Assembly (NCBI RefSeq): GCF_000368865.1
Contig: NZ_KB849728.1
Span: 62,001-126,000, forward strand
DNA: 64,000 nucleotides
Direction of reading: 5' to 3'
Origin: Acinetobacter bouvetii DSM 14964 = CIP 107468
GTDB lineage: Bacteria; Pseudomonadota; Gammaproteobacteria; Pseudomonadales; Moraxellaceae
How positions within the stretch are numbered: position 1 is the first letter of the stretch; each line of letters starts with the position of its first letter. The translations under genes were made by a program, and so were the position numbers. This document shows, one piece after another, positions 1 to 64,000 of this stretch. Below the pieces are notes generated by a model. It did no database searches. It was not told the DNA's origin and worked only from the letters and a program-made list of their open reading frames with translations.

Positions 1-480
1 CTTTTTGCCGCTGGCGCATTGGCTGCATCTACAGGGGCAATGGATCCTTGGATTTTATTTATCTTGCTGTTTCTCGCCGCAGTTTTAGGTGACACGCTGA
101 ATTATCATATCGGCAAGTACATCGGCCCTCGGGTATTTGAAATTGAATCCCGCTTTATCAATAAGCAGCATTTAATTGCGACACAAAACTTTTTTGCCAA
201 GCATGGCGGTAAAACCATTATTTTTGCCCGCTTTATCCCTTTTGCCCGCACTTTTGCGCCTTTTGTGGCTGGCGCCGGCAGCATGAATTATAAATTTTTC
301 CTGAGCTACAATGTCATTGGCGCGCTGTGCTGGACAGGTTCATTCATTCTGCTGGGCTATCTGTTCGGCAACATGCCTATTGTGAAAGACAACTTCACGC
401 ATTTAATTTTCGGCATTATCATTATCAGCGTCTTGCCGGGCATTATTGGCTTTATCCGCCAAAAAATGAAGAAAAACTGA
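1..480 (+). CDS. DedA family membrane protein (5' truncated)
   Basis: C-terminal part of a DedA/SNARE-associated family inner-membrane protein. The reading frame is open from base 1 and already inside the conserved N-terminal region (FAAGALAA), so the true start lies upstream of the window. The remaining 159 residues include the family hallmark with FARFIPFARTFAP and the following G-A-G-S-M, then two C-terminal hydrophobic segments and a basic tail. DedA proteins are linked to lipid scrambling (undecaprenyl phosphate or phospholipid recycling) and envelope homeostasis; the specific role of this copy cannot be read from sequence. It converges on the LysE-type gene with about 30 bp between the two stops. 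Confidence 0.85.
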   Translation, partial: LFAAGALAASTGAMDPWILFILLFLAAVLGDTLNYHIGKYIGPRVFEIESRFINKQHLIATQNFFAKHGGKTIIFARFIPFARTFAPFVAGAGSMNYKFFLSYNVIGALCWTGSFILLGYLFGNMPIVKDNFTHLIFGIIIISVLPGIIGFIRQKMKKN

Positions 481-513
481 TTCTTCGGCGCCGCGGCCAT
501 CTGCGCTTTCCGC

Positions 514-1107
514 TCAAGAAAAAAAGCGGATCAGCACAGGCAGCATGCACAGCACCAGCATCATGGCCGATCCCTTATATAAAAGATCGGCTTTGATCTG
601 CTTGGTATCGCCAGACAGAATTGCGCGCCCAAAAGACATCCAAAACAAGGCGCACGGCAGCAGCACCAGACTGAATACCGCAAAAACCAAGATAAAATTG
701 GTGGAATTTCCCCATGTTTCCAGCGGCAAAATGCCGGCAGCGAACAGCAGCGCTTTCGGATTCTTAAGCGTTGAAAAAAACAGCTGGCGCGGACGGATAG
801 ACGTGAAACGCTGATTGTGCTTATGCAAGTCTGAAGACTTCCACAGACGGAAAGCCAGCCAAAACACATAGGCCATACTCAAAAAATGCAGAATATGAAT
901 TAAATTTGGCCAAATGGGCGCACTTAAATGAATCAATAAAGCCCAAAGATTAATGGCATAAAAATAGCCAAAAAATTCTGCAGGAATAAATAAGCTGGTT
1001 TTCGCGATGCCCTGTTGATGCGCTGAGCTTGCCAGCAATGCATTGGTCGGGCCTGGCGTCATCAGTACCGCAATCATTGCTAAAACAAAAAGCCAACTCT
1101 CAATCAT
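514..1107 (-). CDS. LysE/RhtB family amino-acid or metabolite exporter
   Basis: A 197-residue, very hydrophobic protein with the LysE family signature near the N-terminus (MTPGPTNALL, about residues 16-25) and about six predicted membrane segments, the usual family size. Members export amino acids or related small metabolites across the inner membrane; the substrate here is unknown. The ATG at 1107 follows a GGG-containing leader. It is monocistronic: its stop faces the DedA gene, and about 330 bp of non-coding DNA lie upstream. That gap holds its promoter region and a long hairpin. Confidence 0.8.
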   Translation of the reverse strand: MIESWLFVLAMIAVLMTPGPTNALLASSAHQQGIAKTSLFIPAEFFGYFYAINLWALLIHLSAPIWPNLIHILHFLSMAYVFWLAFRLWKSSDLHKHNQRFTSIRPRQLFFSTLKNPKALLFAAGILPLETWGNSTNFILVFAVFSLVLLPCALFWMSFGRAILSGDTKQIKADLLYKGSAMMLVLCMLPVLIRFFS

Positions 1108-1438
1108 AAAAACCCGGAACTATGCAAAAGTGGGCACACCTTAGCTGAAAATAATTTATAAAAACAAGTACAGATCAGGCTAAAAAAGAATTTTACGGCC
1201 GGCATCACAGGAAATAAATGCAGAATTGAGAGCACTGGAACAGTTTTGCACATAAAATCAATGTTAATTTTATTTTATATTTTTCAAATATTTAACATCA
1301 AAAAATCATCTTCCCCATAAGCACGGAGCAGATATTTGAAAATGCAGGGATACATCGACAAGTTTTATTACACTTTTCTCATGCTCAGCCTATTTTGCAG
1401 AAGCAGGCTGAGCATGAGGGTGCATGCATGAAATGCTA
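1108..1438. other. Intergenic region upstream of the LysE-type gene
   Basis: About 330 bp without a convincing gene. The left half is AT-rich and should hold the promoter of the minus-strand exporter. The right end contains a long inverted repeat at 1378-1418, listed separately. I see no small ORF with a good ribosome binding site. Confidence 0.5.
1378..1418. terminator. Hairpin downstream of the lipoprotein gene, possible terminator
   Basis: The arms CATGCTCAGCCT (1380-1391) and AGGCTGAGCATG (1405-1416) are perfectly complementary, and two more pairs extend the stem to 14 bp around a 13-nt loop. It lies just after the stop of the minus-strand lipoprotein gene. No T-run follows on that strand, so it is not a textbook intrinsic terminator. 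It could instead stabilise the mRNA 3' end or act as an operator. Confidence 0.4.
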
Positions 1439-1846
1439 TTATTGCGCAGCGGCTGTCCGTGGAATCATCGGACAGCCTTTAAATTTAGCGGCTTGAAGCA
1501 CGGCTTCCTGTTCGCCCATCAAACGGGCAATTTCTGTCTTTTTGGTATTGGAAGACTGGCCCATATTGACCGAAACACTAGGGCCAATGCCCCAGCCGCC
1601 GTGATTGCTCCAGCCGCCGCCTAAACCGACACCTACTCCCATGCCTGTACGCTTGGCAGGCTGTACGCCATTATTCAAATATTCCTGAATGCGGTTATAT
1701 TCGCTTTGCAATTGAAAACAATTCAGTGACTGGTACTGTGTCGGTGAAACATAGGTTGGCTTTACCGCCGTGGCGCATGCGCCCAACAGCAGTGAACTGG
1801 CGGCCAAAAGGCTTAACTTGAGAAGGCTGAATGTGCTTGCTTTCAT
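1439..1846 (-). CDS. Small glycine-rich lipoprotein, function unknown
   Basis: The start at 1846 is preferred because it begins a clear lipoprotein signal peptide (MKAST..., lipobox LLGAC) and has a GAGAC-type ribosome site. A start 33 bp upstream would put 11 polar residues before the signal. The mature protein is about 115 residues, with a region resembling a helical outer-membrane lipoprotein followed by a glycine-rich stretch (MGVGVGLGGGW...) in the middle. It is probably anchored in the outer membrane. I do not recognise a named family. It lies immediately downstream of the ParA gene and is probably cotranscribed with it. Confidence 0.65.
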   Translation of the reverse strand: MKASTFSLLKLSLLAASSLLLGACATAVKPTYVSPTQYQSLNCFQLQSEYNRIQEYLNNGVQPAKRTGMGVGVGLGGGWSNHGGWGIGPSVSVNMGQSSNTKKTEIARLMGEQEAVLQAAKFKGCPMIPRTAAAQ

Positions 1847-1859
1847 AAATGTCTCGATC

Positions 1860-2696
1860 TTATTTTTGCTCAATTTCATTGAACAATGATTGATAGGCCT
1901 GCGTCAATTTATGATCTGCTGCCAAATGCACCAACGGCTGATTTTTATGATGCGATTCTTTCATCAAAACTGACGGCGGCAGCATATTTTCAAGCACCGG
2001 CAATCCTTCATCCTTCAGCTGCTGCACCACTTCACGCGGCAGCTTGGCCTGCGCCTGAAATTGATTCACCACAATGCCTTCGATTTCCAAACCGTCATTG
2101 TGGTCATCCTGCGTTTCAATCACATTTTCAATCAGTGTTTGCAGTGCGCGTTTTGAAAAAACATCACAATCAAACGGAATCAGTACCCGGTCGGAGGCAA
2201 TCAATGCCGACAGCGTAAAAAAGTTAAACGCAGGCGGCGTGTCGATAAACACACGCTCATATTTTCCGCTCAGCTGCTGCAGCGCATCGCGCAGCTTATA
2301 AATTTTATGCTTAGACTCGAGCGCATAAGCCAAAGCGCCTAGGCTTGGGCTGGCAGGAATGACATCTAAATTCTTAAACGGCGATTGGTGCACATAACTG
2401 TCCAATCCTTTAGAACGGTTTTTTAAAATTGAACCAATGGCATTGCCCAGCAAGCCTTTGCTTTGCTGCGTGCCCAGCACTTCTTCAAAATAATTTTCAA
2501 TATTGGGTTCCAATGCAGGCTTATCGGCCGAATACGTCGCGTCATCCCCCAGCAAATACTGGCTGGAATTGGCCTGCGGGTCCAAATCAATCACCAGCGT
2601 TTTTAAGCCCTGATGCGCGCTGATGGCCGCCAAATTTACTGTAATGCTGGATTTCCCCACACCGCCTTTTTGGTTAAACACCACTCGTGTACGCAT
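1860..2696 (-). CDS. ParA/Soj-family ATPase, chromosomal orphan
   Basis: A 278-residue deviant Walker-type ATPase. The P-loop KGGVGKSS lies at residues 10-17, so the signature lysine is present; VIDLDPQANSS follows at about 35-45, and the Walker B-like FIDTPP sits near the middle. ParA proteins position plasmids, chromosomes or large protein assemblies by dynamic ATP-dependent DNA binding. No parB gene is adjacent: a lipoprotein gene lies downstream and sirB2 upstream. Its cargo is therefore unknown, and it may be an orphan ParA. The start follows a strong GAGGGG site. A perfect inverted repeat lies 27 bp upstream of the start. Confidence 0.85.
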   Translation of the reverse strand: MRTRVVFNQKGGVGKSSITVNLAAISAHQGLKTLVIDLDPQANSSQYLLGDDATYSADKPALEPNIENYFEEVLGTQQSKGLLGNAIGSILKNRSKGLDSYVHQSPFKNLDVIPASPSLGALAYALESKHKIYKLRDALQQLSGKYERVFIDTPPAFNFFTLSALIASDRVLIPFDCDVFSKRALQTLIENVIETQDDHNDGLEIEGIVVNQFQAQAKLPREVVQQLKDEGLPVLENMLPPSVLMKESHHKNQPLVHLAADHKLTQAYQSLFNEIEQK

Positions 2697-2722
2697 AAAA
2701 CCCCTCTATCTCATTATTATTT

Positions 2723-2753
2723 AAACTGTTCTCAGTCTACCTGAGAACAGTTT
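2723..2753. promoter_or_regulatory. Perfect 13-bp inverted repeat upstream of parA-like gene
   Basis: AAACTGTTCTCAG (2723-2735) and its exact complement (2741-2753) are separated by 5 bases. The repeat lies between sirB2 and the ParA gene, both on the minus strand. It may be a terminator for sirB2, although the T-run after it is only three bases. It may otherwise be an operator or partition-type site for ParA regulation. Confidence 0.5.
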
Positions 2754-2810
2754 ATGTGCAATTTATTATGTCTGACAATTTATGCATCCTAAAGCATCCC
2801 TGCCTGAAGA

Positions 2811-3209
2811 TCAGCCAAAGTTCGGCTTAATCATGACCAAGCCAATAATGGCAAGCAAGGCCACAGCCGCCAAGAATAAGCCTGCGCGGCGCTGCTGCAG
2901 CTGTACAGTATCAGTTTTACGGTAGGCCTTGCTTAATGACGACAACATGACTAAAAACAGTACTACTTTGGCATAAAACCATGGCTGCACATCAAAGTTT
3001 TTCATCACTAATAGCGCAATACCTGTCGCTGCAATCAGCGTCATGGATAAATGCTGCAGCGCCACAAACAGCTTTCGGCCTGCTGGGTTCGGCTGATTGC
3101 CCTGCACCCCCTTAAACAGCGTAAAGGCCCGGATGAAAATGGCCAAAACAGCCAATGTAACCGCGGACATATGAATGATTTTAATCAGCAATTGAGTTTC
3201 CATATTCAT
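2811..3209 (-). CDS. SirB2 family membrane protein
   Basis: A 132-residue integral membrane protein with four hydrophobic segments, matching the SirB family in length and in the pattern LLIKIIHMSAVTLA ... LQHLSMTLIAATGIALL ... WFYAKVVLFL. The name comes from a Salmonella invasion regulator gene, but the biochemical role is unknown. It lies 10 bp downstream of the BolA-family gene and is probably in an operon with it. A second ATG two codons in (3203) is an equally possible start. Confidence 0.8.
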   Translation of the reverse strand: MNMETQLLIKIIHMSAVTLAVLAIFIRAFTLFKGVQGNQPNPAGRKLFVALQHLSMTLIAATGIALLVMKNFDVQPWFYAKVVLFLVMLSSLSKAYRKTDTVQLQQRRAGLFLAAVALLAIIGLVMIKPNFG

Positions 3210-3219
3210 TCAATGTCCG

Positions 3220-3528
3220 TTAAGGCTTTGGAGCGTGCGCGCAGTCAGGGCTGGAGGTATCCTGCCCTTTCCATTCTTCAGGCAAATAGGCGTGAATCGC
3301 CAGCGCATGAATACTGCCCGGGCCTAATAAATCGCCTGCCGCTGCGTAGACTTTTTGATGACGCTGCACCAAACGCAAGCCAGCAAAAGCCTCACTGACG
3401 ATCACCGCTTTAAAATGTGATTCTTTGCCTGGGAAATAGCCGCCATGGCCTGCAGATTCATTCACCACGTCTAAATGGCTTGGCGATAACTGCTGTAAAC
3501 GTTCGATGAGTTGCTGTTCCAAGCTCAA
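3220..3528 (-). CDS. BolA family protein
   Basis: A 102-residue BolA/IbaG-type protein. The BolA fold is recognisable from the N-terminal amphipathic helix, a central H-F-K-A-V-I-V-S-E-A-F-A-G-L segment, then the QRHQKVYA helix and the conserved IHALAIHA strand. BolA proteins pair with monothiol glutaredoxins in iron-sulfur trafficking and affect cell shape and stress responses. The frame begins with TTG at 3528, supported by a GGAG site 7 nt upstream; no ATG gives a full-length domain. The C-terminal ten residues are a non-conserved extension. It probably leads an operon with sirB2. Confidence 0.85.
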   Translation of the reverse strand: MSLEQQLIERLQQLSPSHLDVVNESAGHGGYFPGKESHFKAVIVSEAFAGLRLVQRHQKVYAAAGDLLGPGSIHALAIHAYLPEEWKGQDTSSPDCAHAPKP

Positions 3529-3762
3529 AGCTGCGCTCCAAAATTAAAAAAACTGCTTTCAGTATAGCGTGTTCTCACCGCCGGTTCCGCTGTCATGAGC
3601 AAATTTAACTCAGCAGAACACTGCCTGCAGCACCTAAAATCAAAGCGTTTTGTTTAAATATTTAGCAACCATCTTAAAATTGTTTTTATTTTATGCAATT
3701 GAACCAAGGTTTTGCATAAAGTTATTGACCTTGAAACTGCTTACTGTATTATACGTGGCTAT
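3529..3762. other. Intergenic region before the tRNA cluster
   Basis: About 230 bp separating the minus-strand bolA-type gene from the plus-strand tRNA genes. It should hold the bolA promoter and contains the recognisable tRNA promoter at its right end. Nothing else is seen. Confidence 0.4.
3725..3752 (+). promoter_or_regulatory. Sigma-70 promoter of the tRNA-Gly cluster
   Basis: TTGACC (3725-3730) and TATTAT (3747-3752), separated by 16 bp, end 10 bp before the first tRNA. This is close to the consensus -35 and -10 elements and correctly placed to transcribe all three tRNA genes as one precursor. Confidence 0.75.
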
Positions 3763-3838
3763 GCGGGAATAGCTCAGTTGGTAGAGCATAACCTTGCCAA
3801 GGTTGGGGTCGGGAGTTCGAGTCTCCTTTCCCGCTCAA
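3763..3838 (+). tRNA. tRNA-Gly (anticodon GCC), copy 1
   Basis: A full cloverleaf: GCGGGAA acceptor arm pairing with TTCCCGC, D arm GCTCAGTTGGTAGAGC, anticodon loop TTGCCAA with anticodon GCC at 3796-3798, and T loop TTCGAGT. It decodes GGC and GGU. Unlike copies 2 and 3, the three bases after the discriminator T are CAA, not CCA (3836-3838), so the CCA tail would have to be made or repaired by the nucleotidyltransferase. The mature gene-encoded part ends at 3835. Confidence 0.95.
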
Positions 3839-3882
3839 AATTTTTTCATTCGGTTTTTTATTTAAAAAATTGGATAGACTCC

Positions 3883-3958
3883 GCGGGAATAGCTCAGTTG
3901 GTAGAGCATAACCTTGCCAAGGTTGGGGTCGGGAGTTCGAGTCTCCTTTCCCGCTCCA
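3883..3958 (+). tRNA. tRNA-Gly (anticodon GCC), copy 2
   Basis: The 73-nt body is identical to copy 1, and the 3' CCA is encoded here (3956-3958). It is separated from its neighbours by spacers of about 45 bp that resemble each other (T-rich start, GGATAGACTCC end), indicating tandem duplication of the whole unit. Confidence 0.97.
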
Positions 3959-4004
3959 AATTTTTTTCGATTCAGTTTTTTAGTAAAAAAACAGGATAGA
4001 CTCC

Positions 4005-4080
4005 GCGGGAATAGCTCAGTTGGTAGAGCATAACCTTGCCAAGGTTGGGGTCGGGAGTTCGAGTCTCCTTTCCCGCTCCA
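4005..4080 (+). tRNA. tRNA-Gly (anticodon GCC), copy 3
   Basis: Identical in body to copies 1 and 2, with encoded CCA (4078-4080). It is the last tRNA of the transcript; an intrinsic terminator starts 9 bp downstream. Confidence 0.97.
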
Positions 4081-4088
4081 AATTCAAA

Positions 4089-4118
4089 AAGCCCTGATCG
4101 AAAGATTGGGGCTTTTTT
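4089..4118 (+). terminator. Intrinsic terminator of the tRNA-Gly operon
   Basis: An 11-bp stem AAGCCCTGATC / GATTGGGGCTT, with two G-T wobble pairs, a GAAA loop and a following run of T. It is well placed 9 bp after the third tRNA. Confidence 0.85.
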
Positions 4119-4312
4119 ATTGTCTTTTTCTCAGCGATTGGCGTAGAACGAAATCTTTTACGATTTTATGAGCAGCCAGCAGCCAAATACCGCCTACGTC
4201 AGCTTAACATTGCCCTCCCCTGACTCTGCTCAAAAATACGTAAATCCCAATTGAAGTACTAAATTGAAATCACCTGATCTTTACGGCCACCTATCTTCTT
4301 AGCCACAGGCAT

Positions 4313-4342
4313 GAAAAAAGCCCCAAACACATTGGAGCTTTT
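4313..4342 (-). terminator. Intrinsic terminator after the MHS transporter gene
   Basis: Stem AAAAGCcCCAA / TTGGaGCTTTT with a 5-nt loop and one mismatch. Read on the minus strand it ends in six T residues. It lies 29 bp beyond the stop of the transporter gene and would end the catabolic cluster transcript. Confidence 0.75.
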
Positions 4343-4370
4343 AATTTAAATCAATATCACATCACCAAAA

Positions 4371-5741
4371 TTATTTGCGCCATACCAGCGGTGACTTGTT
4401 TTGTTCAGCTTCATGATCAGGCCCCAATGGAATGCCCGTGCGGTCACGAATAGCCAAGGTCGAAAGCAGTGCAACAGTCGCCATGAATGCTAAATAGTAT
4501 GAAACCGCAACGGTTGAACCCGTCACACTTACAAGCCAAGTACCAATCATTGGCGCAAATGCCCCGCCTAAAATTGCACCCAGCGCATATGAAATTGAGA
4601 TGCCTGAAAAACGAATTGAAGCAGGAAAAAGCTCAGCATAATAAGAAGACTGCACGCCATACGTTAAGCCAATGCCGCTTGCCAAGAAACATAAACCCAG
4701 CGCAAAAAGCTGGAAAATCCCTGTATTTACCAAGGGAAATAAAGCAAAAATACCGACAAGCTGCACAATCCAGCCCAAGACATAGGTCTTTTTACGCCCA
4801 ATTTTGTCAGACAAGGCCCCTGAAATATAAGTGGTAATCAGCCAGCAGAAAGATGCCATCGTGACAGCAATCAATACTGGCGTACGCGCCATAGCTAAAG
4901 GGCCATCAGGATTTGTCGCATAGTTTTGAATAAATCCGCCCGTGGTCATATAACCGCTTGCACTGTTCCCTGCAAAGACCAAGGCCGCTAACAATACAAC
5001 AAGGCTATGGTTTTTAAATAAATCGCGAATCGGTGTTTGAGATGCGCTTTTACGCTCTTTGATTTCTTCAAAAACAGGGCTTTCTTCAACCGTACGGCGA
5101 ATCCAATGGCCAATGAACAGCAGCACGACGCTGAATAAAAATGGAATGCGCCATCCCCACTCTACAAAAGCATCTCCTGGAGCAATCACACCGGTCATCA
5201 GCGCAAACATGCCCGAAGCAAGGATCAAACCTAAGGGCACACCAATTTGCGGGAATGCGCCAAAACGGCCACGCTTATGCTTGGGTGCATGCTCGACCGC
5301 CATCAGTACAGCGCCGCCCCATTCACCACCAGCGGCAATCCCTTGAAAAATACGCAGCACCAGCAGCAAAATAGGCGCCATCACGCCAATACTGGCATAG
5401 GTTGGCAATAAGCCAATACATGTTGTGGCTAAACCCATCAATACCAATGTCGTGACTAAAACAATCCGGCGCCCATATTTATCCCCTAAATACCCTGCTA
5501 AAAAGGCGCCAAAAGGACGAAATAAAAAGCTGATGCCAACGGTGGCAAAGGCCAGCAATGTTCCTAAAGTATTGCCTGCCGGCGCAAAGAACAGGTCTTT
5601 AAAGATCAGGCCTGCCGCTGCCGCATAGATAAAAAAGTCATACCATTCAACCGTCGTTCCCACAATGGTGGCATAGGCGACTTTTCGCTCATCCCTGGTC
5701 ATGCGGTCCTTGCCTGACACTGCTGCAGAAGTTAATTCCAT
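4371..5741 (-). CDS. MFS transporter of the metabolite:H+ symporter (MHS) family
   Basis: A 456-residue, 12-helix major facilitator. The MHS signature is clear: TTVEWYDFFIYA in helix 1, then the RPFGAFLAGYLGDKYGRR loop 2-3 motif and RIFQGIAAGGEWGGA. Relatives (ShiA, ProP, KgtP, dicarboxylate and aromatic-acid carriers) import organic acids or osmolytes with protons. The start at 5741 is preferred because GGAG lies 6 nt upstream; an in-frame ATG at 5753 would add MEIE. It follows the porin and Rieske oxygenase genes on the same strand, so it probably imports the substrate of that pathway. A palindrome GTTAATATATTAAC lies about 40 bp upstream of the chosen start. Confidence 0.85.
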   Translation of the reverse strand: MELTSAAVSGKDRMTRDERKVAYATIVGTTVEWYDFFIYAAAAGLIFKDLFFAPAGNTLGTLLAFATVGISFLFRPFGAFLAGYLGDKYGRRIVLVTTLVLMGLATTCIGLLPTYASIGVMAPILLLVLRIFQGIAAGGEWGGAVLMAVEHAPKHKRGRFGAFPQIGVPLGLILASGMFALMTGVIAPGDAFVEWGWRIPFLFSVVLLFIGHWIRRTVEESPVFEEIKERKSASQTPIRDLFKNHSLVVLLAALVFAGNSASGYMTTGGFIQNYATNPDGPLAMARTPVLIAVTMASFCWLITTYISGALSDKIGRKKTYVLGWIVQLVGIFALFPLVNTGIFQLFALGLCFLASGIGLTYGVQSSYYAELFPASIRFSGISISYALGAILGGAFAPMIGTWLVSVTGSTVAVSYYLAFMATVALLSTLAIRDRTGIPLGPDHEAEQNKSPLVWRK

Positions 5742-5782
5742 CTCTATCTCCATATAATAGAATGTTTTTTGACTGCTTATTT

Positions 5783-5796
5783 GTTAATATATTAAC
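5783..5796. promoter_or_regulatory. Palindrome GTTAATATATTAAC upstream of transporter gene
   Basis: A perfect 14-bp palindrome. The same core recurs upstream of the porin gene (7125-7136) and of the LuxR-type regulator (10191-10200). It is a candidate operator for this cluster, or an AT-rich promoter element. Confidence 0.4.
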
Positions 5797-5854
5797 TAAA
5801 TGGTAAAAAAAATTTAAACCATTAATTTCGCATCATACTCAGTTGATTTAGTGA

Positions 5855-7078
5855 TTAAAATTTCTTTGTATAGGTGACAAAAAAACGGTTTTCATCAAAA
5901 TCATTGCCATATTTAGTGTCATATTTTGCAAATAAATATTGCAAACCCATACCTTTCAAATAATCATGCTGAAAATTATAGGCACCGATGAGATTCAGCT
6001 CTGATTCATTATTTTCAATACCATCCGCAAGTTTAATTTTTTCACCGTATGAGTATTTAACCAAGGCATTTAGGCCTGGCACATAATCTTTAAAATTATA
6101 ACCATAGATGAAATGATACGTTTGTTCATTCTTTTTGAAAAACCCGGTGACATTCCAGTTCACAAAGTAAAGCTCTGGAATGTAGCCATCCAGCGCAGGG
6201 AATGCATCTCCCACTATTTTTTGCACGCCGGCAGCCACGGTATGATTTTTATATTTTACGGTTTCAATCACACCAATATTTTGGCTGTCAATAGCTGCAA
6301 TTGAGCCGGTGTCTTGCACATTGAAATAACGCACTTTAGAATTGAGCTGGGTATCCGCATTCAAAGCATAGTTATGCTCTAAACCCACATAGTGTTTATT
6401 GAAAATATTTTCTAAATGCGCAAATGAATACGCTGCTTTCAGCTGATCATTCACGCGATATTTAAGATCGATATAGCTCATCCCATCTGACTGAATTTTA
6501 TTGCCATTTTGGGTATAGGATAGCTTTCTGAACTGATCATCATTGCGTGCTGAATATTTGCTGAGCACACCCAGCTCAAGACTCAAATGATCATTGACGG
6601 TACTGCTTAGAGTTCCCCCCAAATACGTACCGACCAACTGGCGGCTCGCATCAATATTTGCAACCGGCGAGTCAGACCAAATCTCACCGACCTTCAGCAC
6701 ATTCTCTTTATATTTGAGTTTTACTGCGCCCCCAAATTTAGCATAGTCAGAGGCCTGCTTTTGGCTCTGCGCATCGAAAGGCAGCACCGAATCAGCGGCA
6801 TGCTTATCATTGCTCAAACGCACTGCATATTGCACATTTGCATCCAGGCCAATTTGCAGCTGATCGATTGGCGTATCTTGAAATTTTGAATCATAAAATA
6901 ATGAAATGGCTTGCGACCAACTGCCGGTATCTTTAACTGCATCATTATCAAAATCACGATCAATATATGCATTTTTCAAAAAAAGCTTCCAATGATCTTC
7001 TGCAAGCGCATTTTGAGAAAGCCCTATGCTTAATATCGCCAAGCTCAAAAGCTTGATTTTTTTTGATCTCATCATCAT
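5855..7078 (-). CDS. OprD-family-like outer membrane porin
   Basis: A 407-residue precursor with a signal peptide (MMMRSKK..., cleavage after QNALA) and a mature protein rich in alternating beta strands that ends in phenylalanine (VTYTKKF). That ending is typical of outer-membrane beta barrels inserted by Bam. Length and N-terminal pattern fit the OprD/specific-channel family, which takes up amino acids and small aromatic or organic acids. Its place between a Rieske oxygenase and an MHS symporter gene suggests a dedicated uptake route: porin, then inner-membrane symporter, then oxygenase. Family assignment is from general pattern; the exact substrate is unknown. Confidence 0.75.
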   Translation of the reverse strand: MMMRSKKIKLLSLAILSIGLSQNALAEDHWKLFLKNAYIDRDFDNDAVKDTGSWSQAISLFYDSKFQDTPIDQLQIGLDANVQYAVRLSNDKHAADSVLPFDAQSQKQASDYAKFGGAVKLKYKENVLKVGEIWSDSPVANIDASRQLVGTYLGGTLSSTVNDHLSLELGVLSKYSARNDDQFRKLSYTQNGNKIQSDGMSYIDLKYRVNDQLKAAYSFAHLENIFNKHYVGLEHNYALNADTQLNSKVRYFNVQDTGSIAAIDSQNIGVIETVKYKNHTVAAGVQKIVGDAFPALDGYIPELYFVNWNVTGFFKKNEQTYHFIYGYNFKDYVPGLNALVKYSYGEKIKLADGIENNESELNLIGAYNFQHDYLKGMGLQYLFAKYDTKYGNDFDENRFFVTYTKKF

Positions 7079-7124
7079 TTTCCATTTTCCGAGGTGAAGT
7101 CCATTTACACACTTTCAACTTTAA

Positions 7125-7136
7125 TTAATATATTAA
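7125..7136. promoter_or_regulatory. TTAATATATTAA element upstream of porin gene
   Basis: A 12-bp palindrome 47-58 bp upstream of the porin start and followed by C, matching the element upstream of the transporter gene at 5784-5795. It is a candidate shared regulatory site of the cluster. Confidence 0.4.
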
Positions 7137-7207
7137 CTATTTTTTTAAAATCATACCCCGACTAAAGGCGTATTTCAATTTAATTTAAATATGCCTTTAA
7201 CTTTAAT

Positions 7208-8296
7208 TTAGCCTTTCTCTTGTTCGGCACGTTTTTTTAAATAAATGCGTGTTGCAACTGCGGGTGAGTCACTGGCGACAGAAATTTCAAAATGATGCTC
7301 ATCCTGATCATCTAAAATCGCTTCCAATGCGCCTAAACCCTCAACATCCTCTTGAAAGGCTGCAAATAATTGCTCATGCATAAAACGTTCAATGTGTTCA
7401 TCATTTAAGGCAAAATCGCGGCCGTGAACAATAAAATAATGCATGGTATTGTTGGTTTCCGGGGTCAAAATATGCGCGGTATGAATTTTATAATTTTCAC
7501 GCGTTTCTTCATCCAGTGCCGAATCATAAAATTTCACACTGACCTGATGTAAGCCTGGAGACAAAAATTCTGAGGTTGCAATGCGCGCAGCGGTATCTTT
7601 TCCCGCCAAGCCTGTTGTTTGCCCCCAAACTGGCGATAAAGTCGTGGGTACAACTTCACGAATGAGTTTGTAATGCCCATCCTTTAATTCGGTCTTATAC
7701 GGCGCGCTGGCATAGTCTGGCGTGCCAATTGTGGCAGCATGCAAAAAGGTTAAATGGGTTAAATCCATCAGGTTTTCATGCATGCTGACATAATTTCCTG
7801 GATGGAAAAAATAGCCCGATGTACATGCCCAATTTGGGTTCTCCAACCAAGGCAAATGCGGAATCTTCGACTCATCCGCAAGACTTTGATCCCCCAGCCA
7901 AATCCAAACCAATGGCCCAGTTTCTGCCAGTTTATAGGTTTTAATGCCAATCCCATGCGGGCATTTGCTTTGTGACGGAATTTCAACCAGGTCACCCGTG
8001 CAGCTATATTTAAAGCCATGATAGCCGCAGATAATATTGTCACCGTCTAAATGGCTTTTAGACAGCGGGAATGACCGGTGTGCGCAGCGGTCTTCCAGCG
8101 CAATTGGCGCCCCGTCCAAAGTACGGTACATCACCACACGCTTATTTAAAATTTTCCGCGCTAAGAGTTCACGGCCGACCTCATCTTTAAACGCAGCCAC
8201 ATACCATTCATTTAAAATTAATGGCGTATCTTTATTGGCCATTTTATCGCTGGCTTTACGGCAAGCTTCAATAATATTCACTACTGGAATCGTCAT
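7208..8296 (-). CDS. Rieske non-heme iron oxygenase, VanA-like terminal oxygenase
   Basis: A 362-residue aromatic ring-hydroxylating or O-demethylating oxygenase. An N-terminal Rieske [2Fe-2S] domain has C-A-H-R (about residue 72) and C-G-Y-H (about residue 91). The catalytic domain has the mononuclear iron motif in ENLMDLTHLTFLH (Asp and two His). The family (vanillate O-demethylase and relatives) uses electrons from a partner reductase to hydroxylate or demethylate aromatic acids in the cytoplasm. The reductase gene lies directly upstream with a 41-bp gap. The ATG at 8296 has a GGGA site. The substrate cannot be fixed from sequence; vanillate-type methoxybenzoates are one possibility. Confidence 0.85.
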   Translation of the reverse strand: MTIPVVNIIEACRKASDKMANKDTPLILNEWYVAAFKDEVGRELLARKILNKRVVMYRTLDGAPIALEDRCAHRSFPLSKSHLDGDNIICGYHGFKYSCTGDLVEIPSQSKCPHGIGIKTYKLAETGPLVWIWLGDQSLADESKIPHLPWLENPNWACTSGYFFHPGNYVSMHENLMDLTHLTFLHAATIGTPDYASAPYKTELKDGHYKLIREVVPTTLSPVWGQTTGLAGKDTAARIATSEFLSPGLHQVSVKFYDSALDEETRENYKIHTAHILTPETNNTMHYFIVHGRDFALNDEHIERFMHEQLFAAFQEDVEGLGALEAILDDQDEHHFEISVASDSPAVATRIYLKKRAEQEKG

Positions 8297-8337
8297 GTTA
8301 TTTCCCTATTTTTTTGATTTGAATATTTATTTCACAG

Positions 8338-9312
8338 TCAAAGATCAAGCTCAATCATTGCGCTTTTGGCGCGAGACACACAAATCAGCATCGATGTATT
8401 TGCAGCTTTTTCTTCATCACTTAAAATCATGTCTAGATGATCCGGCGTTCCTGAACATACCGTGACTTCACAGGTGCGGCAGATCCCGGCACGGCATGAA
8501 AATGGCAAATCCATTCCGGCTTGCTCTAAGGCATCTAAGATTGACTGGTCCACCATCACCGGTATTTCTTGCCCGGAGCGTTTTAATTTGACCCGAAATC
8601 CTCCGCTATCGGTTGCTGCCGGTACTGAGGCTGGCGCACTGAACCATTCAAAATGCACATGCTGCGCAGGGAGATGGCCGGCAGCATCCTTCACGCTTTG
8701 CATTAAAGCCTCAGGGCCGCAGCAATAGAGATGTTCTTCTGGAGACAATGAAGCAACCACCTTGCTGATATCGAGCTGACACCCTTCATGCTCATCATTG
8801 AAATGAAAATGAATATTGCTCTCCGATAACTGCTGCAGTTCTTCATAAAACCCAGCGCGCTGTTTATTGCGCACGCTGTAAAATAACCGCCATTTTTTCC
8901 CTTGCGCTATGCATCTGCGGAGCATAGACAAAATCGGCGTAATGCCTATGCCGCCGGCAATAAAGCAATATTCAGGCGCATCGACTAAACTAAAATTGTT
9001 TCGCGGCGGACTCACTTTCAGCAAATCCCCCATACGCAAAGCCTGATGAATATTTTGTGAACCGCCGCGCCCATTTGGCGCAAGTCCAACAGCAATCACA
9101 TAACGATGCGTTTCACTGGGACAATTCAGCAATGAATAATGCCGGATACAGCCGTTTTGCAAATACACTTCCAAATGTGAACCTGCGGTAAAAGGGCTTA
9201 ATGGCTTTTTTTCCGGATGCTGCAGTTCCAGCACCACAATATCTTTAGCTTCTGACTTGAAGTCAGTAATGCGCAGTTCGAATGCTGAACGTTCCATAGC
9301 GAAGGCTTCCAT
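8338..9312 (-). CDS. Phthalate-dioxygenase-reductase type oxidoreductase (VanB-like)
   Basis: A 324-residue electron-transfer partner of the Rieske oxygenase. The order is a flavin-binding domain (RHYSLLNCPSE, about residues 56-66), an NAD-binding domain (FIAGGIGITPILSMLRR; CCGPEALM), and a C-terminal plant-type [2Fe-2S] ferredoxin with CRAGICRTCEVTVC and a final cysteine in MLICVSRA. This FMN-NAD-[2Fe-2S] order is the class IA reductase layout found with vanillate demethylase and phthalate dioxygenase. It takes electrons from NADH to the oxygenase. A second ATG at 9297 with a GGAAG site is an alternative start. Confidence 0.88.
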   Translation of the reverse strand: MEAFAMERSAFELRITDFKSEAKDIVVLELQHPEKKPLSPFTAGSHLEVYLQNGCIRHYSLLNCPSETHRYVIAVGLAPNGRGGSQNIHQALRMGDLLKVSPPRNNFSLVDAPEYCFIAGGIGITPILSMLRRCIAQGKKWRLFYSVRNKQRAGFYEELQQLSESNIHFHFNDEHEGCQLDISKVVASLSPEEHLYCCGPEALMQSVKDAAGHLPAQHVHFEWFSAPASVPAATDSGGFRVKLKRSGQEIPVMVDQSILDALEQAGMDLPFSCRAGICRTCEVTVCSGTPDHLDMILSDEEKAANTSMLICVSRAKSAMIELDL

Positions 9313-9414
9313 TCCATATATTCCCTATATGTTCTGAAATATATACAACATCCTTACGCGGCCTTGTCCCCCAAAAAGAGGACGTCCATGGCCTGAAAGA
9401 CTCGCTCAATATAT

Positions 9415-10164
9415 TTAAGCGTGCATAAACATTGCAAACAGCTGGTTTTTGAAATGAATCCCCAATTTATCAAAGGCGCGGTTGCGGTAGGTTTTGACCG
9501 TCGACTCTTTCAGCCCCATCGTAACCGCAATGCCGGCATAGCTCATTCCCTTTAAAACCAAAGCGCAGACTTCAATTTCTTGCGGTGCCAGCAAAGGCTG
9601 TCTTTTCAATAGCTGGACTTTAAAATCAGGTTGGGCTTGTAATGCTAAATGACCATGCATCAGCTTAGACAATGCAGGAATCATCTGTTCAAAATTGGCA
9701 ATTTCATGATCCGAATAAAAGCCCTGCTCTTTATGGCGGTATAAATTAAATAAAATCGGATGATTATTTTCATCTCGATAAAAACCGCACAAGCGCTGAA
9801 TTAAATTGTTTTGTTCGTAAATTTCACGCCGATAGGGTGAAAAAACAATATCATCCGCACACACCTGCCCAGTCAGTATTTGATGCTGCTGAAGCTCTTG
9901 ATTCACTAAATTTTGATATAAATCATCATAAGCATGAAAGCGCTGTACATACGACTGGCCGCAGCGCAAAGGGACGCTGTGATGATCATTATATGTGCCG
10001 CATAACAATAGGGCTGGAGACTGATCTTCCACCCTCAAAATAGAAAAGTGCTTCGCTTGCACCCACTCTGCAAGGCAGGCCAATAAAGACGAATCAAATT
10101 GCGGATGTCCCATCAGCGCAACCAGATCAAGAAAGTTCGTCAAATTTCTACGTTCATTCATCAT
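9415..10164 (-). CDS. LuxR-type (GerE HTH) transcriptional regulator
   Basis: A 249-residue protein with a C-terminal LuxR/GerE helix-turn-helix: LLAPQEIEVCALVLKGMSYAG...ESTVKTYRNRAFDKLGI. The N-terminal 180 residues are a sensor-like region I cannot assign; no phosphoacceptor receiver domain is seen, so control is likely by ligand. The start at 10164 has AGGA about 6 nt upstream, whereas an ATG 66 bp earlier lacks this. It heads the same-strand series of reductase, Rieske oxygenase, porin and transporter and is probably their regulator. An AATATATTAA element lies 27-36 bp upstream of its start. Confidence 0.8.
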   Translation of the reverse strand: MMNERRNLTNFLDLVALMGHPQFDSSLLACLAEWVQAKHFSILRVEDQSPALLLCGTYNDHHSVPLRCGQSYVQRFHAYDDLYQNLVNQELQQHQILTGQVCADDIVFSPYRREIYEQNNLIQRLCGFYRDENNHPILFNLYRHKEQGFYSDHEIANFEQMIPALSKLMHGHLALQAQPDFKVQLLKRQPLLAPQEIEVCALVLKGMSYAGIAVTMGLKESTVKTYRNRAFDKLGIHFKNQLFAMFMHA

Positions 10165-10190
10165 GCAAATCCTTTGAGATGAGTTTAATG

Positions 10191-10200
10191 AATATATTAA
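10191..10200. promoter_or_regulatory. AATATATTAA element upstream of LuxR-type regulator
   Basis: The third occurrence in this cluster of the TTAATATATTAA core, here with one half-site degraded (TGAATATATTAAG). Its position just upstream of the regulator gene would suit autoregulation. Confidence 0.35.
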
Positions 10201-10405
10201 GTTTCCGCACAAGATGAAACCGCTTTTCATAGCAAAATATTGTTACAGCGCTCAAGCCATGGCTGATGTGTTCTAGCCGACTCGGGTTATATCGACCTTA
10301 GTGGCATGAAAAGCGCGCTTAAAATTTTTTAAAAACCAAAAAATTAAATAAATATCAAATTCTTAAAAATGAAATCTGATAGCGTGCCAGCAATCCCTTA
10401 TCTTT

Positions 10406-10422
10406 GGTAGGTCTTTGGTAGG
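10406..10422. promoter_or_regulatory. Tandem GGTAGG repeat upstream of alcohol dehydrogenase
   Basis: An 11-bp unit TCTTTGGTAGG is repeated exactly twice (10401-10411 and 10412-10422), giving GGTAGG-N5-GGTAGG about 90 bp upstream of the alcohol dehydrogenase start. Read on the other strand this is CCTACC-N5-CCTACC, matching CCAACC-N5-CCAACC upstream of the aldehyde dehydrogenase gene. An 11-bp period puts both half-sites on one face of the helix. It is a candidate activator site. Confidence 0.5.
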
Positions 10423-10512
10423 TGTAATTTTCAGAACCGCTATTCAATACTCATTTTACGGTGAGCATCACCCATAACAATGACGACAATGAATGGTAGA
10501 AGGAATCGCACC

Positions 10513-11724
10513 ATGGCTTTTAAAAATATTGCAGATCAAACGAACGGTTTTTACATCCCTTGCGTATCGCTCTTTGGCCCAGGCTGCGCCAAAGAAATCG
10601 GCGGCAAAGCGCAAAATCTGGGCGCGAAGAAAGCGCTGATTGTGACAGATGCCGGTTTATTTAAATTTGGTGTTGCAGACACCATTGCGGGCTATTTAAA
10701 AGAAGCCGGCGTAGACAGCCACATCTTCCCCGGCGCAGAGCCGAACCCGACCGACATCAATGTCCACAACGGCGTTGCTGCTTATAACGAACAAGGCTGT
10801 GATTTTATTGTATCTCTGGGCGGCGGCTCTTCCCATGACTGCGCTAAAGGCATTGGCTTAGTCACAGCTGGCGGCGGCCACATCCGTGACTATGAAGGCA
10901 TTGATAAAAGCACGGTGCCGATGACCCCGCTGATTGCCATTAACACCACAGCAGGCACAGCTTCAGAAATGACCCGCTTCTGCATCATTACCAATACTGA
11001 CACGCATGTCAAAATGGCGATTGTCGACTGGCGCTGCACCCCGCTGATTGCGATTGACGACCCGAAACTGATGGTTGCCAAACCGGCCGCATTAACAGCA
11101 GCTACAGGTATGGATGCATTAACCCATGCTGTTGAAGCATACGTCTCAACTGCGGCAACGCCAATTACCGATGCCTGCGCAGAAAAAGCGATTTCAATGA
11201 TCAGCGAATGGCTCAGCCCGGCAGTGGCCAATGGCGAAAACCTCGAAGCGCGCGATGCCATGAGCTATGCGCAATATTTAGCGGGCATGGCCTTCAACAA
11301 TGCATCTTTGGGTTATGTGCATGCCATGGCCCATCAGCTCGGCGGTTTCTACAACCTGCCGCATGGGGTCTGCAATGCAGTATTATTGCCGCACGTCTGT
11401 GAATTCAATCTGATTGCCTGTCCTGACCGCTATGCGCGCATTGCTGAACTGATGGGGGTGAACACTGACGGTTTAACTGTGACAGAAGCCGCATATGCCG
11501 CCATTGACGCGATTCGCGAATTATCCGCATCGATTGGCATTCCATCCAGCCTTTCAGAACTGGGGGTGAAAGAGCAGGATTTGGCCGTTATGTCTGAAAA
11601 TGCGCAAAAAGATGCCTGCATGCTGACCAACCCGCGTAAAGCGACGCATGCTCAAGTAGTCGACATCTTCAAAGCTGCGCTCAAATCAAATGCATCCGTG
11701 CTGGATTTTAAAGCGGCCGTCTAA
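10513..11724 (+). CDS. Iron-containing (class III) alcohol dehydrogenase
   Basis: A 403-residue NAD-dependent alcohol dehydrogenase of the Fe-ADH family. The N-terminal half carries the nucleotide-binding GGGSSHDCAKG. The metal site is built from DALTHAVEAY and HAMAHQLGGFYNLPHG. It interconverts a primary alcohol and its aldehyde in the cytoplasm. The ATG at 10513 is preferred for its AGAAGGA site; the upstream in-frame ATGs at 10480 and 10489 add arginine-rich, non-conserved residues. A matching aldehyde dehydrogenase lies 2.6 kb downstream. The two probably act in sequence on ethanol or a similar alcohol. Confidence 0.88.
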   Translation: MAFKNIADQTNGFYIPCVSLFGPGCAKEIGGKAQNLGAKKALIVTDAGLFKFGVADTIAGYLKEAGVDSHIFPGAEPNPTDINVHNGVAAYNEQGCDFIVSLGGGSSHDCAKGIGLVTAGGGHIRDYEGIDKSTVPMTPLIAINTTAGTASEMTRFCIITNTDTHVKMAIVDWRCTPLIAIDDPKLMVAKPAALTAATGMDALTHAVEAYVSTAATPITDACAEKAISMISEWLSPAVANGENLEARDAMSYAQYLAGMAFNNASLGYVHAMAHQLGGFYNLPHGVCNAVLLPHVCEFNLIACPDRYARIAELMGVNTDGLTVTEAAYAAIDAIRELSASIGIPSSLSELGVKEQDLAVMSENAQKDACMLTNPRKATHAQVVDIFKAALKSNASVLDFKAAV

Positions 11725-11750
11725 TCCCTGCTGCGCCTTTTGTTTGCTTT

Positions 11751-11842
11751 GACAATTTAAGTGGAATGAAACAGATGTCCATACTGTTTCATTCGGGGCT
11801 GCCTCATCCTGTCTGGCCCGTGCACTTAAATTGTCTTTTTTT
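11751..11842 (+). terminator. Branched hairpin structure with T-run after alcohol dehydrogenase gene
   Basis: A perfect 13-bp outer stem (11751-11763 with 11823-11835) encloses a perfect 11-bp hairpin GAATGAAACAG / CTGTTTCATTC (11764-11774 with 11784-11794). A short GGGC/GCCC stem also lies inside, and seven T residues follow the outer arm. The predicted fold is a three-way junction ending like an intrinsic terminator. It lies 26 bp after the alcohol dehydrogenase stop. It is much more elaborate than a normal terminator and could be the 3' end of a small RNA or a regulated terminator. Confidence 0.6.
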
Positions 11843-11850
11843 GTTTGCGG

Positions 11851-11879
11851 TTGACAAAATTTTGGACTTCATCAAGGAT
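11851..11879 (+). promoter_or_regulatory. Possible promoter of the alpha/beta hydrolase gene
   Basis: TTGACA (11851-11856) is a consensus -35, followed after 17 bp by AAGGAT, a weak -10. It lies directly behind the T-run of the branched terminator and 36 bp before the hydrolase ATG. Confidence 0.35.
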
Positions 11880-11914
11880 AAGAAGCTTCATGACAATAAC
11901 AACCAGAGCAAATT

Positions 11915-12883
11915 ATGTCAGCAACTCAGCCCCCTGTCGCATACCAGCCGGATATCCTCGGCGCAGGCTATGAACAAGCCGCGCTGCACTTCCCCGATGA
12001 TTATGAAGGCAAAGTCATTGCCACCCTAATTCGCAAAAAAGCCCCGCAAAGCACACCAAAAGCCGTACTGTATATTCATGGCTTTATTGACTATTTTTTT
12101 CAAACGGAAATGGCGGAACAGTTCAATCAGCACGGTTTTGACTTTTACGCGCTGGATTTAAGAAAATACGGCCGCTCCATTTTGCCGCATCAAAAATATT
12201 ACAACGTGCGTGATATTGCGGAATATGATGCTGAAATTACCCAAGCTTTAGAGATTATTGGCGCTGAAGGCCACGATTCGGTATTGCTGTGCGGCCACTC
12301 AACCGGCGGCCTGACCACTACACTGTATGCGGCGCATCATCCCAATCATCCGCTGATTAAAGCGCTATGGGTCAACAGCCCTTTTTACGATTTCAACATG
12401 AATCCGGTTAAGCGCAAATTAGGGCTGCCGAACCTGAGCCGGATCGGCAAGATCTTTCCCGACCTGCAGTTCCCCAGCGAACTGAATAAATGGTATACCG
12501 CCAGCCTGCATAAAGATTTAAAGGGCGAATGGGACTTCAGCCTGGACTGGAAAAAAACAGCGTATCCAAAGGTGCGCTTAAGCTTTGTCAGGGCGATTTT
12601 TGAAGCGCAAAAAGAGATTCACCGAGGCGTTAAAATTGATGTGCCGGTGCTGGTGATGCACTCGAATCAAACTAAAAATCCGCGCAAATGGGGCAAAGAC
12701 GCCCAGACCAGCGATGTGATTTTAGGGGTTAAGGATATTCAAAAATATGCCAAAAAAATTCAGGGAGATGTCACGGTGCAAAGCATACCAAATGGCCTGC
12801 ATGATTTAGTGCTGTCCCAGAAGTCTGTCCGCGACAGCGTTTATCAGCAGCTGTTTCAATGGCTGGCCGATAAAGGCCTGTAG
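11915..12883 (+). CDS. Alpha/beta hydrolase (serine hydrolase, monoglyceride-lipase-like)
   Basis: A 322-residue alpha/beta hydrolase. The nucleophile elbow GHSTGG places the serine near residue 128, with an early oxyanion strand VLYIHGFIDYF. VLVMHSNQTKNP probably precedes the acid residue, and HDLVLS near the C-terminus supplies the likely catalytic histidine. It resembles the S33/lysophospholipase-like group, and no signal peptide is seen, so it is probably cytoplasmic. Its position between an alcohol and an aldehyde dehydrogenase suggests it may release an alcohol from an ester. It converges on the GAF regulator gene with 8 bp between stops. Confidence 0.8.
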   Translation: MSATQPPVAYQPDILGAGYEQAALHFPDDYEGKVIATLIRKKAPQSTPKAVLYIHGFIDYFFQTEMAEQFNQHGFDFYALDLRKYGRSILPHQKYYNVRDIAEYDAEITQALEIIGAEGHDSVLLCGHSTGGLTTTLYAAHHPNHPLIKALWVNSPFYDFNMNPVKRKLGLPNLSRIGKIFPDLQFPSELNKWYTASLHKDLKGEWDFSLDWKKTAYPKVRLSFVRAIFEAQKEIHRGVKIDVPVLVMHSNQTKNPRKWGKDAQTSDVILGVKDIQKYAKKIQGDVTVQSIPNGLHDLVLSQKSVRDSVYQQLFQWLADKGL

Positions 12884-12891
12884 CGTGTCCA

Positions 12892-14079
12892 TCAGCTGCT
12901 GCCGTAGAGCTTCTGCTTCAGCAGCGTTTGATGAATCGGATGCTGCTTGGGCATCAGCTCAATCAGCCGCTCCACCGCATCAATGGCTTCAGGAAACCGC
13001 GCCACATGGCGCAGCAGCACATCGGTTTCATTGGCCTTAAAAATCGCATCGCTGAGGCGCGACTCTAAACAGTCCCGCCAAGCGCATAAAAATGGACTTT
13101 CCGTTTTCGCCAGGAAAACGCCTGAACACAATTTCAGCGCAGATTCGGTATAGCCGGCGTCCAGCGCCTGCTCCGCCAGCAGGAAGTCCGCTTCAACGTT
13201 GGCTAAAATCCGATAAGGCCGGGATCCCAGCATGCCACCCAATACATCGCGCAGCTGCGACATTTCCGCTTTTAAGGTGCCGATGCTGACCTTGCGCTCG
13301 CCATAGAGCGCCTGATGCAAAGTATCTAAGGTCATGCCCTGCGGGCACAGCGCCAAAATCGTTAAAATTTCAATCTGCCGCGGAGTCATGACCAGCACTT
13401 TGCCGTTAAACAGTACTTGCGAGGCCGAAAATGCCCGAATATACAGCTGCTGCTTATATTGCTCCTGCAGCGCCGACTGAATAATCGAAGCGCAGCGCTC
13501 AGCAGCCAGCAAACCTAAGCTATTGTGATTTTTCCATGTCGTGGATAAATCAATCACCCCCAGAATCTGCTTGGAATAAGGGTCAATAATCGGCGCGGCA
13601 TAGCACACCCAGTCATGAATGGACGCCATATAGTGTTCATTGGAAAAGACGCAGCTGGATTGCTGGGTTTTTAAAGACAATGCCAGCGCATTGGTGCCGA
13701 CCAGTTCTTCTTTCCATTGCCCGCCCTCCATAAAATGCACGCTTTCAGCTGCGCTCTGCATTTGCTGGCTGGAGGCTGTCCATATAATGGTGCTGCCGAC
13801 ATCCCCAACCGCCACCACCATCGAAGACTGCTGTGCAATATGCTTTAAATCTTCAGCGCAGTGTGTCAAAGCCTGCTGCAGCGCATTCGGCGCCTGCTTG
13901 GCCACAGGCAGCATAGGCGCCGCCGAACGGCCTTGAGGAATTTCGGCGGTTCTGGAGCGCTGCCAGGAACTGTGTATGCTTTGCCCCAGCAGTTCAGCAT
14001 GCATGGGCGATAGGCTGCTGCTTTGCCTAAATTTCTCTATTTGCTTCCTTTTTTCTACTAAATTCTGCATCACTGTCAT
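12892..14079 (-). CDS. GAF-domain transcriptional regulator with OmpR-like winged helix
   Basis: A 395-residue regulator. The N-terminal part resembles the sensory region of AcoR-like activators: a SWQRS motif near residue 35, then a GAF-like domain (about 85-210) with the typical GTNALALSL and DPYSKQILGVIDLST patterns. Unlike AcoR it has no AAA+ sigma-54 domain. Instead it continues into a winged-helix segment (MTPRQIEILTILALCPQGMT, about residues 235-300) and a helical C-terminus resembling the activator domain of SARP-type regulators. It is transcribed divergently from the aldehyde dehydrogenase, so it probably controls alcohol/aldehyde oxidation. An ATG three codons in is an alternative start. 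Confidence 0.75.
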   Translation of the reverse strand: MTVMQNLVEKRKQIEKFRQSSSLSPMHAELLGQSIHSSWQRSRTAEIPQGRSAAPMLPVAKQAPNALQQALTHCAEDLKHIAQQSSMVVAVGDVGSTIIWTASSQQMQSAAESVHFMEGGQWKEELVGTNALALSLKTQQSSCVFSNEHYMASIHDWVCYAAPIIDPYSKQILGVIDLSTTWKNHNSLGLLAAERCASIIQSALQEQYKQQLYIRAFSASQVLFNGKVLVMTPRQIEILTILALCPQGMTLDTLHQALYGERKVSIGTLKAEMSQLRDVLGGMLGSRPYRILANVEADFLLAEQALDAGYTESALKLCSGVFLAKTESPFLCAWRDCLESRLSDAIFKANETDVLLRHVARFPEAIDAVERLIELMPKQHPIHQTLLKQKLYGSS

Positions 14080-14169
14080 CCTTTAGCTTCTCAAGCTATG
14101 ACTGATCATCTTTCCCTGTAATTGCTATCCTTGTAACCATTTGTCTAAAGGTTGTAAACCGTCATTCAA

Positions 14170-14186
14170 CCAACCTTTTTCCAACC
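14170..14186. promoter_or_regulatory. CCAACC-N5-CCAACC tandem motif in divergent promoter region
   Basis: CCAACC (14170-14175), five T and CCAACC (14181-14186) lie between the divergent regulator and aldehyde dehydrogenase genes, about 100 bp before the latter. Spacing and core match the tandem element before the alcohol dehydrogenase gene (10406-10422). A related inverted AAGGTTG copy lies about 20 bp to the left. It is a candidate binding site for the GAF regulator. Confidence 0.5.
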
Positions 14187-14286
14187 TTATATTAGGTATG
14201 CTAGTTAAATAATGTACAAAAGTACCTTATACCAAAGCCGTAAGCTTTGAGATAAAGCACACCATAATAAGCAAAGGAATTTTCAT

Positions 14287-15798
14287 ATGCGTTACGTCGA
14301 TCCCAATCAACCCGGTTCAAAAATTCAATTTAAATCACAATATGAAAACTTTATTGGCGGCAAATGGGTGCCGCCTGTAAATGGAGAATACTTCGGCAAC
14401 ATCTCCCCTGTCGATGGCAAAGTATTCACTCAAATTCCGCGCTCCTCTGCCGCTGACATCGAATTGGCGCTGGATGCCGCCCATGCAGCCAAAGCATCGT
14501 GGAACAGCGCCTCTCCCACCACACGCTCGAATCTGCTGCTGAAAATTGCAGACCGCCTGGAGCAAAACCTAGAACTGCTGGCTGTGGCGGAAACTTGGGA
14601 CAATGGCAAGCCTGTCCGTGAAACTTTAGCGGCGGACATTCCTCTAGCGATTGACCACTTCCGCTATTTTGCAGGCTGCATCCGCGCGCAGGAAGGCGGC
14701 ATTTCAGAAATTGATGAAGACACCATTGCCTATCATTTTCATGAGCCGTTGGGCGTGGTCGGGCAAATTATTCCGTGGAACTTCCCTATTTTAATGGCGA
14801 CGTGGAAATTGGCGCCGGCATTGGCCGCAGGCAACTGCATTGTTTTAAAGCCTGCTGAACAAACCCCAGTCAGCATTCTGGTTCTGGCTGAACTGATTCA
14901 GGATTTATTGCCGGCGGGTGTACTGAATATTGTCAATGGCTACGGTGTCGAAGTGGGCCGCCCGCTGGCGACCAATCCGCGTATTGCGAAAATTGCCTTT
15001 ACCGGCTCTACAGCTGTTGGCCAGCAGATTATGCAATATGCCACCGAAAATATTATTCCAGTAACGCTGGAACTCGGCGGCAAATCACCGAATATCTTCT
15101 TTGAAGACATTATGGATCAGGATGATGATTTCCTGGATAAAGCGCTGGAAGGCTTTGCCATGTTCGCCCTGAACCAAGGTGAAATCTGCACCTGCCCATC
15201 ACGCGCACTGGTGCATGAAAGCATTGCAGACAAATTCCTTGAAAAAGCCATTGAACGCGTTAAACGCATCAAGACAGGCCATCCGCTGGATACTGAGACC
15301 ATGATTGGCGCGCAGGCATCTCAAGAGCAGCAGGAGAAAATCTTAGGCTGTATCGCAACAGGCCGCGGGGAAGGCGCTCAAGTTCTCACGGGCGGCGGCG
15401 AACGCAAAGAAGTAGGCGAAGGCTTCTACATCGAGCCGACTATTTTCAAAGGCGACAACAGCATGAAGATTTTCCAGGAAGAAATCTTTGGCCCCGTATT
15501 GTCGGTCACCACTTTCAAAGATTTTGATGAAGCCATCAAAATCGCCAATGACACCATTTACGGTCTCGGCGCTGGGGTTTGGTCACGCTCTGCGCATACC
15601 TCTTACCGCGCCGGCCGCGCAATTCAAGCGGGCCGCGTATGGACCAACTGCTACCACATCTACCCTGCGCACGCAGCCTTTGGCGGCTATAAAAAATCAG
15701 GCATTGGCCGTGAAAACCACAAAATGATGCTTGATCATTATCAGCAAACCAAAAACCTGCTGGTAAGCTACTCTACCAAAGCAATGGGCTTCTTCTAA
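14287..15798 (+). CDS. NAD-dependent aldehyde dehydrogenase (AcoD/ExaC type)
   Basis: A 503-residue aldehyde dehydrogenase. Conserved features are [10 protein letters not shown] (NAD site), [18 protein letters not shown] with the general-base glutamate (about residue 265), and [11 protein letters not shown] with the catalytic cysteine near residue 302. It oxidises acetaldehyde or a similar aldehyde to the acid. Size and motifs fit the AcoD/ExaC group, which in other bacteria handles acetaldehyde from ethanol or acetoin. A GGA-type ribosome site precedes the ATG. It sits opposite its likely regulator and near the iron alcohol dehydrogenase, forming a two-step alcohol oxidation route. Confidence 0.9.
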
Positions 15799-15818
15799 GC
15801 TGTTCATTGATCCATCTC

Positions 15819-15850
15819 AAAGAAAAGCGGACACCAGTCCGCTTTTCTTT
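15819..15850. terminator. Bidirectional terminator after aldehyde dehydrogenase gene
   Basis: A perfect 14-bp stem AAAGAAAAGCGGAC / GTCCGCTTTTCTTT with a 4-nt loop, A-rich on one side and T-rich on the other. It can end transcription from both the aldehyde dehydrogenase gene and the small minus-strand ORF at 15857-15970. Confidence 0.85.
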
Positions 15851-15856
15851 CACTTT

Positions 15857-15970
15857 TTACTCACTCAGATCGGCCGATTCTAAAAATCTGCCGAATTTAA
15901 AACAATCAAATTGCTGCGCACCTAAGCACAGCAAAAACAAGATCAGCCAAACCGCTGCAATTTGACGCAT
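15857..15970 (-). CDS. Possible small hydrophobic protein (37 aa)
   Basis: A short ORF, MRQIAAVWLILFLLCLGAQQ then a polar tail ending ESADLSE. One hydrophobic segment (residues 4-18) could be a membrane anchor or signal peptide. A GGAAG sequence lies about 7 nt before the ATG, and the bidirectional terminator lies 6 bp after the stop, both of which support a real gene. I do not recognise the protein. It is divergent from the LysR gene, with the shared promoter region in between. Expression is unproven; the alternative is chance coding capacity in a promoter region. Confidence 0.4.
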   Translation of the reverse strand: MRQIAAVWLILFLLCLGAQQFDCFKFGRFLESADLSE

Positions 15971-16065
15971 GCTGAACACTTCCGAAAAAATCATGTCTTC
16001 AACATAGGCAAAATAAACGATCTAATCTAATATAAAATTTATAGCAACCTATCTCATTTCAAGAT

Positions 16066-16968
16066 ATGAAGACCCTGAAACAGTTTCAATATTTCATTGC
16101 TATCGTCGAGCACGGCAGTTTTACCGCCGCTTCTGAACAGCTGTTCATTGCCCAGTCCGCCTTAAGCCGGCAGATTAAAATGCTGGAAGAAGAGATTGGA
16201 TTCTGCTTATTTGACCGCACGGACAAGAAAATTCAGCTGACGGCGGCAGGCTCATCTTTTTATCAAAAGCTGAAAATGCATTTATTGAATATTGAACATT
16301 CCATCGACGCCGCGAACAGCATTGCCCATGGACACGGGCGCTGCCTGCAGCTGGCGCATTCCAGCAGCATCGTGATGGATTTCATCAAAATTCAGTCTCT
16401 GCATAAACTCTGCGAAAAATACACACTCGAAGTGGAAATCAGCACCCTGTCTTCCGAACAGCAGATTGAAGCCGTCCTGAATGGCGGGATTGACCTGGGC
16501 TTGATTCGCCCGCCAACCCGTCGGAATTTGCAGGATGTGCACTGCGCCGAACTGTATGCGCAGCCGCTCTATGCGGCCGTGCATCAGGATGATCCCTTTT
16601 TTCAGCAAAAAGACTGCATCAGTATTGCCGAATTAAGCCAACAGCAATTTGTCTCCACACCGCATGCGGAGCGCGGCGGATTAAGCTATTTAGCTGCAAA
16701 TTTATGTATCAATCATGGATTTTATCCGCAAAAATCATCCATCCGCTCACGCAAGGCCTGCCAGCTTGATTTAGTTGATGCGGGCCTCGGCATTTGCATT
16801 GTGCCGGAAGAGTTCCGCAGCCAGCTTCCTGCTGCCGTCAAACTGATTGCGCTTGATCCTGCGCCTGCGCCATCCAAAGTTTGCTTGATTTGGAGTAAAA
16901 CTGCCGATGAAGCGGTGCATCAAGCTGCCGCTGAGCTGCAAAAAAGTTTTATCGGCGATGATCAATAG
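16066..16968 (+). CDS. LysR family transcriptional regulator
   Basis: A 300-residue LysR-type regulator. The N-terminal winged helix (MKTLKQFQYFIAIVEHGSFTAA..., residues 1-60) carries the typical AQSALSRQIKMLEEEIG recognition helix. The ligand-binding domain has the LGLIRPP pattern near residue 146. Such proteins activate or repress nearby pathways in response to a small molecule. The closest divergent partner is only the putative 37-aa ORF, so the target is unclear. Some similarity in layout to regulators of aromatic or fatty-acid catabolism is all that can be said. Confidence 0.85.
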   Translation: MKTLKQFQYFIAIVEHGSFTAASEQLFIAQSALSRQIKMLEEEIGFCLFDRTDKKIQLTAAGSSFYQKLKMHLLNIEHSIDAANSIAHGHGRCLQLAHSSSIVMDFIKIQSLHKLCEKYTLEVEISTLSSEQQIEAVLNGGIDLGLIRPPTRRNLQDVHCAELYAQPLYAAVHQDDPFFQQKDCISIAELSQQQFVSTPHAERGGLSYLAANLCINHGFYPQKSSIRSRKACQLDLVDAGLGICIVPEEFRSQLPAAVKLIALDPAPAPSKVCLIWSKTADEAVHQAAAELQKSFIGDDQ

Positions 16969-17462
16969 CGCATGCTTCAGCCAAGCAGCCGTTCAGGGAT
17001 GCTGCCTGGCCTGCTGTTCGGCATATGGCAGCATCTGTACGCCCATCTGCTGATCTTAAGGTCCCAAAAAGCCATGATGCGTGAATTTTTAACAGCGGAC
17101 TCTGGATAAAGGCGGCAAATCCAGACCTAAATAGAGCTGATTTTTCGGTTATGCAGGATCAATTGATCAAAAAATGCTGAATTTGCATATTTTAAATGCT
17201 GCGCCGCCAAATTGAATGCCGTTTTATGCGCCTGCGATATAACTTTGTCATTTTTCATTCTTTTCAATCGTTTAAAGATTATACACATATGCATTCTTTT
17301 GAAATAAAGCTGACTTTAAAAGTCGGCTCGGACTGTGTATAACAATGAACCTGAAAGGGAAAATGATAAGCATAGGCAAAGGACGTAAAAAAACGTTAGA
17401 CTATGCAGCAATCCATACAAGTTTAGTGTCTTCACAGAAGACGAAGAAGAAGGTGAAGGCTG
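16969..17462. other. Intergenic region with possible decayed coding remnant
   Basis: About 490 bp without an intact gene. On the minus strand around 16995-17138 a frame reads LYLGLDLPPLSRV, a stop, then KFTHHGFLGP, a stop, then DQQMGVQMLPYAEQQARQHP and a final stop. The codon choice looks like coding DNA of this genome, so it may be the tail of a lost gene; I cannot name it. The right end holds a likely promoter for ribBA (17315-17343) and a leader of about 120 bp. I looked for an FMN riboswitch in that leader and did not see its conserved blocks. Confidence 0.35.
17315..17343 (+). promoter_or_regulatory. Possible promoter of the rib-nusB-thiL operon
   Basis: TTTAAA (17315-17320) and TATAAC (17338-17343) are separated by 17 bp, and a TGTG precedes the -10. 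It would give a leader of about 115 nt before the ribBA start. Confidence 0.35.
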
Positions 17463-18584
17463 ATGCCGCTCAATACAGTTGAAGAGCTCGTCGCAGATAT
17501 TCGTGCAGGTAAAATGGTTATCCTCATGGATGATGAAGACCGTGAGAATGAAGGCGATTTAGTCATCGCAGCGACTCATGTTCGCCCTGAAGACATTAAC
17601 TTCATGATTACCCATGCCCGCGGTTTAGTGTGCTTAACACTCAGCCGTGAACGCTGCGAACAGCTGAAACTGCCGCTCATGGTGGATGCCAACGGCGCTC
17701 AGCACGGCACAAACTTTACGCTGTCGATTGAAGCCGCTAAAGGCATTTCGACAGGCATTTCTCCTGCTGAACGCGCGCATACCATCCAAACAGCGGTTGC
17801 TGCGCATGCCAAACCTGCAGATATCGTCCAGCCGGGCCACATCTTCCCATTAATGGCGCAGCCGGGCGGCGTACTGCACCGCGCAGGCCATACCGAAGCC
17901 GGCTGTGATTTGTCACGCCTGGCGGGTTTAGAACCGGCATCGGTGATTTGTGAAATTATCAATGAAGACGGCACGATGGCGCGCCGCCCTGACTTGGAAG
18001 TGTTTGCAGAAAAACACGGCCTGAAAATCGGCACCATTGCGGATCTGATTCATTACCGCATGACCAATGAGCAGACGGTTGAACGTATTGACCAGCAAAC
18101 ACTGGATACTGAATACGGCACCTTTGAATTATTCCGCTACCGTGAAATCGGCAACCCGGATATTCATTTGGCGCTGGTGAAAGGTGAGCCTAAAGCAGGT
18201 GTCACCACAGTCCGTGTACACGGCTTCAGCCCTGCACGCGACTTGCTGAAAATCAACAAGCAAGACGGCGAACCCGCTTGGAATTTAGATAAAGCGCTGA
18301 AAGAAATCGCCAACAGCGACCGCGGCGTCTTAGTCTGGATTGGCCAGCGCCATTTGCAGGACTTGGGCCCAGCCCTAGACAGCCTGTGTTCGCCAAAACC
18401 GACCAAATCTAGCGCCGCGCTGTCTCAGCAGTACCAAACCATTGGCGTGGGCGCGCAAATTCTGCGTGACTTAGGCGTCGAAAAGATGAAGCTGTTGAGC
18501 TCACCTTTACGCTTCAATGCGCTGTCAGGCTTTAATTTAGAAGTGGTGGAATATATCACCGCAAACCAAACATCAGAGAAATAA
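17463..18584 (+). CDS. ribB: 3,4-dihydroxy-2-butanone-4-phosphate synthase with degenerate RibA-like domain
   Basis: A 373-residue RibBA-type protein. The N-terminal domain (about 1-200) is an intact RibB that converts ribulose 5-phosphate to the four-carbon riboflavin precursor. [10 protein letters not shown] lies at residues 23-32 and [16 protein letters not shown] follows near 140. The C-terminal 170 residues align in position with GTP cyclohydrolase II, but the zinc-cysteine motif and the GTP-binding residues are not visible. That half is probably inactive as RibA, and a separate ribA should exist elsewhere. A strong purine-rich leader precedes the ATG. ribH follows after 11 bp, so the two are cotranscribed. 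Confidence 0.9.
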
Positions 18585-18595
18585 TCGAGGTTGCT

Positions 18596-19066
18596 ATGGC
18601 AGTTCGCCGTATTGAAGGTATGTTACATCTCGCGAGCGAAGGCCGTTACGCGATCCTGGTTGGCCGTTTTAACAGCTTTGTTGTCGAACATCTGCTGGAC
18701 GGTGCAATTGATACATTGAAACGTCATGGCGTATCAGAGGATAATATCACTGTTGTTCATGCACCAGGCGCATGGGAACTTCCAGTGGTGGCTAAAAAAT
18801 TAGCGGAAACTGAACGTTTTGATGCCGTGATTGCGCTCGGCGCAGTGATCCGCGGCAGCACGCCTCACTTCGATTTCGTTGCTGGCGAATGCGCGAAAGG
18901 TTTAGGCGTGGTTGGCCTAAATACTGGCCTGCCGGTGATTAATGGTGTATTGACTACGGACAGCATTGAACAAGCGATTGAACGCTCGGGTACAAAAGCA
19001 GGCAATAAAGGCGGCGAAGCTGCCTTGACTGCTATTGAAATGGTTAACTTGTTAAAGGCTATTTAA
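18596..19066 (+). CDS. ribH: 6,7-dimethyl-8-ribityllumazine synthase
   Basis: A 156-residue lumazine synthase, the penultimate riboflavin enzyme, which condenses the RibB product with the ribityl-aminopyrimidine. Recognisable motifs are [16 protein letters not shown] near the N-terminus, then APGAWELPV and the substrate-binding [14 protein letters not shown], whose histidine is catalytic. It has the normal length for the icosahedral or decameric enzyme. It lies 11 bp after ribB and 4 bp before nusB, the common ribH-nusB arrangement of proteobacteria. Confidence 0.95.
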
Positions 19067-19070
19067 CGCT

Positions 19071-19520
19071 ATGTCGCAAACACTTCAAGCAACTTATGCA
19101 GCAAAACGCAAAGCACGTCGTTTTGCTGTGCAAGGAATTTATGAATGGCAGATGAGCCACAATCCAGTGCATGAGATTGAAGCACGCACGCGTGTGGAAA
19201 ATGCCATGCACAAAGTGGATCTAAGCTATTATCATGAATTGTTGACTCAAGTGGTTGCCAATCATGAAGCATTGGATGCGCTCTTAATTCCTGTACTGGA
19301 CCGCGAACTTTCTGCGCTGGACGGCGTAGAACGGGCGGCGCTCCGTCTTGGCGCCTATGAATTGAAAGAGCATCTGGAAATTCCATACCGCGTTGTTTTA
19401 GACGAAGCGATTGAACTGGCTAAACATTTTGGCGGCGCAGACAGCCATAAATACATCAATGGTGTATTGGACCGTTTAGCAACGACTCTACGTGCAGCAG
19501 AAAAGCAGCAAGCTCAATAA
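19071..19520 (+). CDS. nusB: Transcription antitermination factor NusB
   Basis: A 149-residue all-helical NusB. It has the arginine-rich N-terminal helix ([18 protein letters not shown]) that binds boxA RNA with NusE/S10, and the typical [20 protein letters not shown] and [30 protein letters not shown] segments. It supports antitermination of rRNA operons. Position between ribH and thiL is the usual one. Confidence 0.95.
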
Positions 19521-19539
19521 TTTAAGTTGATTTGCGCGT

Positions 19540-20457
19540 ATGGCTGAGTTCTCAATTATCGACACCTATTTCAACCGCAAGAATGCAAATTCTGTCGATT
19601 TAGGTGTTGGGGACGACTCAGCCCTGCTCACCCCTCCACCACAGCAACAATTGGTCATTTGCGCCGATACTTCGGTTGCTGGCTGGCATTTTCCCCTCGA
19701 TACACATCCACATGCCATTGGCTGGAAATCTGTTGCCGTCAATTTATCTGATATTGTCGCAATGGGCGCGAAACCGCACAGCATCTTATTGGCATTGAGC
19801 TTACCCCAAATTGATCACGGCTGGCTCAAAGGCTTCAGTCAGGGCTTATACGATTGCTGCGATCAATTTGGCGTAAGTTTAATTGGCGGCGATACGACAC
19901 AAAGCCCCCACCTGACAATTACCGTGACGGCGCTCGGCTGGATTGAATCCGGCAAAGCGGTGACCCGTTCAGGCGCGCAGCCCGGTGATTTCATTTGCGT
20001 CAGCGGCACGGTTGGTGACGCCGCTTACGGCCTGCGGCATTTGGGCCATCCGCTGCAAAAGCGCCTGGACTATCCCTCTCCGCGCTGCCAGCTGGGTCAA
20101 CAGCTGAAAGGCTTAGCCACCAGCATGATTGATATTTCAGATGGATTAGCGCAAGACTTAGGGCATATTTTGGATGCCTCAAATGCGGGCGCAATTGTGC
20201 ATTTGGAAAGCCTTCCCGTCTCTCCTGAAGTTGCAAAATTAGAACAAGAAAAAAAATGGCAGCTGGCTTTAGCCGGTGGCGATGACTATGAGTTATGCTT
20301 TACAATAAGCCCGCACAACTATCAGCTGCTAATGCAGCAAAAATTAGATGTAAATCTTACAATTATTGGACAAATTACCCAAAATTTGGGATTAACTTAT
20401 TTACAGAATGGCGTAAATTGTTCCATTCAATTTCATGGGTATCAACATTTTGCATAA
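19540..20457 (+). CDS. thiL: Thiamine-monophosphate kinase
   Basis: A 305-residue kinase that phosphorylates thiamine monophosphate to thiamine pyrophosphate. The N-terminus has GVGDDSALL with the metal-binding aspartates, followed by DTSVAGWHFP and the VNLSDIVAMGAKP and LIGGDTTQSP motifs typical of the PurM/ThiL fold. The C-terminal part has DISDGLAQDLGHIL and AGGDDYELCF. It has the normal length. It lies 19 bp after nusB and overlaps the start of pgpA. Confidence 0.93.
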   Translation: MAEFSIIDTYFNRKNANSVDLGVGDDSALLTPPPQQQLVICADTSVAGWHFPLDTHPHAIGWKSVAVNLSDIVAMGAKPHSILLALSLPQIDHGWLKGFSQGLYDCCDQFGVSLIGGDTTQSPHLTITVTALGWIESGKAVTRSGAQPGDFICVSGTVGDAAYGLRHLGHPLQKRLDYPSPRCQLGQQLKGLATSMIDISDGLAQDLGHILDASNAGAIVHLESLPVSPEVAKLEQEKKWQLALAGGDDYELCFTISPHNYQLLMQQKLDVNLTIIGQITQNLGLTYLQNGVNCSIQFHGYQHFA

Positions 20458-20956
20458 ACCGGCAATCAACTTCAAGCAAATGAGCTGGCGGGACCGCTGC
20501 ATCGTGTTTTGCGGTGTTGGCTTTGGTTCTGGCCTGGCGCCCAAGGCGCCGGGCACCTTCGGTTCCGCATTTGCTTTACTGTTCATTCCGCTCTGGCTTG
20601 CAATTGGCTTTTCCGGCACCATTATTGCGATTATTCTAATGTCGCTCATTGGCATCTACATCTGCGGTCAAACGGCCAAAGTCATGGGTGTCCACGATGA
20701 TGGCCGGATTGTATGGGATGAATTTGCCGGCCAATCCATTACCTTCTTGCCTTTGATTTATCTGGGCAGCATGAGCTGGTTCTGGGCACTCATCGGATTT
20801 GGCCTATTCAGGCTGTTTGATGTCTGGAAGCCTTGGCCGATCAGTGTGATTGACCGTCAGGTTGGCGGCGGTTTCGGCATTATGCTGGATGATATCATTG
20901 CCGGTATTTGGGCTGCGCTCTGTATCTGCATTTATTTTTATTTCACGTCTATATGA
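20435..20956 (+). CDS. pgpA: Phosphatidylglycerophosphatase A
   Basis: A 173-residue membrane phosphatase that dephosphorylates phosphatidylglycerophosphate in phospholipid synthesis. Family motifs present are GFGSGLAPKAPGTFGS and VWDEFAGQSITFLP, followed by a loop with LFRLFDVWKPWPI and the C-terminal DDIIAGIWAAL. Several hydrophobic segments support an inner-membrane location. The frame overlaps thiL by 23 bp if the ATG at 20435 is used; an ATG at 20480, just after the thiL stop, would also leave the full domain. thiL-pgpA coupling is common in proteobacteria. Confidence 0.9.
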   Translation: MGINILHKPAINFKQMSWRDRCIVFCGVGFGSGLAPKAPGTFGSAFALLFIPLWLAIGFSGTIIAIILMSLIGIYICGQTAKVMGVHDDGRIVWDEFAGQSITFLPLIYLGSMSWFWALIGFGLFRLFDVWKPWPISVIDRQVGGGFGIMLDDIIAGIWAALCICIYFYFTSI

Positions 20957-20977
20957 TAAATACTCCTAGGATCTGAC

Positions 20978-22342
20978 ATGTCTACTAGCGTTATCATTCT
21001 CGCAGCAGGTAAAGGGACACGCATGCGTTCCAGCTTGCCAAAAGTCCTTCAGCCGCTTGCTGGCCGTCCTTTGCTTGGCCATGTCATCGAGACTGCAAAA
21101 AAACTTCAAGCTGATAATATTATTACAATTTACGGACATGGCGGGAATCTCGTTCAAAATGAGTTTGCGCATGAACACGTGCAGTGGGTGGAGCAGGCTG
21201 AGCAGTTAGGCACTGGCCATGCGGTTAAAGTCACCCTGCCTGTGCTGCCGAAAGACGGCCAAGCTTTGATTTTATCCGGCGATGTGCCTTGCATTAGCCA
21301 GCAAACCCTGCAAAAACTGCTGGATGCCGCGCAACATACCGGCATCGGCTTAGTGACACTGACCCTGCCTGATGCATCAGGTTATGGCCGCATCGTGCGT
21401 AAAAACGGCAAAATCCAAGCCATTGTGGAGCATAAAGACGCTTCTGATGAACAGCGCCAAATTAAAGAAATCAATACCGGCATTTACTGTGTCAGCAATG
21501 CCAAACTGCATGAGTGGCTGCCGAACTTATCCAACAGCAATGCACAAGGTGAATATTACCTGACGGATATCGTGGCGATGGCGATTGCAGACGGCTTAGA
21601 AGTGGCTTCGGTAGAACCCGAGCGCGCTTTTGAAGTTGAAGGCGTGAATGACCGCGTACAGCTGGCGGCTTTAGAACGTGAATTCCAAACCTATCAAGCC
21701 AAGCTGCTGATGCAGCAAGGCGTGCATCTCATTGACCCAAGCCGCTTCGATTTGCGCGGCCAGCTGACTGTCGGCCAAGATGTGCGCATCGATATCAATG
21801 TCATTATTGAAGGCGACTGCGCATTTGGCGATAACGTTGAAATCGGCGCAGGCTGCGTGATTAAAAACACCACCATCGCCGCAGGCACCAAAGTGCAGCC
21901 ATACAGCGTATTTGACAGCGCCATTGTGGGTGAAAATACTCAGATTGGCCCCTTCTCCCGCTTGCGCCCAGGGGCAAAACTGGCGGATGAAGTGCATATC
22001 GGCAACTTTGTTGAAGTGAAAAATTCCAGCATTGGATTGGGCTCTAAAGCCAATCACTTCACCTACTTAGGCGATGCTGAAGTCGGCGCCGGCTCTAACA
22101 TTGGCGCAGGCACCATTACCTGCAACTATGACGGCGCCAACAAATTCAAAACCATTATCGGCGATGCCGCCTTTATTGGCTCCAACAGCTCGCTGGTTGC
22201 GCCTGTGAAAATTGGCAACGGCGCGACCGTCGGCGCCGGTTCAACCATTACCCGTGATGTCGCTGACAACTGCTTAGCCGTAGAACGCTCTAAACAATTT
22301 GTCAAAGAAGATTATCCGCGTCCGCAAAAGATTAAGAAATAA
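20978..22342 (+). CDS. glmU: Bifunctional GlcNAc-1-P uridyltransferase / GlcN-1-P acetyltransferase
   Basis: A 454-residue enzyme making UDP-GlcNAc, the precursor of peptidoglycan, LPS and capsule sugars. The N-terminal pyrophosphorylase domain has [20 protein letters not shown] and ends with the linker near residue 230. The C-terminal left-handed beta-helix acetyltransferase shows hexapeptide repeats and the conserved [13 protein letters not shown] and [12 protein letters not shown] motifs. A TAGGA ribosome site precedes the ATG. It is followed after 12 bp by glmS, the preceding step of the same pathway, forming a glmU-glmS operon directly beside the capsule locus. Confidence 0.97.
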
Positions 22343-22354
22343 GAGGGTTTTACT

Positions 22355-24193
22355 ATGTGTGGTATTGTCGGCGGCATTGCTGAACGCAGCATTACAAATA
22401 TTTTAATTGAAGGCTTAAAGCGCCTTGAATACCGCGGCTATGATTCAGCGGGTGTTGCGCTGATTAACGGCGGCCATGTGCTGCGCGAACGCCGCGTCGG
22501 GAAAGTGGCCAATCTTGAACAAGCCGTGAATGAATCGCATATTGCAGGCTCGCTCGGCATAGCGCATACCCGCTGGGCAACGCACGGCAAACCGACTGAA
22601 AACAATGCGCATCCGCATGTTTCAGGCAATGTGGCTGTGGTGCACAACGGCATCATCGAAAATTATCAAGAACTCAAAGATGATCTTGAAGCGCTGGGCT
22701 ATGTTTTCACTTCACAAACAGATACTGAAGTGGTTGCGCATTTAGTCAATGATGCGCTGAAATCTACCCCAAGCCTGCTGGAAGCTGTGCGCCAAGTGGT
22801 GCCGCAGCTGAAAGGCGCTTATGCGCTGGGTATTGTGCATACCGACCACCCTAATGAATTGATTACGGTCCGTGAAGGCTCGCCGCTGGTCATTGGCGTC
22901 GGCATTGGCGAAAACTTCATCAGCTCTGACCAGCTGGCGCTGCTGCCGATCACCAACCGCTTTATCTATCTGGAAGAAGGCGATATTGCCCGCTTGACCC
23001 GCACCAGCATTGAAGTCTTTGCTGACGGCAAGCGTGTTGAGCGTCCAGTGAAAGAACTGGATGCAACTGTCAGCAACGCCTCTAAAGGCGAATACAAGCA
23101 TTACATGCTGAAAGAAATTTATGAACAGCCGGAAGCGATTCAGCAAACGATTTCTCAAGCCCTCAACGGCAACAGCCTGCGCGCGGACTTCCTGAAAAAT
23201 GCAGAAGCGGATTTCAGCCAAATCCAGCAAGTGCAAATTATTGCCTGCGGCACCAGCTACCATGCCGGCATGATTGCCAAATACTGGTTTGAACAGCTGA
23301 TTGATGTGCCTGCGCAAGTTGAGATTGCCAGCGAATTCCGTTACCGCTCACCTGTGATTGTCGGCAGCACGCTGTATATCTGCATTTCCCAATCTGGTGA
23401 AACGGCAGATACTTTAGCGGCGCTCCGCGACACGCAAAAGCGCGCCGCGGCCAAAGGCCTAAGCATCTCAACCCTGACCATCTGCAACGTGGCAACGTCA
23501 TCAATGGTGCGTGAAACCAACCACAGCCTGCTGACTCTGGCAGGCCCTGAAATTGGGGTGGCATCAACCAAAGCCTTTACCACTCAATTGGCGGCATTGA
23601 TGCTGCTGATCCTGAAAATTGGCCAGGTCAAAAACACCATCTCTGCTGAAGAAATTGCAGCCATTACCGCTGAATTGTGGCATACGCCAAAAGTGATTTT
23701 GGATACCCTGCAAAACAATGAAGCCATTCTGCGCCTGTCTGAATTGTTTAAAGAAAAGCAGCATTGCTTATTCTTAGGCCGCGGCACGCAATTCCCGATT
23801 GCATTGGAAGGCGCGCTGAAACTGAAAGAAATTTCCTATATTCATGCCGAAGGCTACGCTGCCGGCGAGTTGAAGCACGGCCCATTGGCGCTGGTCGACA
23901 ATGACATGCCGGTGGTGATTCTGGCGCCGCAAGATGACATGCTGGACAAGCTGAAATCCAATATGGAAGAGGTTCAGGCGCGCGGCGGTGAATTGTTTGT
24001 CTTTGCCGATGTCAACAGCGGCATTAAAGGCAAGGATCGCCAGCATGTCGTACATGTGCCGAATATCAGCGCTGTTTTGGCTCCAATCGTCTACAGTATT
24101 CCAGTACAATTGCTGTCATACCATGTTGCCGTCCTGCGCGGCACTGATGTGGATCAGCCTCGGAACTTAGCCAAATCTGTAACTGTAGAATAA
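22355..24193 (+). CDS. glmS: Glutamine-fructose-6-phosphate aminotransferase
   Basis: A 612-residue enzyme converting fructose-6-phosphate and glutamine to glucosamine-6-phosphate. Cys2 after the initiator (MCGIVGGI) is the glutaminase nucleophile, and the N-terminal Ntn domain runs to about residue 240. Two SIS sugar-isomerase domains follow, with CGTSYHAGM, SQSGETADT and the C-terminal DVDQPRNLAKSVTVE, which is the expected end. Its 612 residues fit the family. It forms an operon with glmU and is ended by a strong terminator. No glmS ribozyme or GlmZ-type leader is evident in the 12 bp between the genes. Confidence 0.97.
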   Translation: MCGIVGGIAERSITNILIEGLKRLEYRGYDSAGVALINGGHVLRERRVGKVANLEQAVNESHIAGSLGIAHTRWATHGKPTENNAHPHVSGNVAVVHNGIIENYQELKDDLEALGYVFTSQTDTEVVAHLVNDALKSTPSLLEAVRQVVPQLKGAYALGIVHTDHPNELITVREGSPLVIGVGIGENFISSDQLALLPITNRFIYLEEGDIARLTRTSIEVFADGKRVERPVKELDATVSNASKGEYKHYMLKEIYEQPEAIQQTISQALNGNSLRADFLKNAEADFSQIQQVQIIACGTSYHAGMIAKYWFEQLIDVPAQVEIASEFRYRSPVIVGSTLYICISQSGETADTLAALRDTQKRAAAKGLSISTLTICNVATSSMVRETNHSLLTLAGPEIGVASTKAFTTQLAALMLLILKIGQVKNTISAEEIAAITAELWHTPKVILDTLQNNEAILRLSELFKEKQHCLFLGRGTQFPIALEGALKLKEISYIHAEGYAAGELKHGPLALVDNDMPVVILAPQDDMLDKLKSNMEEVQARGGELFVFADVNSGIKGKDRQHVVHVPNISAVLAPIVYSIPVQLLSYHVAVLRGTDVDQPRNLAKSVTVE

Positions 24194-24212
24194 GTACAGA
24201 CCATAAAAACTG

Positions 24213-24238
24213 AAAAGGCTGGTTATTCCAGCCTTTTT
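24213..24238 (+). terminator. Intrinsic terminator of glmUS
   Basis: A 10-bp stem AAAAGGCTGG / CCAGCCTTTT with a 5-nt loop and a T-run, 19 bp after the glmS stop and immediately before the pgm gene. Confidence 0.88.
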
Positions 24239-24262
24239 TATGCCTATTAGATGAGAACAATG

Positions 24263-25633
24263 ATGACCCAACTGACCTGTTTCAAAGCTTATGATATTCG
24301 GGGCAAACTCGGCACTGAACTTAATGAGGAGATTGCCTATAACATTGGCCGCGCCTATGGTCAGATTTATCAGCCCAAAACCATCGTGATCGGATGCGAT
24401 ATCCGATTAAGCAGCGAAGATTTGAAACAGGCGGCGATTAAAGGCTTAAATGACGCGGGCGTTAATGTGCTTGACCTTGGCATGACAGGCACGGAAGAAG
24501 TCTATTTCGGCGCATTCCATTTGGATGTGCAGGGCGGCATTGAAGTCACCGCCAGCCACAATCCCATGGACTATAACGGCATGAAACTGGTGCGTGAAAA
24601 TGCCCGCCCCATCAGTGCCGATACTGGCCTGAAAGAGATTCAAGCTCTGGCTGAATCTGGCGAATTTGCTGATGTTGTGACGAAAGGCACAACTGGCAAA
24701 TACAATATTTTGCCTGAGTTCATTGAACATTTGATGACCTATATTGACCCTGCAAAAATCCGCCCGCTGAAATTAGTCATGAATGCCGGCAACGGCGCAG
24801 CAGGCCATGTGGTTGATGCCATTGAAGCAAAATTTAAACAGCTGAATATTCCTGTTGAATTGATTAAAATTCATAATGAAGCAGACGGCACTTTTCCAAA
24901 CGGCATCCCTAATCCAATCTTAGTGGAAAACCGTGAAAGTACCCGTCATGCGGTACTGCAGCATGGCGCTGACATGGGTATTGCCTGGGATGGCGACTTC
25001 GACCGCTGCTTCCTGTTTGATGAAAAGGGCCAATTCATTGAGGGCTATTATATTGTCGGCTTATTGGCTCAAGCCTTCCTGCTGAAGCAGTCAGGTGAGA
25101 AAATTGTGCATGACCCGCGTTTGGTCTGGAATACTTTCAATATTGTCGAAAAATACCAAGGCGAAGCGATTCAATCCAAATCAGGCCATTCCTTCATCAA
25201 AGAAAAAATGCGTGAACACAATGCCGTTTACGGCGGTGAGATGAGCGCCCATCATTACTTCCGTGATTTCGCCTATTGCGACAGCGGCATGATTCCCTGG
25301 TTGCTGGCCATTTCTGTATTGTCTGAAACCCAGCAAACACTGTCTTCACTGGTGGAAGGAATGATTGAAAAGTTCCCTTGCTCGGGTGAAATCAACTTTA
25401 AAGTGGCCGATACGCAGCTCACCATCCAAAAGATTTTTGATTATTATGCTGAGCAAAAGCCCGCCATTGATCACACAGACGGCGTGAGTCTTGATTTTGG
25501 CGCTTGGCGTTTCAATGTGCGCGCTTCCAATACGGAACCTTTGCTGCGCTTGAATATTGAAAGCCGCGCAGATCAAAATCCTAAGCCAATGCAAGATTAT
25601 GTCGATGAATTGACCAGATTGATTCAGGGCTAA
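24263..25633 (+). CDS. pgm: Phosphomannomutase/phosphoglucomutase
   Basis: A 456-residue alpha-D-phosphohexomutase interconverting hexose-6- and hexose-1-phosphates; it supplies glucose-1-phosphate to GalU and mannose-1-phosphate if needed. The active-site phosphoserine is in [11 protein letters not shown], the metal-binding loop is DGDFDRCF, and the sugar-binding [10 protein letters not shown] and [11 protein letters not shown] motifs are present. The third in-frame ATG (24263) is preferred because GAGA lies 5 nt upstream and it gives [15 protein letters not shown], the usual beginning. It is the outer gene of the capsule locus and converges on galE. Confidence 0.93.
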
Positions 25634-25646
25634 TCTTGAGTGAAGA

Positions 25647-25676
25647 ATAAAATGGGGGCTTCTGCTCCCATTTTAT
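25647..25676. terminator. Bidirectional terminator between pgm and galE
   Basis: Stem ATAAAATGGG / CCCATTTTAT with a GC-closed inner part, T-rich and A-rich on opposite strands. It can end both pgm and the long minus-strand capsule transcript. Confidence 0.8.
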
Positions 25677-25685
25677 TTGGGGCCG

Positions 25686-26705
25686 TCAATTTTTATAACC
25701 CGCTGGATTCTGCTTTTGCCAATTCCAGCTGTCCGCCAGCATATCTTCTAAAGCATATAGCGGCTTCCAGCCCAGCTCTTGCACAGCGCGCGCATTGTCT
25801 GCAAATGAAGTCGCCACATCTCCTTCACGGCGCGGCTCAATACTGTAGGCAACGGGCACATGATTGACCCGCTCAAACGTCTTCACGACATCGAGAACAG
25901 ATGAGCCTTGACCTGTACCAATATTCCAGGCCCGGCAGCCTTTGGCCATCAGGCGATTATTCAAGGCACACAAATGAGCGCGCGCCAAATCGACCACATG
26001 AATATAATCACGTACGCCTGTGCCATCAGCAGTCTCGTAATCGTTGCCGAAAATAGACAGTTTTTCACGGCGGCCCACGGCAACTTGAGTCACATATGGC
26101 ATCAGGTTATTTGGAATGCCTTGCGGATCTTCACCAATGCGGCCACTCTTATGCGCGCCGACTGGATTGAAATAGCGCAGCAAGGCAATCGACCAGCGTT
26201 CATCAGCCACAGCTAATTTCTGCAACAGCTGTTCCACCATCAGCTTGCTATAGCCATAGTTATTGCTTGGCATGCCAGTCGGCATGGTTTCATTTAAAGG
26301 CGCTGCATTCGCCTCATCATAAACGGTTGCCGATGAGCTGAACACTAAATTAAATACCCCAGCACGCTCCATGGCCTGCACCAGCTGAATAGAGCCGGAA
26401 ATATTATTATCAAAATAGGCCAGCGGAATTTGCTGACTTTCGCCGACCGCTTTGAGGCCGGCAAAATGAATCACTGCATCAATCGGATGCTGCTGAAAAA
26501 CCTGATCTAAAGCCTGCGCATCACGAATATCGCCCTGTACAAAAGTTAAGGGTTTTCCGCTAATCTGCTGCACGCGATTCAAAGACTCTTCGGAACTATT
26601 GCACAGATTATCCAGAACAATCACTTCATGGCCTGAATTTAACAGTTCTACGCAGGTATGTGAGCCAATATAGCCTGCACCGCCGGTTACTAATATTTTA
26701 GCCAT
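25686..26705 (-). CDS. galE: UDP-glucose/UDP-GlcNAc 4-epimerase
   Basis: A 339-residue short-chain dehydrogenase-type epimerase. The Rossmann motif GGAGYIGS lies at about residues 8-15, FSSSATVY carries the catalytic Ser/Thr, and YGYSK holds the Tyr-x-x-x-Lys pair. GalE-typical ends such as NPVGAHKSG and [13 protein letters not shown] are present. In Acinetobacter capsule loci this gene is called gne1 or galE and provides UDP-Gal and/or UDP-GalNAc. It is the last gene of the minus-strand capsule operon and overlaps the end of pgi by 8 bp. Confidence 0.92.
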
Positions 26706-28371
26706 GTGCCTTTCCTAATAATATCTGCAGCAGACCTTGAGTCGAAGCATCTAAACCGGAAACGTCCTGCTGATCGCCATTTAATACTGGAAGCAGCTGA
26801 TTGGCAATCTCCTTGCCTTTTTCTACCCCCCATTGATCAAAGGGATTAATCCCCCAAAGCACAGACTGTACAAAAACTTTATGCTCATACAGCGCGATGA
26901 GCATGCCTAAAGTATATGGGCTGAGTTCCTGCAGTAAAATTGTGCTGCTGGGCTGATTGCCGGCATACTGCTTATACGCTGGCAGCCCCGTTAACCCGCC
27001 TGTTTCCAATGCCTGATTGCCAAAGGCCAGCAGCCGCGACTGCGCCAAACAGTTTGATAACGCTAGATGATGCTGTAAAGCCAAAGCTTCCGCATTATCC
27101 ACATACGTAAACTGCTGCGCCGTATAGCGGCGCACTGGCGCAATAAAGTCGCAACTGACGGCATGCGTTCCCTGATGCAGCAATTGATAAAAGGCATGCT
27201 GCGCATTCGGCCCGACTTCTCCCCAGACAATGGGGCAGGTATCCAGAGTGACTTTTTCGCCATTGCGCTGCGTCGACTTGCCATTCGACTCCATTTCCAG
27301 CTGCTGTAAATAAGCGGCAAAATATTTTAACCGGCCGTCATACGGCAATACTGCATGGGTCTGAATATTTAAAAAATTATTATTCCAAGCGCCCAGCAAA
27401 CCCATTAATACCGGGATATTTTGCTCAAACGGCGCGTGCTGAAAATGCTGATCAATGGCATGCGCGCCTGCAAGCAGCTGCTTAAAGCCCTCTGCCCCTA
27501 TGGTTAATGCAATGGGCAGGCCGATGCATGACCAAAGTGAATAGCGGCCGCCCACCCAGTCCCAAAGCAGAAACTGGTTTTCAGCGGCAATGCCCCACTC
27601 GGTCATTTTTTCAGCTTTGGTCGAAATGCCAATAAAATGATGCTTCAATATTTGCGCACTGCTGCCCAGCGCTTTTTCCAGCCACAGGCGAACCGTTTGC
27701 GCATTGGATAGCGTATCGATCGTGCCAAATGATTTTGATGAAATAATAAATAAAGTCGTTTCAGGGCGCAGCTTATGCAGCAGGTCGGACAGCTGGCTGC
27801 CATCCATGGTCGAAACAAAATGAATTCCTAAAGGTTTCGCAGTCTGCACCTTAAAATCTGAAAGCGCATGCGTCACCATCAGCGGGCCCAAGTCTGAACC
27901 GCCAACTCCAATATTTACGACATCCTGAATGACTTCACCCGAAGCGCCGCGGTATTGCCCCGCATGAATTTTTTCTACCAGCGCATACATCCGGTCCAGC
28001 TGCTGATGCACTTGCCGAGATAATTCAGGATATTCAGCACTGCCGCTGTCCAGCCGCAAAGCCCAATGCATTGCCGCACGCTGTTCAGTCGGGTTTATTT
28101 CAGCATTGGAAAAAAGCTTTTTAACCCATGCCTGCAGATCCTGCGAATGCGCCCAGCTGATCAGCGCCTGCATCACCTGAGCGTCGATCCGGTGCTTGCT
28201 GTAATCCAGCACAATCTGATCAATCTGTAAAGAAAGCTTGCTGAACCGCAAAGCATCCTCTGCAAAAAGCTCGGATAAGTGGCGTTCTCGAAAATTCGCC
28301 TGCAGCGCATTCAGTTGCTGAACGGACTGCTCTGAGTCAGCTGAGGCGCCCCTAAGCGGCTGTACTGCCAT
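26698..28371 (-). CDS. pgi: Glucose-6-phosphate isomerase
   Basis: A 557-residue phosphoglucose isomerase (gpi in Acinetobacter capsule nomenclature) interconverting fructose-6- and glucose-6-phosphate. Conserved motifs include [22 protein letters not shown], the [15 protein letters not shown] signature and the C-terminal [13 protein letters not shown] with the catalytic lysine. It lies between galE and the ugd-like gene with one-base or short overlaps, the fixed order of the conserved end of the locus. It links central metabolism to sugar-nucleotide supply. Confidence 0.95.
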
Positions 28372-29633
28372 TAGCGGCCAACTCCCATATAAGCAAAGCC
28401 TTTTGCTTTCACATAGTCTGGATGATAAATATTGCGCCCATCCAAAATTAATGGATGATTCATTATTTTGAGCAATTCAGAATAATTCGGGCTCCAATAC
28501 TGCTTCCATGCAGTAAGTAAGCATAATGCATCTGCATTTCGCGCAGCGGCGTATTGATCCTGGCATAAAATCAAGTCAGCGCGTGTTCCATAAAGATGCT
28601 GAATTTCCGGCAATGCCTGAGGATCATGCAATTGGACAATTGCGCCTTGCGCCCATAAGGCTTTCAGCATGGTATGAATTGGCGACTGTTCAATTCTGGA
28701 TGTATTTTCTTTAAATGAAGCGCCCCAAACGGCAATAATTTTGCCGGCTAAGTCGCCTTGGAAATAATTCCAGAGTTTTCTAAACAGCAGCTCTTTTTGC
28801 TGTTCATTAATCTCCCAAACCTGTGCCAGCAGCTGGCTTTTTACGCCCGTTGTAGACACGGTATGCGCCAGCGTCACAATATCGTGAGAAAAATTTTCGC
28901 CGCCAAAGCCCGCGCCTGGATATAAATATGAAGCGCCGATGCGGCTATCTGCAGCCATGCCTTGGCGGACATGCTCAATATCAATACCCAGCTTTTCGGC
29001 CACCAGCGCCATATCATTCATATAGCTGATGCGGGTCGCCAGCATGCCTGATATGCTGAATTTGGTAAATTCAGCATCCAGCACCGGCATAAATAAATAT
29101 TGGTATTGTCTTGGGAAAATAGGCCGCAAAAACTCTCGAACGACACTTTGCACCCGTTCATCCGCACAGCCCACCACCAGCTGCTTGGCTTGCGTTAAAC
29201 TGAGAATCGCATTGCCTTCCTGCACAATATCAGGCATATAAACCCAATCATCCTGCGGCATATAATGTTTCAATTTTTCAGTTCCATGCAGCCCTAGCGT
29301 TGAGGCGTTCAACATTAATTTGGGATGAATCATGGGCCGCTTTTGCAGCTGCTGTAAAATTTCGACTGCTTGATCTTCTTCATTGGGACTGAAACTGAAC
29401 AGATAAATATCAATATCGATCGGGAGGCCTGCCAGATCGCAATAGTGAAGAAAGCCTTTTTGATGCTGCGCCTGCAAGAGCCGGATAACCGCTTCATCAT
29501 ATTGAAAGCATTGCGATTCTGCATTTGTTTCGAAAGCTTGGCCACAGTAAACCTCATGACCGCATTCCGCCAGCAGGCCCGCCATCACCATGGCATACAG
29601 CGTTTTTCCCAATATGGCAATTTTCATCGCCAC
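28371..29633 (-). CDS. ugd: UDP-glucose 6-dehydrogenase-like protein lacking key catalytic residues
   Basis: A 420-residue member of the UDP-glucose/GDP-mannose dehydrogenase superfamily in the position called ugd in Acinetobacter K loci. The overall layout is conserved: N-terminal Rossmann-like segment, then [41 protein letters not shown] and a C-terminal UDP-binding part. However, the catalytic cysteine of GGSCFPKD is replaced (GGENFSHD), the usual asparagine after the catalytic lysine appears as serine, and the N-terminal GxGYxG is GKTLYAM. Oxidation to UDP-glucuronate is therefore doubtful. It may be inactive or structural, or the locus naming may be historical. Start and length are normal. 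Confidence 0.75.
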
Positions 29634-29645
29634 TCCTTTTTTGCG

Positions 29646-30521
29646 TTATAGAGGTATATCTTTCAACAGCGCTTTGAAAGCATCTCCCAATTGTGGATGA
29701 TCTGCCCCATAATGCAATACTGCTTTCAAGTAGCCTATTTTACTGCCGCAATCAAAAGTCTGGCCGCTCATCCGGTAAGCTTCCACAACCTCGCTTTGCT
29801 GCAGGATGGCAATCGCATCGGTCAACTGGATTTCATTGCCTGCGCCTTTAGGCGTCTGTTCCAGCAGCTGCATAATTTTTGCAGGCAAAATATAACGCCC
29901 AACTACTGCTAAATTTGAAGGTGCAGCATGGACTGCGGGCTTTTCAATAATGCCCTGCATCACGGCACTTTGACCTTCGGCAGGAGGCTCACTCACATCG
30001 ACTATGCCGTACTGATCAACCAGATTTTCCGGAACGGCCTCCACCATGATTTGCGCCGCCTGCGACACATCAAAACGCTGAATCATGCGAGAAAGATCAC
30101 TCTCAGCCGTTGTATTTTTTACCAGAACATCCGGCAGCAGCACAGCAAAGGGCGCATCACCGACAATCTCTTTCGCGCATAGCACAGCATGGCCCAAGCC
30201 TAATGGCTGCGGCTGGCGCACGCTGACCACACTGACATGCGCCGGCAGCATATTGGCAATTTCGTGCAGCATTTCGGATTTATGTTTGGCAGCCAAAGCA
30301 GCTTCCAATTCAAAATTACGGTCAAAATAATTTTCAATAGAGGCCTTTGATGAATGCGTCACCAAAATGATTTGCTCAATGCCTGCAGCAACAGCCTCTT
30401 TCACCACATAATCAATGGCGGGGCGATCCACAACAGTCACCATTTCTTTGGGAATGGATTTGCTGGCGGGCAGAAAACGCGTTCCCAAACCAGCAACAGG
30501 GAGAACCGCTTTTTTAATCAT
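29646..30521 (-). CDS. galU: UTP-glucose-1-phosphate uridylyltransferase
   Basis: A 291-residue pyrophosphorylase making UDP-glucose. The nucleotide-binding signature GLGTRFLPASKSIPKEM starts near residue 11, and VDRPAIDYVVKEA and the central LLPDVLVKN metal/substrate motif follow. It has normal length. It lies 12 bp before the ugd-like gene and follows the first initiating glycosyltransferase, as in other Acinetobacter capsule loci. With pgm, pgi and galE it supplies UDP-glucose and UDP-galactose. Confidence 0.95.
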   Translation of the reverse strand: MIKKAVLPVAGLGTRFLPASKSIPKEMVTVVDRPAIDYVVKEAVAAGIEQIILVTHSSKASIENYFDRNFELEAALAAKHKSEMLHEIANMLPAHVSVVSVRQPQPLGLGHAVLCAKEIVGDAPFAVLLPDVLVKNTTAESDLSRMIQRFDVSQAAQIMVEAVPENLVDQYGIVDVSEPPAEGQSAVMQGIIEKPAVHAAPSNLAVVGRYILPAKIMQLLEQTPKGAGNEIQLTDAIAILQQSEVVEAYRMSGQTFDCGSKIGYLKAVLHYGADHPQLGDAFKALLKDIPL

Positions 30522-30561
30522 ACTAATTTTACTGAATTAAAAATTAAAGTATTCAATGATA

Positions 30562-31182
30562 CTATTTAGAGCCTGTCTCTGTCTCTGTCATTTCTTGATT
30601 AGAAAAACGCGCGGCGCCCACTTCTTGATCTGGCGCATTAATCCCTTCTTTAGCGACCATGACTTTGACCGTTTTACACATAATCTTAAAATCCAGCCAA
30701 ATGGACTGATTCTCAACATAGGCCACATCTAAAGCAAATTTCTCTTCCCACGATAAATTATTGCGCCCGCTTACTTGTGCAAGCCCCGTCATGCCGGGTT
30801 TCACTTCGTGGCGGCGCATTTGCTCTGCAGTATAATGATCTAGAAAATCTTTCATCTGAGGACGCGGGCCGACAATGCTCATATCGCCTTTCAGCACGTT
30901 GATTAACTGAGGCATTTCATCCAGGCTTGTTGACCGCAATTTATGCCCAAACGGCGTAATCCTCTCACCATCAGGCAATGGATTTCCATGTTTATCTACA
31001 GCATCCAGCATGGATCGGAATTTAATCATTTTAAAGATTTTGGCATCTTGCCCTGGGCGCTCCTGATAAAAAAATACAGGTGAACCCAGATTTTTGCGCA
31101 CTTTAAAAACAACGATAAGAAAAATTGGAGAAAGCACAATTAAGGCTATTAAAGACAATACAATATCTATAAAACGTTTCAC
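30562..31182 (-). CDS. Initiating sugar-1-phosphate transferase (first copy, ItrA-type)
   Basis: A 206-residue short polyisoprenyl-phosphate hexose-1-phosphate transferase. One N-terminal membrane helix (IVLSLIALIVLSPIFLIVVF) precedes the cytoplasmic catalytic region with FYQERPGQD, FKMIKFRSM..D and the KPGMTGLAQVSGRN block. It loads the first sugar phosphate on undecaprenyl phosphate to start each capsule repeat unit. Its place next to galU matches Acinetobacter itrA genes. A second gene of the same family lies at 44175-44786, so the locus has two initiating transferases. The extended C-terminus is acidic and serine/threonine-rich. Confidence 0.88.
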   Translation of the reverse strand: MKRFIDIVLSLIALIVLSPIFLIVVFKVRKNLGSPVFFYQERPGQDAKIFKMIKFRSMLDAVDKHGNPLPDGERITPFGHKLRSTSLDEMPQLINVLKGDMSIVGPRPQMKDFLDHYTAEQMRRHEVKPGMTGLAQVSGRNNLSWEEKFALDVAYVENQSIWLDFKIMCKTVKVMVAKEGINAPDQEVGAARFSNQEMTETETGSK

Positions 31183-31206
31183 AAAAATATCCTTTATAAC
31201 TATAAA

Positions 31207-32319
31207 TTATTTTTTGGAACTATCTAAATAGAAATCCAAATACTGATCCCATACTTTATAACTGCAGAAGTTAGTCTTAGCCCATGTTGATGCATTATTA
31301 AAATTATTCAGAAATAATGTTTTATTTAACATTGCTTCATCAATTGCTTGTGAGATACCATCGAAATCTTGAAAATTAAATCTTATTCCAGATATGTTTT
31401 GTTCAACACTATCCTTCAACCCGCTAATATCATAACAAAAAGTCGGCACACTACAACATGCAGCCTCTATTGCAACATTGCCAAAACCATCCCTATGCGT
31501 TAAAAAAAGATGTAAATCTGCCTGTTGAAAATATTTTTGAGGTTGTTGAGTATGAGAAAAATATTCTACACAATTAAAATCACTAAGAACTTTTTTTAAC
31601 ATATTCTCAGATTCAATATCTTCAACACGTCCTACAATTTTAACACTTAAATTGTCTCTAGACTTCAATCTTGATAAGACTTCATAGATATCAAAAATTC
31701 CTTTATCGCGGCACACTCGTCCAATAACCAAAATATTAAAATTATTATCGATATCTTTCTTTACAGGAAAATACTTATCAGTGTTTACACCATTTGAAGA
31801 ACCTTTCCCAATAACAGCAGCTTGCGATAATGGTAAAATTTTTTCCTCAATATAGTCAATGCGCATTGTATTAGAAATAAAAATTACTTTATCTGATATT
31901 CTTAGACAAATTTTATCTAGTAATGCAAAGAACCATCTTTTTTTCCCTTTAAAATTTTCATACGCTCTCCCTCGTACTAATGCAATTCTATTAGGGTGAA
32001 AAGCTAAAAATGAAGATAGACTTCCCAATAATAAACCTTTAGGAGAAGAATAAACAACAGCATCAAACCGATTAAAAATAAAGAAAAAAACTAACCTAAA
32101 AAGCATATATATATCTTTTACTAAAGATATATTTCTTTCTATGGGAAAAATAATTACTCTCCCAACATTTCTTGATTTTAATTTTTCAGATTCATTTGAC
32201 CAATTACCACAAACCAATGTGATATCAATTTTTTTTTCATTAGTAAAATATTCTAATTGATCTCGACATAGAATATTAAATTGTGAAGAATCCGTCATTA
32301 TAAAACAAATTTTTTTCAT
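31207..32319 (-). CDS. Glycosyltransferase, GT4-like (module 1)
   Basis: A 370-residue GT-B fold glycosyltransferase. The C-terminal donor-binding half is recognisable from NILVIGRVCRDKGI and from HRDGFGNVAIEAACCSVPTFCYD, which carries the E-x7-E-like motif. It resembles the PglA/Cap-type family that adds the second sugar to the lipid-linked primer, so it may act right after the initiating transferase encoded next to it. The N-terminal third is less conserved. The gene is distinctly AT-rich, like its neighbours up to 37 kb, which suggests acquisition. It abuts the acetyltransferase gene by a one-base overlap. Confidence 0.8.
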   Translation of the reverse strand: MKKICFIMTDSSQFNILCRDQLEYFTNEKKIDITLVCGNWSNESEKLKSRNVGRVIIFPIERNISLVKDIYMLFRLVFFFIFNRFDAVVYSSPKGLLLGSLSSFLAFHPNRIALVRGRAYENFKGKKRWFFALLDKICLRISDKVIFISNTMRIDYIEEKILPLSQAAVIGKGSSNGVNTDKYFPVKKDIDNNFNILVIGRVCRDKGIFDIYEVLSRLKSRDNLSVKIVGRVEDIESENMLKKVLSDFNCVEYFSHTQQPQKYFQQADLHLFLTHRDGFGNVAIEAACCSVPTFCYDISGLKDSVEQNISGIRFNFQDFDGISQAIDEAMLNKTLFLNNFNNASTWAKTNFCSYKVWDQYLDFYLDSSKK

Positions 32320-32897
32320 TACTTAACAACCACATCATGCTTAGAAGATATAGAAGAAGGATTATCAACTCTATCCTTAACAACCTTTGCAGGAAGTCCA
32401 GCCATAATAACGTTATCTGGTGTGTTTTTAGTAACAACCGAGTTAGCCCCAATAATATTACCCTTACCAACGATTGTACCTGCAGCAATAACTGAGTGGG
32501 CTGCAATCCATGTCCCATACTTAATAACAATTGGCGCCGGATGAGAGCCACCTCTTTTTACTGAACCATCCTTAAATCCATGATTTGTAGATGACATTAC
32601 AACATAAGGAGCCAATATTACTTCATCTTCAAAAGTAATTCCGCCAACTGCATTCAACCAACAGCCTTTTGCTATATAAACATCCTTTCCAAGTCTAAGT
32701 TTATTTATTGATAATAAAGTCACATCCCTACCTATAAGTAACTTTTTAGGTCTGCCTGGCAAAAATAGTGATATTAATAATCCTCGCAATCTAATAATTG
32801 GCCCAATATCAGGCAAGAAATTCATTAATAATAAAAAAAACCAAATTGGTAATGCAAATCTAAATTGATAATGAATTTCTTTAAGTAAATTACTCAT
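32319..32897 (-). CDS. Left-handed beta-helix O-acetyltransferase (WbbJ-like)
   Basis: A 192-residue hexapeptide-repeat acetyltransferase, probably acetylating a capsule sugar from acetyl-CoA. Repeats are visible through KDVYIAKGCWLNAVGGITFEDEVILAPYVVMSSTNHGF, where the histidine is catalytic, and on to the usual GKGNIIGANSVVTKN...MAGLPAKVVK end. The start at 32897 is preferred: a GGAGTAAGG site precedes it and it overlaps the upstream glycosyltransferase stop by 8 bp. A longer frame to 32963 would add 22 unsupported residues. Confidence 0.82.
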   Translation of the reverse strand: MSNLLKEIHYQFRFALPIWFFLLLMNFLPDIGPIIRLRGLLISLFLPGRPKKLLIGRDVTLLSINKLRLGKDVYIAKGCWLNAVGGITFEDEVILAPYVVMSSTNHGFKDGSVKRGGSHPAPIVIKYGTWIAAHSVIAAGTIVGKGNIIGANSVVTKNTPDNVIMAGLPAKVVKDRVDNPSSISSKHDVVVK

Positions 32898-34023
32898 AAA
32901 CCTTACTCCAAAAAGATTTCTTCTGTTCAAGCAACTTAGCTTCGCCATATTCATGAGAAACAAATTCTAGATTCTTCAACCCATTAAATTGTCTTAACTC
33001 TTCAGCATCACCAAATTTCTCAATTAGGCTAGCCAATTCTTTTATATTATTAGGCTCATACGTAACATCTTTAGCCAGAACTTCGGGTATACCTCCAGCT
33101 GTAGAACCAATGCATGGCAAACCAATTGCCATTGCTTCTAGAAGCGATCTAGGCATTCCTTCAGTTAAAGATGGAATAACATAAATATCACCCTGATTTA
33201 GAATAGAAAAAATCTTATCTCGATCAGTTAATGCACCATAAAAAACAACATTAATACTGAGTTGCTCTGCTAACGCTTCTAAGGTTTTTTTCTGTGCTCC
33301 ATCACCAATTAAATGTATTTCAATATTTTCCTGATTTAACAAGTGAATAGCCTGAAGAAGTGATGCATGTCCCTTCTCCCCTTCAAGACGACCTAAGGAT
33401 ACGATCTTGATTTTGTTTTGTACTTTATAATCCAATTTTTTACAATTAATTTCACTGAATTTGAAACTTGAAAAAATAAAACTCGGTCGTTTACTGCTAT
33501 ACAGATCTTTACAATACTGGCTAACAAAACTGTTCGCTTTCGAAAATTTACCTTGAAACCTTGCCAAGCCGTCTAATATATTTGCTAATGCTTTGACCCA
33601 TAGCTTTTCTCCAATAACACCTATCATGCCTTCTTTTACATTACCTGGATACTCTCTTAAATATGGTTTATTTAATAAAAATAAAAATAACCAAAGAAAA
33701 TTAGTTGAGTTTCCGCTACGTAATAAAAAAAACTTATGCTTTAATGCAACCTTAAAAATTGCTGCAATAATGAATGGTGATTTTAAAAGAAATTGTTTCA
33801 TTCCTCTAAAATAAACTAACTTTTCGTAAGAAACATTTTCTCCGTCTACGCGTACCATATCACTAGTGAATGTATCTACATTTTTTACGCGCGCAACAAC
33901 TGTAACCTGATCAAAATAGTTTAAATAATCACACCAATAAGTATAAGGAAAAGCTAATTTTGTATAAAGCTTACCATCATATTCATAAAACCTATGTTCA
34001 AGGCTAACAGCTATTTTTTTCAC
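32890..34023 (-). CDS. Glycosyltransferase family 4 (module 1)
   Basis: A 377-residue GT-B glycosyltransferase. Donor-domain motifs are KIVSLGRLEGEKGHASLLQAI, HLIGDGAQKKTLE and IPSLTEGMPRSLLEAMAIGLPCIGS. The acceptor-side domain is unusual and AT-rich. It should transfer one sugar to the growing lipid-linked repeat on the cytoplasmic face. It directly follows the polymerase gene with no gap (34024), showing tight coupling in one operon. Confidence 0.85.
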   Translation of the reverse strand: MKKIAVSLEHRFYEYDGKLYTKLAFPYTYWCDYLNYFDQVTVVARVKNVDTFTSDMVRVDGENVSYEKLVYFRGMKQFLLKSPFIIAAIFKVALKHKFFLLRSGNSTNFLWLFLFLLNKPYLREYPGNVKEGMIGVIGEKLWVKALANILDGLARFQGKFSKANSFVSQYCKDLYSSKRPSFIFSSFKFSEINCKKLDYKVQNKIKIVSLGRLEGEKGHASLLQAIHLLNQENIEIHLIGDGAQKKTLEALAEQLSINVVFYGALTDRDKIFSILNQGDIYVIPSLTEGMPRSLLEAMAIGLPCIGSTAGGIPEVLAKDVTYEPNNIKELASLIEKFGDAEELRQFNGLKNLEFVSHEYGEAKLLEQKKSFWSKVYE

Positions 34024-35451
34024 TTAAACACCATATTTCTTTATCATTGCAAAATTCTTTATTAAAAATAAAAATAAAATTACTAAAAATCCATTCTTAA
34101 AAAAGAAAAATAATAAATTATCTGAATCAGCTAAAAGACTCATCAAGCAAAGATTTGACAAAAAAGGAATTAATAATAAATAAGGATCTGACTTACTAAT
34201 TCGCCTAGTAAAATTATCCATGAACGCTATAAGCGTACTAAACAGTCCAAAAACAAATACAGCAATTATAGGTCCAAAATTTAAGAAGGCTTCACCATAA
34301 GCACCATAAATCCTTGAGTTATAAAAATCCTGAAAAACTAGACTTGATTTTTTATCATACAAAATCTCAGATCCAGCTGAGTTTTTAGTATATAAATCAA
34401 ATTCACCCCATAGCGGTAAAATTTTATTTATTGTTGATAGATATGTCTGACCAAATTTAATGTCATAGAATCCAAAATCATAATACTGATAAAGCATATA
34501 AGAATGCAGACCAACTCGTGAAAAGTCATTTAAAAGAATAGTAATTGTTGGATTATCCTCAAAACGTCCAGTATCTTCTAAGGAATATTGCATAGAGAAT
34601 GCATCTACACCAAAACTCTTATAAATTGAATATAAATTCATAAATAATATTAGAAAAACTAATCCAACAATTAAATGAGTCTTCTTAAGTTTAAAATAAT
34701 AAATGTGAATTACACCTGCAAACCAAAATAACCCCCAAATCGTATTACTTCTGCTTCCTCTAAAACCACCAAATAAAAGCTTTAATATAAAAAATATTAA
34801 AAAAATAGAAATAACAAATAATAATGGATTTTTCAAATTTTCTTTCTTTACGAACAAACACAATGACAATAAAGCTAAAATAGGGAAAGGCTCTGCTAAC
34901 ATGAAAAGCATACCTAAACCATCAAACTCACTTCTATCTTCAGTCCATGTTGTCATGTAACCTGTTATTCCGCCAAACTTAGCATAAACAAGTACCTGAC
35001 ATGCCATTGAAAATAATAGAAAAAAGCAACAAATAAATAAAGCACTTTTCTTTTTTAATTTATAATCTACTTTACTAGTCTCAACTTTTTTTAAAAAAAT
35101 TAAACCACATATATAATGCAAAACAGCTACAAAAAAATAAAACCAAAAACAAATATAAACCCACTTATTCCAATCTATTTCTTTAGGAGAATAAAATAAA
35201 TACTGTTTATAATATATTGAAACAATAGGAGATAAAATTAACACCCACACTAGCACTAAAGACACAAAGACATAGGGATGAAATAATGAACCACCTTTTT
35301 TCATTCCTAAACTGACTGCCTCTAGCAGACTGAGCATTCCTAAAAAAAATGGTATAGCAATATACACAAAGTCTACACCTACCATTATTGCAGATAATGC
35401 ACTAGACACTATGCCAAATACAATATTATTTTTATGCACTACTATATTCAT
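34024..35451 (-). CDS. wzy: Wzy-like oligosaccharide repeat-unit polymerase
   Basis: A 475-residue protein with about 11-12 hydrophobic segments separated by short loops and one large periplasmic loop (about residues 300-380), the usual layout of O-antigen/capsule polymerases. Sequence conservation in this family is very low; topology and position are the evidence. It would join repeat units in the periplasm after Wzx export. It is extremely AT-rich. It overlaps the acyltransferase gene by one base and precedes the glycosyltransferase directly. It is the only polymerase candidate I find in the whole locus. Confidence 0.75.
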   Translation of the reverse strand: MNIVVHKNNIVFGIVSSALSAIMVGVDFVYIAIPFFLGMLSLLEAVSLGMKKGGSLFHPYVFVSLVLVWVLILSPIVSIYYKQYLFYSPKEIDWNKWVYICFWFYFFVAVLHYICGLIFLKKVETSKVDYKLKKKSALFICCFFLLFSMACQVLVYAKFGGITGYMTTWTEDRSEFDGLGMLFMLAEPFPILALLSLCLFVKKENLKNPLLFVISIFLIFFILKLLFGGFRGSRSNTIWGLFWFAGVIHIYYFKLKKTHLIVGLVFLILFMNLYSIYKSFGVDAFSMQYSLEDTGRFEDNPTITILLNDFSRVGLHSYMLYQYYDFGFYDIKFGQTYLSTINKILPLWGEFDLYTKNSAGSEILYDKKSSLVFQDFYNSRIYGAYGEAFLNFGPIIAVFVFGLFSTLIAFMDNFTRRISKSDPYLLLIPFLSNLCLMSLLADSDNLLFFFFKNGFLVILFLFLIKNFAMIKKYGV

Positions 35452-35912
35452 TATCTTACGATTGTTCCCATATCAAGAGATTTATCTACAAATGATAGAG
35501 CACCAATAATAACATTATCTTCTACAACTATTTTACCCACCACCACACTATTACAATATATAGTAACATTGTCATTTATCTTAGGGTAATAATCCCTCTT
35601 ATTACCAATCGTAACATTTTGATAAATTGTAAAATTATTACCGATTATACTACCTCCACCAAATACTATTCCAATAGGGTGAGGAACTCTTAAACCATAT
35701 CCAATTTTACAACCTTTTCCAAAATCTATATTAAAAAATGTGATTAAAAAATTTCGAAATATCCAAAAGAGAAATCCTGGCGAAAATTGGGCACATCTAA
35801 TAAATAAAGTAACTCTTGTAGCAGGATTGATTAAAAATTTTATAGAATTAGATAATGTGAATATCTTGTAAGACTTCATAAAATCAGATTTCACAGCTTG
35901 CCTAAACTTCAT
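35451..35912 (-). CDS. Serine-acetyltransferase-like (hexapeptide) acyltransferase
   Basis: A 153-residue CysE-like left-handed beta-helix protein: GYGLRVPHPIGIVFGGGSIIGNNFTIYQNVTIGN, with the catalytic histidine in VPHP, then hexapeptide repeats to DNVIIGALSFVDKS. It is much shorter than metabolic CysE, as is typical for capsule-locus copies. It probably O-acetylates a sugar of the repeat unit or transfers another acyl group; the substrate is not predictable. It overlaps the flippase gene by 11 bp. Confidence 0.78.
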   Translation of the reverse strand: MKFRQAVKSDFMKSYKIFTLSNSIKFLINPATRVTLFIRCAQFSPGFLFWIFRNFLITFFNIDFGKGCKIGYGLRVPHPIGIVFGGGSIIGNNFTIYQNVTIGNKRDYYPKINDNVTIYCNSVVVGKIVVEDNVIIGALSFVDKSLDMGTIVR

Positions 35913-37056
35913 TTACTTTATCCTTTAGATAATTAACACATAGATTCACTAATAAAAGAAAAGAAGATATTACTGAAGCATAATATACACCAACATATCC
36001 AAAAAACTTAATAAAAATAAAATTCAAAATCGCCACAATAAAAGTATTCATCAATGTTACTTTAAAAATTTTTTTAAACTTCATGCTAGACACATAAAGC
36101 ATATTTACAAAAACCACTAATGTTTGCATTACCATCGACATCATTATTAAAATTTTTATATCATTAGAAATTACGCCATAGTAATTATATATCTCCTCTA
36201 AAACAAAATCACATAAAAACCAAAAACCAGTAATAAATAATAAATTATATATTATAGTTATTTTAAAGACCTTAGATGTATGCTTTCTTATCTTTGGTAA
36301 AATAGCTTGATATAACGATGTTAATGGCAACAACATTATTGTTGTAAAATAAGTCAAATACATAAATTCTGCGACTATTCTCTTATCAAAAAAATAATTT
36401 AGATAAAATCTAGGTATTGACGTATTAAAACTTATCAAAAACGAGGTTAAAACAAATGGCAAAACACCTATAAAAATTGGTCTGACTTTATCCCAATTGA
36501 ATTTATACTGTATTTTTGTTAATCTTAAATCAAAAAATGAATATCCAAAAATAAATGCCAAAGGATAAATAAAATATGAATATTTTTCATATCCATATAG
36601 ATACAAAAAATAAAACATAATTAAAAATAAAGTCAGTTTAATTAATTTTGAATATCCAAAAAGCTGAGACTCACCTTTTCTGACCCATTCTCCATATATT
36701 AAATCAGCATTAACTTCAATCAACTTAACTAAAAAAACCATCAATCCAATTAAAAAATAATCATTCTGACTAATAAGAAAAATAATACTTATTGATATGT
36801 AAAATAAATTTAAAATCGTTCGTAGCGATTCATATTCGATTAATTGATATTTTTCACTTAAATCCGCACTATACACACTTTTAAAATTAAATGCACAAAA
36901 TATAGCTAATGGTGTAAAAAATGCTAAAAAATATGAAAACGAACCAGCCTCATTAATCCCAACATATTTTGATAAAAAAACTAATATTAGCCACTGCATT
37001 GCAGCAAATGCAACACTTCCTCCCACATGTGCTATTATTTTATATAATTTCATCAA
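35902..37056 (-). CDS. wzx: Wzx-like repeat-unit flippase (module 1)
   Basis: A 384-residue polytopic protein with about 10-12 membrane segments and the MOP/PST flippase pattern: an N-terminal IIAHVGGSVAFAAMQWLILVFL segment followed by SKYVGINEAGSFSYFLAF. It should move the undecaprenyl-linked repeat unit across the inner membrane. It is extremely AT-rich, unlike the second flippase at 47394-48605. It lies 60 bp downstream of the first epimerase gene. Confidence 0.8.
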   Translation of the reverse strand: MMKLYKIIAHVGGSVAFAAMQWLILVFLSKYVGINEAGSFSYFLAFFTPLAIFCAFNFKSVYSADLSEKYQLIEYESLRTILNLFYISISIIFLISQNDYFLIGLMVFLVKLIEVNADLIYGEWVRKGESQLFGYSKLIKLTLFLIMFYFLYLYGYEKYSYFIYPLAFIFGYSFFDLRLTKIQYKFNWDKVRPIFIGVLPFVLTSFLISFNTSIPRFYLNYFFDKRIVAEFMYLTYFTTIMLLPLTSLYQAILPKIRKHTSKVFKITIIYNLLFITGFWFLCDFVLEEIYNYYGVISNDIKILIMMSMVMQTLVVFVNMLYVSSMKFKKIFKVTLMNTFIVAILNFIFIKFFGYVGVYYASVISSFLLLVNLCVNYLKDKVNEV

Positions 37057-37115
37057 TAACTACGCCAAATTACTTTTTAATATTTAATCCAAATTCAAAA
37101 AAATTAATAATAGTA

Positions 37116-38138
37116 TTACTCAACACTACTCACATACCAGCGCATGGCCAATTGAATGCCTTCGACAATTTTAAACTGTGGCGCATAGCCCAGGCCTTGC
37201 TCAATTTTGGCAATGCTGGCTTGTGAATGACGTACATCACCCGCACGGAATTCACGGTACACAGGATCACGGTCAAATTGAACATCATTTTCAGCAAGCG
37301 CCACTTGAATGGCACGGTATAACTCATTGAGCGTGGTACGGTCACCCACTGCCACGTTGTACACCTGATTTTTTGCTTCATCCGATGCTGTCGCGGCTAA
37401 AATATTGGCTTGAACAGTGTTGTCAATAAAGCAGAAATCACGGCTGGTTTCACCATCACCATTAATGAAGACTTCTTCACCATCAATCATCGATGCCGTC
37501 CATTTCGGAATCACTGCCGCATAAGCACCATTTGGATCTTGGCGTTGACCAAACACGTTAAAGTAACGCAGGCCAATTGCTTTAAATCCGTATGCACGTG
37601 CAAATACATCGGCATAAAGCTCATTCACATACTTTGTTACCGCATAAGGTGAAAGCGGATTGCCGATATTCTCTTCCACTTTTGGCAATGCAGGATGGTC
37701 ACCATAGGTTGAACTGCTGGCTGCATAAGTAAAGCTGGCAACACCTGCATCACGTGCCGCAGTGAGCATGTTTAAGAAACCACTGATATTGGTTTCATTA
37801 GTGGTAATTGGATCGGCAATGGAACGCGGTACAGAGCCCAACGCTGCTTCATGCAAGACATAATCCACACCTGCACAGGCTTTTTGGCAGTCTGCAAGAT
37901 TTCGAATATCGCCTTCAATAAAATGGAAATTCGCCCATTGCTCAGCAGTGACTAAGCTTTGCACTTCATCCAAATTATGCTGATGTCCTGTGGCAAAGTT
38001 ATCTAAACCGATCACGGTTTGATTGAGCTTAAGTAAAGTTTCTAAAAGGTTTGAGCCAATAAAGCCTGCAACACCAGTGATTAACCAATTTTTTGGTTTT
38101 TGATTTAATTGCTCACATATAGCTTGATATTGGCTCAT
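37116..38138 (-). CDS. UDP-HexNAc/HexNAcA 4-epimerase, WbpP/TviC type (copy 1)
   Basis: A 340-residue extended short-chain dehydrogenase/reductase. [13 protein letters not shown] is the NAD-binding motif (about residues 20-32), [11 protein letters not shown] carries the catalytic serine and [11 protein letters not shown] the Tyr-x-x-x-Lys. WbpP/TviC enzymes epimerise UDP-GlcNAc or UDP-GlcNAcA at C4. It pairs with the dehydrogenase directly upstream to make UDP-GalNAcA or UDP-GalNAc. A second copy at 48611-49630 is very similar in protein and DNA. The GC content is normal, in sharp contrast to wzx next to it. Confidence 0.88.
37423..37466. repeat. 44-bp block identical to 48915-48958
   Basis: The longest exactly identical stretch I found between the two epimerase copies, in the same orientation. 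With other blocks it makes the two gene pairs plausible substrates for homologous recombination. Confidence 0.8.
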
Positions 38139-38158
38139 TCTCTTCTTTTTCCTTAAAA

Positions 38159-39436
38159 TTATAAACGAATGTCAGATTCGGCTTGAGATAACACATATTT
38201 CAAGTCATACAAAATATGTGCTCCTTTACCCAATGCACGAATTTTCTCAGCACCCATTTCTTTAAACTGCTCATGCGCAACGGCCAGAATCACCGCATCA
38301 TATTTGTCATTTTCTAAACTTGAAATTGGGCTAATCCCATATTCATGCTCAGCTTCAGCTGCGTCTACCCAAGGGTCATAAACATCGACATTAGCATTGT
38401 ATTCTTTCAGCTCATTCACAATATCAATGATGCGGGTATTACGAATATCTGGGCAGTTTTCTTTAAAGCTTAAGCCTAAAATCAGCACTTTAGCATCTTC
38501 AACTTGAATGCGTTTTTTCAGCATCGCTTTAACCAGCTGAGTCACTACATAAGCACCCATGCCATCATTCAGACGGCGGCCCGCTAAGATAATTTCTGGG
38601 TGATAACCAATGGCTTGTGCTTTATGGGTTAAGTAGTACGGGTCAACACCGATACAGTGACCACCCACTAGACCCGGACGGAATGGTAAGAAGTTCCATT
38701 TGGTGCCCGCAGCCTTCAGTACTGCTTCAGTATCAATACCCATTTTATTGAAGATCAATGCTAATTCATTAATCAGCGCAATGTTGACGTCACGCTGTGT
38801 GTTCTCAATAACTTTAGCCGCTTCAGCAACTTTAATGCTAGTTGCTTTGTGCGTACCTGCTTCAATAATTAAGTTATAAACTTGGTCTACATATTCAGCC
38901 ACTTCAGGTGTTGAACCTGAGGTGATTTTAAGAATATTGGTCACGCGGTGCAGTTTGTCACCTGGGTTAATACGCTCCGGACTATAGCCTGCATAGAAAT
39001 CTTTATTAAATACCAGTTCTGAATTTTTTTCTAAAACTGGAATGCACACTTCTTCAGTCGCACCTGGATATACCGTAGATTCATATACCACGATATCGCC
39101 TTTTTTTAACACTTTAGCAATACTTTCCGACGCTTTTACTAAGGGTGTTAAATCTGGTTGCTTATATTCATCAATTGGCGTTGGTACAGTCACAATGAAA
39201 AAATTACAATCATGCAGTTGCTGTAAATCAGTAGTATAGCTTAACTGTGTTGCTTGCTTTAATTCATCAGGTGAAACTTCTAAAGTATGGTCCTGCCCAC
39301 TTTGTAATTCATCTATACGTTTTTGATGGATATCAAAACCAACGACTGGAATTTTTTTACCAAATTCCACGGCCAGTGGTAAACCCACGTAACCTAGTCC
39401 AATAATTGCTATTTTCAATTCAGAAAGCTGTAACAT
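38159..39436 (-). CDS. gna: Nucleotide-sugar dehydrogenase, Gna/WbpO/TviB type (copy 1)
   Basis: A 425-residue UDP-N-acetylhexosamine 6-dehydrogenase. [15 protein letters not shown] is the NAD motif, [15 protein letters not shown] follows, [22 protein letters not shown] carries the catalytic lysine/asparagine part, and [12 protein letters not shown] carries the active cysteine. It oxidises UDP-GlcNAc or UDP-GalNAc to the uronic acid. In Acinetobacter K loci this gene is called gna. It lies 20 bp upstream of the first epimerase. Copy 2 at 49651-50928 is over 90 percent identical in protein by eye. Confidence 0.9.
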
Positions 39437-39599
39437 TCCACGAAGCCTTATGTTATGTATTTATGTCTATAATCAAATAAATAAAAAAACCGCGCCTAAT
39501 ATAACAGATATTATTTTATTATTTCTATTCATGAAGAAATTAATTACATTTTTTAATAGTAAAAACATCATTTTTTATTTTGATACTCTGTTACCAAAA
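39437..39599. other. Intergenic region upstream of gna copy 1
   Basis: AT-rich region between gna copy 1 and the decayed epimerase gene. It may carry a promoter for module 1; I see no definite element. Confidence 0.3.
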
Positions 39600-40226
39600 T
39601 CAACTTTTGTTTGCATCTAAAAAACTGAATTGCGTATTAAAATTCGCAATAATTCTATGATCTTCTTCAACTTTCTCTTTGACTTTTAATAATGCGTCAA
39701 TCCCAGTATTTCCTGAAATCTTAATACTTTCAAGATTAATATTTTCTTTAATTTAATTATTATAAAATGATTGTGTCGGTGCAAAATGATAATTTGCCAA
39801 GGCACGTGTTAATTTACGGTTTGCTTCCTCAGGCCATGGCGAATAAATATCCCCCGTACGCAAGCCTGCCTCAACATACCCAATTTTTACTTTATGATAA
39901 TATGCTCCAAAGAAGCGGCAAAAGACGTTGCAGTGTCCCCATGCACCAAAACAACATCCGGCAGTCACTCTGCAAATACAGTTTCTAGCCCTTTTAAACA
40001 CCACAAACCACATCAATAATGTGTTTGAACAAGCTTCATCAAATTAAAATCAAAGCTTTAAATTAAAAGGTTCCAATACCTGATCTAATATTTGACAGTA
40101 CTGACCAGTTACACATACTTTTGTGTCAAAATTCAACTGCTGCTGTAATTCTAATGCTAAAGGAGCCATTTTAATTGCTTCCGGCCGTGTTCCAAAAACA
40201 CGGAGAACTTTTTGTACGTCAAATCC
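39600..40226 (-). pseudogene. Decayed UDP-GlcNAc 2-epimerase gene (wecB/mnaA remnant)
   Basis: Read across frames, the minus strand shows a WecB N-terminus ([20 protein letters not shown], then [22 protein letters not shown]). It continues through GLETVFAE, a stop, [18 protein letters not shown] in another frame, VGY-like [24 protein letters not shown] in a third, and finally ENINLESIKISGNTGIDALL after another stop. At least two frame changes and two stops are present, and the protein ends about halfway through the family's usual 370 residues. The intact enzyme would make UDP-ManNAc. It is a fossil of another capsule cassette at the junction between the two modules. Confidence 0.85.
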
Positions 40227-40416
40227 TTATCTAAATTTATAGTAAATGAATTAAGCGACCAAGATTCTAATAATATTATCAAACCCAATATTAAGCCTCA
40301 TTATTAATTCTGCTAAATCCACACATTTTATTACATTTAATTTATTGAAAAGATCACCCTGAACCTCTAGTAGAAATTTTAAAAAAATATAAATATTAAC
40401 CATCTAAATCAAAAGC
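40227..40416. other. Gap before gdr with unassigned remnant
   Basis: AT-rich. On the minus strand a frame reads KFLLEVQGDLFNKLNVIKCVDLAELIMRLNIGFDNIIRI before a stop, which could be the tail of another lost capsule gene. It cannot be named. Confidence 0.25.
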
Positions 40417-42267
40417 TTATGAACTATTAAATCCAGAAACATATTTTAATAATATAGAAATTAATGCATCTTTATTCTTTTCATCCAAACACAATCTTTC
40501 TAATTCATTAAATGTATTCATAACTTCAGCAAAAGAATAAAAAACTTCAAATGACTTTAAAATCCGTTCATGATCTGTTTGTTCTACATTATCTGCATCA
40601 ATTAATAACTCTTCATACAGTTTTTCACCTGGCCTTAGCCCTGTAAACTGAATGGCAATATCCCCTATTCCCTGATCATCAACAGGATAGAAGCCGCTTA
40701 AACGGATCATCTGCTTCGCTAAATCAACAATTTTAACCGGCTCGCCCATATCCAGCAAAAACACATCACCGCCTGTACCCATTGCGCCCGCCTGAATCAC
40801 CAGCTGCGCCGCTTCAGGGATAGTCATAAAGTAACGCGTCACATCAGGATGAGTCACCGTTACAGGGCCGCCTTTAGCAATCTGCTTTTTAAATAAAGGC
40901 ACGACGGACCCCGAAGACCCCAGCACATTGCCAAAACGCACGATGCTGATTTGGGTTTTAGGCTGTGTAGAAGCCAATCCTTGACAGTACAGCTCCGCCA
41001 TGCGCTTAGACGCGCCCATGATATTGGTCGGGCGCACCGCTTTATCCGTAGAAATCAGAACAAAAGTTTCAACATTTTGACTGACTGCCGCATCGACACT
41101 GCGCGCTGTACCAATGGATGTATTATAAATGCCCTCAAATGGATTCGCCTCGACCAAAGGGACATGCTTATACGCAGCTGCATGGTAAACAGTCTGTACT
41201 GCATACTGCTGCAATATACGTTCCAATTTTTGCTGATTTGTGACCGAACCCAATACAGGAACCACCTGAGTGCCTTTGTCTTGCAATTCTCGGTCAATCG
41301 AATACAGGGCAAACTCAGACATCTCAAACAGCACCAGCATTTTTGGCTGATGCTTGACAATCTGGCGGCAAAGCTCAGAGCCAATTGACCCCCCTGCCCC
41401 AGTCACCATCACCACTTTATTTTTAATATTCTTTTCAAGCAATTCAGGCTTAGGCGGAACTGGATCACGGCCCAGCAAGTCAATAATATCCACTTCCTTA
41501 ATATCAGATACACTGACCTGACCATCCACCAGCTGCGTCACGCCTGGCAGTTCCATGATTTTGACATCAGCGGATTCAAAAGACTCAATAATATCTTTTT
41601 TCCGCGCACGGCCAACGGAAGGCATCGCCAGTAAAATTTCTTCTATGCCAAAGCTGCCGAGTTTATTCGCTGCGCGTTTAGGCGGGTAAATTTTCAATCC
41701 GCTTAAAGACTGGCCATGCAGCGAAGCTTTGTCATCGATGAAGCACACCGGCAAATAATCGTCTGAGCGCTTTAAGGCTTCTGCAATCTGCTGTCCGGCC
41801 AAGCCTGCGCCATAGATGGCAACCCGCTTGCGGTTCTGCCTTTTCGCAAAAGTTTTCAGCGTGGCATAACGTATCACCGCACGGCTCCACCACATCCATG
41901 AAAACAGCACAAAACCGTACATGAGCGGAATACTCATGGGAATAAAGGCCAGATCCAGCTTTTTAATGGCATATAAGCCAACAATTTGGATGAATACCGC
42001 AATGGAAATGCGCAGCAGATAATCTTCGTTAAACGAGCGCACAATGGCGCTGTAAACACTTAATAAAGCAAAAACCGCAACGCCAAAAAAACCGACATAG
42101 ATGTACCAAAAATCCAGCCCTTGCATGACCGGAACATTGGGCTTGGCTAGGCGAATGGCATACACCAGCCACATCATCAGCGGCAAGACACAAAGATCCA
42201 TCACCGCCAGAACAATTTGTTTTTGGCGGCGCGGCAAAGATGCGATTAATCGAATTAAGTCTTTCAC
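40417..42267 (-). CDS. gdr: UDP-GlcNAc 4,6-dehydratase, PglF/WbpM/Gdr type
   Basis: A 616-residue membrane-anchored dehydratase. Four N-terminal membrane helices are followed by a Rossmann-like linker (RVAIYGAGLAGQQIAEAL) and the catalytic SDR domain with MVTGAGGSIGSELCRQ (about residue 290) and STDKAVRPTNIMGASKRMAE, the PglF-type active site. It converts UDP-GlcNAc to the 4-keto-6-deoxy sugar, the first step to UDP-QuiNAc4NAc or bacillosamine. The next enzymes (aminotransferase, acetyltransferase, phosphosugar transferase) are encoded immediately upstream in the same operon. Confidence 0.93.
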   Translation of the reverse strand: MKDLIRLIASLPRRQKQIVLAVMDLCVLPLMMWLVYAIRLAKPNVPVMQGLDFWYIYVGFFGVAVFALLSVYSAIVRSFNEDYLLRISIAVFIQIVGLYAIKKLDLAFIPMSIPLMYGFVLFSWMWWSRAVIRYATLKTFAKRQNRKRVAIYGAGLAGQQIAEALKRSDDYLPVCFIDDKASLHGQSLSGLKIYPPKRAANKLGSFGIEEILLAMPSVGRARKKDIIESFESADVKIMELPGVTQLVDGQVSVSDIKEVDIIDLLGRDPVPPKPELLEKNIKNKVVMVTGAGGSIGSELCRQIVKHQPKMLVLFEMSEFALYSIDRELQDKGTQVVPVLGSVTNQQKLERILQQYAVQTVYHAAAYKHVPLVEANPFEGIYNTSIGTARSVDAAVSQNVETFVLISTDKAVRPTNIMGASKRMAELYCQGLASTQPKTQISIVRFGNVLGSSGSVVPLFKKQIAKGGPVTVTHPDVTRYFMTIPEAAQLVIQAGAMGTGGDVFLLDMGEPVKIVDLAKQMIRLSGFYPVDDQGIGDIAIQFTGLRPGEKLYEELLIDADNVEQTDHERILKSFEVFYSFAEVMNTFNELERLCLDEKNKDALISILLKYVSGFNSS

Positions 42268-42306
42268 AAAGGGCTCGAAGGGAGTTTAAGTGACATCAAA
42301 GCGCAA

Positions 42307-43500
42307 TTATACGCCATCAGCGTTTGATATACGCGTAATTACGGTTTGAATAGCATCAACAGTTTTCGTCAAGCTGCCATTGCTTAACGTCGGATGAACC
42401 AAAAACATTAAACTGGTTTCGCCCATATGCTGCGCATTTTTTAGGCGCTCTGCCGGACGCCAGGGCGTATTGTCAAAGGCATGCTCTAAATAAACTTCGG
42501 AACACGACCCGCTAAAGCAGGGCACGCCTAAAGCAGAAATTTCATTCATCATGCGGTCACGCGACCAGCCTTCCGGCAGCTGCTCCGTATTCACCTGCAC
42601 ATAGCACTTATATGCAGCATGCATGTATTCTTCAGTAGGCTGATACACCGTTACATAAGGCGTATTTTCAAACGCTTTATAAATTCGCTGCATGTTTTCA
42701 TTGCGGACTTTGGTCCATTCAGCCATCTTTTTCAGCTGCATGCGGCCAATGACAGCCTGCATTTCCATCATGCGCCAGTTGGTGCCAAAAGAATCATGCA
42801 GCCAGCGGAATCCCGGCGGATGCTGTTTGTTGTAAATGCTGTCAAAGTTTTTACCGTGGTCTTTATAAGACCACATTTTTTTCCACAGCGCTTCGTTATC
42901 GGTTGTAACCATACCGCCTTCACCGCCCGTGGTCATGATTTTATCCTGGCAAAAAGACCATGCGCCAATATGTCCAATAGAACCCGCAGACTTGCCTTTG
43001 TATTTTGCGCCATGCGCCTGCGCGCAATCCTCAATCACGTAAATGCCTTTTTCTTCAGCCAGCTGCATGATTGGATCCATATCGCACATCCAGCCTGCTA
43101 AATGCACACAGATAATGGCTTTGGTGTTCGGCGTTAAAACGGCTTCAATGGTCCGTGCAGAAATATTCTGTGAGTCCAATTCCACATCGGCAAATACAGG
43201 GTTCGCGCCAGCCGTCACAATGGAGCTGGCAGAAGCTAAAAATGTGCGGGAGGTGACAATCACATCATCGCCAGCGCCAATACCTAAAGCTTTTAATGCG
43301 GCATCCAATGCCACAGTGCCGTTGGCTAAAGCCACTGCATATTCTGTCTCTGCAAATGCAGCAAATTCTTTTTCAAATTCACGGCATTCCTGACCCGTCC
43401 AATAGTTCACCTTATTCGACAGCAATACTTGAGAAACAGCATCAGCTTCTTCTTGCGTAAAGCTTGGCCATGGTTCAAATGCAGTGTTTAACATATTCAA
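42307..43500 (-). CDS. DegT/DnrJ/EryC1 aminotransferase, PglE type
   Basis: A 397-residue PLP-dependent sugar aminotransferase. The lysine that binds PLP is in SFCQDKIMTTGGEGGM, preceded by ALKALGIGAGDDVIVTSRTF and VIEDCAQAHGAKYKGKSAGSIGHIGAWS. It adds the 4-amino group to the keto sugar made by Gdr, giving UDP-4-amino-4,6-dideoxy-GlcNAc. In Acinetobacter nomenclature this would be qhbB-like. Neighbours on both sides are the previous and following steps of that pathway. Start MNMLNTAFEPWPSFTQEE; an ATG two codons in is an alternative. Confidence 0.9.
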   Translation of the reverse strand: MNMLNTAFEPWPSFTQEEADAVSQVLLSNKVNYWTGQECREFEKEFAAFAETEYAVALANGTVALDAALKALGIGAGDDVIVTSRTFLASASSIVTAGANPVFADVELDSQNISARTIEAVLTPNTKAIICVHLAGWMCDMDPIMQLAEEKGIYVIEDCAQAHGAKYKGKSAGSIGHIGAWSFCQDKIMTTGGEGGMVTTDNEALWKKMWSYKDHGKNFDSIYNKQHPPGFRWLHDSFGTNWRMMEMQAVIGRMQLKKMAEWTKVRNENMQRIYKAFENTPYVTVYQPTEEYMHAAYKCYVQVNTEQLPEGWSRDRMMNEISALGVPCFSGSCSEVYLEHAFDNTPWRPAERLKNAQHMGETSLMFLVHPTLSNGSLTKTVDAIQTVITRISNADGV

Positions 43501-43525
43501 TTCCTAGATAAGATTTTAAAAATCT

Positions 43526-44182
43526 TTATTTCTTCTCTAAAATTCGGGCAGGATTGCCGACTACCGTCACGCCTGCAGGAACATTTTTCGTCACCACCGC
43601 GCCCATGCCAATCACAGCGCCTTTGCCTATGACTAGCGGCTTGTCTGGCGTGCCCTGCTTAATCACCGCGCCTGTGCCAATATAAGCATGGTCTTCAATA
43701 TGAATATTGCCATTGCACTTTACGCCTGGGGCAAATGTCACATAATCGCCAATGACACAGTCATGTTCAACATAGCTATATAAGTTGGCATGGAAACATT
43801 TACCAATTTTGATATTGGAGGTAATGATGACAAAAGGGCTCAATGCAGCGCCGGCTCCAACAGAGACATCATCCATAGTGACGGTATTATTTGCCTTAAT
43901 TGACCAAAGTGCAATTTGGTCCTGTTCCAGTTTATTTGCCAGCATTTCACGGATTTTGCCGTTTGCGATGGCAATTAAAACAAATTTATTTTCCGCAGCG
44001 ATCTGTTTAAAATCGTCATAATTTAAGGCGCGATGACCATTCACCATTGCCGGCGCTTTTAGACCATCATCAATAAAAACGATCTCAGCCTTTATTTTCA
44101 ATCTCGCCAACTGTTCTCTGGCAACAGGCATCAAACTGCGTCCGCAACCGGATGCACCATAAATTGCATACAGTTCAGTCAT
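43526..44182 (-). CDS. PglD-type UDP-amino-sugar N-acetyltransferase
   Basis: A 218-residue NeuD/PglD family protein. The N-terminal Rossmann-like part (YAIYGASGCGRSLMPVA) binds UDP-sugar, and the C-terminal left-handed beta-helix has the catalytic histidine in YVEHDCVIGDYVTFAPGVKCNGN and the GKGAVIGMGAVVTKNVP end. It acetylates the 4-amino group to give UDP-2,4-diacetamido-2,4,6-trideoxyglucose. It overlaps the initiating transferase gene by 8 bp and lies 25 bp before the aminotransferase. Confidence 0.9.
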   Translation of the reverse strand: MTELYAIYGASGCGRSLMPVAREQLARLKIKAEIVFIDDGLKAPAMVNGHRALNYDDFKQIAAENKFVLIAIANGKIREMLANKLEQDQIALWSIKANNTVTMDDVSVGAGAALSPFVIITSNIKIGKCFHANLYSYVEHDCVIGDYVTFAPGVKCNGNIHIEDHAYIGTGAVIKQGTPDKPLVIGKGAVIGMGAVVTKNVPAGVTVVGNPARILEKK

Positions 44183-44786
44183 GGTGCTGATCCTGCTTTG
44201 TGCCCGTAAACTTAGTCATAGTGGCCTCACCTTCAGCACTGATATCTTCTTTTGCAATCACTTTCTGAACGGTTTTCAGCATGATTTTAAAATCCAGCAC
44301 AGTGGACTGATTTTCCACATACCATGTGTCCAGCTTGAATTTTTCTTCCCAGCCAATGGCATTGCGGCCATTCACTTGCGCATGGCCGGTCATCCCAGGA
44401 CGCACATCATGGCGCTTTGCCTGCTCTTCATTATACAAAGGCAGGTATTCCATCAAGAGCGGACGCGGGCCAACCACGCTCATATCGCCTTTGATCACAT
44501 TCCACAGTTCAGGCATTTCATCCAAACTGCTGGAACGCAGCATTTTGCCGAATGGCGTTAACCGCTCGCTGTCCGGCAGCGGGTTTCCTTGCTCATCCGC
44601 CGCATCTTTCATGGTGCGGAATTTGATCATTTCAAAGGGCTTGCCATTTAAGCCCGGACGCACTTGCCGGAACAGCACCGGTGAGCCTAAATTCTTCTTC
44701 ACCTTATAAGCAACAAAAGCATAGAGCGGTGACAGCAGAATAAGCGCAATTGAAGCAATGACGATGTCTAATAAACGTTTAAGCAT
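44175..44786 (-). CDS. Initiating sugar-1-phosphate transferase (second copy, PglC/ItrB type)
   Basis: A 203-residue PglC-like transferase. One N-terminal re-entrant/membrane helix (IVIASIALILLSPLYAFVAY) is followed by LFRQVRPGLNGKPFEMIKFRTMKDA and the RRPD/KPG-type block VRPGMTGHAQVNGRNAIGWEEKF. It probably loads the diacetamido-trideoxyglucose phosphate made by the adjacent PglF/E/D enzymes onto undecaprenyl phosphate. It is clearly related to the ItrA-type gene at 30562-31182, so two primers are possible in this cell. Confidence 0.9.
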   Translation of the reverse strand: MLKRLLDIVIASIALILLSPLYAFVAYKVKKNLGSPVLFRQVRPGLNGKPFEMIKFRTMKDAADEQGNPLPDSERLTPFGKMLRSSSLDEMPELWNVIKGDMSVVGPRPLLMEYLPLYNEEQAKRHDVRPGMTGHAQVNGRNAIGWEEKFKLDTWYVENQSTVLDFKIMLKTVQKVIAKEDISAEGEATMTKFTGTKQDQHHD

Positions 44787-45929
44787 TTAGATTAATCCCA
44801 TTTCCGTCATCATATGTTTATTCACTTCATGCACATCATACTTAGTCAAAGCAATTTCCCTGGAGCGTTGACCCATTTTTTCAGCAAGCTCGGGATCATC
44901 AATAAACTTACGCATGGCCTCAACCAAGCTTTCAACAGATTTGACAGGAACTAAATAGCCATTTTCCCCATCCACAACAGTTTCACGGCATCCTGGCGCA
45001 TCTGTGGTAATAATTGCGCGGCCCATTGCCATAGCCTCTAAAACCGTACGCGGCGTGCCTTCACGGTATGAAGGCAGCACATATATAGAACTCTCGGCAA
45101 TTGCAGGACGGACATCCGACAATTTACCCCAATAATTGATGGTCTTATCGGCCACCCAGTGATCCAGCTCGTGCTGAGAAATGGCAGCGGGATTTTCATC
45201 AATCCAGCCCACCAAATTAAATTCCACTTCAGGATTTGACTGTTTAATGATTGCCGCTGCGGCCGCAAATTCCCTGACACCTTTATCACCCAATAAACGG
45301 GCAATCAGCAAAAAAGAAATTCTAATTTGATGGGTATTATCTAAGGGCAAAGGCACAACATTAAAATCTGAAACATTCACGCCAGACCCGTTTACTACAA
45401 CAGCTGGGGTCGCCTGAGTAATTAAATTCAGCTGTTTAAAAAGCGCCAAGTCATCAGGATTTTGAAAAAATGCTTTGGAACTGCGGACAAGCGCTTGCCG
45501 GTACAAACCATGCACCAGCTTTTGAAAAATACTGCGGCCGCCTTCGGCTTCTACATTTTGAAATGCATAGCCCAAGCCTGTAATTAATGCGAACCTCTGC
45601 GGAACTTTAGCCAGCCATGCGGCAAGAGTTCCGTAAATAACCGGTTTGATCGTATAGGCAAGCACATAATCCGGCTTTATTTTTGTAATGATTGCACGCA
45701 TAGCCCAAAGTGTTTTCAAGTCCGCTATCGGATTCGTGCCTGTTCGCTGCATAGGTATTGCATGCACATAATAGCCAAAATTTTCCAGTTGCTTATGCTC
45801 TGCGGCAAACTGCTCTAAATCTGGCGACAAGATATGAATTTCAAAGCCTTGCGCATGTATAGCCTCTAACAACTTTCCACGGAAATTTAAAACTGAAGGA
45901 AGGTAGCTAGAAATTATACAAAAAACCAT
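44787..45929 (-). CDS. Glycosyltransferase family 4, PglA-like (module 2)
   Basis: A 380-residue GT-B enzyme. Signature segments are the N-terminal VLNFRGKLLEAIHAQGFEIHILSP, the middle SFLLIARLLGDKGVREF and the C-terminal LPSYREGTPRTVLEAMAMGRAIITTDAPGCRETV. The family includes PglA and WbpX-like enzymes that add the second sugar, often GalNAc, to a bacillosamine-type primer. It is encoded immediately before the PglC-type gene (one-base gap), consistent with consecutive steps. The ATG at 45929 begins MVFCIISSYLPS. Confidence 0.88.
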   Translation of the reverse strand: MVFCIISSYLPSVLNFRGKLLEAIHAQGFEIHILSPDLEQFAAEHKQLENFGYYVHAIPMQRTGTNPIADLKTLWAMRAIITKIKPDYVLAYTIKPVIYGTLAAWLAKVPQRFALITGLGYAFQNVEAEGGRSIFQKLVHGLYRQALVRSSKAFFQNPDDLALFKQLNLITQATPAVVVNGSGVNVSDFNVVPLPLDNTHQIRISFLLIARLLGDKGVREFAAAAAIIKQSNPEVEFNLVGWIDENPAAISQHELDHWVADKTINYWGKLSDVRPAIAESSIYVLPSYREGTPRTVLEAMAMGRAIITTDAPGCRETVVDGENGYLVPVKSVESLVEAMRKFIDDPELAEKMGQRSREIALTKYDVHEVNKHMMTEMGLI

Positions 45930-46326
45930 TTTACATGCACCATAAAATCTAAATTAATGACTTCTACCCCTCAGATTATAAGCCGTTACAGATGACAAAA
46001 TCCAAATAATACATCGAATAAAAAGAGAAAACGTCCAGCCATTGTGAGCATCTAAAGTATAGAGTTATGCTGAAGACTATTTATTTTATTAAAATAGATA
46101 TGACAATCAATTATATAACAAAAAAGCCTGCATAACTTTATACAGACAGGCCCGCATCAGCCCTTTCATAGCTGCAAACTGCAATTCCCTGCTTTGAAAG
46201 CGGCGGCACACGGGGAATGCTGAATAATAAAAAGGGGAAATAAAAGAAGTATCAACAAATGTTAAAAACACCCCAGCAAGCATCTAAAAATGATTTACCT
46301 CCTATAGGATTAATGCTGCTGAAAAT
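45930..46326. other. Gap of ~400 bp inside module 2
   Basis: No ORF of useful size on either strand. It holds a minus-strand intrinsic terminator (about 46119-46154) that would end the transcript of the flippase/glycosyltransferase unit. Presumably it also holds a promoter for the genes from 45929 downward. In comparable capsule loci a polymerase gene would be expected around here; I see no recognisable remnant. Confidence 0.45.
46119..46154 (-). terminator. Intrinsic terminator inside the capsule locus
   Basis: Read on the minus strand, GCCTG and CAGGC pair around a loop of about 16 nt that can pair further, and TTTTTT follows. It lies about 170 bp after the stop of the glycosyltransferase gene at 46327, splitting the capsule gene cluster into two transcription units. 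Confidence 0.65.
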
Positions 46327-47397
46327 TCATTTACCAGCATTACCCTTATAAAGATTTAACCATTGAGTTAAAATATATTTCCAATCAAAACTTTCCGCTT
46401 TAGGATAAACCCAATTCTTCTGCACACTATGCAATGAATTTTCTATCATTTGGGCAAGCGCTTCAGGTTTTCCTATTTCGACCAAATTGGATTGAAGCAA
46501 TTCAACAGCGCCATCCGTTGCAGTTGCTGCAATTGGACGCTCGCATAACATAGCCTCTAATATTGCAAGCCCAAATCCTTCCCATGCTGATGAAGAAACA
46601 AATACATCACTAGCATTTAAAAGCGCTGTAATATCATTTCTGATTCCAAGAAATTGCAGGCGATTTTCTATGCCCAAGACATTTGCCAAATTTTCCATTT
46701 CTTGTTTTTTCGGACCATCGCCTACGATTAATAAAAATGCATTTTTTTCTTTTTCCGCAACAATCTTAAATGCTTTTAATAAGGTTGGATAATCTTTTGG
46801 AGTATCTATCCGTCCAATCGTCATAATGATTTTTGCATCATCAGCAATTTTCAGCTGCTGGCGGGTGCTTGCCCTTAAATCCGGATCATATTTATAGCGG
46901 TTTGAATCAATGCCATTATAAACGGTCATGATTTTTTTATTTTTAACCGCCCCTGCCTGCATTAAGGCCCTTGAAGCATTATCGCTTACATTGGTATGCA
47001 CATCGCATAAATTTTCCGTCAAGGCGTAAGTGGCCATGCGCAGCCGCCCTCCTTCAAAATTGGAATGAGAGCTGCAAATAACCCGAACGCTTTTTCTGAA
47101 AAGTTTAACCAAACGCGCCATAATATTGGCATGGAACATGTGCGCATGAATGACATCAGGCTGCACCTGATCTACCAGCTTCAGCAATGAATAGATCGAC
47201 TTAAAAGCCGAAATTCCAGAACTCAGCGGTATTTTATACAGCTTAATATTTTGATGAACTGGCCTTCTTACGATATCTCCAGTGAAATAAACCAGACAGA
47301 CTTCCTGACCGGATTCATATAATTTATCCGCAAGTTCACACACAACTTTTTCTGCCCCTCCCATTCCTAAACCAGTAATCAGCAACATCACTTTCAT
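46327..47397 (-). CDS. Glycosyltransferase family 4 (module 2)
   Basis: A 356-residue GT-B glycosyltransferase. GLGMGGAEKVVCELA at the N-terminus is a classic acceptor-side glycine-rich loop of this family. The C-terminal half has IMTIGRIDTPKDYPTLLKAF, LLIVGDGPKKQEMENLA and SSAWEGFGLAILEAMLCERPIAATATDG. It adds one sugar to the repeat unit in the cytoplasm. Its start overlaps the second flippase gene by 4 bp. It ends before the 400-bp gap with the terminator. Confidence 0.9.
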   Translation of the reverse strand: MKVMLLITGLGMGGAEKVVCELADKLYESGQEVCLVYFTGDIVRRPVHQNIKLYKIPLSSGISAFKSIYSLLKLVDQVQPDVIHAHMFHANIMARLVKLFRKSVRVICSSHSNFEGGRLRMATYALTENLCDVHTNVSDNASRALMQAGAVKNKKIMTVYNGIDSNRYKYDPDLRASTRQQLKIADDAKIIMTIGRIDTPKDYPTLLKAFKIVAEKEKNAFLLIVGDGPKKQEMENLANVLGIENRLQFLGIRNDITALLNASDVFVSSSAWEGFGLAILEAMLCERPIAATATDGAVELLQSNLVEIGKPEALAQMIENSLHSVQKNWVYPKAESFDWKYILTQWLNLYKGNAGK

Positions 47398-48605
47398 TTT
47401 TGCTTACCTTTTAAATGGAAGAAAATCATCGAAAATGCAAGCAGGCACTGAAAAATATAGCTGATAATCAATGTATAAATTCCACCGGTCAGTCCATACT
47501 GTGGAATATACAAGTATGAAACGAACAGCGTTAAAATTAATAAGGCTGAAAATAAGTATACCTGCTGCTTGATAATGCCGATGGCTGTCAATGTATACCC
47601 CAATACAGTGGACAGATAGAGCGCTAGGCCCGCGCACATGATTAAGATTAATTCTCTTTCATAAACAGCATATGCATTTCCATAGATTAAATTTAAAATG
47701 TATTCGCCTAAGATTACACTTGCAATAATCACGAGGACACCGAGCCCCCCCGCAATTGCTAAAGCGGTCATTAAATATTTTTTAAAATCAGCTATGTTTG
47801 TATTCCAGGCGCTAGTAATTTTAGGGCTAAGATACTGGCAAATAGAATTAATAAAAATACTGCCGACAATGATGAAATAACTCAGCACAGTAAAAATACC
47901 GACAGATTCAATTCCAGAATATTTATTTAAAAACAATCTGGGAATTGTACTTTGCAGTGTCACGATCCCCAAAGAGATTCCCATAGGAATAGCAGAACGG
48001 AGAATGCTGAGGTTTAAATTGAAAGAATGAATTTCCTTGGTTTTTAATATATATAAATTATCTAAAAATACCCAAACAAAAAAATAAACGCTTAAAAATA
48101 AAACTAAAGAGGTGTGAAAGTCAAAATAATACAGCCCTGCAAAAACAGCTACAATAGAAAATAAACCCTTAAAAAACAATGATTTACTTATTAATTTGGT
48201 TTTATCATGAGCATTATAGTAAGCATAGATGATATCTGAATATGATTCAAAAAACTTCAGCAGGCTTACCAGCAGCAAAACCCAAAAGGATAGATGAGAA
48301 GCCAATCCCCAAATTAAACAGCAAATCAACGCTAAAAAAGAAGCGATTATTCTTAAATAATAAAATTGCGAATATGCATATTTTTTCTGGCTATTTACAT
48401 CCAAAATATACAAAGGCCTCAGCTGTAAATTGCTAATCGCAAATAATGGCGCCGCGATGGCCAAGGCCAATGAATATTGCCCCAAATTATCCTGACTGGT
48501 TAACCGGGCGAATAGAATTAAAATAACCCACTGAGAAAAGGCAAATACAAAATTTCCACCAATAAGCCATTTTGCCTTTCCCAGCAAGTTTTTTACTTCT
48601 TTCAT
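47394..48605 (-). CDS. wzx: Wzx-like repeat-unit flippase (module 2)
   Basis: A 403-residue polytopic MOP-superfamily flippase with about 12 membrane segments. The N-terminal region (WLIGGNFVFAFSQWVILILFARLTS) resembles that of the module 1 flippase (QWLILVFLSKYVG) in arrangement, but the two are divergent in sequence. It should export a second type of undecaprenyl-linked oligosaccharide. It has moderate GC, higher than module 1 wzx. It lies 5 bp downstream of epimerase copy 2. Confidence 0.85.
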   Translation of the reverse strand: MKEVKNLLGKAKWLIGGNFVFAFSQWVILILFARLTSQDNLGQYSLALAIAAPLFAISNLQLRPLYILDVNSQKKYAYSQFYYLRIIASFLALICCLIWGLASHLSFWVLLLVSLLKFFESYSDIIYAYYNAHDKTKLISKSLFFKGLFSIVAVFAGLYYFDFHTSLVLFLSVYFFVWVFLDNLYILKTKEIHSFNLNLSILRSAIPMGISLGIVTLQSTIPRLFLNKYSGIESVGIFTVLSYFIIVGSIFINSICQYLSPKITSAWNTNIADFKKYLMTALAIAGGLGVLVIIASVILGEYILNLIYGNAYAVYERELILIMCAGLALYLSTVLGYTLTAIGIIKQQVYLFSALLILTLFVSYLYIPQYGLTGGIYTLIISYIFQCLLAFSMIFFHLKGKQK

Positions 48606-48610
48606 CTTAT

Positions 48611-49630
48611 TTATGCAAATTTAACATACCAAGGCATAGCAATTTTAATGCCCTGCTTGATATTAAAATCAGGCTTAAATTGCAAATATTTCTCTATTTT
48701 TTCTATACTTGCTTGTGAGTGGCGGACATCACCCGCGCGAAACTCTCTATAAACCGGGTCTTTTAAATACACTATCCCATTTTCATTTAATGCAGATTTA
48801 ATCTCATTAAACAATTCATTCAATGTGGTCCGATCTCCGACCGCGACATTGTATACCTGATCTTTCGCATCATCTGAAGCTGTGGCTGCCAAAATATTTG
48901 CTTGCACAGTGTTATCAATAAAGCAGAAATCACGGCTGGTTTCACCATCACCATTAATAAATACATCATCGCCGGCAATCATGGCTGCCGTCCACTTTGG
49001 AATTACAGCGGCATAAGCCCCATTCGGGTCTTGACGTTTGCCAAAGACATTAAAGTAGCGCAGGCCAATAGTTTTAAAACCGTATGTACGCGCAAAAACA
49101 CTTGCATACAGTTCATTCACGTATTTTGTCACAGCATAAGGTGACAGCGGATTGCCAATGTTTTCTTCCACTTTCGGCAATGCAGGATGATCCCCATAGG
49201 TCGAACTGCTGGCCGCATAGGTAAAGCTTTTCACTTCGGCATCACGCGCCGCTGTCAGCATATTCAGAAAACCGCTGATATTGGTTTCATTGGTGGCGAT
49301 AGGATCTGCAATCGAACGCGGCACAGAACCCAATGCAGCCTCATGCAGCACATAATCCACCCCGGCGCAGGCTTTTTGGCAAGTGTCAAACTGACGGATA
49401 TCGCCTTCAATGAATTTGAATTTCGCCCATTGCTCTTTCGACACCAAGCCTTGAACTTCATCCAGATTATATTGATGGCCTGTCGCGAAGTTATCCAGAC
49501 CGACAACGTTTTGATTCAACTTCAGCAAGGTTTCAAGCAAATTTGAACCAATAAAGCCTGCTACGCCTGTCACGAGCCACGTTTTAGGAGCTTGCTGCAA
49601 CTGCATGCAGACGGTTTCAAAAGTATTCAT
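48611..49630 (-). CDS. UDP-HexNAc/HexNAcA 4-epimerase, WbpP/TviC type (copy 2)
   Basis: A 339-residue homologue of the epimerase at 37116-38138. The same motifs are present ([35 protein letters not shown]) and most of the sequence is identical. The C-terminal 60 residues are the most divergent part. The start at 49630 (MNTFETVC) fits the length of copy 1; a frame to 49648 would add six residues. The likely reaction is C4 epimerisation of UDP-GlcNAc(A). It lies 20 bp downstream of gna copy 2. Confidence 0.88.
48915..48958. repeat. 44-bp block identical to 37423-37466
   Basis: Partner of the repeat in epimerase copy 1, in direct orientation about 11.5 kb away. Confidence 0.8.
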
Positions 49631-49650
49631 GATCTTTCCTTTCAGCACGC

Positions 49651-50928
49651 TTATAAACGGATATCTGATTCAGCCTCTGACAGGACATATTTCAGATCAT
49701 ACAGCACATGTTCAGCCTTGCCCAAAGCGCGGATTTCTGCCGCGCCCATCGCTTTAAACTGCTCATGCGCAACCGCTAAAATCACAGCATCATATTGGCC
49801 TTGCTCAACCGTTTGAATCGGCTGAATGCCGTACTCATGCTCCGCTTCAGCCGCATCCACCCAAGGGTCATGCACATCTACATTGACATGATATTCTTTC
49901 AGTTCATTCACAATATCAATAATGCGGGTATTGCGGATATCCGGGCAGTTTTCTTTAAAGCTTAAGCCTAAAATCAAGACTTTGGCATCTTCAACCTGAA
50001 TGCGTTTTTTCAGCATGGCTTTGACCAGCTGGGTCACCACATAAGCGCCCATGCCGTCATTTAAACGGCGGCCCGCTAAAATAATTTCCGGGTTATAACC
50101 TATGGCCTGCGCCTTATGGGTTAAATAGTACGGGTCAACGCCAATACAGTGACCGCCCACCAAACCGGGGCGAAACGGCAGAAAATTCCATTTTGTGCCG
50201 GCAGCATTTAACACGGCTTCAGTATCAATGCCCATTTTATTAAAAATCAGCGCCAGCTCATTAATTAAAGCAATATTGACATCACGCTGCGTGTTCTCAA
50301 TCACTTTCGCCGCTTCTGCTACTTTGATACTGGCCGCTTTATGCGTGCCTGCTTCAATAATCAAGTTGTAAACTTGATCGACATATTCGGCAACTTCTGG
50401 CGTTGAGCCAGAAGTGATTTTCAGAATATTGGTGACACGGTGCAATTTATCACCGGGATTGATCCGCTCAGGGCTGTAGCCTGCATAAAAATCTTGATTG
50501 AAGCTAAGTCCTGAGTTTTTTTCTAAAACAGGAATGCACACTTCTTCTGTCGCGCCAGGATAGACGGTTGACTCATAAACCACGATATCGCCTTTTTTCA
50601 GCACTTTAGCAATGCTCTCTGAGGCTTTGACCAAAGGGCTTAAATCAGGCTGCTTGTATTCATCAATTGGCGTTGGCACGGTCACAATGAAAAAATTGCA
50701 GCCGCTCAGCTGCTGCAAATCAGTGGTATAGCTTAAAAAAGCCGCTTGTTTTAATTCTTCTGGAGATACTTCTAAAGTATGGTCCTGTCCGCTCTGCAAC
50801 TCATCAATGCGTTTTTGATGGATATCAAAGCCAACCACTGGCACCTGTTTTCCAAACTCGACCGCTAACGGCAAACCAACATAACCTAGCCCAATAATTG
50901 CTATTTTCAGTTCAGATAGTTGTAACAT
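49651..50928 (-). CDS. gna: Nucleotide-sugar dehydrogenase, Gna/WbpO/TviB type (copy 2)
   Basis: A 425-residue dehydrogenase, nearly the same protein as copy 1 (38159-39436), with intact NAD motif IGLGYVGLP and active cysteine in [12 protein letters not shown]. It is the first gene of the minus-strand capsule operon beside wza, the standard position of gna in Acinetobacter K loci, so this copy is probably the ancestral one. It makes the uronic acid sugar nucleotide used by the epimerase encoded next. Confidence 0.92.
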
Positions 50929-51811
50929 ATAAAGCCTGTGCCATCGATGTATTGTGATTCATCGTTACGTTGTAAAGAGCCTTATAATATAGCAGAAATC
51001 AGATCTAAATGATGTTGTAAAATATTATGAAAATTCAAAATCCCGAACCCTGCAAACTGTTGAAATCCGCCAAAGAATGAGAACCCGGCAGATTCATTAT
51101 AATAAAGCCGATCAATTAATGATGAAGCGCTTTGTACAAAACCATTCTAAAATACACACTTCCTCAAAAATTTAGAAAGCGCGGCAAATATTTCAAATCT
51201 CTATCCACCCGCTAACTGCATCAATACAGACCATGCAATCTGAATGGCATCCGCTGCATAATCCATCCAAAATAAATGACCAGCTGAAGTATAATTGCAG
51301 CTTATGTCACATAATTTATACAAGAAGGCAAACAGTTTAATTCATTATCTAGGAGATAAAAAAATCCAAGCATTCGGCACAAATACAATAACCGCTGCTC
51401 TTAGAAACATCCTGATTGAGCACAGCAGATATCCACCCCACTGCCTGCACAAAAACCAAAACCGCACTTAATGTATTATTTTTATTAATATTTTTTAATT
51501 CAAACATTCAATCAACTTTATAATACTGGCTTATTCAGAGGATTCTCCGCATTTTGAATCAAGCCTGATTCCATAACCGCCTAAGATAGTTCATATTATT
51601 TTTCAATAAGGCTATGAATAAACAGTTCAACTATTTTTTGATACATAATTAAACCAGTGCAAGCTGTATACTTAAAATGCGTGCGAATCAGCGGCATCTT
51701 ATGGTATATTCCATAACAATGCTGGTATAAAATCATACCGTTTTAAATTTATATTTTGGGTATATTCAGCCTAATTAAGCAACTTATTATTTTTATAAAA
51801 CAGGATTTCGA
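50929..51811. other. Divergent promoter region between gna and wza
   Basis: About 880 bp, AT-rich, with no convincing ORF. It separates the two arms of the capsule locus, so promoters for both directions must lie here. Near wza there are two neighbouring dyads (51699-51716 and 51724-51739). The long leader of wza resembles the untranslated region seen in other Acinetobacter capsule loci (recollection, not checked). I looked for a JUMPstart/ops element and did not see GGCGGTAG. Confidence 0.4.
51699..51739. promoter_or_regulatory. Two adjacent dyads upstream of wza
   Basis: TTATGG-N6-CCATAA (51699-51716) and GGTAT-N6-ATACC (51724-51739), 25 bp apart centre to centre, about 70-110 bp before the wza start. 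They share the GGTAT core and could bind a regulator of capsule export. Confidence 0.4.
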
Positions 51812-52912
51812 GTGAGTTACTACCGTTACAGCATTATGTTGGCATTAAGTCTAGGAATGACGGGCTGCGCCATAACTTCAGGCCTGCAGACCTATGATTT
51901 GCCCAGTGAAGGTGTTTACCAAACTGACTTAGGAACTCAAGTCAACGTAGTACAGCTTACTCAGGAGAGCTTAGCGGCTGTACAGCCAGCTCAAATCAAT
52001 CAGCAAAGTTATGCCAATTTATTTCATGCTGGACATAAAAATTACCGCTTAAGCCCTGGCGATATCTTATCCATTTATTTATGGGCCTATCCGGAAATCA
52101 CCCCGCCAACCAATACAATAAACAACGAAGAAGCCATTAATTCCAACGGCTACCAGATTGATCAGCAAGGCTATATTCAATTTCCGGTTATCGGCCGTTA
52201 TAAGGCTGCCGGCAAAACTTTAAATCAAGTCAATCAGGAATTGCGCAGCCAGCTCTCACGCTACCTTAAAACCCCAGACGTAGTTGCACGGGTTTTATCA
52301 TATCAGGGGCAGCGTTTTTCGGTACAAGGCAACGTCATGAAAGGCGGGCAATTTTCTTTGAGTGATCAGCCTGTCAGCATTTATAGCGCTTTAGGCATGG
52401 CGGGCGGCGTCAATACCCAATACGGCGATAACACCTCCATCACTTTAGTGCGCCAAGGGCAAACCTATAACCTAAATAGTATTGAGCTGGAAAAGGCTGG
52501 CTACTCTCTGCATAATTTGCTGATTCAGCCGAATGACACGATTTACGTCAATTCCCGGGAAAATCAAAAAGTTTATGTCATGGGCGAATCCGGCAAAAAC
52601 CAGTCTCTGCCGATGCGCGACCAAGGCATGACTTTGAGCGATGCTTTAGGTGAAAGTTTAGGTTTGAATCCACTATCTGCCAGCCGCGGAAAAATTTATG
52701 TGGTGCGCAGCAGTCCAAGCAATCCGATGACTGAAATTTATCATTTGAATCTCACCAGCATTGGCGATTTTGGCCTTGCCAATCAGTTCAAGCTGCGCAG
52801 CAACGATATTATTTATGTAGATGCTTCAGGCTTGGCGCGCTGGCAGCGGATTATCAACCAAGTTATTCCATTCTCCAACATGATTTATAATATGGACCGT
52901 TTGGGACAATAA
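51812..52912 (+). CDS. wza: Outer-membrane capsule export protein Wza
   Basis: A 366-residue polysaccharide export lipoprotein that forms the outer-membrane channel. It starts with GTG at 51812 (AGGA 7 nt upstream). The signal peptide ends at a GMTGC-type lipobox. The PES domain follows with YRLSPGDILSIYLWAYPE, YIQFPVIGRYKAAGKTLNQ and the SLBB repeats (FSVQGNVMKGGQFSL; VYVMGESGKN). The C-terminal amphipathic region would form the membrane barrel. It overlaps the wzb start by one base, giving a tight wza-wzb-wzc operon. Confidence 0.95.
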   Translation: MSYYRYSIMLALSLGMTGCAITSGLQTYDLPSEGVYQTDLGTQVNVVQLTQESLAAVQPAQINQQSYANLFHAGHKNYRLSPGDILSIYLWAYPEITPPTNTINNEEAINSNGYQIDQQGYIQFPVIGRYKAAGKTLNQVNQELRSQLSRYLKTPDVVARVLSYQGQRFSVQGNVMKGGQFSLSDQPVSIYSALGMAGGVNTQYGDNTSITLVRQGQTYNLNSIELEKAGYSLHNLLIQPNDTIYVNSRENQKVYVMGESGKNQSLPMRDQGMTLSDALGESLGLNPLSASRGKIYVVRSSPSNPMTEIYHLNLTSIGDFGLANQFKLRSNDIIYVDASGLARWQRIINQVIPFSNMIYNMDRLGQ

Positions 52913-53340
52913 TGCAGATTAATAATATTTTGGTGGTCTGCATTGGCAATATTTGCAGAAGCCCCATGGCGGAATATTTTTTCAAACAGGAATATCCCGC
53001 TTTGCGCATTCATTCCGCGGGAATCTCCGGACTTACTGGCCATTCAGCAGATGAAAAAGCGCAGCTGTGCATGCAGCGCTTAGGCATTGACATGTCTGGA
53101 CACGTTGCGCGCAAGCTGAACGCAGAATTAATTAAACAGGCAGATTTGATTTTGGTCATGAGTCAAAATCAGCAAAAGCACATCGAACAAGCTTGGCCAT
53201 TTGCGAAAGGCAAGACCTTCCGCCTCGGGCACTGGCAAGGTAAGAATGTGGCTGATCCCTATCGGCATGATCAATCTGTATTTGATGAGACCTGTCAGCT
53301 GATTCAGCAGTATGCTGCAGACTGGAAAAAACATATTTAA
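52912..53340 (+). CDS. wzb: Low-molecular-weight protein tyrosine phosphatase Wzb
   Basis: A 142-residue cytoplasmic phosphatase. The P-loop VCIGNICRSP (cysteine and arginine of CX5R) is near the N-terminus, and the general acid aspartate is in VADPYRHD near residue 115. It dephosphorylates the tyrosine tail of Wzc, which lets Wzc cycle and controls capsule chain length. It lies between wza and wzc with a one-base overlap and a 19-bp gap. Confidence 0.95.
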   Translation: MQINNILVVCIGNICRSPMAEYFFKQEYPALRIHSAGISGLTGHSADEKAQLCMQRLGIDMSGHVARKLNAELIKQADLILVMSQNQQKHIEQAWPFAKGKTFRLGHWQGKNVADPYRHDQSVFDETCQLIQQYAADWKKHI

Positions 53341-53359
53341 CTGAATTTGAACTACGATT

Positions 53360-55552
53360 ATGAGCCAAAATACCAATACTGAAGATACAATTGACTTAAA
53401 AGAACTGTTTTTTTCTTTAATCGCGCAATGGAAGCTGATTGCGCTTTGCGTCATCTTAAGTTTAGTGTGCGCACTGCTGTATCTTAGAGCAACGCCAGAT
53501 ACTTATGCAGTCAATGCATTGGTTCAAGTCGAAGAAAGCAAAGGCGCTTCAGCAGCCTTACTGGGCGATCTGTCCAGTATGATTGATCAAAAGCAGCCCG
53601 CTCAAGCCGAAATCGAAATCTTAAAATCACGCTTGGTCTTAGGCACCGTCATTCAAAATCTGAATTTAGATTTGAAAATTTCCGGTACGCAAAATTCTTT
53701 TACAGACCGTCTATTTGCGCCGCATGACTACAGCACAGAGTATCTGTCAAAATCTGTTGTGTTCAAAGATGACGAAAAAGCATTTGAAGTGCGTAAATTT
53801 ATTGTTCCGGCAGCCTATCGGGATAAACAGCTGGAACTGCATTTTGCAGGCAATAAACTCAATATAATAGATCCAAAAACTGATCAGACTGTATTTAGCG
53901 GCAGCATCAATGCCAATAATCAGCTGCAGACTCCGCAAGGCCTATGGCAAGTCTCGATTTTCAGCCAAGATCAATTTAAAGATGCTTACTTAATCGAAAA
54001 ACAGTCTTTGCCTGCAGCCGTCGACAGTATTTTGGCAAATTACGCTGTTGCTGAAAAAGGCAAAATGACCGGCGTGCTGGGTTTAAATTATCAAGGCCAA
54101 GATAAACAGCACATCACCAAAGTATTGAATTCAATATTGGCCGCCTACAGCCAGCAAAATATTGAACGCCGTTCGGCTGAAAGCGCGCAGACCTTGAAGT
54201 TCCTGGATGAACAATTGCCGGATCTGAAAAAACAGCTGGATGTTGCAGAACGTGAATTCAACAAATTCCGTCAGCAATACAATACGGTTGATGTCACCAA
54301 AGAATCTGAACTGTATTTGACCCAAAGCGTTACTTTAGAAACGCAAAAAGCGGAACTGGAACAGAAAGTCGCTGAAGCAGGCGCGAAATATACCAGTGAG
54401 CATCCGGTAATGCAGCAAATGAATGCCCAGCTGACGGCATTAAATAAGAAAATCGGCGAACTGGAAGGCACCTTAAAACAGCTGCCTGACTTGCAGCGCC
54501 GCTATTTGCAGCTATACCGCGAAGTGGAAGTTAAAACCCAGCTGTATACCGCCCTGCTGAACTCTTATCAGCAATTGCGCATTGCCAAAGCAGGCGAAAT
54601 CGGCAATGTCCGTGTCGTCGATACGGCGGTTGAGCCGATTGAACCGATTGCGCCCAAAAAATTGCAGATTTTAATTCTGTCTATTTTCCTCGGCGGCTTC
54701 TTAGGCACCTTGCTGGCCTTGCTGCGCAATATGATGCGTTCCGGCATTAAAGATTCTACCCAAATTGAAAATGAGCTGGACTTGCCTGTTTATGCCACTG
54801 TGCCGCGTTCACCTATGCAAGAAAGCCGCATAAAATTGCTGAAAAAGAAAAAGCATATTCCTGTACTTGCGGTTAAAAATGGCGATGACATTGCCATTGA
54901 AAGCCTGCGCAGCATGCGTACCGCCATTCACTTTGCCTTAAGCGCAGCGAAAAATAATATCATTATGATTTCTGGCCCTGCGCCAGAAGTCGGCAAGTCG
55001 TTTATTTCAACCAACCTGGCCGCCATTCTAGCGCAAAGCGCTAAACGTGTGCTCATCATTGATGCAGACATGCGCCGCGGCTATTTGCACAAATACTTCA
55101 ACACCGATAATCAGCCAGGCCTTGCTGATTATCTGAATGGCTTTCAGGAACTGGACGCCATTATTAAGCCAACGGAAATTGCGGGCTTAAGCGTCATTAC
55201 CCGCGGCAAAAATCCGACAAATCCATCAGAGCTGCTCAGTTCAGCAAAATTTGCAGCCCTGCTGGAACAGCTGACGCCAATGTTTGACCATATCATTATT
55301 GATACTCCGCCAGTGCTTGCCGTGACTGACGGCATTATCATTTCACAATATACAGGCGTGAACCTAGTAATTGCCCGTTATGCGAAAACACAGATGAAAG
55401 AGCTGGAACTTACCGTCAACCGCTTTGAACAAGTGGGCGTGAAAGTCAACGGCATCATTCTGAATGACATTCAGCGCGCGGCCGGCGGTTATGGATATGG
55501 CTACGGCTATAACTATTCTTATGGCTACAAGGCGGCCAAAGAACAGGATTAA
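53360..55552 (+). CDS. wzc: Tyrosine autokinase and chain-length regulator Wzc
   Basis: A 730-residue BY-kinase. The N-terminal Wzz domain is bounded by two membrane helices (about residues 31-49 and 430-448) with a coiled-coil periplasmic loop (about 270-400). The C-terminal cytoplasmic kinase has Walker A in GPAPEVGKSFISTN, Walker A' in VLIIDADMRRG and Walker B in HIIIDTPP. The tail is tyrosine-rich (YGYGYGYNYSYGYK), the autophosphorylation cluster removed by Wzb. With Wza it forms the transenvelope export complex. A strong terminator follows. Confidence 0.96.
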   Translation: MSQNTNTEDTIDLKELFFSLIAQWKLIALCVILSLVCALLYLRATPDTYAVNALVQVEESKGASAALLGDLSSMIDQKQPAQAEIEILKSRLVLGTVIQNLNLDLKISGTQNSFTDRLFAPHDYSTEYLSKSVVFKDDEKAFEVRKFIVPAAYRDKQLELHFAGNKLNIIDPKTDQTVFSGSINANNQLQTPQGLWQVSIFSQDQFKDAYLIEKQSLPAAVDSILANYAVAEKGKMTGVLGLNYQGQDKQHITKVLNSILAAYSQQNIERRSAESAQTLKFLDEQLPDLKKQLDVAEREFNKFRQQYNTVDVTKESELYLTQSVTLETQKAELEQKVAEAGAKYTSEHPVMQQMNAQLTALNKKIGELEGTLKQLPDLQRRYLQLYREVEVKTQLYTALLNSYQQLRIAKAGEIGNVRVVDTAVEPIEPIAPKKLQILILSIFLGGFLGTLLALLRNMMRSGIKDSTQIENELDLPVYATVPRSPMQESRIKLLKKKKHIPVLAVKNGDDIAIESLRSMRTAIHFALSAAKNNIIMISGPAPEVGKSFISTNLAAILAQSAKRVLIIDADMRRGYLHKYFNTDNQPGLADYLNGFQELDAIIKPTEIAGLSVITRGKNPTNPSELLSSAKFAALLEQLTPMFDHIIIDTPPVLAVTDGIIISQYTGVNLVIARYAKTQMKELELTVNRFEQVGVKVNGIILNDIQRAAGGYGYGYGYNYSYGYKAAKEQD

Positions 55553-55566
55553 TTGTTTTTCAATCC

Positions 55567-55594
55567 AAAAAGCCAGTGCCGACACTGGCTTTTT
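55567..55594 (+). terminator. Intrinsic terminator of the wza-wzb-wzc operon
   Basis: A 12-bp perfect stem AAAAAGCCAGTG / CACTGGCTTTTT with loop CCGA, 15 bp after wzc. A T-rich tail follows. Confidence 0.88.
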
Positions 55595-55799
55595 GAGTTT
55601 TTAAAGGATAAATTCAATAAGCGCCTTTTTCGCATTATTGTATGAAAAATGTTTTATATATTCAGTATTTTATAGAATAATACCCTAAAGATGTCTATGA
55701 TAATTTTCTGGGCTGCAGTCACTTTAGAAAACTGCTGCTGAGAAAAGTCTGCTAAAATTTTGGCAACTTTTTACATATAAAATAATTGTGGGAAAATTT

Positions 55800-56513
55800 A
55801 TGAGTAAGGCCCTACCCATTGCTGTCGCTGTTCTTCTAGGCGGTGCTGCGCTTGTTCCAGTTTATTATGCAACTCAAAAGCCTGCTGTGCAGGCAGCGAC
55901 TTCCACCCAGCCTCCTGCAAATGCGTCAGCAGTAGAAAAGATCAGCTATGCTTTGGGCTACGAAGTTGCGCACCAGACACCGCCTGAACTTAACATTGAC
56001 AGTTTTGTTACCGGTGTCCGCGCCGGCCATGCGCGCGCTCAGCCAGCCTATACCGAAGAAGAACTGCAGCAGGCCTATGTTCAGTTCCAGCAGGAAATGC
56101 AGCAAAAGCAGCTGGATCAAACAAAGCAAGCAAAAACCAGCAGTGATTCTTTCTTAGCTGAGAATGCGAAAAAGCCTGGCGTGATAACAACAGCATCCGG
56201 CCTGCAGTATAAAATCACGCAGGAAGGCACAGGCAAACAGCCGGCTGCAAATTCTGTGGTGACGGTGCATTATAAAGGCCAGCTGGTGGACGGCAAAGTC
56301 TTTGACAGCTCGATTGCGCGCGGCGAACCGATTGAATTTCCGCTGAATCAGGTGATTCCGGGCTGGACTGAAGGCCTTCAGCTGATGAAGGAAGGCGGCA
56401 AAGCCACACTGTATATTCCATCTAATCTGGGCTACGGTGAGCAAGGCGTACCGGGAACGATTCCGCCAAACAGTACTTTAATATTTGATGTTGAACTGAT
56501 TAAAGTGAAATAA
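55800..56513 (+). CDS. fkpA: FKBP-type peptidyl-prolyl isomerase, FkpA-like (copy 1)
   Basis: A 237-residue periplasmic or membrane-anchored foldase. The hydrophobic N-terminus ([20 protein letters not shown]) is a signal or anchor. The FkpA dimerisation domain begins [11 protein letters not shown], and the C-terminal FKBP domain has [30 protein letters not shown] and the end [11 protein letters not shown]. The ATG at 55800 is preferred; a GTG at 55788 would add four residues without a better site. In Acinetobacter fkpA-type genes flank wzc of the capsule locus. A similar gene lies directly downstream. Confidence 0.92.
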
Positions 56514-56523
56514 CAAAAATTTT

Positions 56524-56550
56524 AAGGAGAGCCGGCTACGCTCTCCTTTC
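56524..56550 (+). terminator. Intrinsic terminator after fkpA copy 1
   Basis: Stem AAGGAGAGC / GCTCTCCTT with a 7-nt loop, followed by a T-rich stretch, 11 bp after the stop. It also overlaps the ribosome-site region of the next gene only loosely, so the next FKBP may have its own promoter or read-through. Confidence 0.75.
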
Positions 56551-56569
56551 TTTATTTTTTGAGATGCCT

Positions 56570-57262
56570 ATGAAAATTCAGATGACCCTGCTCTGCCTTG
56601 CACTATGCGCCAGCAGTACATTTGCCAAAGAAATTAACAACAAAAGCAGCATATCAGAACAAGTCGGCTACAGCTTCGGCTACAGTTTCGGCCGCAGCAA
56701 TGCAGACGCCATGAAAGATATGGATGTGAATGCATTTATTGAAGGCTTGAAAACAGCGACTCAAGGCAAAAACGCATCTCTCAGCGATGAAGAAATAACC
56801 CGCGTACTGACTCAGTATAAAAAACAGTCTGAAGCAAAACAGCTGATTGAACTCAAGCAGAAAGCCGAGCAGAATGCAAAAATCGGCGCCGCTTTTTTAG
56901 CAGAGAATGCAAAAAAAGCGGATGTGAAAGTGACTAAATCCGGCCTGCAGTATCAGGTATTGAAAGAAGGCCAAGGCAAATCGCCAAAGGTGAACTCTAC
57001 TGTAAAAGTAGACTATGAAGGCCGCTTGATTGACGGCACGGTTTTTGACAGTTCTATTGCGCGCAATCAGCCGGCCAGCTTCCAAGTCAGCCAAGTGATC
57101 CAAGGCTGGACCGAAGGCCTTCAGCTGATGAAGGAAGGCGCCAAATACCGCTTTTTCATTCCTGCCAATTTAGCATATGGGCAAATCGGTTCGGGTGATG
57201 CCATTGAGCCTAACAGCACTCTTATTTTTGATGTTGAGCTGATTGAAATCGCCGCCAAATAA
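56570..57262 (+). CDS. FKBP-type peptidyl-prolyl isomerase, FkpA-like (copy 2)
   Basis: A 230-residue periplasmic FKBP paralogue of the previous gene. The signal peptide ends at SSTFA. The dimerisation domain (QVGYSFGYSFGRSNADAM) and the FKBP domain ([45 protein letters not shown]) match copy 1 closely. The start at 56570 is preferred (GAGA about 6 nt upstream); ATG at 56564 is an alternative. Tandem duplication of fkpA is the simplest reading. Confidence 0.88.
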   Translation: MKIQMTLLCLALCASSTFAKEINNKSSISEQVGYSFGYSFGRSNADAMKDMDVNAFIEGLKTATQGKNASLSDEEITRVLTQYKKQSEAKQLIELKQKAEQNAKIGAAFLAENAKKADVKVTKSGLQYQVLKEGQGKSPKVNSTVKVDYEGRLIDGTVFDSSIARNQPASFQVSQVIQGWTEGLQLMKEGAKYRFFIPANLAYGQIGSGDAIEPNSTLIFDVELIEIAAK

Positions 57263-57279
57263 ATCATTACAATTTTTTC

Positions 57280-57312
57280 AGCATGCAGCGCTTTAATGCG
57301 CTGTATGCTTTT
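57280..57312 (+). terminator. Intrinsic terminator after fkpA copy 2
   Basis: Stem AGCATGCAGCGC / GCGCTGTATGCT with one mismatch, a 6-nt loop and TTTT, 17 bp after the stop. Confidence 0.75.
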
Positions 57313-57464
57313 ATCCGCACCGCTGATGTACTCTTTAGCGTATTTTTATCTTTTTTTCATTTCGCCTGCTGCCGGTGAATATACATCCTTTTCTTAATCA
57401 TTATTAATAAAATCAGATTATTATGCTTTAATCATGGCATTGGCCATCAAACAGGGAGCGATAC

Positions 57465-58211
57465 ATGGCACTGAAAATTAAAACACGTGAAATCGAATAT
57501 ACTGCTGCCGACGGCGCCAAACTGATCGGCTATTTTGCAGCGCCTGAAACTGATGCTGCCGTGCCGGGAGTGATTGTTGCGCCTGAATGGTGGGGCCGCA
57601 ATGAATATACAGAGCAGCGCGCACGCGAATTGGCTGAACATGGCTATGCTGCCTTGGCCATTGATATGTATGGCGGTAAAAAAGTTACCACTGCGGTCAG
57701 TGACGCCTCCGCATGGATGATGCAGACTTTCGAAGACCCTGAAACCATTGTTGTCCGCGCAGCGGCTGGATTAAACACTTTGGCGCAGCAGCAAGAAGTC
57801 AATGCAGCCAAGCTTGCGGCGATCGGCTTCTGCTATGGCGGCAAAGTGGTCCTGGACTTAGCCCGCTCAGGCGCCGATTTGCGCGCTGTTGCAACCTTCC
57901 ATGCCGCATTGGCGCCAAAAGCTCCGGCTCAGGAAGGCAAAGTTAAAGCGGAAATTTTAGTGATGCACGGCGAGCTGGACAGCATGGTCACCTTAGACGA
58001 TGTCGCAGCCTTCCGTCAGGAAATGCATGCAGCCAAAGTCGAGCACGAAGTGATTATTTTTGAAAATGCAAAGCATGGCTTCAGCAATCCATTGGCCGAC
58101 GAGCGCGCCAAAGCCAACGGTGTTGATTTAGGCTATAACGCAGCTGCGGAAAAAGGCAGTCTGGATGCAATGTATGCGCTGCTGGATCGCCAGCTGAAAA
58201 GCAAAGAATAA
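57465..58211 (+). CDS. Dienelactone hydrolase family protein
   Basis: A 248-residue alpha/beta hydrolase of the DLH family. The cysteine nucleophile is in IGFCYGGKV (about residues 122-130), VMHGELDSMVTLDD holds the aspartate, and KHGFSNP the histidine. The N-terminal PGVIVAPEWWGRNEY motif is typical. Family members hydrolyse dienelactones in chlorocatechol breakdown or other esters; no other catabolic genes are adjacent, so a general role is likely. A GGGAG site precedes the ATG. Confidence 0.88.
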   Translation: MALKIKTREIEYTAADGAKLIGYFAAPETDAAVPGVIVAPEWWGRNEYTEQRARELAEHGYAALAIDMYGGKKVTTAVSDASAWMMQTFEDPETIVVRAAAGLNTLAQQQEVNAAKLAAIGFCYGGKVVLDLARSGADLRAVATFHAALAPKAPAQEGKVKAEILVMHGELDSMVTLDDVAAFRQEMHAAKVEHEVIIFENAKHGFSNPLADERAKANGVDLGYNAAAEKGSLDAMYALLDRQLKSKE

Positions 58212-58261
58212 GCAAAACGCTAAATGAAGTTGAACTGAATACTGATTTGGAGGATTGAACA

Positions 58262-58621
58262 ATGACTGACAGCAACTGCCCTTACTGCAATTATGATGAA
58301 TATGACGCAATTGCAAAAAATGACTTTGGTGCCATCTTGCCAGAACCTCACAGCCTGTCAAAAGGCCATTGCGTCATTATTCCCTTGCGCCATGTCCGCT
58401 CTTTTTTTGACATTACCGATAAAGAGCGGAAAAGCCTGATGGCTTTACTGGAACAAGCCCGCAATGAACTGAACCTGCTCCATCATCCTACAGGCTTCCA
58501 TATTGGTTTCAATGACGGCACAGTGTTTGGGGAATCCATTGAACATTTGCATATTCATATTATTCCGCGCTATGAAAATCAGGCCTTAACGCTGGATGAG
58601 CGCTGGGGCATGGCAGGCTGA
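58262..58621 (+). CDS. HIT family protein
   Basis: A 119-residue histidine-triad protein. The active site HLHIHIIPRY (H-x-H-x-H-x-x) is near residue 100, and an N-terminal CPYC pair may bind zinc. HIT proteins hydrolyse AMP-linked or dinucleoside polyphosphate substrates. A strong GGAGG site lies 8 nt before the ATG. It follows the DLH gene by 50 bp and ends before a strong terminator. Confidence 0.88.
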   Translation: MTDSNCPYCNYDEYDAIAKNDFGAILPEPHSLSKGHCVIIPLRHVRSFFDITDKERKSLMALLEQARNELNLLHHPTGFHIGFNDGTVFGESIEHLHIHIIPRYENQALTLDERWGMAG

Positions 58622-58636
58622 AAATTCCTGCATGTC

Positions 58637-58662
58637 AAAAAGGATCTTCGGATCCTTTTTTT
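58637..58662 (+). terminator. Intrinsic terminator after HIT gene
   Basis: A 10-bp stem AAAAAGGATC / GATCCTTTTT with a TTCG tetraloop and seven T residues in total. It is very strong. Confidence 0.92.
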
Positions 58663-58760
58663 GTCCGCCTTAAGCAGATTTCATTATTCTGCAGATGCGG
58701 AAAACTCCTGAAAAGATTCCATGTATACTGAGGCAGTTTTTCTGTTTGCTGTTCACTTCT

Positions 58761-59789
58761 ATGTTTGTATTTTCAGATGTCCTGCTGTCTTGGTTCGATG
58801 TTCATGGCCGCCATGACCTGCCTTGGCAAGTGGCAGATGATCCCTATAAAGTCTGGGTGTCTGAAATTATGCTGCAGCAGACCCAAGTCAAAACCGTGCT
58901 GCAATACTTCGAGCGTTTTATCGAACGCTTCCCAACGGTTGAAGCTTTAGGGACAGCATCATGGGATGAGGTTGCGCCCTACTGGGCAGGCCTGGGCTAC
59001 TATGCCCGCGCACGCAATCTGCATAAAGCCGCAGGGGTCGTGGCCCGCCAGGGGCATTTTCCTGAAACCTTGGAACAATGGATAGAACTGCCGGGCATTG
59101 GCCCATCTACTGCAGGCGCACTGATGTCTTTAGGATTGCGCCAGTACGGCGTCATCATGGACGGCAATGTCAAACGCGTGCTCGCGCGCTTTTTCGCCAT
59201 TGAAGATGATCTGTCTAAACCCGTGCATGAGCGCAGCATGTGGCAACTGGCCGCTGAACTTTGTCCAACTGAACGCAACCATGACTATACCCAAGCCATC
59301 ATGGATTTGGGGGCAACCGTGTGTACCCCGAAAAAACCGCTGTGTTTATGCTGCCCGATGCAGCAGCACTGTAAAGCCCATGCACAAGGGCTAGAAAATG
59401 AATTGCCTTTTAAAAAGCCCAAGAAAGCTGTGCCTGTGAAGTCTGCCCAAGTTTTGGTGCTGCGCCATCACAATCAGTGGCTGTGGCAGCAGCGCCCGAA
59501 TAGCGGACTGTGGGGCGGTTTATGGTGTTTACCTATTTTTGAAAACCGTGATGAACTCACGCAGCTGTGCCAAAGCCTAGGGCTGAAACAAGTCTCGCAA
59601 CGCGCTGGAATTTCACATAGTTTCACCCATTTCACTTGGCAGCTTGAAGCGCTTTGCTTTGAGGCGGATGCCGATCAGCTCGAACATTTCAGTATAGAAC
59701 TGGCCAGCACATGGCTAGACATACAAAACGTCACAGAAATGGGCATCCCAACCGCGATGAAAAAATTGATCTCGGCAATTCAACTGTGA
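58761..59789 (+). CDS. mutY: A/G-specific adenine DNA glycosylase
   Basis: A 342-residue DNA repair enzyme removing adenine opposite 8-oxoguanine. Residues seen: catalytic Glu in EIMLQQTQVKTV, helix-hairpin-helix LPGIGPSTAGALMSLG, catalytic Asp in MDGNVKRV, and the iron-sulfur ligands spaced C-x6-C-x2-C-x5-C in CTPKKPLCLCCPMQQHC. A C-terminal NUDIX-like 8-oxoG recognition domain follows. The start at 58761 (MFVFSDVLLSWFD) matches the family; an upstream ATG at 58695 adds an unlikely cysteine-rich leader and overlaps the promoter region. Confidence 0.93.
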   Translation: MFVFSDVLLSWFDVHGRHDLPWQVADDPYKVWVSEIMLQQTQVKTVLQYFERFIERFPTVEALGTASWDEVAPYWAGLGYYARARNLHKAAGVVARQGHFPETLEQWIELPGIGPSTAGALMSLGLRQYGVIMDGNVKRVLARFFAIEDDLSKPVHERSMWQLAAELCPTERNHDYTQAIMDLGATVCTPKKPLCLCCPMQQHCKAHAQGLENELPFKKPKKAVPVKSAQVLVLRHHNQWLWQQRPNSGLWGGLWCLPIFENRDELTQLCQSLGLKQVSQRAGISHSFTHFTWQLEALCFEADADQLEHFSIELASTWLDIQNVTEMGIPTAMKKLISAIQL

Positions 59790-59861
59790 CATAGTCAGGT
59801 AATCCATTGGGTTTAACCTGACACTTTAAAATTAGATCACTGAAAGAATAAAGGATTGTCC

Positions 59862-60416
59862 GTGCGCTATTGTTTGCCCCGCCTTTCTGCGCTTGCCAGT
59901 TTAAGTTTTGTGCTTCTGCTGCTCGCAGCTTGCCGCACCGCGCCGCCTGCGCCAAGCGGAAGCCCGCTGCCTGCCTCAAAAGTCCAGCAGCTGAAAAATA
60001 TGCGTTTAGCTCAGCAGCTGCCTGTCCCCGTTCAGGGCATTAAGCGTCATGGACTCAAAGATACTTGGGGCGCTTCACGCAGCCAAGGCCGCGCGCATGA
60101 AGGCATTGACATCTTGGCTCCACGTGGAACAAAAGTATACAGCGCTACAGACGGGCTGATTGCTGACTTACGCAATAACAATTTGGGTGGTAAAGTGATC
60201 TGGGTCATGGGGCCTGCGGGATCATGGCATTACTATGCGCATTTAGACAGCCACAAGCACGGCCTGAATGTCGGCGACACAGTCAAGAAAGGCGATCTGA
60301 TCGGCTACGTCGGCAATACCGGCAATGCGCGCAGCACCGCGCCGCACTTGCATTACGGGATTTACCTGAATGGCAAAGGCCGCGGCGCAGTCAACCCCTT
60401 CCCTTATTTACGCTAA
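59862..60416 (+). CDS. M23 family peptidoglycan peptidase-like lipoprotein
   Basis: A 184-residue lipoprotein with a C-terminal LytM/M23 domain. The start is GTG at 59862, with AAGGA 6 nt upstream; a TTG at 59856 would overlap that site. The signal peptide ends at LLLAAC. Zinc-site motifs HEGIDI and HLHYGIY are present (H-x3-D and H-x-H), so it may be catalytically active, unlike EnvC/NlpD. It acts on or regulates cell-wall hydrolysis at the outer membrane. It is followed after 16 bp by the small protein gene. Confidence 0.85.
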   Translation: MRYCLPRLSALASLSFVLLLLAACRTAPPAPSGSPLPASKVQQLKNMRLAQQLPVPVQGIKRHGLKDTWGASRSQGRAHEGIDILAPRGTKVYSATDGLIADLRNNNLGGKVIWVMGPAGSWHYYAHLDSHKHGLNVGDTVKKGDLIGYVGNTGNARSTAPHLHYGIYLNGKGRGAVNPFPYLR

Positions 60417-60432
60417 TTGTTAGGAATTATTC

Positions 60433-60678
60433 ATGTCAGAAGCATTGATCAACCGTCTAGTCGAATTTGCTGAATCAGGCAATCAGCAGAAAATTGTCTT
60501 AGCCGGACAAAGCTATCAAGGCTGGATTATGGAAATTACTGAAGAAGCCTTATTAATCAGCACCGGCTATGCCGATAAATCCGGTAAAGACGTCTGGATT
60601 CAGTTTACAGACCTGGATCAGGCCGAATTATCCTACTGGGACAATCAAGGCAGTCAATGGGCTGAATTTAAGCTCTAA
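60433..60678 (+). CDS. Small conserved-looking protein, function unknown
   Basis: An 81-residue soluble, acidic protein, MSEALINRLVEFAESGNQQK..., with a likely small beta-rich core (IVLAGQSYQGWIMEI, ALLISTGYADKSGKDVWIQFTDL). No signal peptide and no motif I can name. It has an ATG with an AGGA-like leader and lies between the M23 lipoprotein and tag genes with 16- and 33-bp gaps, so it is probably cotranscribed. The reading frame ends cleanly and has normal codon use. Confidence 0.75.
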   Translation: MSEALINRLVEFAESGNQQKIVLAGQSYQGWIMEITEEALLISTGYADKSGKDVWIQFTDLDQAELSYWDNQGSQWAEFKL

Positions 60679-60711
60679 GGCCCTGCCGCTTTATAATTTA
60701 GGAGGATTCGA

Positions 60712-61266
60712 ATGACTGCGCAGCGCTGCGGCTGGTGTTCCAATGACCCGCTCTATATTGCTTACCATGATCATGAGTGGGGTCAGCCGCTGCATGATGA
60801 AAAACAGCTATTCGCGATGCTCTGCCTCGAAGGCCAGCAAGCCGGGCTGTCTTGGATTACCGTCCTGAAAAAGCGCGAACATTATCACCGCCAGTTTTTC
60901 CAACATTCCATCGAGCAGATTGCGGCTTTCAGTGATATAGACTTAGCCGAGAAAGTCCAAGATGCAGGCTTAATTCGCCATATCGGAAAGCTGACCGCCA
61001 TTCGTGACAATGCGGTTGCATGGCAAGCGCTGAAACAGCAAGGCATCAACCCTGTCGAGTGGCTCTGGAACTTTGTCGAGCAGCACGCCATCAACAATGA
61101 TGTCCCGGACTACCGCACAGCGCCTGCGCAGACGCTTCAAAGCCAAAATATGTCAAAAAATCTGAAAAAACAGGGCTTTAAATTTGTCGGACCCACCACC
61201 TGCTATGCCTTTATGCAAGCGGTGGGCATGGTCAATGACCATGAAAACAGCTGCCATTTTAAATAA
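60712..61266 (+). CDS. tag: DNA-3-methyladenine glycosylase I
   Basis: A 184-residue Tag enzyme removing 3-methyladenine from DNA. The conserved CGWCSNDPLYIAYHDHEWGQPLHDE N-terminus, including the zinc-binding cysteine and histidine, is present (motif residues 5-29), then FAMLCLEGQQAGLSWITVLKKRE. The C-terminal GPTTCYAFMQAVGMVNDH and the final C/H zinc ligands complete the family pattern. A perfect AGGAGG ribosome site precedes the ATG. It lies in the small gene group between mutY and a zinc alcohol dehydrogenase. Confidence 0.94.
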   Translation: MTAQRCGWCSNDPLYIAYHDHEWGQPLHDEKQLFAMLCLEGQQAGLSWITVLKKREHYHRQFFQHSIEQIAAFSDIDLAEKVQDAGLIRHIGKLTAIRDNAVAWQALKQQGINPVEWLWNFVEQHAINNDVPDYRTAPAQTLQSQNMSKNLKKQGFKFVGPTTCYAFMQAVGMVNDHENSCHFK

Positions 61267-61301
61267 AAGCACATAAAAACAGGTAAATAAGGATATAAGA
61301 T

Positions 61302-62324
61302 ATGACGGATAACACCATTCGCGCTTATGCGGCGATGCAGGCGGGCGCAGCTTTGCAGCCCTATCAATTCGATGCAGGCGAACTGCAGCCGCATCAGGTC
61401 GAAGTCAAAGTCGAATACTGCGGCTTGTGCCATTCCGATGTTTCGGTGATTAACAATGAATGGAACTCTTCGGTCTATCCGGTTGTCGCGGGCCATGAAA
61501 TTATCGGCACCATCCGCCGCTTAGGCTCCGAAGCCAAAGGGCTTAAACTTGGACAGCGCGTCGGTATTGGCTGGACAGCAGAAAGCTGCCAGCACTGTGA
61601 CCCCTGTGTATCGGGCCAGCAGGTGCTCTGTACTGGCGGATCAACAGCAACCATCGTCGGCCATGCTGGCGGCTTTGCCGACAAAGTCCGCGCAGGCTGG
61701 CAGTGGATTATTCCTTTGCCTGAAGAGCTGGACCCTGAGTCCGCAGGTCCTTTATTGTGCGGCGGCATTACCGTTTTTGATCCGATTTTAAAACACCAAA
61801 TTCAAGCCATTCACCATGTCGGAGTGATTGGCATTGGCGGTTTAGGGCATATCGCGATTAAGCTGCTCAAGGCATGGGGCTGTGAAATTACTGCGTTCAC
61901 CTCGAACCTCGACAAAACTAAAGAGCTCAAGGCCATGGGCGCAGACCATGTGGTGAATAGCCGTGATGTGGATGCGCTTAAAACCCAGCGGGGCAAGTTT
62001 GATCTAATCCTCAGCACCGTGAATGTCCCGCTCAATTGGCCGGCCTATATCAGTACACTGGCGCCGAATGGCACAATCCATCTGCTAGGCTTGCCTCTGG
62101 AACCCATCAAGCTGAATGCAGGCAGCCTAATCGGCGGAGCCAAGTCCATCACGGGTTCGCCGACAGGCTCACCTGCAGCATTGCGTCAGCTGCTCAAATT
62201 CGCTGCACGCAAAAACATTGCGCCGCAAATCGAACTGTATCCCATGTCACAGTTGAATGAAGCCATCGAGCGCCTGCATTCAGGGCAAGCCCGCTACCGT
62301 GTGGTGCTGAAAGCGGATTTTTAA
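61302..62324 (+). CDS. Zinc-dependent NADP(H) alcohol dehydrogenase (YahK/AdhC type)
   Basis: A 340-residue medium-chain dehydrogenase/reductase. Catalytic zinc ligands are in [12 protein letters not shown] and AGHEIIGTI; structural zinc cysteines are in [17 protein letters not shown]; the Rossmann motif is [20 protein letters not shown]. Relatives (YahK, Ahr, cinnamyl alcohol type) reduce a broad range of aldehydes with NADPH. It is last in its transcription unit and ended by a strong terminator shared with the MocR gene. Confidence 0.9.
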
Positions 62325-62343
62325 AACGGCTGGCATGTGCACA

Positions 62344-62379
62344 GCATAAAAAGCCTGCTGCTAAGCAGGCTTTTTATGC
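62344..62379. terminator. Bidirectional terminator between adh and MocR genes
   Basis: A 16-bp perfect stem GCATAAAAAGCCTGCT / AGCAGGCTTTTTATGC with a 4-nt loop, symmetrical in A/T tracts, between the two convergent genes. Confidence 0.9.
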
Positions 62380-62387
62380 GCCGTTAT

Positions 62388-63833
62388 TCAGGATGCATTC
62401 ACCTGCACAGCTGTTGAGAGCCCATGCTTCACCCAATGCGCCAGCTGCAATATGGCCTGCTGAATTTCTGCCGAGAGTTCATGGCCGGCATTCAGGCGAA
62501 TGCAGTTGTTATAGCGCCGGTCCTCCCCAAACAGCAGTCCAGGCACAATATTGATGCCTTGCTGCAGCGCGTGATAGTACAGCGCCAAACCGTCCACGTG
62601 CTCAGGAAACTGCAGCCATAAAGCATAACTGCCCTGAGGATGATTGATCCTCACCGCCACACCTGCAAAAGCCTGCACAATAAACTGCCGGTACTGTTCC
62701 ACCTGCTTCATGAGTTTCGGGCGCAGCTGGCTCAAATGCTGGCGGTATGCCCGGCTGTAAATTAAATCCGCCAGCCCCAGCTGCAAAGGCGTATTGACTG
62801 AAATATTCTGAATTATCAATTTGGCATGCAAATGTTTCAGCCGCGGCGGTATGCAGAACCAGCCTACGCGGTAAGAGGGAGATAAGGATTTTGAAACCGA
62901 ACCGCAATAAATCACATAGCCCTGCTGGTCCCAATACTGAATGGGCAGAGGCCGCGCTGCACTGAAGCTGCACTCAGCGTAGATATCATCTTCAATCACA
63001 TGGCATTGATATTTGGCCGCCAGCTGCGCAATCTTTTGCTTTTCCGCGTTGCTGAGGCAAAAGCCCAGCGGGTTTTGAAAATTAGCCGTCAGCAGGCAAA
63101 GTTTTGCGCCTGAATACTGCATGGCCTGTTCCAGCCGCTCCAAGTCAAAGCCTTCGGTATCTGCAGGAATTTCAATAATTTTACGTTTCAGCAAAGCCAG
63201 CAGCTGCAGCTGGCCATTATAATTGGGCGTCGGAACAATAATGCTGTCCCCTTCCGCGCTTAAGCTTTGGATCATGACCGACAGTGCCGGCATGCAGCCA
63301 TTGCTGACATAAATCTGCTCTGGGGCAATATGAAAGCCGTCTTCAGACCAATGCGCCGACAGCGCTTCACGCAGCCGCACATGCCCCTGCCGGTCACTGT
63401 ATAAAAAATCTTCGGGCTTGCAGTACTTCAAGGCGCGCTGTATCGAACGGCTCAGCGCCTTAGAAGGAACAAGGTTGGGAGAAAGCTGAATCGAGCCTAA
63501 ATGGATCAGCTTGCTGTCAATCGCGGCTTCATGAATCTGAATTTGCAGTTCCAAATTGGAAATTTCACGAACTTTGGGCTGAAAATCCGGATGCTCAGGC
63601 ACCGCAATTTCACGGCCAGGCGCCTGCTCCTGCACAAAATAGCCGGACTTTTCTTTAACGTAAATCAAGCCATTGGCTTCCAGCAATTCATAGCAGCTTC
63701 TTGCTGTATTCAAACTGATCCGCTGCTGCGCTGCAAACTGGCGCAAAGAACTGAGGCGCTGATCTGCACTCAGTTCCCCGGTATAAATTTTCTGTGTAAT
63801 TTGCTGCGCCAGCAGCTGGTACTGAAAGGCCAT
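62388..63833 (-). CDS. MocR-family regulator (GntR HTH fused to aminotransferase domain)
   Basis: A 481-residue MocR/PdxR-type regulator. The N-terminal GntR winged helix (residues 1-70: QITQKIYTGELSADQRLSSLRQFAAQ) is followed by a class I aminotransferase-like domain. That domain has the PLP lysine in YCGSVSKSLSPSYRVGW and the supporting PTPNYNG and TANFQNPLGFC patterns. Such proteins sense an amino acid or vitamin B6 form. The gene is divergent from the lipoprotein gene at the window end, whose product may be its target. Confidence 0.9.
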   Translation of the reverse strand: MAFQYQLLAQQITQKIYTGELSADQRLSSLRQFAAQQRISLNTARSCYELLEANGLIYVKEKSGYFVQEQAPGREIAVPEHPDFQPKVREISNLELQIQIHEAAIDSKLIHLGSIQLSPNLVPSKALSRSIQRALKYCKPEDFLYSDRQGHVRLREALSAHWSEDGFHIAPEQIYVSNGCMPALSVMIQSLSAEGDSIIVPTPNYNGQLQLLALLKRKIIEIPADTEGFDLERLEQAMQYSGAKLCLLTANFQNPLGFCLSNAEKQKIAQLAAKYQCHVIEDDIYAECSFSAARPLPIQYWDQQGYVIYCGSVSKSLSPSYRVGWFCIPPRLKHLHAKLIIQNISVNTPLQLGLADLIYSRAYRQHLSQLRPKLMKQVEQYRQFIVQAFAGVAVRINHPQGSYALWLQFPEHVDGLALYYHALQQGINIVPGLLFGEDRRYNNCIRLNAGHELSAEIQQAILQLAHWVKHGLSTAVQVNAS

Positions 63834-63930
63834 ACTGTACCCATTTTTTAATATTTACTGTATCTGTACCCAAAACATTAACATATTTAAGCTTGCAGTA
63901 CAGTTTTTCAATCAGATACAGGAGCGATTC

Positions 63931-64000
63931 ATGAAAACAATAACAATGCCCTTCACGCTTTTCAGCCTATGCCTTTGCCTGATGGCCTGCCAGCCTCAAC
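63931..64000 (+). CDS. Lipoprotein gene, start only (cut by window end)
   Basis: An ATG at 63931 after AGGAG starts MKTITMPFTLFSLCLCLMACQPQ, a lipoprotein signal peptide with lipobox LMAC. Only 23 residues are inside the window. The first residues of RND membrane-fusion lipoproteins look like this, but so do many lipoproteins, so no function is assigned. It is divergent from the MocR regulator. Confidence 0.6.
   Translation, partial: MKTITMPFTLFSLCLCLMACQPQ

Follow-up and report, generated by a model that had tools for sequence, protein, structure and literature searches.

A polymerase-less sugar module beside the capsule module of an Acinetobacter K locus, with a probable role in protein O-glycosylation

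According to section 2.3 of PMC12645811, one K-unit pathway of Acinetobacter baumannii feeds both the capsule and the protein O-glycan. What purpose is served by a K locus, such as that of Acinetobacter bouvetii, in which two sugar-building modules stand in series? Here we describe, using gene calls, family searches and a comparison across the genus, the gene content of a module next to wza that has no recognisable polymerase gene, recurs and is conserved in other species, and is retained in genomes without K-type Wza. We consider it probable that this module is dedicated to a protein O-glycan, a short unpolymerised oligosaccharide handed on by PglL, and that its neighbour is the capsule module. 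On the best reading of these genomes, the pathway common to capsule and O-glycan in A. baumannii would be split in this locus.

Gene content of the two modules

The window, the whole stretch of 64,000 nucleotides analysed here, contains two modules between the capsule export genes wza-wzb-wzc (51812–55552, forward strand; wza by PF02563/PF22461, wzb and wzc named from their translations) and galU (29646–30521), the right-hand border gene of the variable region, which is named from its translation and whose orthologues border the region in many relatives. All genes from galU up to wza discussed here lie on the reverse strand. The first-pass annotation had described two runs, each with a dehydrogenase/epimerase pair, a flippase, glycosyltransferases and an initiating transferase, and both are found as described: module 1 on the wza side (run B, 40417–50928) and module 2 on the galU side (run A, 30562–39436).

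Module 1 starts, on the wza side, with gna_a (49651–50928; NF011729, 702.8 bits, cut-off 592), a TviB-like UDP-GlcNAc 6-dehydrogenase, and gne_a (48611–49648; PF01370, and NF011728 at 520.4 bits, below the cut-off of 760), a TviC-like C4-epimerase with UDP-GalNAcA as its predicted product. The flippase gene wzx1 (47394–48605; PF01943, 26.8 bits, just below the cut-off of 28.2), whose product is 68% and 66% identical to those of G013 and G166, is followed by the GT4 glycosyltransferase gene gtrA (46327–47397; PF00534/PF13439), a non-coding gap of 397 bp (45930–46326) and a second GT4 gene, gtrB (44787–45929). The Bac_transf initiating transferase gene itr1 (44175–44786; PF02397, 213 bits) adjoins the QuiNAc4N genes, with qhbA encoding a PglD/NeuD-family acyltransferase, by family an acetyltransferase (43526–44182; TIGR03570, 173.6 bits, cut-off 160.8), qhbB a DegT aminotransferase (42307–43500; PF01041, 317.7 bits) and gdr a UDP-GlcNAc 4,6-dehydratase (40417–42267; PF02719, 410 bits). 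Module 1 thus holds every component required for a lipid-linked oligosaccharide, namely initiating transferase, glycosyltransferases and flippase, but no polymerase, and all nine of its genes are open.

Module 2 has its own TviB-like dehydrogenase gene gna_b (38159–39436; NF011729, 702.9 bits) and TviC-like epimerase gene gne_b (37116–38138; NF011728, 531.7 bits, below the same cut-off of 760), the flippase-like gene wzx2 (35902–37056), which matches no Pfam or NCBIfam model and is assigned by its sequence cluster, a hexapeptide acetyltransferase gene (35451–35912; PF00132), the polymerase gene wzy (34024–35451; TIGR04370, 41.0 bits, cut-off 40), the GT4 gene gtrC (32890–34023; PF00534), a further hexapeptide acetyltransferase gene (32319–32963; PF00132), whose listed frame overlaps gtrC and whose true start probably lies inside, the GT4 gene gtrD (31207–32319; PF00534) and the Bac_transf gene itr2 (30562–31182; PF02397, 220 bits). 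With the export genes and galU as borders, it contains the initiating transferase, glycosyltransferases, wzx and wzy of a Wzx/Wzy-dependent capsule locus. A scan for promoters and terminators stayed at chance level.

Do the two modules work on one product? Both supply the same nucleotide sugar through gna/gne and share one locus, as would suit a single longer or branched repeat, the former having been proposed in the first-pass annotation. However, itr1 and itr2, the only two Bac_transf genes in the whole genome, encode proteins 61% identical, and wzx1 and wzx2, although they fall in one single-linkage cluster of 63 polytopic proteins from the mapped loci, are 25% identical; two initiating transferases and two flippases therefore point to two separately started and separately flipped chains. 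As module 1 also stands alone in the five Wza-less genomes discussed below, we regard a joint repeat as highly improbable.

A PglL-family oligosaccharyltransferase is encoded in this genome 2.1 kb past the right edge of the window (G000 C4:128122–129762), with PglL_A at 36.2 bits against a cut-off of 25 and Wzy_C in the same open frame. PglL_A is found in 48 of the 49 genomes with gtrB at 66% identity or more, the sole genome without it (G141) having a single-module locus with a Wzy-like protein. Might the module-1 oligosaccharide go instead onto the lipooligosaccharide core, as semi-rough LPS, or onto pilin via another ligase, and not onto many proteins via PglL? PglL and WaaL are related, and a passage in Kenyon and Hall 2013 (PMC3628348) holds that ligation to lipid A-core by PglL is not conclusively excluded; against this, a genome search with PglL_A gives a single match and one with Wzy_C reveals no further ligase, and we think this destination very unlikely.

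Polymerase genes in this genome and across Acinetobacter

The polymerase lies in run A only; run B is therefore incomplete as a capsule module, and the earlier idea of two complete capsule modules is not borne out. Between 40417 and 50928 there is no polytopic protein besides wzx1 and no match to TIGR04370 or Wzy_C, leaving module 1 on its own short of the polymerase of a capsule locus. Genome-wide, the search covered these two families: TIGR04370 gave only chance-level matches outside module 2 (E 0.78), and Wzy_C gave a single sub-cut-off match outside PglL. That match (C2:348895–349176), which has an internal stop and sits between two unrelated genes, was rejected as a polymerase. The 397-bp gap between gtrA and gtrB is where G166, which has the same wzx/gtrA variant, carries a polymerase-like gene (Wzy_C, 30.1 bits, cut-off 31.7) together with a gene for a 313-residue polytopic protein. 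A hidden Wzy in the gap was rejected, as the gap is too short and comparison with five polytopic proteins gave short matches only, with E 0.6 or worse; no polymerase remnant was detected there.

Wzy proteins are very diverse, and PMC9676051 describes some A. baumannii K types whose wzy is carried not by the K locus but by a genomic island or prophage. An unrecognised wzy may lie elsewhere in this genome too, the more so as the genome-wide search covered two families. Module 1 could then build a second capsule or exopolysaccharide, with a polymerase outside the K locus or with the Wzy of module 2 serving it. The distribution of polymerases among relatives bears on this. We searched 175 genomes of the genus, found gtrB at 66% identity or more in 49, this one included, and mapped 47 of these loci, again with our own. 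Module 1 has no Wzy-like protein in 35 of the 47, comprising 30 genomes with Wza and at least two initiating transferases and five without K-type Wza. In all ten genomes that combine Wza with a single initiating transferase, a Wzy-like protein lies inside module 1, six of the ten calls (P6 and P14) being made by topology and position, whereas with Wza and at least two initiating transferases this holds for two of 32 (G058 and G060, each with two K-type Wza genes) and without K-type Wza for none of five. The contrast of 10/10 with 2/32 gives a Fisher p of 4.5e-8, uncorrected for kinship; with kinship allowed for, five independent pairs support the association, none opposes it and one is undecided (p 0.06). 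At least two initiating transferases occur in 33 of 119 sampled genomes of the genus, ours among them.

P6 and P14 match no Pfam or NCBIfam model. Their structure models have mean pLDDT values of 69.0 and 54.6, respectively, and fold searches with them returned nothing below E 0.1, several of the top matches being GT-C transferases. Profile comparison with the other polytopic clusters gave weak links to one cluster (probability 51–53), and P6 had no match in phage and plasmid searches.

Many of the mapped loci share the run-B layout, and module 1 is conserved between species while module 2 is not. Loci were chosen by gtrB, which biases conservation towards module 1. In the 25 two-module loci compared, out of 30, another locus holds a homologue of at least 50% identity for 90% of the proteins of module 1 and for 15% of those of module 2; with the anchor genes removed the values are 71% and 8%. 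G042, the genome whose Wza is closest to that of the window (96–97%), has a different locus spread over two contigs and no gtrB match at 1e-60. Among the Wzy-less two-module loci, the module-2 sets are largely unrelated to one another, which makes a single shared polymerase hard to imagine and, with the Wzy-like gene inside the module of every mapped genome that has Wza and one initiating transferase, argues against a second capsule.

Is this arrangement confined to the genus? Of the 80 loci listed by a search for gtrB relatives, 17 outside Acinetobacter were mapped (plus one Acinetobacter locus). In 13 of the 17, a polytopic protein stands directly before gtrB or two polytopic proteins lie upstream, as in ordinary loci; the pattern is absent from L145 (a 5.6-kb contig), L153, L156 and L193. 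In this small sample of 17, therefore, none of the loci beyond the genus showed a clear Wzy-less module.

Genomes without K-type Wza and the origin of the locus

K-type Wza is absent genome-wide from G104, G107, G138, G173 and G174, capsule-export loss being judged here from the search for K-type Wza. In all five, the complete gene set of module 1 persists, with a single initiating transferase, and PglL is present. By this comparison, module 1 appears to be independent of capsule export, and a second capsule or exopolysaccharide made by module 1 becomes unlikely. The same retention counts against module 1 being a functionless former capsule module left over after module 2 took over. The empty gap at the polymerase slot and the decayed mnaA gene next to module 1 would suit such a relic, but its nine genes are open and its homologues of at least 50% identity average 82.7% identity between loci, and we give this explanation very little credence.

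Four further Wza-less genomes (G015, G050, G092 and G160) have a different Wzy-less module at the locus, with gtrB at 51–54%, and PglL is present in all four; in G092, gtrB and itr are separated by a block of genes, one encoding a 264-residue protein with five hydrophobic stretches. A mapped Wzy-less module together with PglL is thus found in only nine of the 14 near-complete Wza-less genomes. PglL is present but an initiating transferase absent in G031, which has polytopic proteins, and in G001 and G025, whereas G150 and G171, whose loci are outside the mapped set, are without PglL.

How did the two modules come together? The first-pass annotation proposed that an ordinary locus had gained a second module between gdr and galU, possibly by recombination at shared gna/epimerase genes. 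The insertion does not fit the relatives, in many of which the conserved wza-side module is likewise found, with a variable and unrelated module after it. The 980 bp between the modules (39437–40416, reverse strand) are a truncated, frame-broken UDP-GlcNAc 2-epimerase gene, mnaA, of which only the first half remains (tblastn, 64% over residues 1–206 of the 373-residue G039 protein); G039, G059, G084 and G155 have an intact mnaA-mnaB at this position, where it starts the second module. The decayed mnaA suggests that an earlier capsule module was replaced, and as the conserved wza-side module recurs in relatives and this remnant lies at the junction, the module on the galU side is probably a replacement and not an addition. 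A recent tandem duplication of gna-gne can be rejected: the copies are 79% alike in DNA, the similarity ends at the gene pair, and each gna is about as close to the gna of other species as to its neighbour. Recombination at gna/gne may still have been the route of entry; at this position G120 has a further gna-gne pair.

A probable protein O-glycan module beside the capsule module

Comparison with relatives favours the earlier suggestion that one module serves the capsule and the other protein O-glycosylation. In the pathway that we propose, gdr-qhbB-qhbA would make a bacillosamine-type sugar, which itr1 would load onto undecaprenyl phosphate; gtrB and gtrA would attach two further sugars, in an order presumed here, one of them probably GalNAcA from gna/gne. 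The predicted trisaccharide would be flipped by wzx1 and transferred to proteins by PglL, while module 2 would make the capsule with its own itr2, glycosyltransferases, flippase and Wzy, for export by Wza-Wzb-Wzc. An ancestral single module with Wzy may have fed both pathways, as reported for A. baumannii; after the capsule had moved to an exchangeable second module, or after loss of its export, the first module would have retained all but Wzy.

With the shared A. baumannii pathway, the system described here has in common the locus, the export genes, the sugar-precursor genes, a PglL-type oligosaccharyltransferase and a predicted undecaprenyl-linked K-unit substrate; it differs in having two initiating transferases, two flippases and a polymerase in one module only. 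Similar to module 1, A. baumannii KL1 and the A. venetianus RAG-1 wee cluster, as presented in PMC3628348, combine qhbA/weeI, qhbB/weeJ and gdr/weeK with an ItrA-type initiating transferase (itrA1/weeH) for a predicted bacillosamine-type sugar, but in KL1 the qhb/gdr genes are in a single module just upstream of galU, whereas in the window module 1 is followed by a second module. A section of PMC12904642 also describes a non-baumannii K locus, that of A. variabilis, with more than a single biosynthesis set; that extra set consists of additional capsule genes with a second wza/wzc, and a Wzy-less O-glycan module is absent from that section.

Dedicated oligosaccharide genes for a protein O-glycan are otherwise represented by the Neisseria pgl locus. 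The ogcXABEI O-glycosylation cluster of Burkholderia is described likewise (PMC12152626). Module 1 resembles both as a gene set putatively dedicated to a protein O-glycan. To our knowledge, neither cluster lies within a capsule locus, in contrast to the set in the window, which is placed between wza and the capsule module. A literature search by titles and abstract openings, with subscription journals mostly outside its coverage, found no dedicated Wzy-less O-glycan module in Acinetobacter.

For the genus, we lean towards the view that about one fifth of the sampled species (35 of 175 genomes, our own included, or 33 with the near-identical G173/G174 and G036/G111 merged) divide the shared pathway, usually within one K locus, between a protein-glycan module that is conserved and lacks a polymerase and a capsule module that can be exchanged, that genomes losing capsule export retain protein glycosylation, and that the split arose several times via loss of wzy. 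In Acinetobacter, proteins are said to carry the capsule unit as their glycan, and a change of capsule would therefore force a change of glycoproteins; a split locus would explain free variation of the capsule beside a constant protein glycan. In a shared pathway, the functions of capsule and glycoproteins are hard to separate by removing the initiating transferase, and a split locus would offer a natural means to assign phenotypes to one or the other. In addition, K-locus typing of non-baumannii species may be counting protein-glycan genes as capsule genes.

Gene content of the two modules

From wza (51812) to galU (30521), every gene described here lies on the minus strand of the window (G000:C4:62001-126000, in a genome of 3.39 Mb and 6 contigs). 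Read from the wza side, module 1 (40417-50928) consists of gna_a, gne_a, wzx1, gtrA, a 397-bp gap, gtrB, itr1, qhbA, qhbB and gdr, and module 2 (30562-39436) continues with gna_b, gne_b, wzx2, an acetyltransferase gene, wzy, gtrC, another acetyltransferase gene, gtrD and itr2, beyond which lie galU, ugd and gpi. Gene names follow A. baumannii usage, with gtrA-D, wzx1/2, itr1/2 and the suffixes a and b coined here, and the sugar assignments for gna/gne, qhb and gdr are made after Kenyon and Hall 2013 (PMC3628348) and Cahill 2022 (PMC9676051). The G+C content is 24-34% across the six genes from wzx2 to gtrD, and 39-48% in module 1 except for wzx1 (34%). A terminator-like hairpin with a T run is found between gtrA and gtrB (46126-46147, minus strand), so the five genes gtrB-itr1-qhbA-qhbB-gdr may be transcribed separately; such hairpins occur in this region at chance level.

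The decisive gene difference between the modules is the polymerase. The module 2 polymerase scores 41.0 bits against TIGR04370 (curated cut-off 40), and module 1 has none: its sole polytopic protein is the flippase, and Gdr shows four hydrophobic stretches. Whole-genome scans with two polymerase families, TIGR04370 and Wzy_C, gave outside module 2 just an E 0.78 match for the former, and for the latter PglL, the protein oligosaccharyltransferase, plus one sub-cut-off match in a stop-containing frame between two unrelated genes. PglL is present in one copy, a 546-aa frame at C4:128122-129762, 2.1 kb past the right edge of the window, and a genome-wide search found exactly two initiating transferase (Bac_transf) genes, one in each module. 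The first-pass annotation had described two capsule modules in series within one K locus. Gene calls and family searches place both runs and bear out the serial arrangement; that both are capsule modules is not borne out, as only module 2 has a polymerase.

Module 1 across Acinetobacter

A gtrB orthologue of at least 66% identity is present in 49 of the 175 genus genomes, all of which were searched, and at least two Bac_transf copies occur in 33 of 119 (own genome included). The commonest form of module 1 among the mapped loci is gna-gne-wzx-atr-atr-gtr-gtr-gtrB-itr1-qhbA-qhbB-gdr. The window carries a shorter variant; close relatives of this wzx1 and gtrA occur among the mapped loci only in G013 and G166, and for the window's genes wzx2 through gtrD no full-length relative there exceeds 40%. 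Most two-module loci hold an unrelated gene set between gdr and galU (some truncated where the fetched sequence stops); for G058, G060, G098, G111, G036, G123 and G159 the second set is located elsewhere, around export genes. Many module-1 loci (G037, G043, G081, G088 and others) have a 179-aa, weakly acetyltransferase-like protein between gtrB and itr1, which is absent from the window. Two gdr lineages occur in the mapped loci, one 73-86% identical to the window's gdr where a second module usually follows, the other about 56-61% where gdr usually adjoins galU.

How conserved are the two modules? In 25 of 30 two-module loci (the comparison omits the five whose second set lies elsewhere; several module 2 are incomplete at the fetched-stretch end), the mean share with a homologue of at least 50% in the other locus was 90% for module-1 proteins, 15% for module-2 proteins and 76% for flanking genes (600 ordered pairs). 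Because loci were picked by gtrB, the comparison was repeated with gna, gne, gtrB, itr, qhbA, qhbB and gdr excluded, giving 71% versus 8%.

We counted 47 of the 49 gtrB genomes, leaving out G045 (contig edge) and G114 (mapped; 12-kb contig, genome 80% complete); 12 mapped loci picked by other criteria and six further stretches lie outside these counts. Between gna (or the contig end, in G120) and gdr, a Wzy-like protein is absent in 35 of 47 and present in 12. It lies inside the module in 10/10 genomes with Wza and a single initiating transferase (G035, G038, G075, G090, G105, G118, G119, G141, G166, G172), in 2/32 with Wza and at least two, and in 0/5 lacking K-type Wza (Fisher p 4.5e-8 for 10/10 versus 2/32 and 3.3e-4 for 10/10 versus 0/5, counting genomes as independent though they are related). 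The two exceptions, G058 and G060, have two K-type Wza genes each and therefore apparently two capsule loci. On a galU+ugd+gpi tree (42 rows, 32 with the trait) there were at least 5-6 trait changes, and independent pairs gave 5 for, 0 against and 1 undecided (p 0.06). Among the single-module calls, P36 scored over and P35 and P40 under the Wzy_C cut-off, and P37 over that of TIGR04370. P6 (4/10 genomes) and P14 (2/10) matched no model and gave no significant match in fold searches; they are labelled Wzy-like because of their topology and position and because their profiles link weakly to one cluster. Other flippase types, P7 (weak MatE) or P3 (MurJ-like), replace wzx in 6 of the 35 (G156, G168, G098; G111, G036, G123).

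Searched at 1e-30 with the Wza of the window, 15 of the 175 genomes, G114 among them, gave no match. In G104, G107, G138, G173 and G174 a full module 1 lies near galU, with one initiating transferase each and PglL, and wza-wzb-wzc is absent from the locus; a Poly_export protein is lacking altogether in G107, and the other four have just a different one (559-563 aa). Given the kinship among them (G107/G138, and G173/G174, identical in the tree genes), these represent about three or four events. Another Wzy-less module, gna-wzx-319 aa-gtr-gtr-gne-gtrB-itr-galU (gtrB at 51-54%), accompanies PglL in Wza-less G015, G050, G092 and G160; in G092 a block inserted between gtrB and itr includes a 264-aa product with five hydrophobic stretches. 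In G055 this module sits next to galU, and a second contig carries a distinct locus that encodes a Wza of its own and a P9 polymerase-cluster protein. Five more near-complete Wza-less genomes fall outside the mapped pattern: G031 (polytopic proteins and PglL, without Bac_transf), G001 and G025 (PglL present, Bac_transf absent), and G150 and G171, where K-type Wza and a PglL_A match are both absent. The second Poly_export kind (559-570-aa frames), seen in 8 of 49 genomes (G022, G035, G060, G104, G138, G159, G173, G174), suggests that Acinetobacter has a further system for polysaccharide export.

History of the locus

The gna_a-gne_a and gna_b-gne_b pairs share 79% DNA identity over 2247 bp, and the likeness stops at the gene ends. 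A recent tandem copy is ruled out, since gna_b shares 82% identity with gna_a and slightly more (83%) with the gna genes of G154, G113 and G039. In G120 a second gna-gne also follows gdr, the contig ending within a 96% identical copy of gne_b. The 980-bp gap between gdr and gna_b (39437-40416) holds a decayed, truncated mnaA (UDP-GlcNAc 2-epimerase), the first half of a broken frame, 64% identical to G039 MnaA over residues 1-206. As intact mnaA-mnaB directly follows gdr in G039, G059, G084 and G155, an earlier module 2 probably began with mnaA and was later replaced. G166, which shares the wzx/gtrA variant, has two genes between gtrA and gtrB, one polymerase-like and the other coding for a 313-aa polytopic protein (putative acyltransferase-like); the corresponding gap in the window, and that in G013 (581 bp), holds no detectable remnant. 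The comparison suggests, though it does not prove, that module 1 is a former full capsule module that has since lost its polymerase. G042 (L212, L213), with the Wza most similar to that of the window (96-97%), has a different K locus, and whole loci therefore seem to be exchanged between relatives.

Proposed roles of the two modules

In A. baumannii, PglL-attached protein glycans derive from capsule K-units (PMC12645811), and K loci carry an itr, with KL8 and KL9 'unusually' having itrA and itrB side by side (PMC3628348); a survey of 237 KL distinguished seven itr types and called ItrB2 non-functional (PMC9676051). A. radioresistens LH6 is treated as having one PglC serving both pathways (PMC8402811), and in A. 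variabilis the extra capsule genes come with a second wza/wzc (PMC12904642). The parts and the pathway are known; for their separation in this manner a literature search at title and abstract level found no description in Acinetobacter, nor one of a dedicated polymerase-less O-glycan module. In conclusion, the best reading of the gene content is that module 2 would make capsule and module 1 would be a conserved, polymerase-less protein O-glycan module, for whose glycan we infer the order of sugar addition and the linkages.
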